Shown here: positions 1-64,000 of the stretch, piece after piece
How positions within the stretch are numbered: the first letter of the stretch is position 1
How the letters are laid out: the number at the start of each line of letters is the position of its first letter
Source: Saccoglossus kowalevskii
Lineage: Eukaryota; Hemichordata; Enteropneusta; Harrimaniidae
DNA length: 64,000 nt
Direction: 5' to 3'
Assembly (NCBI RefSeq): GCF_000003605.2
Contig: NW_003157957.1
Coordinates: 1 to 64,000 of the forward strand
The notes under the pieces: generated by a model
Databases searched by the model: none
Told to the model about the DNA's origin: nothing
Seen by the model: the letters and a program-made list of their open reading frames with translations, nothing else
Position numbers and translations under genes: made by a program

Positions 1-270
1 CTGGGGCTGTTATCTCATTACATTTGATAATACAGATCATGAGTGGTCAGACTAGATGTAACCTGGGACTGTTATCTCATGACATTTGGTAATACAGATC
101 ATGAGTAGTCAGACTAGATGTAACATGGGGCTGTTACCTCATGACATTTGATAATACAGATCATGAGTGGTCATACTAGATGTAACATGGGGCTGTTATC
201 TGATGACATTTGATAATACAGATCATGAGTGGTCAGACGGGATGTAACATGAGGCTGTTATCCCATGACA

Positions 271-290
271 TTTGATCATGAGTGGTCAGA
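271..290 (+). repeat. 53-bp monomer with a 9-bp internal deletion
   Basis: TTTGATCATGAG replaces the normal run in which nine further bases separate GAT from CATGAG. The lost segment lies between two GAT triplets, fitting a slippage deletion. The same deletion occurs near 14,460, 36,531, 39,497, 58,082 and 61,047. Five share context (TCCCATGAC before, CTAG unit after) and belong to one duplicated lineage. The copy at 39,497 sits in a different setting (before an AACCGGGG unit, where relatives have GATAAAACAG) and may be an independent event. Confidence 0.85.
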
Positions 291-611
291 CTAGATGTAA
301 CCAGGGGCTGTTATCTCATGACATTTGATAATACAGATCATGAGTGGTCAGACTAGATGTAACATGGGGCTGTTATCTCTTGACATTTGATAATACAGAT
401 CATGAGTAGTCAGATGGGATGTAACCTGGGGCTGTTATCTCATGACATTTGATAATACAGATCATGAGTAGTCAGATGGGATGTAACCTGGGACTGTTAT
501 CTCATGACATTTGATAATACAGATCATGAGTAGTCAGATGGGATGTAACCTGGGACTGTTATCTCATGACATTTGATAAAACAGATCATGAATAGTCAGA
601 TGGGATGTAAC

Positions 612-673
612 CTGGGGCTGTTATCTCATGACATTTGATAATACAGATCATGAGTGGTCAGACTAGATGTAAC
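612..673 (+). repeat. reference monomer (62 bp, consensus type)
   Basis: This copy serves as the numbering standard: base 1 is the C of CTGGGGCTG and base 62 the C of GATGTAAC. Composition is A18 C10 G15 T19, about 40% GC, with more G than C on the plus strand and no CpG. Common alternatives are bases 1-2 CT, CA, AT or CG; base 6 G or A; base 15 T or C; bases 45-46 GG, AG or AA; and bases 52-55 CTAG, TGGG, CGGG, CGAG, CAAG, ATAG or AGGG. Combinations recur: AG at 45-46 often goes with TGGG at 52-55, and CA at 1-2 often precedes C at 15. The phase is arbitrary; another start would be equally valid. Confidence 0.95.
625..654. other. overlapping dyads inside each monomer
   Basis: In monomer numbering, CTCATGA (14-20) and TCATGAG (37-43) are exact reverse complements with a 16-base loop, and TTATC (10-14) pairs with GATAA (26-30) across 11 bases. 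The two stems overlap, so one DNA or RNA strand could form only one at a time. TCATGA itself is a palindrome and occurs twice per unit. The frequent T-to-C change at base 15 alters one arm of the first pair. Dyads in satellite monomers have been linked to cruciforms and to binding of dimeric proteins, but nothing here shows which, if any, applies. Confidence 0.7.
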
Positions 674-1660
674 CTGGGGCTGTTATCTCATGACATTTGA
701 TAATACAGATCTTGAGTAGTCAGATGGGATGTAACCTGGGACTGTTATCTCATGACATTTGATAATATAGATCATGAGTAGTCAGATGGGATGTAACCTG
801 GGGCTGTTATCTCATGACATTTGATAATACAGATCATGAGTGGTCAGAATAGATGTAACCAGGGGCTGTTATCCCATGACATTTGATAATACAGATCATG
901 AGTAGTCAGACTAGATGTAACCTGGGGCTGTTATCTCATGATATTTGATAATAAAGATCATGAGTGGTCAGATGGGATGTAACCTGGGGCTGTTATCTCA
1001 TGACATTTGATAATACAGATCATGAGTGGTCATACTAGATGTAACATGGGGCTGTTATCTCATGACATTTAATAATACAGATCATGAGTGGTCAGACGGG
1101 ATGTAACATGGGGCTGTTATCCCATGACATTTGATAATACAGATCATGAGTGGTCAGACTAGATGTAACCAGGGGCTGTTATCTCATGACTTTTGATAAT
1201 ACAGATCATGAGTAGTCAGACTAGATGTAACATGGGGTTGTTATCTCATGACATTTGATAATACAGATCATGAGTAGTCAGATGGGATGTAACCTGGGGC
1301 TGTTATCTCATGACATTTGATAATACAGATCATGAGTAGTCAGATGGGATGTAACCTGGGACTGTTATCTTATGACATTTGATAATACAGATCATGAGTA
1401 GTTAGATGGGATGTAACCTGGGGCTGTTATCTCATGACATTTGATAATACAGATCATGAGTGGTCAGACTAGATATAACCTGGGGCTGCTATCTCATGAC
1501 ATTTGATAATACAAATCATGAGTGGTCAGACTAGATGTAACATGGGCTGTTATCTCATGACATTTGATAATACAGATCATGAGTAGTCAGATGGGATGTA
1601 ACCTGGGGCTGTTATCTCATGACATTTGATAATACAGATCTTGAGTAATCAGATGGGATG

Positions 1661-1668
1661 TACCGGTA
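1661..1668. repeat. 6-bp insertion forming TACCGGTA palindrome
   Basis: The unit reads GATGTACCGGTAAACTGGG where the uninserted relative reads GATGTAAACTGGG (for example near 38,664, 49,505, 62,376 and 63,429, all after the same GATCTTGAGTAATCAG context). The six added bases create a perfect 8-bp palindrome and two of the few CpG-containing sites in this lineage. The change recurs at 2,658 and 32,342, so it predates those block duplications. Confidence 0.9.
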
Positions 1669-2429
1669 AACTGGGACTGTTATCTCATGACATTTGATAA
1701 TACAGATCATGAGTAGTCAGATGGGATGTAACCTGGGGCTGTTATCTCATGACATTTGATAATACAGATCATGAGTGGTCAGATGGGATGTAACCTGGGG
1801 CTGTTATCTCATGACATTTGATAATACAGATCATGAGTGGTCAGACTAGATGTAACCAGGGGCTGTTATCCCATGACATTTGATAATACAGATCATGAGT
1901 AGTCAGACTAGATGTAACCTGGGGCTGTTATCTCATGATATTTGATAATAAAGATCATGAGTGGTCAGATGGGATGTAACCTGGGGCTGTTATCTCATGA
2001 CATTTGATAATACAGATCATGAGTGGTCATACTAGATGTAACATGGGGCTGTTATCTCATGACATTTAATAATACAGATCATGAGTGGTCAGACGGGATG
2101 TAACATGGGGCTGTTATCCCATGACATTTGATAATACAGATCATGAGTGGTCAGACTAGATGTAACCAGGGGCTGTTATCTCATGACTTTTGATAATACA
2201 GATCATGAGTAGTCAGACTAGATGTAACATGGGGTTGTTATCTCATGACATTTGATAATACAGATCATGAGTAGTCAGATGGGATGTAACCTGGGGCTGT
2301 TATCTCATGACATTTGATAATACAGATCATGAGTAGTCAGATGGGATGTAACCTGGGACTGTTATCTCATGACATTTGATAATACAGATCATGAGTAGTT
2401 AGATGGGATGTAACCTGGGGCTGTTATCT

Positions 2430-3600
2430 CATGACATTTGATAATACAGATCATGAGTGGTCAGACTAGATATAACCTGGGGCTGTTATCTCATGACATT
2501 TGATAATACAAATCATGAGTGGTCAGACTAGATGTAACATGGGCTGTTATCTCATGACATTTGATAATACAGATCATGAGTAGTCAGATGGGATGTAACC
2601 TGGGGCTGTTATCTCATGACATTTGATAATACAGATCTTGAGTAATCAGATGGGATGTACCGGTAAACTGGGACTGTTATCTCATGACATTTGATAATAC
2701 AGATCATGAGTAGTCAGATGGGATGTAACCTGGGGCTGTTATCTCATGACATTTGATAATACAGATCATGAGTGGTCAGATGGGATGTAACATGGGGCTG
2801 TTATCTCATGACATTTGATAATACAGATCATGAGTGGTCAGACTAGATGTAACCAGGGGCTGTTATCCCATGACATTTGATAATACAGATCATGAGTAGT
2901 CAGACTAGATGTAACCTGGGGCTGTTATCTCATGATATTTGATAATACAGATCATGAGTGGTCAGATGGGATGTAACATGGGGCTGTTATCCCATGACAT
3001 TTGATAATACAGATCATGAGTGGTCAGACTAGATATAACCTGGGGCTGTTATCTCATGACATTTGATAATACAAATCATGAGTGGTCAGACTAGATGTAA
3101 CATGGGCTGTTATCTCATGACATTTGATAATACAGATCATGAGTAGTTAGATGGGATGTAACCTGGGGCTGTTATCTCATGACATTTGATAATACAGATC
3201 TTGAGTAATCAGATGGGATGTAACCTGGGACTGTTATCTCATGACATTTGATAATACAGATCATGAGTAGTCCGATGGGATGTAACCTGGGGCTGTTATC
3301 TCATGACATTTGATAATACAGATCATGAGTGGTCAGATGGGATGTAACCTGGGGTTGTTATCTCATGACATTTGATAATACAGATCATGAGTGGTCAGAC
3401 TAGATGTAACCAGGGGCTGTTATCCCATGACATTTGATAATACAGATCATGAGTAGTCAGACTAGATGTAACCTGGGGCTGTTATCTCATGATATTCGAT
3501 AATACAGATCATGAGTGGTCAGATGGGATGTAACCTGGGGCTGTTATCTCATGACATTTGATAATACAGATCATGAGTGGTCAGATGGGATGTAACCTGG
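2430..3600 (+). repeat. block shared with 51,196-52,360
   Basis: Rare tags keep the same spacing at both places: TCCGATGGG (3,271 and 52,031) and GATATTCGAT (3,491 and 52,251), offset 48,760. To the left the offset becomes 48,766 because this copy has the 6-bp TACCGGTA insertion at 2,658 while the other reads GTAAACTGGG near 51,424. The pair therefore shows the insertion arose after the two lineages separated. GATATTCGAT is also present at 63,700. Confidence 0.87.
2658..2665. repeat. second TACCGGTA insertion copy
   Basis: This is the 997-bp tandem duplicate of the 1,661 insertion, in the same GATCTTGAG/AATCAG monomer and followed by the same GGGACTG unit. Confidence 0.9.
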
Positions 3601-3874
3601 GGCTGTTATCTCATGACATTTGATAATACAGATCATGAGTGGTCAGACTAGATGTAACCTGGGGCTGTTATCTCATGACATTTGATAATACAGATCTTGA
3701 GTAGTCAGATGGGATGTAACCTGGGACTGTTATCTCATGACATTTGATAATACAGATCATGAGTAGTCAGATGGGATGTAACCTGGGGCTGTTATCTCAT
3801 GACATTTGATAATACAGATCATGAGTGTCAAGATGGGATGTAACCTGGGACTGTATCCCATGACATTTGATAAT

Positions 3875-4450
3875 ACAGATCATGAGTGTCAAATGGGATG
3901 TAACCTGGGGCTGTTATCTCATGACATTTGATAAAACAGATCATGAGTGGTCAGACTAGATTTAACCGGGGACTGTTATCTCATGACATTTGATAATACA
4001 GATCATGAGTAGTCAGACTAGATGTAACATGGGGCTGTTATCTCATGACATTTGATAATACAGATCATGAGTGGTCAGAAGGGATGTAACATGGGGCTGT
4101 TATCCCATGACATTTGATAATACAGATCATGAGTGGTCAGATGGGATGTAACATGGGGCTGTTATCTCATGACATTTGATAATACAGATCATGAGTGGTC
4201 AGACTAGATGTAACCAGGGGCTGTTATCTCATGACATTTGATAATACAGATCATGAGTAGTCAGATGGGATGTAACCTGGGACTGTTATCTCATGACATT
4301 TGATAATAAAGATCATGAGTAGTCAGATGGGATGTAACCTGGGACTGTTATCTCATGACATTTGATAATACAGATCATGAGTAGTCAGATGGGATGTAAC
4401 CTGGGGTTGTTATCTCATGACATTTGATAATACAGATCATGAGTGGTCAG
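3875..4450 (+). repeat. block shared with 31,012-31,590
   Basis: A TCAAATGGG unit, a GATAAAACAG unit, the tag TTTAACCGGG (3,961 and 31,098), a CAGAAGGG unit, a GATAATAAAGATC unit and a GGGGTTGTT unit follow in the same order, offset 27,137. The first unit here (GAGTGTCAAATGGG) lacks a base compared with its partner. The second copy has two added bases at its GGGGTTGTT unit near 31,540. Confidence 0.85.
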
Positions 4451-4689
4451 ACTAGATGTAACCTGGGGCTGTTATCTCATGACATTTGATAATACAAATC
4501 ATGAGTGGTCAGACTAGATGTAACATGGGGCTGTTATCTCATGACATTTGATAATACAGATCATGAGTAGTCAGATGGGATGTAACCTGGGGCTGTTATC
4601 TCATGACATTTGATAATACAGATCATGAGTAGTCAGATGGGATGTAACCTGGGACTGTTATCTCATGACATTTGATAATACAGATCATG

Positions 4690-5060
4690 AGTGGTCAGAT
4701 GGGATGTAACCAGGGACTGTTATATCATGGCATTTGATAATACAGATCATGAGTAGTCAGATGGGATGTAACCTGGGGTTGTTATCTCATGACATTTGAT
4801 AAAACAGATCATGAGTGGTCAGACTAGATGTAACATGGGGCTGTTATCTCATGCATTTGATAATACAGATCATGAGTAATCAGATGGGATGTAACCTGGG
4901 GCTGTTATCCATTGACATTTGATAATACAGATCATGAGTAGTCAGATGGGATGTAACCTGGGGCTGTTATCTCATGACATTTGGTAATACAAATCATGAG
5001 TGGTCAGGCTAGATGTAACATGGGGCTGTTATCTCATTACATTTGATAATACAGATCATG
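4690..5060 (+). repeat. block with relatives at 28.4, 29.4 and 30.5 kb
   Basis: The ordered tags CCAGGGACTG with CATGGCATTT, a GATAAAACAG unit, a 60-bp ATGCATTT unit, TCCATTGACA (4,908) and a TTTGGTAATACAAATC unit recur in the 28-31 kb region (TCCATTGACA at 28,639, 29,691 and 30,806). The distant copies carry one extra monomer (CTGTTACCTC) between the first two tags, so the offset steps from 23,669 to 23,731. This locus appears to be the unamplified form. Confidence 0.82.
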
Positions 5061-5513
5061 AGTAGTCAGATGGGATGTAACCTGGGGCTGTTATCTCATG
5101 ACATTTGATAATACAAATCATGAGTGGTCAGACTAGATGTAACATGGGGCTGTTATCTCATGACATTTGATAATACAGATCATGAGTAGTCAGACGAGAT
5201 GTAACATGGGGCTGTTATCTCATGACATTTGATAATACAGATCATGAGTAATCATATGGGATGTAACCTGGGGCTGTTATCTCATGACATTTGATAATAC
5301 AGATCATGAGTAATCATATGGGATGTAACCTGGGGCTGTTATCTCATGACATTTGATAATACAGATCATGAGTAGTCAGATGGGATGTAACCTGGGGCTG
5401 TTATCTCATGACATTTGATAATACAGATCATGAGTGGTCAGACTAGATGTAACCAGGGGCTGTTATCCCATGACATTTGATAATACAGATCATGAGTAGT
5501 CAGATGGGATGTA

Positions 5514-5825
5514 ACCTGGGGCTGTTATCTCATGACATTTGATAATACAGATCATGAGTAGTCAGATGGGATGTAACCAGGGGCTGTTATCTCATGACAT
5601 TTTGATAATACAGATCACGAGTGGTCAGACGAGATGTAACCTGGGGCTGTTATCTCATGATATTTGATAATACAGATCATGAGTAATCAGATGGGATGTA
5701 ACCTGGGGCTGTTATCTCATGACATTTAATAATACAGATCATGAGTGGTCAGACAAGATGTAACCTGGGACTGTTATCTCATGATATTTGATAATACAGA
5801 TCATGAGTAGTCAGATGGGATGTAA
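5514..5825 (+). repeat. single 5-monomer unit, parent form of the 41.7 kb trimer
   Basis: The order is an AG/TGGG unit, a CA unit with CATTTTGAT (63 bp) and CACGAG, a CGAG unit with GATATTT, an AATCAG unit with TTTAATAAT, and a CAAG/GGGACTG unit with GATATTT. It occurs once here and three times in tandem at 41,697-42,629. Flanks on the right (GATAAAACAG at 5,976 and at 42,779) match with an offset 622 bp larger than the left side (TTTTGATAAT at 5,600 and 41,781), which is exactly two added 311-bp units. Confidence 0.85.
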
Positions 5826-6399
5826 CCTGGGACTGTTATCTCATGACATTTGATAATACAGATCATGAGTAGTCAGATGGGATGTAACCTGGGGCTGTTA
5901 TCTCATGACATTTGATAATACAGATCATGAGTAGTCAGATGGGATGTAACCTGGGACTGTTATCTCATGACATTTGATAAAACAGATCATGAATAGTCAG
6001 ATGGGATGTTAACCTGGGGCTGTTATCTCATGACATTTGATAATACAGATCATGAGTGGTCAGACTAGATGTAACCTGGGGCTGTTATCTCATGACATTT
6101 GATAATACAGATCTTGAGTAGTCAGATGGGATGTAACATGGGACTGTTATCTCATGACATTTGATAATACAGATCATGAGTAGTCAGATGGGATGTAACC
6201 TGGGGCTGTTATCTCATGACATTTGATAATACAGATCATGAGTGGTCAGATGGGATGTAACCTGGGGCTGTTATCTCATGACATTTGATAATACAGATCA
6301 TGAGTGGTCAGACTAGATGTAACCAGGGGCTGTTATCCCATGACATTTGATAATACAGATCATGAGTAGTCAGACTAGATGTAACCTGGTGCTGTTATC

Positions 6400-7600
6400 T
6401 CATGATATTTGATAATACAGATCATGAGCGGTCAGATGGGATGTAACCTGGGACTGTTATCTCATGACATTTGATAATACAGATCATGAGTAATCAGATG
6501 GGATGTAACCTGGGGCTGTTATCTCATGACATTTAATAATACAGATCATGAGTGGTCAGACAAGATGTAACCTGGGACTGTTATCTAATGATATTTGATA
6601 ATACAGATCATGAGTAATCAGACGAGATGTAACCAGGGGCTGTTATCCCATGACATTTGATAATACAGATCATGAGTGGTCAGATGGGATGTAACCTGGG
6701 GCTGTTATCTCATGACATTTGATAATACAGATCATGAGTAGTCAGATGGGATGTAACCCGGGGCTGATATCCCATGACATTTGATAATACAGATCATGAG
6801 TAGTCAGACTAGATGTAACCTGGGGCTGTTATCTCATGATATTTGATATTACAGATCATGAGTGGTCAGATGGGATGTAACCTGGGGCTGTTATCTCATG
6901 ACATTTGATAATACAGATCATGAGTGGTCAGATGGGGTGTAACCTGGGACTGTTATCTCATGACATTTGATAATACAGATCATGAGTAGTCAGATGGGAT
7001 GTAACCTGACGCTGTTATCTCATGACATTTGATAATACAGATCATGAGTGGTCAGACTAGATGTCACCTGGGGCTGTTATCTCATGACATTTGATAATAC
7101 AGATCATGAGTGGTCAGACTAGATGTAACATGGGGCTGTTATCTCATGACATTTGATAATACAGATCATGAGTAGTCAGATGGGATGTAACCTGGGGCTG
7201 TTATCTCATGACATTTGATAATACAGATCATGAGTAGTCAGATGGGATGTAACCTGGGACTGTTATCTCATGACATTTGATAAAACAGATCATGAATAGT
7301 CAGATGGGATGTAACCTGGGGCTGTTATCTCATGACATTTGATAATACAGATCATGAGTGGTCAGACTAGATGTAACCTGGGACTGTTATCTCATGACAT
7401 TTGATAATACAGATCATGAGTAGTCAGATGGGATGTAACCTGAGGCTGTTATCTCATGACATTTGATAATACAGATCATGAGTGGTCAGACTAGATGTCA
7501 CCTGGGGCTGTTATCTCATGACATTTGATAATATAGATCATGAGAGGTTAGACTAGATGTAACCAGGGGCTGTTATCCCATGACATTTGATAATACAGAT
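6400..7600 (+). repeat. cassette marked by GATATTACAG and CCTGACGCTG
   Basis: The tags GATATTACAG (6,845) and CCTGACGCTG (7,005), 160 bp apart, head a cassette that recurs at the same 160-bp spacing at 11,121/11,281, 23,503/23,663, 44,581/44,741 and (159 bp) 45,759/45,918; a partial copy has CCTGACGCTG at 43,379. Following monomers include a GTCACC unit and CACGAG units. Six appearances in 40 kb make it one of the more widely copied blocks of the window. Confidence 0.85.
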
Positions 7601-8594
7601 CATGAGTAGTCAGATGGGATGCAACCTGGGGCTGTTATCTCATGACATTTGATAATACAGATCATGAGTAGTCAGATGGGATGCAACCTGGGGCTGTTAT
7701 CTCATGACATTTGATAATACAGATCATGAGTAATCAGATGGGATGTAACCAGGGGCTGTTATCTCATGACATTTTGATAATACAGATCATGAGTGGTCAG
7801 ACGAGATGTAACCTGGGGCTGTTATCTCATGATATTTGATAATACAGATCATGAGTAATCAGATGGGATGTAACCTGGGGCTGTTATCTCATGACATTTA
7901 ATAATACAGATCATGAGTGGTCAGACAAGATGTAACCTGGGACTGTTATCTCATGATATTTGATAATACAGATCATGAGTAATCAGACGAGATGTAACCA
8001 GGGGCGTTATCCCATGACATTTGATAATACAGATCATGAGTGGTCAGATGGGATGTAACCTGGGGCTGTTATCTCATGACATTTGATAATACAGATCATG
8101 AGTAGTCAGATGGGATGTAACCTGGGGCTGATATCCCATGACATTTGATAATACAGATCATGAGTGGTCAGATGGGATGTATCCTGGGGCTGTTATCCCA
8201 TGACATTTGATAATACAGATCATGAGTAGTCAGATGGGATGTAACCTGGGGCTGTTATCTCATGACATTTGATAATACAGATCATGAGTAGTCAGATGGG
8301 ATGTAACCTGGGGCTGTTATCTCATGACATTTGATAATACAGATCATGAGTGGTCAGATGGGATGTAACCTGGGGCTGTTATCCCATGATATTTGATAAT
8401 ACAGATCATGAGTAGTCAAATGGGATGTAACCTGGGGCTGTTGTCTCATTACATTTGATAATACAGATCATGAGTGGTCAGACTAGATGTAACATGGGGC
8501 TGTTATCTCATGCATTTGATAATACAGATCATGAGTAATCAGATGGGATGTAACCTGGGGTTGTTATCCGATGACATTTGATAATACAGATCAT

Positions 8595-9300
8595 GAGTGG
8601 TCAAATGGGATGTAACCTGGGGCTGTTATCTCATGACATTTGATAAAACAGATCATGAGTGGTCAGACTAGATGTAACCGGGGACTGTTATCTCATGACA
8701 TTTGATAATACAGATCATGAGTAGTCAGACTAGATGTAACATGGGGCTGTTATCTCATGACATTTGATAATACAGATCATGAGTAATCAGATGGGATGTA
8801 ACCTGGGCCTGTTATCCCATGACATTTGATAATACAGATCATGAGTGGTCAGACTAGATGTAACATGGGGCTGTTATCTCATGACATTTGATAATACAGA
8901 TCATGAGTAGTCAGATGGGATGTAACCTGGGGCTGTTATCTCATGACATTTGATAATACAGATCATGAGTAGTCAGATGGGATGTAACCTGGGACTGTTA
9001 TCTCATGACATTTGATAATACAGATCATGAGTAGTCAGACTAGATGTAACATGGGACTGTTATCTCATGACATTTGATAATACAGATCATGAGTAGTCAG
9101 ACTAGATGTAACATGGGGCTGTTATCTAATGACATTTGATAATACAGATCATGAGTGGTCAGACTAGATGTAACATGGGGCTGTTATCTCATGACATTTG
9201 ATAATACAGATCATGAGTAGTCAGATGGGATGTAACCTGGGGCTGTTATCTCATGACATTTGATAATACAGATCATGAGTGGTCAGACTAGATGTCACTT
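8595..9300 (+). repeat. block shared with 24.6-25.2 and 48.0-48.7 kb
   Basis: TCAAATGGGA followed exactly 200 bp later by ACCTGGGCCT recurs three times: 8,601/8,801, 24,641/24,841 and 48,010/48,210 (offsets 16,040 and 23,369). Between them lie a GATAAAACAG unit, an AACCGGGGAC unit and an AATCAG unit in the same order. The run before it (7.9-8.6 kb) resembles 47.2-48.0 kb but the latter has about three extra monomers from a local 248-bp duplication. Confidence 0.84.
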
Positions 9301-10159
9301 GGGGCTGTTATCTCATGACATTTTGATAATACAGATCATGAGTGGTCAGACGAGATGTAACCTGGGGCTGTTATCTCATGACATTTGATAATACAGATCA
9401 TGAGTAGTCAGATGGGATGTAACCAGGGGCTGTTATCTCATGACATTTGATAATACAGATCATGAGTAGTCAGATGGGATGTAACCTGGGGCTGTTAACT
9501 CATGACATTTGATAATACAGATCATGAGTGGTCAGATGAGATGTAACCTGGGGCTGTTATCCCATGACATTTGATAATACAGATCATGAGTGGTCAGACT
9601 AGATGTAACATGGGGCTGTTATCTCATGCATTTGATAATACAGATCATGAGTAATCAGATGGGATGTAACCTGGGACTGTTATCTCATGACATTTGGTAA
9701 TGCAGATCATGAGTAGTCAGACTAGATGTAACATGGGGCTGTTACCTCATGACATTTGATAATACAGATCATGAGTGGTCATACTAGATGTAACATGGGG
9801 CTGTTATCTCATGACATTTGATAATACAGATCATGAGTGGTCAGACGGGATGTAACATGGAGCTGTTATCCCATGACATTTGATAATACAGATCATGAGT
9901 GGTCAGACTAGATGTAACCAGGGGCTGTTATCTCATGACATTTGATAATACAGATCATGAGTGGTCAGACTAGATGTAACATGGGACTGTTATCTCATGA
10001 CATTTGATAAAACAGATCATAAATAGTCAGATGGGATGTAACCTGGGGCTGTTATCTCATGATATTTGATAATACAGATCATGAGTGGTCAGACTAGATG
10101 TAACATGGGGCTGTTATTTCATGACATTTGATAATACAGATCATGAGTGGTCAGATGGG

Positions 10160-11000
10160 ATGTAACCTGGGGCTGTTATCTCATGACATTTGATAATACA
10201 GATCATGAGTAGTCAGATGGGAAGTAACCTGGGGCTGATATCCCATGACATTTGATAATACAGATAATGAGTGGTCAGATGGGATGTATCCTGGGGTTGT
10301 TATCTCATGACATTTGATAATACAGATCATGAGTAGTCAGATGGGATGTAACCAGGGGCTGTTATCTCATGACATTTGATAATACAGATCATGAGTAGTC
10401 AGATGGGATGTAACCTGGGGCTGTTATCTCATGACATTTGATAATACAGATCATGAGTGGTCAGATGGGATGTAACCTGGGGCTGTTATCTCATTACATT
10501 TGATAATACAGATCATGAGTGGTCAGACTAGATGTAACATGGGGCTGTTATCTCATGCATTTGATAATACAGATCATGAGTAATCAGATGGAATGTAACC
10601 TGGGACTGTTATCTCATGACATTTGGTAATACAGATCATGAGTAGTCAGACTAGATGTAACATGGGGCTGTTACCTCATGACATTTGATAATACAGATCA
10701 TGAGTGGTCATACTAGATGTAACATGGGGCTGTTATCTCATGACATTTGATAATACAGATCATGAGTGGTCAGACGGGATGTAACATGGGGCTGTTATCC
10801 CATGACATTTGATAATACAGATCATGAGTGGTCAGACTAGATGTAACCAGGGGCTGTTATCTCATGACATTTGATAATACAGATCATGAGTGGTCAGACT
10901 AGATGTAACATGGGGCTGTTATCTCATGACATTTGATAATACAGATCATGAGTAGTCAGATGGGATGTAACCTGGGGCTGTTATCTCATGACATTTGATA
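10160..11000 (+). repeat. block shared with 53.9-54.7 kb
   Basis: The tag GGAAGTAACC followed by GGGGCTGATATCCC occurs at 10,220 and 53,901 (offset 43,681). The GAATGTAACC unit followed by TTTGGTAAT occurs at 10,591 and 54,334 (offset 43,743), so the two runs differ by one monomer. CATACTAG and CTGTTACCTC units follow in both. The unit at 10,261 reads CAGATAATGAG, a private change. Confidence 0.8.
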
Positions 11001-12200
11001 ATACAGATCATGAGTAGTCAGATGGGATGTAGCCCGGGGCTGATATCCCATGAGATTTGATAATACAGATCATGAGTAGTCAGACTAGATGTAACCTGGG
11101 GCTGTTATCTCATGATATTTGATATTACAGATCATGAGTGGTCAGATGGGATGTAACCTGGGGCTGTTATCTCATGACATTTGATAATACAGATCATGAG
11201 TGGTCAGATGGGAAGTAACCTGGGACTGTTATCTCATGACATTTGATAATACAGATCATGAGTAGTCAGATGGGATGTAACCTGACGCTGTTATCTCATG
11301 ACATTTGATAATACAGATCATGAGTGGTCAGACTAGATGTCACCTGGGGCTGTTATCTCATGACATTTGATAATACAGATCACGAGTGGTCAGACTAGAT
11401 GTAACCAGGGGCTGTTATCCCATGACATTTGATAATACAGATCATGAGTAGTCAGATGGGATGTAACCTGGGACTGTTATCTCATGACATTTGATAATAC
11501 AGATCATGAGTGGTCAGACGAGATGTCACCTGGGGCTGTTATCTCATGACATTTTGATAATACAGATCATGAGTGGTCAGACGGGATGTAACATGGGGCT
11601 GTTATCCCATGACATTTGATAATACAGATCATGAGTGGTCAGACTAGATGTAACCAGGGGCTGTTATCTCATGACATTTGATAATACAGATCATGAGTGG
11701 TCAGACTAGATGTAACATGGGGCTGTTATCTCATGACATTTGATAATACAGATCATGAGTAGTCAGATGGGATGTAACCTGGGGCTGTTATCTCATGACA
11801 TTTGATAATACAGATCATGAGTAGTCAGATGGGATGTAACCTGGGACTGTTATCTCATGACATTTGATAAAACAGATCATGAATAGTCAGATGGGATGTA
11901 ACCTGGGGCTGTTATCTCATGACATTTGATAATACAGATCATGAGTGGTCAGACTAGATGTAACCTGGGGCTGTTATCTCATGACATTTGATAATACAGA
12001 TCATGAGTAGTCAGATGGGATGTAACCTGAGGCTGTTATCTCATGACATTTGATAATACAGATCATGAGTGGTCAGACTAGATGTCACCTGGGGCTGTTA
12101 TCTCATGACATTTGATAATATAGATCATGAGAGGTCAGACTAGATGTAACCAGGGGCTGTTATCCCATGACATTTGATAATACAGATCATGAGTATCAGA
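11000..12200 (+). repeat. block shared with 45.6-46.85 kb
   Basis: Private combinations are common to both: TAGCCCGGGG with CCATGAGATT (11,048 and 45,686) and GGAAGTAACC (11,211 and 45,849), offset 34,638. After a one-base loss at about 45,912 the offset is 34,637, seen at GAGTATCAG (12,191 and 46,828). This is over 1.1 kb of ordered identity across half the window, and closer than either is to the neighbouring cassette at 44.5 kb at these diagnostic bases. Confidence 0.87.
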
Positions 12201-13910
12201 TGGGATGTAACCTGGGGCTGTTATCTCATGACATTTGATAATACAGATCATGAGTAGTCAGATGGGATGTAACCTGGGACTGTTATCTCATGACATTTGA
12301 TAAAACAGATCATGAATAGTCAGATGGGATGTAACCTGGGGCTGTTATCTCATGACATTTGATAATACAGATCATGAGTGGTCAGACTAGATGTAACCTG
12401 GGGCTGTTATCTCATGACATTTGATAATACAGATCATGAGTAGTCAGATGGGATGTAACCTGAGGCTGTTATCTCATGACATTTGATAATACAGATCATG
12501 AGTGGTCAGACTAGATGTCACCTGGCGCTGTTATCTCATGACATTTGATAATATAGATCATGAGAGGTCAGACTAGATGTAACCAGGGGCTGTTATCCCA
12601 TGACATTTGATAATACAGATCATGAGTATCAGATGGGATGTAACCTGGGGCTGTTATCTCATGACATTTGATAACACAGATCATGAGTAGTCAGATGGGA
12701 TGCAACCTGGGGCTGTTATCTCATGACATTTGATAATACAGATCATGAGTAGTCAGACTAGATGTAACATGGGACTGTTATCTCATGACATTTGATAATA
12801 CAGATCATGAGTAGTCAGACTAGATGTAACATGGGGCTGTTATCTCATGACATTTGATAATACAAATCATGAGTGGTCAGACTAGATGTAACATGGGGCT
12901 GTTATCTCATGACATTTGATAATACAGATCATGAGTAATCAGATGGGATGTAACCTGGGGCTGTTATCTCATGACATTTGATAATACAGATCATGAGTGG
13001 TCAGACTAGATGTCACCTGGGGCTGTTATCTCATGACATTTGATAATATAGATCATGAGTGGTCAGACTAGATGTAACATGGGGCTGTTATCTCATGACA
13101 TTTGATAATACAGATCATGAGTATCAGATGGGATGTAACCTGGGGCTGTTATCTCATGACATTTGATAATACAGATCATGAGTAGTCAGATGGGATGTAA
13201 CCTGGGACTGTTATCTCATGACATTTGATAAAACAGATCATGAATAGTCAGATGGGATGTAACCTGGGGCTGTTATCTCATGACATTTGATAATACAGAT
13301 CATGAGTGGTCAGACTAGATGTAACCTGGGGCTGTTATCTCATGACATTTGATAATACAGATCATGAGTAGTCAGATGGGATGTAACCTGAGGCTGTTAT
13401 CTCATGACATTTGATAATACAGATCATGAGTGGTCAGACTAGATGTCACCTGGGGCTGTTATCTCATGACATTTGATAATATAGATCATGAGAGGTCAGA
13501 CTAGATGTAACCAGGGGCTGTTATCCCATGACATTTGATAATACAGATCATGAGTATCAGATGGGATGTAACCTGGGGCTGTTATCTCATGACATTTGAT
13601 AATACAGATCATGAGTAGTCAGATGGGATGCAACCTGGGGCTGTTATCTCATGACATTTGATAATACAGATCATGAGTAGTCAGACTAGATGTAACATGG
13701 GACTGTTATCTCATGACATTTGATAATACAGATCATGAGTAGTCAGACTAGATGTAACATGGGGCTGTTATCTCATGACATTTGATAATACAAATCATGA
13801 GTGGTCAGACTAGATGTAACATGGGGCTGTTATCTCATGACATTTGATAATACAGATCATGAGTAATCAGATGGGATGTAACCTGGGGCTGTTATCTCAT
13901 GACATTTAAT
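11758..13910 (+). repeat. nested tandem duplications, 433-bp and 928-bp periods
   Basis: A 7-monomer segment containing GATAAAACAG/GAATAG, CCTGAGGCTG, GTCACC and GATATAG/GAGAGGTC units is repeated. GAGAGGTCAG lies at 12,129, 12,562 and 13,490 (steps 433 and 928). The shortened unit GAGTATCAG lies at 12,191, 12,624, 13,119 and 13,552 (steps 433, 495, 433). The reading is a 433-bp tandem duplication followed by a 928-bp (15-monomer) duplication that copied part of it. A GATAACACAG change near 12,672 is private to one copy. Confidence 0.83.
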
Positions 13911-14064
13911 AATACAGATCATGAGTGGTCAGACAAGATGTAACCTGGGACTGTTATCTAATGATATTTGATAATACAGATCATGAGTAATCAGACGAGA
14001 TGTAACCAGGGGCTGTTATCCCATGACATTTGATAATACAGATCATGAGTGGTCAGATGGGATG

Positions 14065-14100
14065 TAACCTGGGCTGTATCTCATGACATTTGATATACAG
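14065..14100 (+). other. cluster of small losses, possible consensus error
   Basis: Within about 35 bases the run GATGTAACCTGGGCTG, then GTATCTC, then GATATACAG lacks a G, a T and an AT compared with neighbours. Such clustering is rare in the array, and two of the three losses are in homopolymers. A local base-calling problem in the assembly is more likely than three separate mutations, though this cannot be settled from the sequence. Confidence 0.55.
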
Positions 14101-14189
14101 ATCATGAGTAGTCAGATGGGATGTAACCAGGGGCTGTTATCCCATGACATTTGATAATACAGATCATGAGTAGACAGATGGGATGTAAC

Positions 14190-15250
14190 CTGGGGCTGTT
14201 ATCTCATTACATTTGATAATACAGATCATGAGTGGTCAGACTAGATGTAACCTGGGACTGTTATCTCATGACATTTGGTAATACAGATCATGAGTAGTCA
14301 GACTAGATGTAACATGGGGCTGTTACCTCATGACATTTGATAATACAGATCATGAGTGGTCATACTAGATGTAACATGGGGCTGTTATCTGATGACATTT
14401 GATAATACAGATCATGAGTGGTCAGACGGGATGTAACATGAGGCTGTTATCCCATGACATTTGATCATGAGTGGTCAGACTAGATGTAACCAGGGGCTGT
14501 TATCTCATGACATTTGATAATACAGATCATGAGTGGTCAGACTAGATGTAACATGGGGCTGTTATCTCATGACATTTGATAATACAGATCATGAGTAGTC
14601 AGATGGGATGTAACCTGGGGCTGTTATCTCATGACATTTGATAATACAGATCATGAGTAGTCAGATGGGATGTAACCTGGGACTGTTATCTCATGACATT
14701 TGATAAAACAGATCATGAATAGTCAGATGGGATGTAACCTGGGGCTGTTATCTCATGACATTTGATAATACAGATCATGAGTGGTCAGACTAGATGTAAC
14801 CTGGGGCTGTTATCTCATGACATTTGATAATACAGATCTTGAGTAGTCAGATGGGATGTAACCTGGGACTGTTATCTCATGACATTTGATAATATAGATC
14901 ATGAGTAGTCAGATGGGATGTAACCTGGGGCTGTTATCTCATGACATTTGATAATACAGATCATGAGTGGTCAGAATAGATGTAACCAGGGGCTGTTATC
15001 CCATGACATTTGATAATACAGATCATGAGTAGTCAGACTAGATGTAACCTGGGGCTGTTATCTCATGATATTTGATAATAAAGATCATGAGTGGTCAGAT
15101 GGGATGTAACCTGGGGCTGTTATCTCATGACATTTGATAATACAGATCATGAGTGGTCATACTAGATGTAACATGGGGCTGTTATCTCATGACATTTAAT
15201 AATACAGATCATGAGTGGTCAGACGGGATGTAACATGGGGCTGTTATCCC
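14190..15250 (+). repeat. second copy of the 1-1,123 block
   Basis: This run carries the same ordered set of private variants as the first 1.1 kb of the window, including the 53-bp monomer at 14,460, the GATATAG-type unit, a CAGAATAG unit, the AATAAAGATC tag at 15,079 and a TTTAATAAT unit. It has one monomer fewer in the stretch equivalent to 421-600. Order and length are otherwise kept, so this is a block duplication and not chance similarity of monomers. Confidence 0.85.
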
Positions 15251-15939
15251 ATGCATTTGATAATACAGATCATGAGTAATCAGATGGGATGTAACCTGGG
15301 GCTGTTATCCCATGACATTTGATAATACAGATCATGAGTAGTCAGGTGGGATGTAACCTGGGGCTGTTATCTCATGACATTTGATAATACAAATCATGAA
15401 TGGTCAGACTAGATGTAACATGGGGCTGTTATCTCATTACATTTGATAATACAGATCATGAGTGGTCAGACTAGATGTAACATGGGGCTGTTATCTCATG
15501 ACATTTGATAATAAAAATCATGAGTGGTCAGACTAGATGTAACCAGGGGCTGTTATCCCATGACATTTGATAATACAGATCATGAGTAATCAGATGGAAT
15601 GTAACCTGGGCCTGTTATCTCATGACATTTAATAATACAGATCATGAGTGGCCAGATGGGATGTAACCTGGGACTGTTATCTCATGACATTTGATAATAC
15701 AAATCATGAGTGGTCAGATGGGATGTAACATGGGGTTGTTATCCCATGACATTTGATAATACAGATCATGAGTGGTCAAATGGGATGTAACCTGGGGCTG
15801 TTATCTCATGACATTTGATAAAACAGATCATGAGTGGTCAGACTAGATGTAACCGGGGACTGTTATCTCATGACATTTGATAATACAGATCATGAGTAGT
15901 CAGACTAGATGTAACATGGGGCTGTTATCTCATGACATT

Positions 15940-16910
15940 TGATAATACAGATCATGAGTAATCAGATGGGATGTAACCTGGGCCTGTTATCCCATGACAT
16001 TTGATAATACAGATCATGAGTAGACAGATGGGATGTAACCTGGGACTGTTATCTCAGGACATTTGATAATACAGATCATGAGTAGTCAGACTAGATGTAA
16101 CATGGGACTGTTATCTCATGACATTTGATAATACAGATCATGAGTAGTCAGACTAGATGTAACATGGGGCTGTTATCTCATGACATTTGATAATACAGAT
16201 CATGAGTGGTCAGAAGGGATGTAACATGGGGCTGTTATCCCATGACATTTGATAATACAGATCATGAGTGGTCAGACTAGATGTAACCAGGGGCTGTTAT
16301 CTCATGACATTTGATAATACAGATCATGAGTAGTCAGATGGGATGTAACCTGGGGCAGTTATCTCATGACATTTGATAATACAGATCATGAGTAGTCAGA
16401 TGGGATGTAACCTGGGACTGTTATCTCATTACATTTGATAATACAGATCATGAGTAGTCAGATGGGATGTAACCTGGGGCTGATATCCCATGACATTTGA
16501 TAATACAGATCATGAGTGGTCAGATGGGATGTATCCTGGGGCTGTTATCCCATGACATTTGATAATACAGATCATGAGTAGTCAGATGGGATGTAACCAG
16601 GGGCTGTTATCTCATGACATTTGATAATACAGATCATGAGTAGTCAGATGGGATGTAACCTGGGGCTGTTATCTCATTACATTTGATAATACAGATCATG
16701 AGTGGTCAGACTAGATGTAACATGGGGCTGTTATCTTATGCATTTGATAATACAGATCATGAGTAATGAGATGGAATGTAACCTGGGGCTGTTATCCCAT
16801 GACATTTGATAATACAGATCATGAGTAGTCAGGAGGGATGTAACCTGGGGCTGTTATCTCATGACATTTGATAATACAAATCATGAATGGTCAGACTAGA
16901 TGTAACATCG
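15940..16910 (+). repeat. block shared with 39,614-40,584
   Basis: CTCAGGACAT (16,053/39,727), GGGGCAGTT (16,352/40,026) and AACATCGGGC (16,904/40,578) are all separated by the same 23,674-bp offset, so at least 850 bp are collinear without net gain or loss. A few substitutions separate the copies, including TCAGGAGGG near 16,831 against TCAGGTGGG near 40,505. Confidence 0.87.
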
Positions 16911-19900
16911 GGCTGTTATCTCATTACATTTGATAATACAGATCATGAGTGGTCAGACTAGATGTAACATGGGGCTGTTATCTCATGACATTTGATAATA
17001 CAAATCATGAGTGGTCAGACTAGATGTAACCAGGGGCTGTTATCCCATGACATTTGATAATACAGATCATGAGTAATCAGATGGGATGTAACCTGGGCCT
17101 GTTATCTCATGACATTTGATAATACAAATCATGAGTGGTCAGACTAGATGTAACATGGGGCTGTTATCTCATGACATTTGATAATACAGATCATGAGTGG
17201 TCAGATGGGATGTAACATGGGGTTGTTATCCCACGACATTTGATAATACAGATCATGAGTGGTCAAATGGGATGTAACCTGGGGCTGTTATCTCATGACA
17301 TTTGATAAAACAGATCATGAGTGGTCAGACTAGATGTAACCGGGGACTGTTATCTCATGACATTTGATAATACAGATCATGAGTGGTCAGAAGGGATGTA
17401 ACATGGGGCTGTTATCCCATGACATTTGATAATACAGATCATGAGTGGTCAGATCGGATGTAACATGGGGCTGTTATCTCATGACATTTGATAATACAGA
17501 TCATGAGTGGTCAGACTAGATGTAACCAGGGGCTGTTATCTCATGACATTTGAAAATACAGATCACGAGTAGTCAGATGGGATGTAACCTGGGGCTGTTA
17601 TCTCATGACATTTGATAATACAGATCATGAGTAGTCAGATGGGATGTAACCTGGGACTGTTATCTCATGACATTTGATAATACAGATCATGAGTAGTCAG
17701 ACTAGATGTAACATGGGACTGTTATCTCATGACATTTGATAATGCAGATCATGAGTAGTCAGATGGGATTTAACCTGGGGCTGTTATCTCATGACATTTG
17801 ATAATAAAGATCATGAGTAGTCAGATGGGGTGTAACCTGGGACTGTTATCTCATGACATTTGATAATACAGATCATGAGTAGTCAGATGGGATGTAACCT
17901 GGGGCTGTTATCTCATGACATTTGATAATACAGATCATGAGTGGTCAGACTAGATGTAACATGGGACTGTTATCGAATGACATTTGATAATACAGATCAT
18001 GAGTAGTCAGACTAGATGTAACATGGGGCTGTTATCTCATGACATTTGATAATACAAATCATGAGTGGTCAGACTAGATGTAACATGGGGCTGTTATCTC
18101 ATGACATTTGATAATACAGATTATGAGTAATCAGACGAGATGTAACCAGGGGCGTTATCCCATGACATTTGATAATACAGATCATGAGTGGTCAGATGGG
18201 ATGTAACCTGGGGCTGTTATCTCATGACATTTGATAATACAGATCATGAGTAGTCAGATGGGATGTAACCTGGGGCTGATATCCCATGACATTTGATAAT
18301 ACAGATCATGAGTGGTCAGATGGGATGTATCCTGGGGCTGTTATCCCATGACATTTGATAATACAGATCATGAGTAGTCAGATGGGATGTAACCTGGGGC
18401 TGTTATCTCATGACATTTGATAATACAGATCATGAGTAGTCAGATGGGATGTAACCTGGGGCAGTTATCTCATGACATTTGATAATACAGATCATGAGTA
18501 GTCAGATGGGATGTAACCTGGGACTGTTATCTCATTACATTTGATAATACAGATCATGAGTAGTCAGATGGGATGTAACCTGGGGCTGATATCCCATGAC
18601 ATTTGATAATACAGATCATGAGTGGTCAGATGGGATGTATCCTGGGGCTGTTATCCCATGACATTTGATAATACAGATCATGAGTAGTCAGATGGGATGT
18701 AACCAGGGGCTGTTATCTCATGACATTTGATAATACAGATCATGAGTAGTCAGATGGGATGTAACCTGGGGCTGTTATCTCATTACATTTGATAATACAG
18801 ATCATGAGTGGTCAGACTAGATGTAACATGGGGCTGTTATCTTATGCATTTGATAATACAGATCATGAGTAATGAGATGGGATGTAACCTGGGGCTGTTA
18901 TCCCATGACATTTGATAATACAGATCATGAGTAGTCAGGTGGGATGTAACCTGGGGCTGTTATCTCATGACATTTGATAATACAAATCATGAATGGTCAG
19001 ACTAGATGTAACATCGGGCTGTTATCTCATTACATTTGATAATACAGATCATGAGTGGTCAGACTAGATGTAACATGGGGCTGTTATCTCATGACATTTG
19101 ATAATACAAATCATGAGTTGTCAGACTAGATGTAACCAGGGGCTGTTATCTCATGACATTTGATAAAACAGATCATGAGTGGTCAGACTAGATGTAACCG
19201 GGGACTGTTATCTCATGACATTTGATAATACAGATCATGAGTAGTCAGACTAGATGTAACATGGGGCTGTTATCTCATGACATTTGATAATACAGATCAT
19301 GAGTGGTCAGAAGGGATGTAACATGGGGCTGTTATCCCATGACATTTGATAATACAGATCATGAGTGGTCAGATCGGATGTAACATGGGGCTGTTATCTC
19401 ATGACATTTGATAATACAGATCATGAGTGGTCAGACTAGATGTAACCAGGGGCTGTTATCTCATGACATTTGAAAATACAGATCACGAGTAGTCAGATGG
19501 GATGTAACCTGGGGCTGTTATCTCATGACATTTGATAATACAGATCATGAGTAGTCAGATGGGATGTAACCTGGGACTGTTATCTCATGACATTTGATAA
19601 TACAGATCATGAGTAGTCAGACTAGATGTAACATGGGACTGTTATCTCATGACATTTGATAATACAGATCATGAGTAGTCAGATGGGATTTAACCTGGGG
19701 CTGTTATCTCATGACATTTGATAATACAGATCATGAGTAGTCAGATGGGATGTAACCTGGGGCTGTTATCTCATGACATTTGATAATACAGATCATGAGT
19801 GGTCAGACTAGATGTAACCTGGGGCTGTTATCTCATGACATTTGATAATACAAATCATGAGTGGTCAGACTAGATGTAACATGGGGCTGTTATCTCATGA

Positions 19901-20030
19901 CATTTGATAATACAGATCATGAGTAGTCAGATGGGATGTAACCTGGGGCTGTTATCTCATGACATTTGATAATACAGATCATGAGTAGTCAGATGGGATG
20001 TAACCTGGGACTGTTATCTCATGACATTTG
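16300..20030 (+). repeat. near-tandem duplication, 2,106/1,920-bp spacing
   Basis: GGGGCAGTT (16,352/18,458) and AACATCGGGC (16,904/19,010) repeat at 2,106 bp (34 monomers). Downstream, TGAAAATACA with CACGAG (17,551/19,471) repeats at 1,920 bp (31 monomers), so the second copy lost three monomers between these tags. A third relative of the TGAAAATACA segment is near 27,661. The stretch 17,800-18,350 also resembles 26.1-26.7 kb through the tag TATCGAATGA (17,971 and 26,223). Confidence 0.83.
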
Positions 20031-21949
20031 ATTATACAGATCATGAGTGGTCAGATGGGATGTAACCAGGGACTGTTATCTCATGGCATTTGATAATACA
20101 GATCATGAGTAGTCAGATGGGATGTAACCTGGGGCTGTTACCTCATGACATTTGATAATACAGATCATGAGTAGTCAGATGGGATGTAACCTGGGGCTGT
20201 TATCTCATGACATTTGATAAAACAGATCATGAGTGGTCAGACTAGATGTAACATGGGGCTGTTATCTCATGCATTTGATAATACAGATCATGAGTAATCA
20301 GATGGGATGTAACATGGGACTGTTATCCCATGACATTTGATAATACAGATCATGAGTAATCAGACGAGATGTAACCAGGGGCGTTATCCAATGACATTTG
20401 ATAATACAGATCATGAGTGGTCAGATGGGATGTAACCTGGGGGCTGTTATCTCATGACATTTGATAATACAGATCATGAGTAATCAGACGAGATGTAACC
20501 AGGGGCGTTATCCCATGACATTTGATAATACAGATCATGAGCGGTCAGATGGGATGTAACCTGGGGCTGTTATCTCATGACATTTGATAATACAGATCAT
20601 GAGTAGTCAGATGGGATGTAACCTGGGGCTGATATCCCATGACATTTGATAATACAGATCATGAGTGGTCAGATGGGATGTATCCTGGGGCTGTTATCCC
20701 ATGACATTTGATAATACAGATCATGAGTAGTCAGAAGGGATGTAAACTGGGGCTGTTTATCTCATGACATTTGATAATAACAGATCATGAGTAGTCAGAT
20801 GGGATGTAACCTGGGGCTGTTATCTCATTACATTTGATAATACAGATCATGAGTGGTCAGACTAGATGTAACCGGGGACTGTTATCTCATGACATTTGGT
20901 AATACAGATCATGAGTGGTCAGACTAGATGTCACCTGGGGCTGTTATCTCATGACATTTTGATAATACAGATCATGAGTGGTCAGACTAGATATAACCTG
21001 GGGCTGTTATTTCATGACATTTGATAATACAAATCATGAGTGGTCAGACTAGATGTAACATGGGCTGTTATCTCATGACATTTGATAATACAGATCATGA
21101 GTAGTCAGATGGGATGTAACCTGGGGCTGTTATCTCATGACATTTGATAATACAGATCTTGAGTAATCAGATGGGATGTAACCAGGGGCTGTTATCTCAT
21201 GACATTTTGATAATACAGATCATGAGTGGTCAGACGAGATGTAACCTGGGGCTGTTATCTCATGATATTTGATAATACAGAACATGAGTAATCAGATGGG
21301 ATGTAACCTGGGGCTGTTGTCTCATGACATTTAATAATACAGATCATGAGTGGTCAGACAAGATGTAACCTGGGACTGTTATCTCATGATATTTGATAAT
21401 ACAGATCATGAGTAATCAGACGAGATGTAACCAGGGGCTGTTATCCCATGACATTTGATAATACAGATCATGAGTGGTCAGATGGGATGTAACCTGGGGC
21501 TGTTATCTCATGACATTTGATAATACAGATCATGAGTAGTCAGATGGGATGTAACCTGGGGCTGATATCCCATGACATTTGATAATACAGATCATGAGTA
21601 GTCAGATGGGATGTAACCAGGGGCTGTTATCCCATGACATTTGATAATACAGATCATGAGTAGACAGATGGGATGTAACCTGGGGCTGTTATCTCATTAC
21701 ATTTGATAATACAGATCATGAGTGGTCAGACTAGATGTAACCGGGGACTGTTATCTCATGACATTTGGAAATACAGATCATGAGTAGTCAGACTAGATGT
21801 AACATGGGGCTGTTACCTCATGACATTTGATAATACAGATCATGAGTGGTCATACTAGATGTAACATGGGGCTGTTATCTGATGACATTTGATAATACAG
21901 ATCATGAGTGGTCAGACGGGATGTAACATGGGGCTGTTATCCCATGACA

Positions 21950-22580
21950 TTTGATAATACAGATCATGAGTAGTCAGATGGGATGTAACCTGGGACTGTT
22001 ATCTCATGACATTTGATAAAACAGATCATGAATAGTCAGATGGGATGTAACCTGGGGCTGTTATCTCATGACATTTGATAATACAGATCATGAGTGGTCA
22101 GACTAGATGTAACCTGGGGCTGTTATCTCATGACATTTGATAATACAGATCTTGAGTAGTCAGATGGGATGTAACCTGGGACTGTTATCTCATGACATTT
22201 GATAATACAGATCATGAGTAGTCAGATGGGATGTAACCTGGGGCTGTTATCTCATGACATTTGATAATACAGATCATGAGTAGTCAGATGGGATGTAACC
22301 TGGGACTGTTATCTCATGACATTTGATAAAACAGATCATGAATAGTCAGATGGGATGTAACCTGGGGCTGTTATCTCATGACATTTGATAATACAGATCA
22401 TGAGTGGTCAGACTAGATGTAACCTGGGGCTGTTATCTCATGACATTTGATAATACAGATCTTGAGTAGTCAGATGGGATGTAACCTGGGACTGTTATCT
22501 CATGACATTTGATAATACAGATCATGAGTAGTCAGATGGGATGTAACCTGGGGCTGTTATCTCATGACATTTGATAATAC
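21950..22580 (+). repeat. tandem duplication, 310-bp (5-monomer) period
   Basis: GATAAAACAG with GAATAG occurs at 22,015 and 22,325, and GATCTTGAG at 22,149 and 22,459, each 310 bp apart. The two units appear identical by eye over most of their length, which suggests a recent event. The copies part after about 22,580, where a CAGAATAG unit begins. Confidence 0.86.
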
Positions 22581-24849
22581 AGATCATGAGTGGTCAGAAT
22601 AGATGTAACCAGGGGCTGTTATCCCATGACATTTGATAATACAGATCATGAGTAGTCAGACTAGATGTAACCTGGGGCTGTTATCTCATGATATTTGATA
22701 ATAAAGATCATGAGTGGTCAGATGGGATGTAACCTGGGGCTGTTATCTCATGACATTTGATAATACAGATCATGAGTGGTCAGATGGGATGTAACCTGGG
22801 GCTGTTATCTCATGACATTTAATAATACAGATCATGAGTGGTCAGACGGGATGTAACCTGGGGCTGTTATCTCATGACATTTGATAATACAGATCATGAG
22901 TAGTCAGATGGGATGCAACCTGGGGCTGTTATCTCATGACATTTGATAATACAGATCATGAGTAGTCAGACTAGATGTAACATGGGACTGTTATCTCATG
23001 ACATTTGATAATACAGATCATGAGTAGTCAGACTAGATGTAACATGGGGCTGTTATCTCATGACATTTGATAATACAAATCATGAGTGGTCAGACTAGAT
23101 GTAACATGGGGCTGTTATCTCATGACATTTGATAATACAGATCATGAGTAATCAGATGGGATGTAACCTGGGGCTGTTATCTCATGACATTTAATAATAC
23201 AGATCATGAGTGGTCAGACAAGATGTAACCTGGGACTGTTATCTAATGATATTTGATAATACAGATCATGAGTAATCAGACGAGATGTAACCAGGGGCTG
23301 TTATCCCATGACATTTGATAATACAGATCATGAGTGGTCAGATGGGATGTAACCTGGGGCTGTTATCTCATGACATTTGATAATACAGATCATGAGTAGT
23401 CAGATGGGATGTAACCCGGGGCTGATATCCCATGACATTTGATAATACAGATCATGAGTAGTCAGACTAGATGTAACCTGGGGCTGTTATCTCATGATAT
23501 TTGATATTACAGATCATGAGTGGTCAGATGGGATGTAACCTGGGGCTGTTATCTCATGACATTTGATAATACAGATCATGAGTGGTCAGATGGGATGTAA
23601 CCTGGGACTGTTATCTCATGACATTTGATAATACAGATCATGAGTAGTCAGATGGGATGTAACCTGACGCTGTTATCTCATGACATTTGATAATACAGAT
23701 CATGAGTGGTCAGACTAGATGTCACCTGGGGCTGTTATCTCATGACATTTGATAATACAGATCACGAGTGGTCAGACTAGATGTAACCAGGGGCTGTTAT
23801 CCCATGACATTTGATAATACAGATCATGAGTAGTCAGATGGGATGTAACCTGGGACTGTTATCTCATGACATTTGATAATACAGATCATGAGTGGTCAGA
23901 CGAGATGTCACCTGGGGCTGTTATCTCATGACATTTTGATAATACAGATCATGAGTGGTCAGACGGGATGTAACATGGGGCTGTTATCCCATGACATTTG
24001 ATAATACAGATCATGAGTGGTCAGACTAGATGTAACCAGGGGCTGTTATCTCATGACATTTGATAATACAGATCATGAGTGGTCAGACTAGATGTAACAT
24101 GGGGCTGTTATCTCATGACATTTGATAATACAGATCATGAGTAGTCAGATGGGATGTAACCTGGGGCTGTTATCTCATGACATTTGATAATACAGATCAT
24201 GAGTAGTCAGATGGGATGTAACCTGGGACTGTTATCTCATGACATTTGATAAAACAGATCATGAATAGTCAGATGGGATGTAACCTGGGGCTGTTATCTC
24301 ATGACATTTGATAATACAGATCATGAGTGGTCAGACTAGATGTAACCTGGGGCTGTTATCTCATGACATTTGATAATACAGATCATGAGTAGTCAGATGG
24401 GATGTAACCTGAGGCTGTTATCTCATGACATTTGATAATACAGATCATGAGTGGTCAGACTAGATGTCACCTGGGGCTGTTATCTCATGACATTTGATAA
24501 TATAGATCATGAGAGGTCAGACTAGATGTAACCAGGGGCTGTTATCCCATGACATTTGATAATACAGATCATGAGTAGTCAGATGGGATGTAACCTGGGG
24601 CTGTTATCTCATGACATTTGATAATACAGATCATGAGTGGTCAAATGGGATGTAACCTGGGGCTGTTATCTCATGACATTTGATAAAACAGATCATGAGT
24701 GGTCAGACTAGATGTAACCGGGGACTGTTATCTCATGACATTTGATAATACAGATCATGAGTAGTCAGACTAGATGTAACATGGGGCTGTTATCTCATGA
24801 CATTTGATAATACAGATCATGAGTAATCAGATGGGATGTAACCTGGGCC

Positions 24850-26753
24850 TGTTATCCCATGACATTTGATAATACAGATCATGAGTGGTCAGACTAGATG
24901 TAACATGGGGCTGTTATCTCATGACATTTGATAATACAGATCATGAGTAGTCAGATGGGATGTAACCTGGGGCTGTTATCTCATGACATTTGATAATACA
25001 GATCATGAGTAGTCAGATGGGATGTAACCTGGGACTGTTATCTCATGACATTTGATAATACAGATCATGAGTAGTCAGACTAGATGCAACATGGGACTGT
25101 TATCTCATGACATTTGATAATACAGATCATGAGTAGTCAGACTAGATGTAACATGGGGCTGTTATCTCATGACATTTGATAATACAAATCATGAGTGGTC
25201 AGACTAGATGTAACATGGGGCTGTTATCTCATGACATTTGATAATACAGATCATGAGTAATCAGACGAGATGTAACCAGGGGCGTTATCCCATGACATTT
25301 GATAATACAGATCATGAGTGGTCAGATGGGATGTAACCTGGGGCTGTTATCTCATGACATTTGATAATACAGATCATGAGTAGTCAGATGGGATGTAACC
25401 TGGGGCTGATATCCCATGACATTTGATAATACAGATCATGAGTGGTCAGATGGGATGTATCCTGGGGCTGTTATCCCATGACATTTGATAATACAGATCA
25501 TGAGTAGTCAGATGGGATGTAACCTGGGGCTGTTATCTCATGACATTTGATAATACAGATCATGAGTAGTCAGATGGGATGTAACCTGGGGCTGTTATCT
25601 CATTACATTTGATAATACAGATCATGAGTGGTCAGACTAGATGTAACATGAGGCTGTTATCTTATGCATTTGATAATACAGATCATGAGTAATCAGATGG
25701 GAGTAACCTGGGGCTGTTATCCCATGACATTTGATAATACAGATCATGAGTAGTCAGATGGGATGTAACCTGGGACTGTTATCTCAGGACATTTGATAAT
25801 ACAGATCATGAGTAGTCAGACTAGATGTAACATGGGACTGTTATCTCATGACATTTGATAATACAGATCATGAGTAGTCAGACTAGATGTTGTTACAGTA
25901 ACATGGGGCTGTTATCTCATGACATTTGATAATACAGATCATGAGTGGTCAGAAAGGATGTAACATGGGGCTGTTATCCCATGACATTTGATAATACAGA
26001 TCATGAGTGGTCAGACTAGATGTAACATGGGGCTGTTATCTCATGACATTTGATAATACAGATCATGAGTAGTCAGATGGGATGTAACCTGGGGCTGTTA
26101 TCTCATGACATTTGATAATACAGATCATGAGTAGTCAGATGGGATGTAACCTGGGACTGTTATCTCATGACATTTGATAATACAGATCATGAGTAGTCAG
26201 ACTAGATGTAACATGGGACTGTTATCGAATGACATTTGATAATACAGATCATGAGTAGTCAGACTAGATGTAACATGGGGCTGTTATCTCATGACATTTG
26301 ATAATACAAATCATGAGTGGTCAGACTAGATGTAACATGGGGCTGTTATCTCATGACATTTGATAATACAGATTATGAGTAATCAGACGAGATGTAACCA
26401 GGGGCGTTATCCCATGACATTTGATAATACAGATCATGAGTGGTCAGATGGGATGTAACCTGGGGCTGTTATCTCATGACATTTGATAATACAGATCATG
26501 AGTAGTCAGATGGGATGTAACCTGGGGCTGATATCCCATGACATTTGATAATACAGATCATGAGTGGTCAGATGGGATGTATCCTGGGGCTGTTATCCCA
26601 TGACATTTGATAATACAGATCATGAGTAGTCAGATGGGATGTAACCTGGGGCTGTTATCTCATGACATTTGATAATACAGATCATGAGTAGTCAGATGGG
26701 ATGTAACCTGGGGCTGTTATCTCATTACATTTGATAATACAGATCATGAGTAG
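24850..26753 (+). repeat. 780-bp segment repeated at 1,122-bp spacing
   Basis: The run about 24,850-25,632 recurs at about 25,972-26,753. GGGGCGTT lies at 25,279 and 26,401. In between is a segment with a 60-bp unit (TTATGCATTT), a one-base-short unit (GATGGGAGTAACC), a CTCAGGAC unit and the insertion at 25,891. The copies differ at TATCGAATGA (26,223) and at GATGCAAC (25,084). Confidence 0.78.
25891..25903. repeat. 9-bp insertion forming TGTTAC-A-GTAACA hairpin
   Basis: After GATGT the unit continues TGTTACAGTAACATGG where relatives have AACATGG. The added bases include TGTTAC, the exact reverse complement of the GTAACA that follows, giving 6-bp arms with a one-base loop. This is the only copy in the window. 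It fits a brief template switch onto the opposite strand. Confidence 0.9.
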
Positions 26754-28015
26754 TCAGATGGGATGTAACCTGGGGCTGTTATCTCATGACATTTGATAAT
26801 ACAGATCATGAGTAGTCAGATGGGATGTAACCTGGGGCTGTTATCTCATTACATTTGATAATACAGATCATGAGTGGTCAGACTAGATGTAACATGGGGC
26901 TGTTATCTCATGCATTTGATAATACAGATCATGAGTAATCAGATGGGATGTAACCTGGGGCTGTTATCCCATGACATTTGATAATACAGATCATGAGTAG
27001 TCAGGTGGGATGTAACCTGGGGCTGTTATCTCATGACATTTGATAATACAAATCATGAATGGTCAGACTAGATGTAACATGGGGCTGTTATCTCATTACA
27101 TTTGATAATACAGATCATGAGTGGTCAGACTAGATGTAACATGGGGCTGTTATCTCATGACATTTGATAATAAAAATCATGAGTGGTCAGACTAGATGTA
27201 ACCAGGGGCTGTTATCCCATGACATTTGATAATACAGATCATGAGTAATCAGATGGAATGTAACCTGGGCCTGTTATCTCATGACATTTAATAATACAGA
27301 TCATGAGTGGTCAGATGGGATGTAACCTGGGACTGTTATCTCATGACATTTGATAATACAAATCATGAGTGGTCAGATGAGATGTAACATGGGGTTGTTA
27401 TCCCATGACATTTGATAATACAGATCATGAGTGGTCAAATGGGATGTAACCTGGGGCTGTTATCTCATGACATTTGATAAAACAGATCATGAGTGGTCAG
27501 ACTAGATGTAACCGGGGACTGTTATCTCATGACATTTGATAATACAGATCATGAGTAGTCAGACTAGATGTAACATGGGGCTGTTATCTCATGACATTTG
27601 ATAATACAGATCATGAGTGGTCAGAAGGGATGTAACATGGGGCTGTTATCTCATGACATTTGAAAATACAGATCACGACTAGTCAGATGGGATGTAACCT
27701 GGGGCTGTTATCTCATGACATTTGATAATACAGATCATGAGTAGTCAGATGGGATGTAACCTGGGACTGTTATCTCATGACATTTGATAATACAGATCAT
27801 GAGTAGTCAGACTAGATGTAACATGGGACTGTTATCTCATGACATTTGATAATACAGATCATGAGTAGTCAGATGGGATTTAACCTGGGGCTGTTATCTC
27901 ATGACATTTGATAATAAAGATCATTAGTAGTCAGATGGGATGTAACCTGGGACTGTTATCTCATGACATTTGATAATACAGATCATGAGTAGTCAGATGG
28001 GATGTAACCTGGGGC

Positions 28016-30119
28016 TGTTATCTCATGACATTTGATAATACAGATCATGAGTGGTCAGACTAGATGTAACCTGGGGCTGTTATCTCATGACATTTGATAA
28101 TACATATCATGAGTGGTCAGACTAGATGTAACATGGGGCTGTTATCTCATGACATTTGATAATACAGATTATGAGTAATCAGACGAGATGTAACCAGGGG
28201 CGTTATCCCATGACATTTGATAATACAGATCATGAGTAGTCAGATGGGATGTAACCTGGGGCTGTTATCTCATGACATTTGATAATACAGATCATGAGTA
28301 GTCAGATGGGATGTAACCTGGGACTGTTATCTCATGACATTTGATAATACAGATCATGAGTGGTCAGATGGGATGTAACCAGAGACTGTTATCTCATGGC
28401 ATTTGATAATACAGATCATGAGTAGTCAGATGGGATGTAACCTGGGGCTGTTACCTCATGACATTTGATAATACAGATCATGAGTAGTCAGATGGGATGT
28501 AACCTGGGGCTGTTATCTCATGACATTTGATAAAACAGATCATGAGTGGTCAGACTAGATGTAACATGGGGCTGTTATCTCATGCATTTGATAATACAGA
28601 TCATGAGTAATCAGATGGGATGTAACCTGGGGCTGTTATCCATTGACATTTGATAATACAGATCATGAGTAGTCAGATGGGATGTAACCTGGGGCTGTTA
28701 TCTCATGACATTTGGTAATACAAATCATGAGTGGTCAGGCTAAATGTAACATGGGGCTGTTATCTCATTACATTTGATAATACAGATCATGAGTAGTCAG
28801 ATGGGATGTAACCTGGGGCTGTTATCTCATGACATTTGGTAATACAAATCATGAGTGGTCAGACTAGATGTAACATGGGGCTGTTATCTCATGATATTTG
28901 ATAATACAGATCATGAGTGGTCAGATGGGATGTAATATGGGGTTGTTATCCCATGACATTTGATAATACAGATCATGAGTGGTCAAATGGGATGTAACCT
29001 GGGGCTGTTATCTCATGACATTTGATAAAACAGATCATGAGTAGTCAGACTAGATGTAACATGGGGCTGTTATCTCATGACATTTGATAATACAGATCAT
29101 GAGTGGTCAGACTAGATGTAACCTGGGGCTGTTATCTCATGACATTTGATAATACATATCATGAGTGGTCAGACTAGATGTAACATGGGGCTGTTATCTC
29201 ATGACATTTGATAATACAGATTATGAGTAATCAGACGAGATGTAACCAGGGGCGTTATCCCATGACATTTGATAATACAGATCATGAGTAGTCAGATGGG
29301 ATGTAACCTGGGGCTGTTATCTCATGACATTTGATAATACAGATCATGAGGAGTCAGATGGGATGTAACCTGGGACTGTTATCTCATGACATTTGATAAT
29401 ACAGATCATGAGTGGTCAGATGGGATGTAACCAGAGACTGTTATCTCATGGCATTTGATAATACAGATCATGAGTAGTCAGATGGGATGTAACCTGGGGC
29501 TGTTACCTCATGACATTTGATAATACAGATCACGAGTAGTCAGATGGGATGTAACCTGGGGCTGTTATCTCATGACATTTGATAAAACAGATCATGAGTG
29601 GTCAGACTAGATGTAACATGGGGCTGTTATCTCATGCATTTGATAATACAGATCATGAGTAATCAGATGGGATGTAACCTGGGGCTGTTATCCATTGACA
29701 TTTGATAATACAGATCATGAGTAGTCAGATGGGATGTAACCTGGGGCTGTTATCTCATGACATTTGGTAATACAAATCATGAGTGGTCAGGCTAGATGTA
29801 ACATGGGGCTGTTATCTCATTACATTTGATAATACAGATCATGAGTAGTCAGATGGGATGTAACCTGGGGCTGTTATCTCATGACATTTGGTAATACAAA
29901 TCATGAGTGGTCAGACTAGATGTAACATGGGGCTGTTATCTCATGATATTTGATAATACAGATCATGAGTGGTCAGATGGGATGTAATATGGGGTTGTTA
30001 TCCCATGACATTTGATAATACAGATCATGAGTGGTCAAATGGGATGTAACCTGGGGCTGTTATCTCATGACATTTGATAAAACAGATCATGAGTAGTCAG
30101 ACTAGATGTAACATGGGGC
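28016..30119 (+). repeat. tandem duplication, 1,052-bp (17-monomer) period
   Basis: Units lie about at 28,016-29,067 and 29,068-30,119. Four rare tags repeat at exactly 1,052 bp: TACATATCAT (28,101/29,153), CCAGAGACTG (28,379/29,431), TCCATTGACA (28,639/29,691) and TAATATGGGG (28,933/29,985). Only a handful of substitutions are visible, such as GAGTAG against GAGGAG near 29,350 and CATGAG against CACGAG near 29,531. The length and near identity point to a recent unequal exchange. Confidence 0.9.
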
Positions 30120-30169
30120 TGTTATCTCATGACATTTGATAATACAGATCATGAGTGGTCAGAAGGGAT

Positions 30170-31010
30170 GTAACATGGGGCTGTTATCTCATGACATTTG
30201 ATAATACAGATCATGAGTAGTCAGACTAGATGTAACATGGGGCTGTTATCCCATGACATTTGATAATACAGATCATGAGTGGTCAGATGGGATGTAACAT
30301 GGGGCTGTTATCTCATGACATTTGATAATACAGATCATGAGTGGTCAGACTAGATGTAACCAGGGGCTGTTATCTCATGACATTTGATAATACAGATCAT
30401 GAGTAGTCAGATGGGATGTAACCTGGGGCTGTTATCTCATGACATTTGATAATACAGATCATGAGTAGTCAGATGGGATGTAACCTGGGACTGTTATCTC
30501 ATGACATTTGATAATACAGATCATGAGTGGTCAGATGGGATGTAACCAGAGACTGTTATCTCATGGCATTTGATAATACAGATCATGAGTAGTCAGATGG
30601 GATGTAACCTGGGGCTGTTACCTCATGACATTTGATAATACAGATCATGAGTAGTCAGATGGGATGTAACCTGGGGCTGTTATCTCATGACATTTGATAA
30701 AACAGATCATGAGTGGTCAGACTAGATGTAACATGGGACTGTTATCTCATGCATTTGATAATACAGATCATGAGTAATCAGATGGGATGTAACCTGGGGC
30801 AGTTATCCATTGACATTTGATAATACAGATCATGAGTAGTCAGATGGGATGTAACCTGGGGCTGTTATCTCATGACATTTGGTAATACAAATCATGAGTG
30901 GTCAGACTAGATGTAACATGGGGCTGTTATCTCATGACATTTGATAATACAGATCATGAGTGGTCAGATGGGATGTAACATGGGGTTGTTATCCCATGAC
31001 ATTTGATAAT
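30170..31010 (+). repeat. third, older relative of the 1,052-bp unit
   Basis: CCAGAGACTG (30,546) and TCCATTGACA (30,806) follow the second 1,052-bp unit at 1,115 bp, one monomer further than the first pair, and lie in a more diverged setting (GGGGCAGTTATCC, GGGACTG with ATGCATTT). It precedes the block shared with 3.9-4.4 kb. Confidence 0.8.
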
Positions 31011-32341
31011 ACAGATCATGAGTGGTCAAATGGGATGTAACCTGGGGCTGTTATCTCATGACATTTGATAAAACAGATCATGAGTGGTCAGACTAGATTT
31101 AACCGGGGACTGTTATCTCATGACATTTGATAATACAGATCATGAGTAGTCAGACTAGATGTAACATGGGGCTGTTATCTCATGACATTTGATAATACAG
31201 ATCATGAGTGGTCAGAAGGGATGTAACATGGGGCTGTTATCCCATGACATTTGATAATACAGATCATGAGTGGTCAGATGGGATGTAACATGGGGCTGTT
31301 ATCTCATGACATTTGATAATACAGATCATGAGTGGTCAGACTAGATGTAACCAGGGGCTGTTATCTCATGACATTTGATAATACAGATCATGAGTAGTCA
31401 GATGGGATGTAACCTGGGACTGTTATCTCATGACATTTGATAATAAAGATCATGAGTAGTCAGATGGGATGTAACCTGGGACTGTTATCTCATGACATTT
31501 GATAATACAGATCATGAGTAGTCAGATGGGATGTAACCTGGGGGTTGTTTATCTCATGACATTTGATAATACAGATCATGAGTGGTCAGACTAGATGTAA
31601 CATGGGGCTGTTATCTCATGACATTTGATAATACAAAATCATGAGTGGTCAGACTAGATGTAACATGGGGCTGTTATCTCATGACATTTGATAATACAGA
31701 TCATGAGTAATCAGATGGGATGTAACCTGGGGCTGTTATCTCATGACATTTAATAATACAGATCATGAGTGGTCAGACAAGATGTAACCTGGGACTGTTA
31801 TCTAATGATATTTGATAATACAGATCATGAGTAATCAGACGAGATGTAACCAGGGGCTGTTATCTCATGACATTTGATAATACAGATCATGAGTAGTCAG
31901 ATGGGATGTAACCTGGGACTGTTATCTCATGACATTTGATAAAACAGATCATGAATAGTCAGATGGGATGTAACCTGGGGCTGTTATCTCATGACATTTG
32001 ATAATACAGATCATGAGTGGTCAGACTAGATGTAACCTGGGGCTGTTATCTCATGACATTTGATAATACAGATCATGAGTAGTCAGATGGGATGTAACCT
32101 GGGGCTGTTATCTCATGACATTTGATAATACAGATCATGAGTGGTCAGACTAGATATAACCTGGGGCTGTTATCTCATGACATTTGATAATACAAATCAT
32201 GAGTGGTCAGACTAGATGTAACATGGGCTGTTATCTCATGACATTTGATAATACAGATCATGAGTAGTCAGATGGGATGTAACCTGGGGCTGTTATCTCA
32301 TGACATTTGATAATACAGATCTTGAGTAATCAGATGGGATG

Positions 32342-32349
32342 TACCGGTA
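32342..32349. repeat. third TACCGGTA insertion copy
   Basis: This lies in the same monomer context as at 1,661 and 2,658. The surrounding 32.1-33.05 kb run matches 2.4-3.3 kb at an offset of 29,684, so the insertion travelled with a block of roughly 900 bp. Confidence 0.9.
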
Positions 32350-33119
32350 AACTGGGACTGTTATCTCATGACATTTGATAATACAGATCATGAGTAGTCA
32401 GATGGGATGTAACCTGGGGCTGTTATCTCATGACATTTGATAATACAGATCATGAGTGGTCAGATGGGATGTAACCTGGGGCTGTTATCTCATGACATTT
32501 GATAATACAGATCATGAGTGGTCAGACTAGATGTAACCAGGGGCTGTTATCCCATGACATTTGATAATACAGATCATGAGTAGTCAGACTAGATGTAACC
32601 TGGGGCTGTTATCTCATGATATTTGATAATACAGATCATGAGTGGTCAGATGGGATGTAACATGGGGCTGTTATCCCATGACATTTGATAATACAGATCA
32701 TGAGTGGTCAGACTAGATATAACCTGGGGCTGTTATCTCATGACATTTGATAATACAAATCATGAGTGGTCAGACTAGATGTAACATGGGCTGTTATCTC
32801 ATGACATTTGATAATACAGATCATGAGTAGTCAGATGGGATGTAACCTGGGGCTGTTATCTCATGACATTTGATAATACAGATCTTGAGTAATCAGATGG
32901 GATGTAACCTGGGACTGTTATCTCATGACATTTGATAATACAGATCATGAGTAGTCAGATGGGATGTAACCTGGGGCTGTTATCTCATGACATTTGATAA
33001 TACAGATCATGAGTGGTCAGATGGGATGTAACCTGGGGCTGTTATCTCATGACATTTGATAATACAAATCATGAGTGGTCAGACTAGATGTAACCAGGGG
33101 CTGTTATCCCATGACATTT

Positions 33120-33780
33120 GATAATACAGATCATGAGTGGTCAGACTAGATGTCACCTGGGGCTGTTATCTCATGACATTTTGATAATACAGATCATGAG
33201 TGGTCAGACGAGATGTAACCTGGGGCTGTTATCTCATGACATTTGATAATACAGATCATGAGTAGTCAGATGGGATGTAACCAGGGGCTGTTATCTCATG
33301 ACATTTTGATAATACAGATCATGAGTGGTCAGACGAGATGTAACCTGGGGCTGTTATCTCATGATATTTGATAATACAGATCATGAGTAGTCAGATGGGA
33401 TGTAACCTGAGGCTGTTATCTCATGACATTTGATAATACAGATCATGAGTGGTCAGACTAGATGTCACCTGGGGCTGTTATCTCATGACATTTTGATAAT
33501 ACAGATCATGAGTGGTCAGACGAGATGTAACCTGGGGCTGTTATCTCATGACATTTGATAATACAGATCATGAGTAGTCAGATGGGATGTAACCAGGGGC
33601 TGTTATCTCATGACATTTTGATAATACAGATCATGAGTGGTCAGACGAGATGTAACCTGGGGCTGTTATCTCATGATATTTGATAATACAGATCATGAGT
33701 AATCAGATGGGATGTAACCTGGGGCTGTTGTCTCATGACATTTAATAATACAGATCATGAGTGGTCAGACAAGATGTAAC
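33120..33780 (+). repeat. tandem duplication, 312-bp (5-monomer) period
   Basis: GTCACCTGGG occurs at 33,152 and 33,464. Each unit contains two 63-bp CATTTTGAT monomers, which explains 5 x 62 + 2. The second unit runs on into AATCAG, GTTGTCTCAT (33,727) and CAAG monomers. A related but shorter arrangement, with GTCACCTGGG 187 bp apart (three monomers), is at 53,220/53,407. Confidence 0.82.
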
Positions 33781-35300
33781 CTGGGACTGTTATCTCATGA
33801 TATTTGATAATACAGATCATGAGTAATCAGACGAGATGTAACCAGGGGCTGTTATCCCATGACATTTGATAATACAGATCATGAGTGGTCAGATGGGATG
33901 TAACCTGGGGCTGTTATCTCATGACATTTGATAATACAGATCATGAGTGGTCAGATGGGATGTAACCTGGGGCTGTTATCCCATGACATTTGATAATACA
34001 GATCATGAGTAGACAGATGGGATGTAACCTGCGGCTGTTATCTCATTACATTTGATAATACAGATCATGAGTGGTCAGACTAGATGTAACATGGGGCTGT
34101 TATCTCATGCATTTGATAATACAGATCATGAGTAATCAGATGGAATGTAACCTGGGACTGTTATCTCATGACATTTGGTAATACAGATCATGAGTAGTCA
34201 GACTAGATGTAACATGGGGCTGTTACCTCATGACATTTGATAATACAGATCATGAGTGGTCATACTAGATGTAACATGGGGCTGTTATCTCATGACATTT
34301 GATAATACAGATCATGAGTGGTCAGACGGGATGTAACATGGGGCTGTTATCCCATGACATTTGATAATACAGATCATGAGTGGTCAGACTAGATGTAACC
34401 AGGGGCTGTTATCTCATGACATTTGATAATACAGATCATGAGTGGTCAGACTAGATGTAACATGGGGCTGTTATCTCATGACATTTGATAATACAGATCA
34501 TGAGTAGTCAGATGGGATGTAACCTGGGGCTGTTATCTCATGACATTTGATAATACAGATCATGAGTAGTCAGATGGGATGTAACCTGGGACTGTTATCT
34601 CATGACATTTGATAAAACAGATCATGAATAGTCAGATGGGATGTAACCTGGGGCTGTTATCTCATGACATTTGATAATACAGATCATGAGTGGTCAGACT
34701 AGATGTAACCTGGGGCTGTTATCTCATGACATTTGATAATACAGATCTTGAGTAGTCAGATGGGATGTAACCTGGGACTGTTATCTCATGACATTTGATA
34801 ATACAGATCATGAGTAGTCAGATGGGATGTAACCTTGGGCTGTTATCTCATGACATTTGATAATACAGATCATGAGTGGTCAGAATAGATGTAACCAGGG
34901 GCTGTTATCCCATGACATTTGATAATACAGATCATGAGTAGTCAGACTAGATGTAACCTGGGGCTGTTATCTCATGATATTTGATAATACAGATCATGAG
35001 TGGTCAGATGGGATGTAACCTGGGGCTGTTATCTCATGACATTTGATAATACAGATCATGAGTGGTCATACTAGATGTAACATGGGGCTGTTATCTCATG
35101 ACATTTAATAATACAGATCATGAGTAGTCAGATGGGATGTAACCTGGGGCTGTTATCTCATGACATTTGATAATACAGATCATGAGTAGTCAGATGGGAT
35201 GTAACCTGGGACTGTTATCTCATGACATTTGATAATACAGATCATGAGTGGTCATACTAGATGTAACATGGGGCTGTTATCTCATGACATTTAATAATAC
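33120..35300 (+). repeat. block shared with 53.2-55.3 kb
   Basis: GTTGTCTCAT (33,727/53,670, offset 19,943) and TAGACAGATG with CTGCGGCTG (34,010/54,201, offset 20,191) mark two collinear parts. The offset step of 248 bp is four monomers, present near 53.9-54.1 kb (GGAAGTAACC, GATATCCC, TATCC units) and absent here. GAATGTAACC, CATACTAG, GATCTTGAG and CAGAATAG units then follow in the same order in both. Confidence 0.85.
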
Positions 35301-35699
35301 AGATCATGAGTAGTCAGATGGGATGTAACCTGGGGCTGTTATCTCATGACATTTGATAATACAGATCATGAGTAGTCAGATGGGATGTAACCTGGGACTG
35401 TTATCTCATGACATTTGATAAAACAGATCATGAATAGTCAGATGGGATGTAACCTGGGGCTGTTATCTCATGACATTTGATAATACAGATCATGAGTGGT
35501 CAGACTAGATGTAACATGGGGCTGTTATTTCATGACATTTGATAATACAGATCATGAGTGGTCAGATGGGATGTTACCTGGGACTGTTATCTCATGACAT
35601 TTGATAATACAGATCATGAGTAGTCAGATGGGATGTAACCTGGGGCTGTTATCTCATGACATTTGATAATACAGATCATGAGTGGTCAGACTAGATGTC

Positions 35700-38600
35700 A
35701 CCTGGGGCTGTTATCTCATGACATTTTGATAATACAGATCATGAGTAGTCAGATGGGATGTAACCTGGGGCTGTTATCTCATGACATTTGATAATACAGA
35801 TCATGAGTGGTCAGAATAGATGTAACCAGGGGCTGTTATCCCATGACATTTGATAATACAGATCATGAGTAGTCAGACTAGATGTAACCTGGGGCTGTTA
35901 TCTCATGATATTTGATAATAAAGATCATGAGTGGTCAGATGGGATGTAACCTGGGGCTGTTATCTCATGACATTTGATAATACAGATCATGAGTGGTCAG
36001 ATGGGATGTAACCTGGGGCTGTTATCTCATGATATTTAATAATACAGATCATGAGTGGTCAGACGGGATGTAACATGGGGCTGTTATCCCATGACATTTG
36101 ATAATACAGATCATGAGTGGTCAGACTAGATGTAACCAGGGGCTGTTATCTCATGACTTTTGATAATACAGATCATGAGTAGTCAGACTAGATGTAACAT
36201 GGGGTTGTTATCTCATGACATTTGATAATACAGATCATGAGTAGTCAGATGGGATGTAACCTGGGGCTGTTATCTCATGACATTTGATAATACAGATCAT
36301 GAGTAGTCAGATGGGATGTAACCTGGGACTGTTATCTCATGACATTTGATAATACAGATCATGAGTAGTTAGATGGGATGTAACCTGGGGCTGTTATCTC
36401 ATGACATTTGATAATACAGATCATGAGTGGTCAGACTAGATATAACCTGGGGCTGTTATCTCATGATATTTGATAATACAGATCATGAGTGGTCAGACGG
36501 GATGTAACATGGGGCTGTTATCCCATGACATTTGATCATGAGTGGTCAGACTAGATGTAACCAGGGGCTGTTATCTCATGACATTTGATAATACAGATCA
36601 TGAGTGGTCAGACTAGATGTAACATGGGGCTGTTATCTCATGACATTTGATAATACAGATCATGAGTAGTCAGATGGGATGTAACCTGGGGCTGTTATCT
36701 CATGACATTTGATAATACAGATCATGAGTAGTCAGATGGGATGTAACCTGGGACTGTTATCTCATGACATTTGATAAAACAGATCATGAATAGTCAGATG
36801 GGATGTAACCTGGGGCTGTTATCTCATGACATTTGATAATACAGATCATGAGTGGTCAGACTAGATGTAACCTGGGGCTGTTATCTCATGACATTTGATA
36901 ATACAGATCTTGAGTAGTAAGATGGGATGTAACCTGGGACTGTTATCTCATGACATTTGATAATACAGATCATGAGTAGTCAGATGGGATGTAACCTGGG
37001 GCTGTTATCTCATGACATTTGATAATACAGATCATGAGTGGTCAGAATAGATGTAACCAGGGGCTGTTATCCCATGACATTTGATAATACAGATCATGAG
37101 TAGTCAGACTAGATGTAACCTGGGGCTGTTATCTCATGATATTTGATAATAAAGATCATGAGTGGTCAGATGGGATGTAACCTGGGGCTGTTATCTCATG
37201 ACATTTGATAATACAGATCATGAGTGGTCAGATGGGATGTAACCTGGGGCTGTTATCTCATGATATTTAATAATACAGATCATGAGTGGTCAGACGGGAT
37301 GTAACATGGGGCTGTTATCCCATGACATTTGATAATACAGATCATGAGTGGTCAGACTAGATGTAACCAGGGGCTGTTATCTCATGACTTTTGATAATAC
37401 AGATCATGAGTAGTCAGACTAGATGTAACATGGGGTTGTTATCTCATGACATTTGATAATACAGATCATGAGTAGTCAGATGGGATGTAACCTGGGGCTG
37501 TTATCTCATGACATTTGATAATACAGATCATGAGTAGTCAGATGGGATGTAACCTGGGACTGTTATCTCATGACATTTGATAATACAGATCATGAGTAGT
37601 CAGATGGGATGTAACCTGGGGCTGTTATCTCATGACATTTGATAATACAGATCATGAGTGGTCAGATGGGATGTAACCTGGGGCTGTTATCTCATGACAT
37701 TTGATAATACAGATCATGAGTGGTCAGACTAGATGTAACCAGGGGCTGTTATCCCATGACATTTGATAATACAGATCATGAGTAGTCAGACTAGATGTAA
37801 CCTGGGGCTGTAATCTCATGATATTTGATAATACAGATCATGAGTGGTCAGAATAGATGTAACCAGGGGCTGTTATCCCATGACATTTGATAATACAGAT
37901 CACGAGTAGTCAGACTAGATGTAACCTGGGGCTGTTATCTCATGATATTTGATAATAAAGATCATGAGTGGTCAGATGGGATGTAACCTGGGGCTGTTAT
38001 CTCATGACATTTGATAATACAGATCATGAGTGGTCAGATGGGATGTAACCTGGGGCTGTTATCTCATGACATTTAATAATACAGATCATGAGTGGTCAGA
38101 CGGGATGTAACATGGGGCTGTTATCCCATGACATTTGATAATACAGATCATGAGTGGTCAGACTAGATGTAACCAGGGGCTGTTATCTCATGACTTTTGA
38201 TAATACAGATCATGAGTAGTCAGACTAGATGTAACATGGGGTTGTTATCTCATGACATTTGATAATACAGATCATGAGTAGTCAGATGGGATGTAACCTG
38301 GGGCTGTTATCTCATGACATTTGATAATACAGATCATGAGTAGTCAGATGGGATGTAACCTGGGACTGTTATCTCATGACATTTGATAATACAGATCATG
38401 AGTAGTTAGATGGGATGTAACCTGGGGCTGTTATCTCATGACATTTGATAATACAGATCATGAGTGGTCAGACTAGATATAACCTGGGGCTGTTATCTCA
38501 TGACATTTGATAATACAAATCATGAGTGGTCAGACTAGATGTAACATGGGCTGTTATCTCATGACATTTGATAATACAGATCATGAGTAGTCAGATGGGA

Positions 38601-39400
38601 TGTAACCTGGGGCTGTTATCTCATGACATTTGATAATACAGATCTTGAGTAATCAGATGGGATGTAAACTGGGACTGTTATCTCATGACATTTGATAATA
38701 CAGATCATGAGTAGTCAGATGGGATGTAACCTGGGGCTGTTATCTCATGACATTTGATAATACAGATCATGAGTGGTCAGATGGGATGTAACCTGGGGCT
38801 GTTATCTCATGACATTTGATAATACAGATCATGAGTGGTCAGACTAGATGTAACCAGGGGCTGTTATCCCATGACATTTGATAATACAGATCATGAGTGG
38901 TCAGATGGGATGTAACCTGGGGCTGTTATCTCATGACATTTGATAATACAGATCATGAGTGGTCAGATGGGATGTAACCTGGGGCTGTTATCTCATGACA
39001 TTTAATAATACAGATCATGAGTGGTCAGACGGGATGTAACATGGGGCTGTTATCCCATGACATTTGATAATACAGATCATGAGTGGTCAGACTAGATGTA
39101 ACCAGGGGCTGTTATCTCATGACTTTTGATAATACAGATCATGAGTAGTCAGACTAGATGTAACATGGGGTTGTTATCTCATGACATTTGATAATACAGA
39201 TCATGAGTAGTCAGATGGGATGTAACCTGGGGCTGTTATCTCATGACATTTGATAATACAGATCATGAGTAGTCAGATGGGATGTAACCTGGGACTGTTA
39301 TCTCATGACATTTGATAATACAGATCATGAGTAGTTAGATGGGATGTAACCTGGGGCTGTTATCTCATGACATTTGATAATACAAATCATGAGTGGTCAG
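35700..39400 (+). repeat. four copies of an AATAAAGATC-GACTTTTGAT module
   Basis: GACTTTTGAT occurs at 36,156, 37,386, 38,192 and 39,121 (steps 1,230, 806 and 929 bp; about 20, 13 and 15 monomers). AATAAAGATC precedes the first three at 35,917, 37,148 and 37,954, and the distance between the two tags is nearly constant (238-239 bp). The core of about 11 monomers is shared while the spacers differ, so exchange points moved between rounds of duplication. The first interval contains the 53-bp unit at 36,531. Confidence 0.83.
37550..38890 (+). repeat. block shared with 62,380-63,655
   Basis: GTAATCTCAT (37,810/62,637), CACGAGTAG (37,901/62,728) and GACTTTTGAT (38,192/63,019) share offset 24,827. 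From GTAGTTAGAT (38,402/63,168) the offset is about 24,766, because one monomer (CTAG with GGGGTTG) is missing in the second copy. The GTAAACTGGG unit (38,664/63,429) keeps this second offset. Confidence 0.86.
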
Positions 39401-39613
39401 ATGAGATATAACATGGGGTTGTTATCTCATGACATTTGATAATACAGATCATGAGTGGTCAAATGGGATGTAACCTGGGGCTGTTATCTCATGACATTTG
39501 ATCATGAGTGGTCAGACTAGATGTAACCGGGGACTGTTATCTCATGACATTTGATAATACAGATCATGAGTAGTCAGACTAGATGTAACATGGGGCTGTT
39601 ATCTCATGACATT

Positions 39614-40584
39614 TGATAATACAGATCATGAGTAATCAGATGGGATGTAACCTGGGCCTGTTATCCCATGACATTTGATAATACAGATCATGAGTAGACA
39701 GATGGGATGTAACCTGGGACTGTTATCTCAGGACATTTGATAATACAGATCATGAGTAGTCAGACTAGATGTAACATGGGACTGTTATCTCATGACATTT
39801 GATAATACAGATCATGAGTAGTCAGACTAGATGTAACATGGGGCTGTTATCTCATGACATTTGATAATACAGATCATGAGTGGTCAGAAGGGATGTAACA
39901 TGGGGCTGTTATCCCATGACATTTGATAATACAGATCATGAGTGGTCAGACTAGATGTAACCAGGGGCTGTTATCTCATGACATTTGATAATACAGATCA
40001 TGAGTAGTCAGATGGGATGTAACCTGGGGCAGTTATCTCATGACATTTGATAATACAGATCATGAGTAGTCAGATGGGATGTAACCTGGGACTGTTATCT
40101 CATTACATTTGATAATACAGATCATGAGTAGTCAGATGGGATGTAACCTGGGGCTGATATCCCATGACATTTGATAATACAGATCATGAGTGGTCAGATG
40201 GGATGTATCCTGGGGCTGTTATCCCATGACATTTGATAATACAGATCATGAGTAGTCAGATGGGATGTAACCAGGGGCTGTTATCTCATGACATTTGATA
40301 ATACAGATCATGAGTAGTCAGATGGGATGTAACCTGGGGCTGTTATCTCATTACATTTGATAATACAGATCATGAGTGGTCAGACTAGATGTAACATGGG
40401 GCTGTTATCTTATGCATTTGATAATACAGATCATGAGTAATGAGATGGGATGTAACCTGGGGCTGTTATCCCATGACATTTGATAATACAGATCATGAGT
40501 AGTCAGGTGGGATGTAACCTGGGGCTGTTATCTCATGACATTTGATAATACAAATCATGAATGGTCAGACTAGATGTAACATCG
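39614..40584 (+). repeat. second copy of the 15.9-16.9 kb block
   Basis: This is collinear with 15,940-16,910 at offset 23,674 and with the 18.46-19.0 kb version at offset 21,568. It continues after 40,700 into a TATCGAATGA segment (40,715) matching 26,223 and 17,971, so this junction joins two blocks that are apart elsewhere. Confidence 0.83.
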
Positions 40585-41696
40585 GGCTGTTATCTCATTA
40601 CATTTGATAATACAGATCATGAGTGGTCAGACTAGATGTAACATGGGGCTGTTATCTCATGACATTTGATAATACAGATCATGAGTGGTCAGACTAGATG
40701 TAACATGGGACTGTTATCGAATGACATTTGATAATACAGATCATGAGTAGTCAGACTAGATGTAACATGGGGCTGTTATCTCATGACATTTGATAATACA
40801 AATCATGAGTGGTCAGACTAGATGTAACATGGGGCTGTTATCTCATGACATTTGATAATACAGATTATGAGTAATCAGACGAGATGTAACCAGGGGCGTT
40901 ATCCCATGACATTTGATAATACAGATCATGAGTGGTCAGATGGGATGTAACCTGGGGCTGTTATCTCATGACATTTGATAATACAGATCATGAGTAGTCA
41001 GATGGGATGTAACCTGGGGCTGATATCCCATGACATTTGATAATACAGATCATGAGTGGTCAGATGGGATGTATCCTGGGGCTGTTATCCCATGACATTT
41101 GATAATACAGATCATGAGTAGTCAGATGGGATGTAACCTGGGGCTGTTATCTCATGACATTTGATAATACAGATCATGAGTAGTCAGATGGGATGTAACC
41201 TGGGGCTGTTATCTCATTACATTTGATAATACAGATCATGAGTAGTCAGATGGGATGTAACCTGGGGCTGTTATCTCATGACATTTGATAATACAGATCA
41301 TGAGTGGTCAGACTAGATGTCACCTGGGGCTGTTATCTCATGACATTTGATAATAAAGATCACAAGTGGTCAGACTAGATGTAACCAGGGGCTGTTATCC
41401 CATGACATTTGATAATACAGATCATGAGTAGTCAGATGGGATGTAACCTGGGGCTGTTATCTCATGACATTTGATAATACAGATCATGAGTGGTCAGACT
41501 AGATGTCACCTGGGGCTGTTATCTCATGACATTTTGATAATACAGATTATGAGTGGTCAGACGAGATGTAACCTGGGGCTGTTATCTCATGACATTTGAT
41601 AATACAGATCATGAGTAATCATATGGGATGTAACCTGGGGCTGTTATCTCATGACATTTGATAATACAGATCATGAGTAGTCAGATGGGATGTAAC

Positions 41697-42629
41697 CTGG
41701 GGCTGTTATCTCATGACATTTGATAATACAGATCATGAGTAGTCAGATGGGATGTAACCAGGGGCTGTTATCTCATGACATTTTGATAATACAGATCACG
41801 AGTGGTCAGACGAGATGTAACCTGGGGCTGTTATCTCATGATATTTGATAATACAGATCATGAGTAATCAGATGGGATGTAACCTGGGGCTGTTATCTCA
41901 TGACATTTAATAATACAGATCATGAGTGGTCAGACAAGATGTAACCTGGGACTGTTATCTCATGATATTTGATAATACAGATCATGAGTAGTCAGATGGG
42001 ATGTAACCTGGGGCTGTTATCTCATGACATTTGATAATACAGATCATGAGTAGTCAGATGGGATGTAACCAGGGGCTGTTATCTCATGACATTTTGATAA
42101 TACAGATCACGAGTGGTCAGACAAGATGTAACCTGGGGCTGTTATCTCATGATATTTGATAATACAGATCATGAGTAATCAGATGGGATGTAACCTCGGG
42201 CTGTTATCTCATGACATTTAATAATACAGATCATGAGTGGTCAGACAAGATGTAACCTGGGACTGTTATCTCATGATATTTGATAATACAGATCATGAGT
42301 AGTCAGATGGGATGTAACCTGGGGCTGTTATCTCATGACATTTGATAATACAGATCATGAGTAGTCAGATGGGATGTAACCAGGGGCTGTTATCTCATGA
42401 CATTTTGATAATACAGATCACGAGTGGTCAGACGAGATGTAACCTGGGGCTGTTATCTCATGATATTTGATAATACAGATCATGAGTAATCAGATGGGAT
42501 GTAACCTGGGGCTGTTATCTCATGACATTTAATAATACAGATCATGAGTGGTCAGACAAGATGTAACCTGGGACTGTTATCTCATGATATTTGATAATAC
42601 AGATCATGAGTAGTCAGATGGGATGTAAC
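41697..42629 (+). repeat. 5-monomer unit in three tandem copies (311 bp each)
   Basis: Units run 41,697-42,007, 42,008-42,318 and 42,319-42,629; each is 5 x 62 + 1 owing to a 63-bp CATTTTGAT monomer. TTTTGATAAT with CACGAG lies at 41,781, 42,092 and 42,403. Copies differ at few bases, such as CAAG in place of CGAG near 42,121 and CCTCGGG near 42,194, both in the middle unit. The same unit exists once at 5.5-5.8 kb in similar flanks, so this is a local amplification by two units. Confidence 0.92.
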
Positions 42630-43176
42630 CTGGGACTGTTATCTCATGACATTTGATAATACAGATCATGAGTAGTCAGATGGGATGTAACCTGGGGCTG
42701 TTATCTCATGACATTTGATAATACAGATCATGAGTAGTCAGATGGGATGTAACCTGGGACTGTTATCTCATGACATTTGATAAAACAGATCATGAATAGT
42801 CAGATGGGATGTAACCTGGGGCTGTTATCTCATGACATTTGATAATACAGATCATGAGTGGTCAGACTAGATGTAACCTGGGGCTGTTATCTCATGACAT
42901 TTGATAATACAGATCTTGAGTAGTCAGATGGGATGTAACCTGGGACTGTTATCTCATGACATTTGATAATACAGATCATGAGTAGTCAGATGGGATGTAA
43001 CCTGGGGCTGTTATCTCATGACATTTGATAATACAGATCATGAGTGGTCAGATGGGATGTAACCTGGGGCTGTTATCTCATGACATTTGATAATACAGAT
43101 CATGAGTGGTCAGACTAGATGTAACCAGGGGCTGTTATCCCATGACATTTGATAATACAGATCATGAGTAGTCAGA

Positions 43177-43186
43177 CTACATGTAG
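43177..43186. repeat. 6-bp insertion forming CTACATGTAG palindrome
   Basis: The unit reads GACTACATGTAGATGTAAC in place of GACTAGATGTAAC. The added bases create a perfect 10-bp palindrome. It is seen once only, next to a CCTGGTGCTG unit that also occurs near 6,388 without the insertion, so the insertion is younger than that duplication. Confidence 0.9.
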
Positions 43187-44029
43187 ATGTAACCTGGTGC
43201 TGTTATCTCATGATATTTGATAATACAGATCATGAGTGGTCAGATGGGATGTAACCTGGGGCTGTTATCTCATGACATTTGATAATACAGATCATGAGCG
43301 GTCAGATGGGATGTAACCTGGGACTGTTATCTCATGACATTTGATAATACAGATCATGAGTAGTCAGATGGGATGTAACCTGACGCTGTTATCTCATGAC
43401 ATTTGATAATACAGATCATGAGTGGTCAGACTAGATGTCACCTGGGGCTGTTATCTCATGACATTTGATAATACAGATCACGAGTGGTCAGACTAGATGT
43501 AACCAGGGGCTGTTATCCCATGACATTTGATAATACAGATCATGAGTAGTCAGATAGGATGTAACCTGGGACTGTTATCTCATGACATTTGATAATACAG
43601 ATCATGAGTGGTCAGACGAGATGTCACCTGGGGCTGTTATCTCATGACATTTGATAATACAAATCATGAGTGGTCAGACTAGATGTAACATGGGCTGTTA
43701 TCTCATGACATTTGATAATACAGATCATGAGTAGTCAGATGGGATGTAACCTGGGGCTGTTATCTCATGACATTTGATAATACAGATCTTGAGTAATCAG
43801 ATGGGATGTAAACTGGGACTGTTATCTCATGACATTTGATAATACAGATCATGAGTAGTCAGATGGGATGTAACCTGGGGCTGTTATCTCATGACATTTG
43901 ATAATACAGATCATGAGTGGTCAGATGGGATGTAACCTGGGGCTGTTATCTCATGACATTTGATAATACAGATCATGAGTGGTCAGACTAGATGTAACCA
44001 GGGGCTGTTATCCCATGACATTTGATAAT

Positions 44030-46385
44030 ACAGATCATGAGTAGTCAGACTAGATGTAACCTGGGGCTGTTATCTCATGATATTTGATAATACAGATCAT
44101 GAGTGGTCAGATGGGATGTAACATGGGGCTGTTATCCCATGACATTTGATAATACAGATCATGAGTGGTCAGACTAGATATAACCTGGGGCTGTTATCTC
44201 ATGACATTTGATAATACAAATCATGAGTGGTCAGACTAGATGTAACATGGGCTGTTATCTCATGACATTTGATAATACAGATCATGAGTAGTTAGATGGG
44301 ATGTAACCTGGGGCTGTTATCTCATGACATTTGATAATACAGATCTTGAGTAATCAGATGGGATGTAACCTGGGACTGTTATCTCATGACATTTGATAAT
44401 ACAGATCATGAGTAGTCAGATGGGATGTAACCTGGGGCTGTTATCTCATGACATTTGATAATACAGATCATGAGTAGTCAGATGGGATGTAACCCGGGGC
44501 TGATATCCCATGAGATTTGATAATACAGATCATGAGTAGTCAGACTAGATGTAACCTGGGGCTGTTATCTCATGATATTTGATATTACAGATCATGAGTG
44601 GTCAGATGGGATGTAACCTGGGGCTGTTATCTCATGACATTTGATAATACAGATCATGAGTGGTCAGATGGGATGTAACCTGGGACTGTTATCTCATGAC
44701 ATTTGATAATACAGATCATGAGTAGTCAGATGGGATGTAACCTGACGCTGTTATCTCATGACATTTGATAATACAGATCATGAGTGGTCAGACTAGATGT
44801 CACCTGGGGCTGTTATCTCATGACATTTGATAATACAGATCACGAGTGGTCAGACTAGATGTAACCAGGGGCTGTTATCCCATGACATTTGATAATACAG
44901 ATCATGAGTAGTCAGATGGGATGTAACCTGGGACTGTTATCTCATGACATTTGATAATACAGATCATGAGTGGTCAGACGAGATGTCACCTGGGGCTGTT
45001 ATCTCATGACATTTTGATAATACAGATCATGAGTGGTCAGACGGGATGTAACATGGGGCTGTTATCCCATGACATTTGATAATACAGATCATGAGTGGTC
45101 AGACTAGATGTAACCAGGGGCTGTTATCTCATGACATTTGATAATACAGATCATGAGTGGTCAGACTAGATGTAACATGGGGCTGTTATCTCATGACATT
45201 TGATAATACAGATCATGAGTAGTCAGACTAGATGTAACCTGGGGCTGTTATCTCATGATATTTGATAATACAGATCATGAGTGGTCAGATGGGATGTAAC
45301 ATGGGGCTGTTATCCCATGACATTTGATAATACAGATCATGAGTGGTCAGACTAGATATAACCTGGGGCTGTTATCTCATGACATTTGATAATACAAATC
45401 ATGAGTGGTCAGACTAGATGTAACATGGGCTGTTATCTCATGACATTTGATAATACAGATCATGAGTAGTTAGATGGGATGTAACCTGGGGCTGTTATCT
45501 CATGACATTTGATAATACAGATCTTGAGTAATCAGATGGGATGTAACCTGGGACTGTTATCTCATGACATTTGATAATACAGATCATGAGTAGTCAGATG
45601 GGATGTAACCTGGGGCTGTTATCTCATGACATTTGATAATACAGATCATGAGTAGTCAGATGGGATGTAGCCCGGGGCTGATATCCCATGAGATTTGATA
45701 ATACAGATCATGAGTAGTCAGACTAGATGTAACCTGGGGCTGTTATCTCATGATATTTGATATTACAGATCATGAGTGGTCAGATGGGATGTAACCTGGG
45801 GCTGTTATCTCATGACATTTGATAATACAGATCATGAGTGGTCAGATGGGAAGTAACCTGGGACTGTTATCTCATGACATTTGATAATACAGATCATGAG
45901 TAGTCAGATGGGTGTAACCTGACGCTGTTATCTCATGACATTTGATAATACAGATCATGAGTGGTCAGACTAGATGTCACCTGGGGCTGTTATCTCATGA
46001 CATTTGATAACACAGATCACGAGTGGTCAGACTAGATGTAACCAGGGGCTGTTATCCCATGACATTTGATAATACAGATCATGAGTAGTCAGATGGGATG
46101 TAACCTGGGACTGTTATCTCATGACATTTGATAATACAGATCATGAGTGGTCAGACGAGATGTCACCTGGGGCTGTTATCTCATGACATTTTGATAATAC
46201 AGATCATGAGTGGTCAGACGGGATGTAACATGGGGCTGTTATCCCATGACATTTGATAATACAGATCATGAGTGGTCAGACTAGATGTAACCAGGGGCTG
46301 TTATCTCATGACATTTGATAATACAGATCATGAGTGGTCAGACTAGATGTAACATGGGGCTGTTATCTCATGACATTTGATAATA
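44030..46385 (+). repeat. tandem duplication, 1,178-bp (19-monomer) period
   Basis: Units lie about at 44,030-45,207 and 45,208-46,385. CCATGAGATT (44,508/45,686), GATATTACAG (44,581/45,759) and CCTGACGCTG (44,741/45,918) repeat at 1,178 or 1,177 bp. Visible differences are few: AACCCGGGG/AGCCCGGGG, GGATGTAACC/GGAAGTAACC, one lost A near 45,912 and GATAACACAG near 46,008. The second unit shares the AGCCC and GGAAG variants with 11.0-11.2 kb, so it, or part of it, was exchanged with that lineage. Confidence 0.88.
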
Positions 46386-47319
46386 CAGATCATGAGTAGT
46401 CAGATGGGATGTAACCTGGGGCTGTTATCTCATGACATTTGATAATACAGATCATGAGTAGTCAGATGGGATGTAACCTGGGACTGTTATCTCATGACAT
46501 TTGATAAAACAGATCATGAATAGTCAGATGGGATGTAACCTGGGGCTGTTATCTCATGACATTTGATAATACAGATCATGAGTGGTCAGACTAGATGTAA
46601 CCTGGGGCTGTTATCTCATGACATTTGATAATACAGATCATGAGTAGTCAGATGGGATGTAACCTGAGGCTGTTATCTCATGACATTTGATAATACAGAT
46701 CATGAGTGGTCAGACTAGATGTCACCTGGGGCTGTTATCTCATGACATTTGATAATATAGATCATGAGAGGTCAGACTAGATGTAACCAGGGGCTGTTAT
46801 CCCATGACATTTGATAATACAGATCATGAGTATCAGATGGGATGTAACCTGGGGCTGTTATCTCATGACATTTGATAATACAGATCATGAGTAGTCAGAT
46901 GGGATGCAACCTGGGGCTGTTATCTCATGACATTTGATAATACAGATTATGAGTAATCAGATGGGATGTAACCAGGGGCTGTTATCTCATGACATTTTGA
47001 TAATACAGATCATGAGCGGTCAGACGAGATGTAACCTGGGGCTGTTATCTCATGATATTTGATAATACAGATCATGAGTAATCAGATGGGATGTAACCTG
47101 GGGCTGTTATCTCATGACATTTAATAATACAGATCATGAGTGGTCAGACAAGATGTAACCTGGGACTGTTATCTCATGATATTTGATAATACAGATCATG
47201 AGTAATCAGACGAGATGTAACCAGGGGCGTTATCCCATGACATTTGATAATACAGATCATGAGTGGTCAGATGGGATGTAACCTGGGGCTGTTATCTCAT
47301 GACATTTGATAATACAGAT

Positions 47320-47850
47320 CATGAGTAGTCAGATGGGATGTAACCTGGGGCTGATATCCCATGACATTTGACAATACAGATCATGAGTGGTCAGATGGGA
47401 TGTATCCTGGGGCTGTTATCCCATGACATTTGATAATACAGATCATGAGTAGTCAGATGGGATGTAACCTGGGGCTGTTATCTCATGACATTTGATAATA
47501 CAGATCATGAGTAGTCAGATGGGATGTAACCTGGGGCTGTTATCCCATGATATTTGATAATACAGATCATGAGTAGTCAGATGGGATGTAACCTGGGGCT
47601 GATATCCCATGACATTTGACAATACAGATCATGAGTGGTCAGATGGGATGTATCCTGGGGCTGTTATCCCATGACATTTGATAATACAGATCATGAGTAG
47701 TCAGATGGGATGTAACCTGGGGCTGTTATCTCATGACATTTGATAATACAGATCATGAGTGGTCAGATGGGATGTAACCTGGGGCTGTTATCCCATGATA
47801 TTTGATAATACAGATCATGAGTAGTCAAATGGGATGTAACCTGGGGCTGT
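47320..47850 (+). repeat. tandem duplication, 248-bp (4-monomer) period
   Basis: TTGACAATAC, a variant I saw nowhere else, lies at 47,368 and 47,616. Each unit contains GGGGCTGATATCCC, TATCCTGGGG and TCCCATGATATTTG monomers. The duplication accounts for most of the extra length relative to the equivalent run at 8.1-8.6 kb. Confidence 0.87.
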
Positions 47851-48479
47851 TATCTCATTACATTTGATAATACAGATCATGAGTGGTCAGACTAGATGTA
47901 ACATGGGGCTGTTATCTCATGCATTTGATAATACAGATCATGAGTAATCAGATGGGATGTAACCTGGGGTTGTTATCCGATGACATTTGATAATACAGAT
48001 CATGAGTGGTCAAATGGGATGTAACCTGGGGCTGTTATCTCATGACATTTGATAAAACAGATCATGAGTGGTCAGACGAGATGTAACCGGGGACTGTTAT
48101 CTCATGACATTTGATAATACAGATCATGAGTAGTCAGACTAGATGTAACATGGGGCTGTTATCTCATGACATTTGATAATACAGATCATGAGTAATCAGA
48201 TGGTATGTAACCTGGGCCTGTTATCCCATGACATTTGATAATACAGATCATGAGTGGTCAGACTAGATGTAACATGGGGCTGTTATCTCATGACATTTGA
48301 TAATACAGATCATGAGTAGTCAGATGGGAGGTAACCTGGGGCTGTTATCTCATGACATTTGATAATACAGATCATGAGTAGTCAGATGGGATGTAACCTG
48401 GGACTGTTATCTCATGACATTTGATAATACAGATCATGAGTAGTCAGACTAGATGTACATGGGACTGTTATCTCATGAC

Positions 48480-51400
48480 ATTTGATAATACAGATCATGA
48501 GTAGTCAGACTAGATGTAACATGGGGCTGTTATCTCATGACATTTGATAATACAAATCATGAGTGGTCAGACTAGATGTAACATGGGGCTGTTATCTCAT
48601 GACATTTGATAATACAGATTATGAGTAATCAGACGAGATGTAACCAGGGGCGTTATACCATGACATTTGATAATACAGATCATGAGTGGTCAGATGGGAT
48701 GTAACCTGGGGCTGTTATCTCATGACATTTGATAATACAGATCATGAGTAGTCAGATGGGATGTAACCTGGGGCTGATATCCCATGACATTTGATAATAC
48801 AGATCATGAGTGGTCAGATGGGATGTATCCTGGGGCTGTTACCCCATGACATTTGATAATACAGATCATGAGTAGTCAGATGGGATGTAACCTGGGGCTG
48901 TTATCTCATGACATTTGATAATACAGATCATGAGTAGTCAGATGGGATGTAACCTGGGGCTGTTATCTCATTACATTTGATAATACAGATCATGAGTGGT
49001 CAGACTAGATGTAACATGAGGCTGTTATCTTATGCATTTGATAATACAGATCATGAGTAATCAGATGGGATGTAACCTGAGGCTGTTATCCCATGACATT
49101 TGATAATACAGATCATGAGTAGTCAGATGGGATGTAACCTGGGACTGTTATCTCAGGACATTTGATAATACAGATCATGAGTGGTCAGACTAGATGTAAC
49201 ACGGGGCTGTTATCTCATGACATTTGATAATACAGATCATGAGTAGTCAGATGGGATGTAACCTGGGGCTGTTATCTCATGACATTTGATAATACAGATC
49301 ATGAGTGGTCAGACTATATATAACCTGGGGCTGTTATCTCATGACATTTGATAATACAAATCATGAGTGGTCAGACTCGATGTAACATGGGCTGTTATCT
49401 CATGACATTTGATAATGCAGATCATGAGTAGTCAGATGGGATGTAACCTGGGGCTGTTATCTCATGACATTTGATAATACAGATCTTGAGTAATCAGATG
49501 GGATGTAAACTGGGACTGTTATCTCATGACATTTGATAATACAGATCATGAGTAGTCAGATGGGATGTAACCTGGGGCTGTTATCTCATGACATTTGATA
49601 ATACAGATCATGAGTGGTCAGATGGGATGTAACCTGGGGCTGTTATCTCATGACATTTGATAATACAGATCATGAGTGGTCAGACTAGATGTAACCAGGG
49701 GCTGTTATCCCATGACATTTGATAATACAGATCATGAGTAGTCAGACTAGATGTAACCTGGGGCTGTTATCTCATGATATTTGATAATACAGATCATGAG
49801 TGGTCAGATGGGATGTAACATGGGGCTGTTATCCCATGACATTTGATAATACAGATCATGAGTGGTCAGACTAGATATAACCTGGGGCTGTTATCTCATG
49901 ACATTTGATAATACAAATCATGAGTGGTCAGACTAGATGTAACATGGGCTGTTATCTCATGACATTTGATAATACAGATCATGAGTAGTTAGATGGGATG
50001 TAACCTGGGGCCGTTATCTCATGACATTTGATAATACAGATCTTGAGTAATCAGATGGGATGTAACCTGGGACTGTTATCTCATGACATTTGATAATACA
50101 GATCATGAGTAGTCAGATGGGATGTAACCTGGGGCTGTTATCTCATGACATTTGATAATACAGATCATGAGTAGTCAGACTAGATGTAACATGGGGCTGT
50201 TATCTCATGACATTTGATAATACAAATCATGAGTGGTCAGACTAGATGTAACATGGGGCTGTTATCTCATGACATTTGATAATACAGATTATGAGTAATC
50301 AGACGAGATGTAACCAGGGGCGTTATACCATGACATTTGATAATACAGATCATGAGTGGTCAGATGGGATGTAACCTGGGGCTGTTATCTCATGACATTT
50401 GATAATACAGATCATGAGTAGTCAGATGGGATGTAACCTGGGGCTGATATCCCATGACATTTGATAATACAGATCATGAGTGGTCAGATGGGATGTATCC
50501 TGGGGCTGTTACCCCATGACATTTGATAATACAGATCATGAGTAGTCAGATGGGATGTAACCTGGGGCTGTTATCTCATGACATTTGATAATACAGATCA
50601 TGAGTAGTCAGATGGGATGTAACCTGGGGCTGTTATCTCATTACATTTGATAATACAGATCATGAGTGGTCAGACTAGATGTAACATGAGGCTGTTATCT
50701 TATGCATTTGATAATACAGATCATGAGTAATCAGATGGGATGTAACCTGAGGCTGTTATCCCATGACATTTGATAATACAGATCATGAGTAGTCAGATGG
50801 GATGTAACCTGGGACTGTTATCTCAGGACATTTGATAATACAGATCATGAGTAGTCAGACTAGATGTAACATGGGACTGTTATCTCATGACATTTGATAA
50901 TACAGATCATGAGTAGTCAGACTAGATGTAACATGGGGCTGTTATCTCATGACATTTGATAATACAGATCATGAGTGGTCAGAAGGGATGTAACATGGGG
51001 CTGTTATCCCATGACATTTGATAATACAGATCATGAGTGGTCAGACTAGATGTAACCAGGGGCTGTTATCTCATGACATTTGATAATACAGATCATGAGT
51101 GGTCAGACTAGATGTAACACGGGGCTGTTATCTCATGACATTTGATAATACAGATCATGAGTAGTCAGATGGGATGTAACCTGGGGCTGTTATCTCATGA
51201 CATTTGATAATACAGATCATGAGTGGTCAGACTAGATATAACCTGGGGCTGTTATCTCATGACATTTGATAATACAAATCATGAGTGGTCAGACTCGATG
51301 TAACATGGGCTGTTATCTCATGACATTTGATAATGCAGATCATGAGTAGTCAGATGGGATGTAACCTGGGGCTGTTATCTCATGACATTTGATAATACAG

Positions 51401-52068
51401 ATCTTGAGTAATCAGATGGGATGTAAACTGGGACTGTTATCTCATGACATTTGATAATACAGATCATGAGTAGTCAGATGGGATGGAACCTGGGGCTGTT
51501 ATCTCATGACATTTGATAATACAGATCATGAGTGGTCAGATGGGATGTAACCTGGGGCTGTTATCTCATGACATTTGATAATACAGATCATGAGTGGTCA
51601 GACTAGATGTAACCAGGGGCTGTTATCCCATGACATTTGATAATACAGATCATGAGTAGTCAGACTAGATGTAACCTGGGGCTGTTATCTCATGATATTT
51701 GATAATACAGATCATGAGTGGTCAGATGGGATGTAACATGGGGCTGTTATCCCATGACATTTGATAATACAGATCATGAGTGGTCAGACTAGATATAACC
51801 TGGGGCTGTTATCTCATGACATTTGATAATACAAATCATGAGTGGTCAGACTAGATGTAACATGGGCTGTTATCTCATGACATTTGATAATACAGATCAT
51901 GAGTAGTTAGATGGGATGTAACCTGGGGCTGTTATCTCATGACATTTGATAATACAGATCTTGAGTAATCAGATGGGATGTAACCTGGGACTGTTATCTC
52001 ATGACATTTGATAATACAGATCATGAGTAGTCCGATGGGATGTAACCTGGGGCTGTTATCTCATGACA
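48480..52068 (+). repeat. tandem duplication, 1,670/1,918-bp units
   Basis: Units run about 48,480-50,150 and 50,150-52,068. CGTTATACCA (48,651/50,321) and ACCCCATGAC (48,841/50,511) repeat at 1,670 bp. ACGGGGCTGT (49,201/51,119) and TAATGCAGAT (49,413/51,331) repeat at 1,918 bp. The 248-bp difference is four monomers found only in the second unit at about 50,860-51,107 (GGGACTG, AG/CTAG, AGAAGGG and CA types). Since equivalent monomers follow CTCAGGAC at 16.1 and 39.7 kb, the first unit most likely lost them. Confidence 0.87.
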
Positions 52069-54155
52069 TTTGATAATACAGATCATGAGTGGTCAGATGG
52101 GATGTAACCTGGGGTTGTTATCTCATGACATTTGATAATACAGATCATGAGTGGTCAGACTAGATGTAACCAGGGGCTGTTATCCCATGACATTTGATAA
52201 TACAGATCATGAGTAGTCAGACTAGATGTAACCTGGGGCTGTTATCTCATGATATTCGATAATACAGATCATGAGTGGTCAGATGGGATGTAACCTGGGG
52301 CTGTTATCTCATGACATTTGATAATACAGATCATGAGTGGTCAGATGGGATGTAACCTGGGACTGTTATCTCATGACATTTGATAATACAGATCATGAGT
52401 GGTCAGACTAGATGTCACCTGGGGCTGTTATCTCATGACATTTGATAATAAAGATCACGAGTGGTCAGACTAGATGTAACCAGGGGCTGTTATCCCATGA
52501 CATTTGATAATACAGATCATGAGTGGTCAGATGGGATGTAACCTGGGGCTGTTATCTCATGACATTTGATAATACAGATTATGAGTAATCATATGGGATG
52601 TAACCTGGGGCTGTTATCTCATGACATTTGATAATACAGATCATGAGTAGTCAGATGGGATGTAACCTGTGGCTGTTATCTCATGACATTTGATAATACA
52701 GATTATGAGTGGTCAGATGGGATGTAACCTGGGACTGTTATCTCATGATATTTGATAATACAGATCATGAGTGGTCAGACTAGATGTAACCAGGGGCTGT
52801 TATCCCATGACATTTGATAATACAGATCATGAGTAGTCAGATGGGATGTAACCTGGGGCTGTTATCTCATGACATTTGATAATACAGATCATGAGTGGTC
52901 AGACTAGATGTCACCTGGGGCTGTTATCTCATGACATTTGATAATAAAGATCACGAGTGGTCAGACTAGATGTAACCAGGGGCTGTTATCCCATGACATT
53001 TGATAATACAGATCATGAGTAGTCAGATGGGATGTAACCTGGGGCTGTTATCTCATGACATTTGATAATACAGATCATGAGTGGTCAGATGGGATGTAAC
53101 CTGGGGCTGTTATCTCATGACATTTGATAATACAAATCATGAGTGGTCAGACTAGATGTAACCAGGGGCTGTTATCCCATGACATTTGATAATACAGATC
53201 ATGAGTGGTCAGACTAGATGTCACCTGGGGCTGTTATCTCATGACATTTTGATAATACAGATCATGAGTGGTCAGACGAGATGTAACCTGGGGCTGTTAT
53301 CTCATGACATTTGATAATACAGATCATGAGTAGTCAGATGGGATGTAACCTGGGGCTGTTATCTCATGACATTTGATAATACAGATCATGAGTGGTCAGA
53401 CTAGATGTCACCTGGGGCTGTTATCTCATGACATTTTGATAATACAGATCATGAGTGGTCAGACGAGATGTAACCTGGGGCTGTTATCTCATGACATTTG
53501 ATAATACAGATCATGAGTAGTCAGATGGGATGTAACCAGGGGCTGTTATCTCATGACATTTTGATAATACAGATCATGAGTGGTCAGACGAGATGTAACC
53601 TGGGGCTGTTATCTCATGATATTTGATAATACAGATCATGAGTAATCAGATGGGATGTAACCTGGGGCTGTTGTCTCATGACATTTAATAATACAGATCA
53701 TGAGTGGTCAGACAAGATGTAACCTGGGACTGTTATCTCATGATATTTGATAATACAGATCATGAGTAATCAGACGAGATGTAACCAGGGGCTGTTATCC
53801 CATGACATTTGATAATACAGATCATGAGTGGTCAGATGGGATGTAACCTGGGGCTGTTATCTCATGACATTTGATAATACAGATCATGAGTAGTCAGATG
53901 GGAAGTAACCTGGGGCTGATATCCCATGACATTTGATAATACAGATCATGAGTGGTCAGATGGGATGTATCCTGGGGTTGTTATCTCATGACATTTGATA
54001 ATACAGATCATGAGTAGTCAGATGGGATGTAACCAGGGGCTGTTATCTCATGACATTTGATAATACAGATCATGAGTAGTCAGATGGGATGTAACCTGGG
54101 GCTGTTATCTCATGACATTTGATAATACAGATCATGAGTGGTCAGATGGGATGTA

Positions 54156-56998
54156 ACCTGGGGCTGTTATCCCATGACATTTGATAATACAGATCATGAG
54201 TAGACAGATGGGATGTAACCTGCGGCTGTTATCTCATTACATTTGATAATACAGATCATGAGTGGTCAGACTAGATGTAACATGGGGCTGTTATCTCATG
54301 CATTTGATAATACAGATCATGAGTAATCAGATGGAATGTAACCTGGGACTGTTATCTCATGACATTTGGTAATACAGATCATGAGTAGTCAGACTAGATG
54401 TAACATGGGGCTGTTACCTCATGACATTTGATAATACAGATCATGAGTGGTCATACTAGATGTAACATGGGGCTGTTATCTCATGACATTTGATAATACA
54501 GATCATGAGTGGTCAGACGGGATGTAACATGGGGCTGTTATCCCATGACATTTGATAATACAGATCATGAGTGGTCAGACTAGATGTAACCAGGGGCTGT
54601 TATCTCATGACATTTGATAATACAGATCATGAGTGGTCAGACTAGATGTAACATGGGGCTGTTATCTCATGACATTTGATAATACAGATCATGAGTAGTC
54701 AGATGGGATGTAACCTGGGGCTGTTATCTCATGACATTTGATAATACAGATCATGAGTAGTCAGATGGGATGTAACCTGGGACTGTTATCTCATGACATT
54801 TGATAAAACAGATCATGAATAGTCAGATGGGATGTAACCTGGGGCTGTTATCTCATGACATTTGATAATACAGATCATGAGTGGTCAGACTAGATGTAAC
54901 CTGGGGCTGTTATCTCATGACATTTGATAATACAGATCTTGAGTAGTCAGATGGGATGTAACCTGGGACTGTTATCTCATGACATTTGATAATACAGATC
55001 ATGAGTAGTCAGATGGGATGTAACCTGGGGCTGTTATCTCATGACATTTGATAATACAGATCATGAGTGGTCAGAATAGATGTAACCAGGGGCTGTTATC
55101 CCATGACATTTGATAATACAGATCATGAGTAGTCAGACTAGATGTAACCTGGGGCTGTTATCTCATGATATTTGATAATACAGATCATGAGTGGTCAGAT
55201 GGGATGTAACCTGGGGCTGTTATCTCATGACATTTGATAATACAGATCATGAGTGGTCATACTAGATGTAACATGGGGCTGTTATCTCATGACATTTAAT
55301 AATACAGATCATGAGTAGTCAGATGGGATGTAACCTGGGGCTGTTATCTCATGACATTTGATAATACAGATCATGAGTAGTCAGATGGGATGTAACCTGG
55401 GACTGTTATCTCATGACATTTGATAAAACAGATCATGAATAGTCAGATGGGATGTAACCTGGGGCTGTTATCTCATGACATTTGATAATACAGATCATGA
55501 GTGGTCAGACTAGATGTAACATGGGGCTGTTATTTCATGACATTTGATAATACAGATCATGAGTGGTCAGATGGGATGTAACCTGGGGCTGTATCCATGA
55601 CATTGATAATACAGATCATGAGTAGACAGATGGGATGTAACTGCGGCTGTTATCTCATTACATTTGATAATACAGATCATGAGTGGTCAGACTAGATGTA
55701 ACATGGGGCTGTTATCTCATGCATTTGATAATACAGATCATGAGTAATCAGATGGAATGTAACCTGGGACTGTTATCTCATGACATTTGGTAATACAGAT
55801 CATGAGTAGTCAGACTAGATGTAACATGGGGCTGTTACCTCATGACATTTGATAATACAGATCATGAGTGGTCATACTAGATGTAACATGGGGCTGTTAT
55901 CTCATGACATTTGATAATACAGATCATGAGTGGTCAGACGGGATGTAACATGGGGCTGTTATCCCATGACATTTGATAATACAGATCTTGAGTGGTCAGA
56001 CTAGATGTAACCAGGGGCTGTTATCTCATGACATTTGATAATACAGATCATGAGTGGTCAGACTAGATGTAACATGGGGCTGTTATCTCATGACATTTGA
56101 TAATACAGATCATGAGTAGTCAGATGGGATGTAACCTGGGGCTGTTATCTCATGACATTTGATAATACAGATCATGAGTAGTCAGATGGGATGTAACCTG
56201 GGACTGTTATCTCATGACATTTGATAAAACAGATCATGAATAGTCAGATGGGATGTAACCTGGGGCTGTTATCTCATAACATTTGATAATACAGATCATG
56301 AGTGGTCAGACTAGATGTAACCTGGGGCTGTTATCTCATGACATTTGATAATACAGATCTTGAGTAGTCAGATGGGATGTAACCTGGGACTGTTATCTCA
56401 TGACATTTGATAATACAGATCATGAGTAGTCAGATGGGATGTAACCTGGGGCTGTTATCTCATGACATTTGATAATACAGATCATGAGTGGTCAGAATAG
56501 ATGTAACCAGGGGCTGTTATCCCATGACATTTGATAATACAGATCATGAGTAGTCAGACTAGATGTAACCTGGGGCTGTTATCTCATGATATTTGATAAT
56601 ACAGATCATGAGTGGTCAGATGGGATGTAACCTGGGGCTGTTATCTCATGACATTTGATAATACAGATCATGAGTGGTCATACTAGATGTAACATGGGGC
56701 TGTTATCTCATGACATTTAATAATACAGATCATGAGTAGTCAGATGGGATGTAACCTGGGGCTGTTATCTCATGACATTTGATAATACAGATCATGAGTA
56801 GTCAGATGGGATGTAACCTGGGACTGTTATCTCATGACATTTGATAAAACAGATCATGAATAGTCAGATGGGATGTAACCTGGGGCTGTTATCTCATGAC
56901 ATTTGATAATACAGATCATGAGTGGTCAGACTAGATGTAACATGGGGCTGTTATTTCATGACATTTGATAATACAGATCATGAGTGGTCAGATGGGAT
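54156..56998 (+). repeat. tandem duplication, 1,421-bp (23-monomer) period
   Basis: Units run about 54,156-55,577 and 55,578-56,998. GATAAAACA (54,802/56,223) and TACAGATCTT (54,931/56,352) repeat at 1,421 bp; the TAGACAGATG/CTGCGG tag (54,201/55,623) repeats at 1,422 before a one-base loss. TTATTTCATG marks the right end of both units. The first monomers of the second unit contain the loss cluster near 55,590. Confidence 0.87.
55588..55642 (+). other. cluster of one-base losses, possible consensus error
   Basis: GTATCCATGACATTGATAA followed by GATGTAACTGCGG lacks one T, one C, one T and one C relative to the sister unit at 54,166-54,225. All four fall in runs of two or three equal bases. 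This is the error type expected of long-read consensus, and it lies near the junction of the 1,421-bp duplication, where read placement would be hard. Confidence 0.6.
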
Positions 56999-58945
56999 GT
57001 TACCTGGGACTGTTATCTCATGACATTTGATAATACAGATCATGAGTAGTCAGATGGGATGTAACCTGGGGCTGTTATCTCATGACATTTGATAATACAG
57101 ATCATGAGTGGTCAGACTAGATGTCACCTGGGGCTGTTATCTCATGACATTTTGATAATACAGATCATGAGTGGTCAGACGAGATGTAACCTGGGGCTGT
57201 TATCTCATGACATTTGATAATACAGATCATGAGTAGTCAGATGGGATGTAACCAGGGGCTGTTATCTCATGACATTTTGATAATACAGATCATGAGTGGT
57301 CAGACGAGATGTAACCTGGGGCTGTTATCTCATGATATTTGATAATACAGAACATGAGTAATCAGATGGGATGTAACCTGGGGCTGTTGTCTCATGACAT
57401 TTAATAATACAGATCATGAGTGGTCAGACAAGATGTAACCTGGGACTGTTATCTCATGATATTTGATAATACAGATCATGAGTAATCAGACGAGATGTAA
57501 CCAGGGGCTGTTATCCCATGACATTTGATAATACAGATCATGAGTGGTCAGATGGGATGTAACCTGGGGCTGTTATCTCATGACATTTGATAATACAGAT
57601 CATGAGTAGTCAGATGGGATGTAACCTGGGGCTGATATCCCATGACATTTGATAATACAGATCATGAGTGGTCAGATGGGATGTATCCTGGGGTTGTTAT
57701 CTCATGACATTTGATAATACAGATCATGAGTAGTCAGATGGGATGTAACCAGGGGCTGTTATCCCATGACATTTGATAATACAGATCATGAGTAGACAGA
57801 TGGGATGTAACCTGGGGCTGTTATCTCATTACATTTGATAATACAGATCATGAGTGGTCAGACTAGATGTAACCTGGGACTGTTATCTCATGACATTTGG
57901 TAATACAGATCATGAGTAGTCAGACTAGATGTAACATGGGGCTGTTACCTCATGACATTTGATAATACAGATCATGAGTGGTCATACTAGATGTAACATG
58001 GGGCTGTTATCTGATGACATTTGATAATACAGATCATGAGTGGTCAGACGGGATGTAACATGAGGCTGTTATCCCATGACATTTGATCATGAGTGGTCAG
58101 ACTAGATGTAACCAGGGGCTGTTATCTCATGACATTTGATAATACAGATCATGAGTGGTCAGACTAGATGTAACATGGGGCTGTTATCTCATGACATTTG
58201 ATAATACAGATCATGAGTAGTCAGATGGGATGTAACCTGGGGCTGTTATCTCATGACATTTGATAATACAGATCATGAGTAGTCAGATGGGATGTAACCT
58301 GGGACTGTTATCTCATGACATTTGATAAAACAGATCATGAATAGTCAGATGGGATGTAACCTGGGGCTGTTATCTCATGACATTTGATAATACAGATCAT
58401 GAGTGTCAGACTAGATGTAACTGGGGCTGTATCTCATGACATTTGATAATACAGATCTGAGTAGTCAGATGGGATGTAACCTGGGACTGTTATCTCATGA
58501 CATTTGATAATACAGATCATGAGTAGTCAGATGGGATGTAACCTGGGGCTGTTATCTCATGACATTTGATAATACAGATCATGAGTGGTCAGAATAGATG
58601 TAACCAGGGGCTGTTATCCCATGACATTTGATAATACAGATCATGAGTAGTCAGACTAGATGTAACCTGGGGCTGTTATCTCATGATATTTGATAATAAA
58701 GATCATGAGTGGTCAGATGGGATGTAACCTGGGGCTGTTATCTCATGACATTTGATAATACAGATCATGAGTGGTCAGATGGGATGTAACCTGGGGCTGT
58801 TATCTCATGACATTTAATAATACAGATCATGAGTGGTCAGACGGGATGTAACATGGGGCTGTTATCCCATGACATTTGATAATACAGATCATGAGTGGTC
58901 AGACTAGATGTAACCAGGGGCTGTTATCTCATGACTTTTGATAAT
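56821..58945 (+). repeat. block repeated at 59,787-61,915 (48-monomer spacing)
   Basis: GTTACCTGGG (56,999/59,965), CAGAACATGAG (57,348/60,314), CTCATTAC opening (57,812/60,777), the 53-bp unit (58,082/61,047), AATAAAGATC (58,695/61,666) and GACTTTTGAT (58,933/61,904) all recur at 2,965-2,971 bp. Small drifts match one-base gains and losses near 60,387, 60,479 and 58,404-58,450. Identity is interrupted at 58,306-58,600 against 61,271-61,565, where the second copy has GTCACC and CATTTTGAT monomers instead. Confidence 0.85.
58404..58452 (+). other. cluster of one-base losses, possible consensus error
   Basis: GAGTGTCAG, GTAACTGGGG, CTGTATCTC and GATCTGAG each lack one base of a doubled pair (GG, CC, TT, TT) compared with sister monomers, for example near 54,880-54,940. 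Four such losses in under 50 bp are exceptional for this array and look like unpolished base calls. Confidence 0.6.
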
Positions 58946-59449
58946 ACAGATCATGAGTAGTCAGATGGGATGTAACCTGGGACTGTTATCTCATGACATT
59001 TGATAATACAGATCATGAGTAGTCAGATGGGATGTAACCTGGGGCTGTTATCTCATGACATTTGATAATACAGATCATGAGTGGTCAGATGGGATGTAAC
59101 CTGGGGCTGTTATCTCATGACATTTGATAATACAGATCATGAGTGGTCAGACTAGATGTAACCAGGGGCTGTTATCCCATGACATTTGATAATACAGATC
59201 ATGAGTAGTCAGACTAGATGTAACCTGGGGCTGTTATCTCATGATATTTGATAATACAGATCACGAGTGGTCAGATGGGATGTAACCTGGGGCTGTTATC
59301 TCATGACATTTGATAATACAGATCATGAGTGGTCAGACTAGATGTAACATGGGGCTGTTATCTCATGACATTTAATAATACAGATCATGAGTAGTCAGAT
59401 GGGATGTAACCTGGGGCTGTTATCTCATGACATTTGATAATACAGATCA

Positions 59450-60180
59450 TGAGTAGTCAGATGGGATGTAACCTGGGGCTGTTATCTCATGACATTTGAT
59501 AATACAGATCATGAGTGGTCAGACTAGATGTAACATGGGGCTGTTATTTCATGACATTTGATAATACAGATCATGAGTGGTCAGATGGGATGTTACCTGG
59601 GACTGTTATCTCATGACATTTGATAATACAGATCATGAGTAGTCAGATGGGATGTAACCTGGGGCTGTTATCTCATGACATTTGATAATACAGATCATGA
59701 GTGGTCAGACTAGATGTCACCTGGGGCTGTTATCTCATGACATTTTGATAATACAGATCATGAGTGGTCAGACAAGATGTAACCTGGGGCTGTTATCTCA
59801 TGACATTTGATAAAACAGATCATGAATAGTCAGATGGGATGTAACCTGGGGCTGTTATCTCATGACATTTGATAATACAGATCATGAGTGGTCAGACTAG
59901 ATGTAACATGGGGCTGTTATTTCATGACATTTGATAATACAGATCATGAGTGGTCAGATGGGATGTTACCTGGGACTGTTATCTCATGACATTTGATAAT
60001 ACAGATCATGAGTAGTCAGATGGGATGTAACCTGGGGCTGTTATCTCATGACATTTGATAATACAGATCATGAGTGGTCAGACTAGATGTCACCTGGGGC
60101 TGTTATCTCATGACATTTTGATAATACAGATCATGAGTGGTCAGACGAGATGTAACCTGGGGCTGTTATCTCATGACATT
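59450..60180 (+). repeat. tandem duplication, 373-bp (6-monomer) period
   Basis: TTATTTCATG (59,544/59,917) and GTCACCTGGG (59,716/60,089) repeat at 373 bp; the extra base over 6 x 62 comes from a CATTTTGAT monomer. Copies differ at CAAG (59,772) against CGAG (60,145). The duplication sits at the left border of the second 2,965-bp block and may be linked to the same exchange. Confidence 0.86.
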
Positions 60181-61639
60181 TGATAATACAGATCATGAGT
60201 AGTCAGATGGGATGTAACCAGGGGCTGTTATCTCATGACATTTTGATAATACAGATCATGAGTGGTCAGACGAGATGTAACCTGGGGCTGTTATCTCATG
60301 ATATTTGATAATACAGAACATGAGTAATCAGATGGGATGTAACCTGGGGCTGTTGTCTCATGACATTTAATAATACAGATCATGAGTCGGTCAGACAAGA
60401 TGTAACCTGGGACTGTTATCTCATGATATTTGATAATACAGATCATGAGTAATCAGACGAGATGTAACCAGGGGCTGTTCCCATGACATTTGATAATACA
60501 GATCATGAGTGGTCAGATGGGATGTAACCTGGGGCTGTTATCTCATGACATTTGATAATACAGATCATGAGTAGTCAGATGGGATGTAACCTGGGGCTGA
60601 TATCCCATGACATTTGATAATACAGATCATGAGTGGTCAGATGGGATGTATCCTGGGGTTGTTATCTCATGACATTTGATAATACAGATCATGAGTAGTC
60701 AGATGGGATGTAACCAGGGGCTGTTATCCCATGACATTTGATAATACAGATCATGAGTAGACAGATGGGATGTAACCTGGGGCTGTTATCTCATTACATT
60801 TGATAATACAGATCATGAGTGGTCAGACTAGATGTAACCTGGGACTGTTATCTCATGACATTTGGTAATACAGATCATGAATAGTCAGACTAGATGTAAC
60901 ATGGGGCTGTTACCTCATGACATTTGATAATACAGATCATGAGTGGTCATACTAGATGTAACATGGGGCTGTTATCTGATGACATTTGATAATACAGATC
61001 ATGAGTGGTCAGACGGGATGTAACATGGGGCTGTTATCCCATGACATTTGATCATGAGTGGTCAGACTAGATGTAACCAGGGGCTGTTATCTCATGACAT
61101 TTGATAATACAGATCATGAGTGGTCAGACTAGATGTAACATGGGGCTGTTATCTCATGACATTTGATAATACAGATCATGAGTAGTCAGATGGGATGTAA
61201 CCTGGGGCTGTTATCTCATGACATTTGATAATACAGATCATGAGTAGTCAGATGGGATGTAACCTGGGGCTGTTATCTCATGACATTTGATAATACAGAT
61301 CATGAGTGGTCAGACTAGATGTCACCTGGGGCTGTTATCTCATGACATTTTGATAATACAGATCATGAGTGGTCAGACGAGATGTAACCTGGGGCTGTTA
61401 TCTCATGACATTTGATAATACAGATCATGAGTAGTCAGATGGGATGTAACCAGGGGCTGTTATCTCATGACATTTTGATAATACAGATCATGAGTGGTCA
61501 GACGAGATGTAACCTGGGGCTGTTATCTCATGACATTTGATAATACAGATCATGAGTAATCAGATGGGATGTAACCAGGGGCTGTTATCCCATGACATTT
61601 GATAATACAGATCATGAGTAGTCAGACTAGATGTAACCT

Positions 61640-63700
61640 GGGGCTGTTATCTCATGATATTTGATAATAAAGATCATGAGTGGTCAGATGGGATGTAACC
61701 TGGGGCTGTTGTCTCATGACATTTGATAATACAGATCATGAGTGGTCAGATGGGATGTAACCTGGGGCTGTTATCTCATGACATTTAATAATACAGATCA
61801 TGAGTGGTCAGACGGGATGTAACATGGGGCTGTTATCCCATGACATTTGATAATACAGATCATGAGTGGTCAGACTAGATGTAACCAGGGGCTGTTATCT
61901 CATGACTTTTGATAATACAGATCATGAGTAGTCAGACTAGATGTAACATGGGGTTGTTATCTCATGACATTTGATAATACAGATCATGAGTAGTCAGATG
62001 GGATGTAACCTGGGGCTGTTATCTCATGACATTTGATAATACAGATCATGAGTAGTCAGATGGGATGTAACCTGGGACTGTTATCTCATGACATTTGATA
62101 ATACAGATCATGAGTAGTTAGATGGGATGTAACCTGGGGCTGTTATCTCATGACATTTGATAATACAGATCATGAGTGGTCAGACTAGATATAACCTGGG
62201 GCTGTTATCTCATGACATTTGATAATACAAATCATGAGTGGTCAGACTAGATGTAACATGGGCTGTTATCTCATGACATTTGATAATACAGATCATGAGT
62301 AGTCAGATGGGATGTAACCTGGGGCTGTTATCTCATGACATTTGATAATACAGATCTTGAGTAATCAGATGGGATGTAAACTGGGACTGTTATCTCATGA
62401 CATTTGATAATACAGATCATGAGTAGTCAGATGGGATGTAACCTGGGGCTGTTATCTCATGACATTTGATAATACAGATCATGAGTGGTCAGATGGGATG
62501 TAACCTGGGGCTGTTATCTCATGACATTTGATAATACAGATCATGAGTGGTCAGACTAGATGTAACCAGGGGCTGTTATCCCATGACATTTGATAATACA
62601 GATCATGAGTAGTCAGACTAGATGTAACCTGGGGCTGTAATCTCATGATATTTGATAATACAGATCATGAGTGGTCAGAATAGATGTAACCAGGGGCTGT
62701 TATCCCATGACATTTGATAATACAGATCACGAGTAGTCAGACTAGATGTAACCTGGGGCTGTTATCTCATGATATTTGATAATAAAGATCATGAGTGGTC
62801 AGATGGGATGTAACCTGGGGCTGTTATCTCATGACATTTGATAATACAGATCATGAGTGGTCAGATGGGATGTAACCTGGGGCTGTTATCTCATGACATT
62901 TAATAATACAGATCATGAGTGGTCAGACGGGATGTAACATGGGGCTGTTATCCCATGACATTTGATAATACAGATCATGAGTGGTCAGACTAGATGTAAC
63001 CAGGGGCTGTTATCTCATGACTTTTGATAATACAGATCATGAGTAGTCAGATGGGATGTAACCTGGGGCTGTTATCTCATGACATTTGATAATACAGATC
63101 ATGAGTAGTCAGATGGGATGTAACCTGGGACTGTTATCTCATGACATTTGATAATACAGATCATGAGTAGTTAGATGGGATGTAACCTGGGGCTGTTATC
63201 TCATGACATTTGATAATACAGATCATGAGTGGTCACACTAGATATAACCTGGGGCTGTTATCTCATGACATTTGATAATACAAATCATGAGTGGTCAGAC
63301 TAGATGTAACATGGGCTGTTATCTCATGACATTTGATAATACAGATCATGAGTAGTCAGATGGGATGTAACCTGGGGCTGTTATCTCATGACATTTGATA
63401 ATACAGATCTTGAGTAATCAGATGGGATGTAAACTGGGACTGTTATCTCATGACATTTGATAATACAGATCATGAGTAGTCAGATGGGATGTAACCTGGG
63501 GCTGTTATCTCATGACATTTGATAATACAGATCATGAGTGGTCAGATGGGATGTAACCTGGGGCTGTTATCTCATGACATTTGATAATACAGATCATGAG
63601 TGGTCAGACTAGATGTAACCAGGGGCTGTTATCCCATGACATTTGATAATACAGATCATGAGTAGTCAGACTAGATGTAACCTGGGGCTGTTATCTCATG
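61640..63700 (+). repeat. tandem duplication, 1,115/1,053-bp period
   Basis: AATAAAGATC (61,666/62,781) and GACTTTTGAT (61,904/63,019) repeat at 1,115 bp (18 monomers). GTAGTTAGAT (62,114/63,168) and GTAAACTGGG (62,376/63,429) repeat at about 1,054 bp, so one monomer was lost in the second unit just after the GACTTTTGAT tag. The unit is the same module that is repeated four times at 35.7-39.4 kb. Confidence 0.85.
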
Positions 63701-64000
63701 ATATTCGATAATACAGATCATGAGTGGTCAGATGGGATGTAACCTGGGGCTGTTATCTCATGACATTTGATAATACAGATCATGAGTGGTCAGATGGGAT
63801 GTAACCTGGGACTGTTATCTCATGACATTTGATAATACATATCATGAGTAGTCAGATGGGATGTAACCTGGGGCTGTTATCTCATGACATTTGATAATAC
63901 AGATCATGAGTGGTCAGACTAGATGTCACCTGGGGCTGTTATCTCATGACATTTGATAATAAAGATCACAAGTGGTCAGACTAGATGTAACCAGGGGCTG

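What the first reader, a model, noticed from the sequence alone, without database searches (positions are those of the whole stretch)
1..64000. A 64 kb pure array of an unrecognised 62-bp satellite
The unit, its phase and its single orientation are directly visible for about 1,030 copies with no transposon, gene or spacer. Unbroken purity over 64 kb is unusual, since large satellite arrays commonly carry transposon insertions. I do not recognise the monomer, so it may be undescribed. The link to centromere or heterochromatin is inference from the general behaviour of such arrays.
Basis: partly seen in the sequence, partly recalled or inferred. Interest (0 to 1): 0.75.

Follow-up and report, generated by a model that had tools for sequence, protein, structure and literature searches.

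The report
Single-locus 62-bp animal satellite array
This stretch is a pure block of over a thousand copies of one 62-letter DNA repeat, found on a single piece of the readable part of an animal genome that holds many unrelated blocks of the same kind, and the order of its copies suggests it is kept uniform by copying chunks about a thousand letters long between distant places rather than between neighbours.

Summary
Window 1-64000 is one uninterrupted, single-orientation array of a 62-bp unit (1033 copies), and its contig (G000:C4709, 65,100 bp) is satellite to its end. Sequence novelty is open: no real hit in what I could search, but Dfam and Repbase were not available. The centromere reading is not supported: the readable 572-Mb genome holds 990 near-matches of the core, and this contig alone holds 990; much of the genome reads N. 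Short-unit arrays are common here: 21 of 46 readable sampled contigs are arrays over the part read, 20 unrelated families. The new information is unit order. Neighbours are no more alike than random pairs; exact neighbour identity is 1 of 1032 against 16.5 expected; yet 363 of 1029 five-unit words recur, at distances up to 60 kb. After equal optimisation, simulations with ~1-kb local duplication plus non-local copying of ~1-kb tracts fit better (misfit 11.5) than tandem exchange alone (47, 64), though an earlier single-setting check was equivocal. A new member of a known kind, with a clear block-shuffled order.

The parts
1..64000 (+). uninterrupted head-to-tail array of the 62-bp satellite; continues to the contig end at 65,100
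612..673 (+). one typical 62-bp unit (CTGGGGCTG...GATGTAAC phase)
625..654 (+). core of a unit: CTCATGA...TCATGAG inverted repeat around a 16-bp spacer; TCATGA occurs 1741 times in the window
249..301 (+). 53-bp short unit (9-bp internal deletion); the same kind at 14438, 36509, 39475, 58060 and 61025
25832..25902 (+). longest unit, 71 bp (9 extra bases): the largest interruption of the array
11215..12195 (+). longest exact repeat block (981 bp); its copy is at 23597-24577, 12.4 kb away
23597..24577 (+). copy of the block at 11215-12195
33888..34835 (+). 948-bp exact block; copy at 54079-55026, 20.2 kb away
54079..55026 (+). copy of the block at 33888-34835
1..2977 (+). block of about 48 units; related blocks at 36509 (about 38 units) and about 60777-63743 (48 units)
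   Evidence: starts as printed; ends worked out by hand from unit starts, approximate
54220..58930 (+). local duplication with a 23-unit (1421-bp) step; end approximate
41635..41758 (+). the only pair of identical neighbouring units in the window

Best explanation
The window is a satellite array confined to one contig of the readable genome of a non-vertebrate animal, one of many unrelated short-unit arrays in that genome. Shown: one contig only in readable sequence; neighbours no more alike than random pairs; exact blocks of about 0.2-1 kb shared at short and long distances in the window. Inferred: the array is kept up by two recombination modes, local tandem duplication/deletion in steps of roughly 9-25 units (0.5-1.5 kb) and frequent non-local copying of tracts of about 15 units (about 1 kb) from anywhere in the array. 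Plausible routes are gene conversion between misaligned sisters, template switching during break-induced replication, or excision and reinsertion of circles; I cannot separate these. No host function need be assumed; a selected role is not excluded.
For: Single contig: the 30-bp core has 470 exact matches and 990 with up to 3 mismatches in the readable genome, and the contig alone holds 470 and 990. Many arrays: 21 array contigs sampled, 20 unrelated families; the 62-mer matches none while the positive control rang. Order: mean identity at lag 1 is 0.918 against 0.919 for shuffles, z -1.1; exact lag-1 identity 1 of 1032 against 16.5 expected, minimum 4 in 2000 shuffles; repeated 5-unit words 363 of 1029 against 0 in 200 shuffles. 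Sharing in runs of 3 or more units is absent at lags 1-4, peaks at lags 15-24 (11.4 per 1000 pair positions) and is 1.6-4.5 in broad lag bins from 36 to 1000 units. No exact repeat of 1000 bp. Models: after equal optimisation (111 candidates each, fixed scale) misfit was 11.5 for local duplication plus non-local copying, 47.0 and 64.1 for tandem exchange with broad or narrow offsets. In random-prior runs the best 20 of 3062 simulations all included non-local copying, and 47 of the best 50, although tandem-only schemes had 2298 of the 3062 draws. In five other arrays (89-210 units each) lag-1 mean identity also lies within 0.006 of the random level.
Against: The winning model has two more parameters. 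At one single setting each, 7 of 15 statistics fell outside its replicate range, against 6 and 5 for the rivals. Even the refined fit makes the longest run too long (residual +0.26; rivals +0.45 and +0.50). The simulations use infinite alleles and an array of 1300 units; true array size is unknown, and copying alone was not optimised separately. In the first half of the window the lag-1 depletion (0 against 7.1) is matched by some shuffles (minimum 0); in the second it is not (1 against 10.1, minimum 3). In 20-lag bins sharing is uneven (0 to 13.8). In the other five arrays exact lag-1 identity is not clearly depleted (9 against 6.7, 1 against 1.3, 27 against 27, 6 against 4.2, 1 against 2.5), and repeated 4-unit words are few in two of them (2 of 129, 2 of 86; the others 16 of 207, 14 of 125, 52 of 88), so block reuse may not be general. 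32 of 60 sampled contig starts read N, so copies in withheld stretches are not excluded. One assembly and no reads, so assembly error is not directly excluded.
Confidence: 0.6

Rival explanations
1. Classical satellite maintained by unequal sister-chromatid exchange alone (Smith model), with a broad range of offsets and strong mutation.
For: Local duplications with steps of 15-24 units are visible. With broad (log-uniform) offsets this model also removes lag-1 identity and shares blocks at long range. At one fixed setting it missed 6 of 15 statistics, and narrow offsets 5, against 7 for the mixed model.
Against: It makes shared blocks too long: in 24 replicates near its best random-prior setting the longest run was 38-207 units, median 110, against 15 observed; the best single draw gave 33. 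Misfit 47.0 against 11.5 after equal optimisation. Best rank 42 of 3062.
Confidence: 0.2
2. Centromeric or pericentromeric heterochromatin satellite.
For: A long, pure, single-orientation, gene-free array with GC near 40%. Some species have chromosome-specific centromere arrays (general knowledge).
Against: Found on one contig of the readable genome only, with many unrelated arrays beside it. No CENP-B box or relaxed form. Dyads of the consensus are not in significant excess (count p 0.14-0.72) and the strands do not fold unusually well (z -1.10 to +0.47). The unit is 62 bp, not nucleosome length, though three units make 186 bp.
Confidence: 0.08
3. Intronic or genic minisatellite-like arrays: the CpG-poor arrays of this genome lie in methylated gene bodies.
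For: CpG observed/expected is 0.07 here. 11 of 21 sampled arrays are below 0.3, against 3 of 21 non-array stretches (two partly repetitive starts at 0.38 and 0.47, the 5S array and the mitochondrial contig were left out of both groups). Mosaic gene-body methylation is usual in invertebrates (general knowledge).
Against: No flank is assembled, so the location is unknown. A 62-bp unit can lack CpG by chance. Array-specific methylation in heterochromatin would look the same.
Confidence: 0.25
4. Assembly artefact: unit order is scrambled by the assembler or by polishing.
For: The array is a stand-alone contig whose length, 65,100 bp, is 1050 x 62 (arithmetic); no read data are available.
Against: No exact repeat of 1000 bp in the window, so long accurate reads could resolve it. 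122 single-copy unit types are spread over the array, 4-14 in each 4-kb bin. No N. Words of 60-200 bases from one contig end do not recur within 2 kb of the other. Shared blocks are longer than short-read polishing would be expected to make (inference).
Confidence: 0.07

Closest known systems
Locus-specific satellite / long minisatellite arrays of animals (general class, from general knowledge)
   Same: short unit, head-to-tail, pure, many unrelated families per genome
   Different: 65 kb on one contig, unit variants shuffled as blocks over the whole array
Higher-order repeat (HOR) alpha satellite of primates
   Same: units diverge within a block while blocks recur nearly exactly; PMC8122249 (passages seen) describes this pattern
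   Different: no fixed HOR period here: local steps vary (15-24 units most often) and long-range copies are out of register; 62 bp instead of about 171 bp
Meloidogyne chitwoodi/M. fallax satellites in simple and HOR arrays (PMC3694981, passages seen)
   Same: monomers shuffled between array forms
   Different: units of about 170 bp with a CENP-B-box-like motif; no CENP-B box here
Switchgrass centromere arrays with 792-1131-bp HOR units (PMC4053949, passages seen)
   Same: duplicated blocks of about 1 kb
   Different: there tandem HORs of a centromere repeat; here irregular, one contig
Other 62-bp repeats: C744 of the same genome; 62-bp repeats of Schistosoma mansoni mitochondrial DNA (PMC3254664, passage seen); a 62-bp satellite unit in bovine ROR2 (PMC13185825, passages seen)
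   Same: unit length
   Different: C744 is unrelated in sequence; the other two have other contexts, and their sequences were not compared

Membership tests
satellite DNA (long tandem array) | head-to-tail repeat over tens of kb, non-coding | tested here: met
satellite DNA (long tandem array) | heterochromatic chromatin state | not testable with these tools
   no chromatin data
higher-order repeat array | multi-unit block recurs with near identity while its units differ | tested here: met
   exact blocks to 981 bp; neighbours 91.8% identical
higher-order repeat array | one regular HOR period in tandem | tested here: not met
   (lags 1-499): best lag identity 0.924 at lag 359 against 0.919 random (sd 0.0009), exact pairs at most 5.1% at any lag; offsets vary
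centromere satellite | present on many or all chromosomes in the species (usual but not universal) | tested here: not met
   one contig in readable sequence; withheld stretches not covered
centromere satellite | CENP-A/CENH3 binding | not testable with these tools
   no chromatin data
CENP-B-dependent alpha-type satellite | CENP-B box | tested here: not met
   0 on both strands, strict and relaxed (motif typed from recall)
non-B-DNA (dyad-rich) centromere satellite | excess of short dyad symmetries | tested here: not met
   count p 0.14-0.72 against 1000 shuffles of the consensus; fold z -1.10 to +0.47
named satellite in Dfam/Repbase | sequence match to an entry | not testable with these tools
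   libraries not held; sequence pieces in paper texts gave only one 14-mer match and 12-mer matches in six papers

The most novel reading that the evidence does not exclude
This animal genome carries a very large library of unrelated, mostly single-locus short-unit satellites, many of them CpG-poor, and a genome-wide recombination mode copies tracts of about 1 kb non-locally within each array, so that neighbouring units are not the closest relatives: concerted evolution dominated by conversion or template switching rather than by unequal crossing-over. (Probability put slightly lower on recheck, because repeated 4-unit words are few in two of the five other arrays and single-locus status was tested for this array only.)
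Probability: 0.25. Interest if true: 0.6.

Novelty: new member of a known kind. Interest (0 to 1): 0.38.

Why it matters
Whether tandem arrays are homogenised mainly by unequal crossing-over or by conversion-like copying is an old question. An array with no exact repeat of 1000 bp in its sequenced window, in a genome with many arrays of unrelated sequence, may let the two be separated by unit order, with independent repeats of the test array by array.

Tried and rejected
Vertebrate origin: I first took CpG 0.07 as a vertebrate signature. Rejected: 16 of 21 non-array stretches have CpG observed/expected of 0.5 or more (the rest are 0.48, 0.46 and three below 0.3), and the mitochondrial COX1 on C4830 uses ATA at positions that I recall as conserved isoleucine and AAA at recalled conserved lysine. 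The phylum stays open; a hemichordate-like guess rests on recall only.

Regular superperiod near 22 kb: suggested by repeat distances clustered at 20-25 kb; rejected as regular because offsets between 300 and 410 units vary and are not collinear. Trimer HOR: lag 3 has 25 exact pairs against 16.5 expected in shuffles, lags 4-12 have 8-23, no clear trimer. Bacterial, phage or plasmid origin: phages gave one chance hit covering 2% (E 0.9); nothing in plasmids, or of exact core words in viral contigs or prokaryote contigs. Rfam on 1-10000: none. Literature for a 62-bp satellite: four papers listed; passages looked for in three, one of which held no '62 bp'; the fourth seen as a listing only; none; two; passages; one, already seen; none; none is this sequence by what I could read. 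Sequence pieces in paper texts: one paper with a 14-mer; six papers with 12-mers. Amphioxus 'mirage' minisatellites: a recalled lead, listing of two papers only, not pursued; eleven papers listed, passages of three seen. One search found no paper holding all six terms; paper not held.

Not completed: whether the arrays of C2373 and C744 are also single-locus, and the 18S rRNA search; all unanswered. One search was a script that crashed, rerun. One search translated the wrong stretch.
Full report
Observation. The whole window is one tandem array. TRF gives a single row, 1-64000, period 62, 1033.1 copies, 91% matches, 0% indels. A cyclic alignment to the consensus gives 1034 segments, the last a 9-bp partial; 926 are exactly 62 bp, and mean identity to consensus is 94.5% over 1032 units (first and last left out). 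The longest unit is 71 bp, so nothing larger than 9 extra bases interrupts the array. No ORF of 60 aa or more exists. GC and GC skew are level throughout. The 30-bp core (up to 3 mismatches) occurs 973 times on + in the window and never on - in the contig.

Surroundings. The window is contig C4709 of a 572,110,611-bp genome with 4830 contigs. That contig is 65,100 bp long and its last 1100 bp are the same satellite, so no flank is assembled. Words of 60-200 bases from one end do not recur within 2 kb of the other, so nothing suggests a circle. Searching the genome for the core gave 470 exact matches and 990 with up to 3 mismatches, none in reverse; the contig alone holds 470 and 990. So within readable sequence the core is confined to this contig. 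The limit is that withheld stretches read N: 32 of 60 contig starts in one sample did.

Genome context. I asked for pieces of 86 other contigs: 6, 20, and 60, of which 40 were drawn at random from all contigs and 20 from C4600-C4830. Forty read N throughout the piece, leaving 46. In the 60-contig sample 28 were readable, 12 of them tandem arrays over at least 90% of 400 bp: 9 of 19 readable in the random part, 3 of 9 in the other; two more were partly repetitive. In one search, 14 of 20 were readable: 6 satellites, one array of 5S rRNA-like genes (C3800), one mitochondrial contig with a 141-bp repeat, 6 not repetitive. In one search, 3 of 6 were arrays, 2 were N and 1 was ordinary. The 21 satellite contigs fall into 20 unrelated families (first 400 bp compared, E 1e-3); only C3000 and C4705 share one; none matches the 62-mer, while a positive control did. 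Unit lengths run from about 19 to 75 bp. Only the pieces named were read, not whole contigs, and withheld sequence cannot be read, so these fractions are not unbiased estimates for the genome.

Order of unit variants. There are 255 distinct aligned units (263 counting insertions), 122 of them seen once. Mean identity between neighbours is 0.918, the same as for shuffled pairs (0.919; z -1.1). Exact identity of neighbours is found once in 1032 pairs against 16.5 expected, with a minimum of 4 in 2000 shuffles; by halves it is 0 against 7.1 (shuffle minimum 0) and 1 against 10.1 (minimum 3). At lag 2 it is also 1; at lag 3 it is 25. Yet order is far from random: 363 of 1029 five-unit words recur, 0 in 200 shuffles. 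Exact blocks reach 981 bp and none reaches 1000 bp; pairs lie up to 59.7 kb apart. Runs of 3 or more shared units are absent at lags 1-4, densest at lags of 15-24 units (11.4 per 1000 pair positions), and 1.6-4.5 in broad bins from 36 to 1000 units; in 20-lag bins they are uneven, 0 to 13.8. The array is therefore a mosaic of blocks reused at many distances, not a regular higher-order repeat: among lags 1-499 none raises mean identity above 0.924, and long offsets vary without collinearity.

Mechanism. I simulated arrays of unit types under four schemes: tandem exchange with narrow offsets, with broad offsets, non-local copying of tracts, and a mixture of narrow exchange and copying (first look; random settings). 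In 3062 simulations with random settings (2298 of them tandem-only) the best 20 all contained non-local copying, as did 47 of the best 50; the best tandem-only run ranked 42nd. A check with 24 replicates at one setting each was less clear: 7 of 15 statistics lay outside the replicate range for the mixture, 6 and 5 for broad and narrow exchange. After the same optimisation effort for each (111 candidates, four replicates each, fixed scale), misfit was 11.5 for the mixture, 47.0 for broad and 64.1 for narrow exchange. The best mixture has copied tracts of about 15.5 units (about 1 kb) in 74% of events, and local steps of about 9-25 units. The mixture has two more parameters, copying alone was not optimised separately, and the mixture still makes the longest block too long. 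I take non-local copying as likely, not proven. The molecular route (conversion between misaligned sisters, break-induced replication with template switching, or circle reinsertion) is inference.

Is it general in this genome? Evidence is mixed. In five other arrays (89-210 units each) neighbours again have a mean identity within 0.006 of random pairs. Exact unit pairs are in excess at lags of 17 and 29 units in C744 (9 and 10 against 1.3), 17 in C3000 (9 against 2.5) and 31 and 35 in C2373 (12 and 14 against 6.7), which is about 0.75-1.8 kb; I did not test these for significance. But exact neighbour identity is not clearly depleted in any of the five, and repeated four-unit words are few in two of them (2 of 129 and 2 of 86; the others 16 of 207, 14 of 125, 52 of 88).

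Chromatin and composition. CpG observed/expected is 0.07. Eleven of 21 sampled arrays fall below 0.3 against 3 of 21 non-array stretches (two partly repetitive starts, the 5S array and the mitochondrial contig were in neither group), which would fit methylation of some arrays; it is not evidence of a vertebrate. There is no CENP-B box, no significant dyad excess and no unusual single-strand folding.

Host. COX1 lies on C4830 (17,037 bp) with TGA codons inside the frame, and frames that I recognise by eye as ND1 and COX2 lie beside it, so that contig is mitochondrial. Codon positions suggest ATA as isoleucine and AAA as lysine (judged against conserved residues that I recall). This points to a non-vertebrate animal; I do not name a phylum with confidence.

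Known or new. No match beyond chance was found in phages or plasmids, nor exact core words in viral or prokaryotic contigs, nor the sequence in open papers beyond short words. Dfam and Repbase were not available, so sequence novelty is undecided. As a kind of thing it is a satellite array, which is known; its restriction to one contig and its block-shuffled order are what a specialist could use.

Noticed in passing
G000 contigs C3000, C4708, C4710, C1200, C3600, C4400, C4600, C4705, C4715, C396, C485, C744, C1829, C2373, C2653, C4157, C4390, C4430, C4648, C4695, C4763 (loci L035-L114): Each piece read is a tandem array; 20 unrelated families with units of about 19-75 bp in 21 contigs. The genome seems to hold a large satellite library.
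   Followed up: partly
L050 (G000:C3800:1-600): Tandem array of 216-bp units with 5S rRNA-like genes (88.5 and 67.5 bits) that differ from each other, so some are probably degenerate.
   Followed up: partly
L120 and L057 (G000:C4830, 17,037 bp): Mitochondrial genome with COX1 on the opposite strand to frames read by eye as ND1 and COX2, and a 141-bp repeat filling the 600 bp read at the contig start.
   Followed up: partly
L119 (G000:C744:1-8000): A second 62-bp array, unrelated in sequence, also CpG-poor (0.06), with an excess of identical units at lags of 17 and 29.
   Followed up: partly
L047 (G000:C3200:1-600): Repeated tRNA-like stretches (read by eye as proline-type, not tested) in an otherwise non-array piece.
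   Followed up: no
21 arrays and 21 non-array stretches: CpG observed/expected is below 0.3 in 11 of 21 arrays but 3 of 21 other stretches, which may mark methylated arrays.
   Followed up: partly
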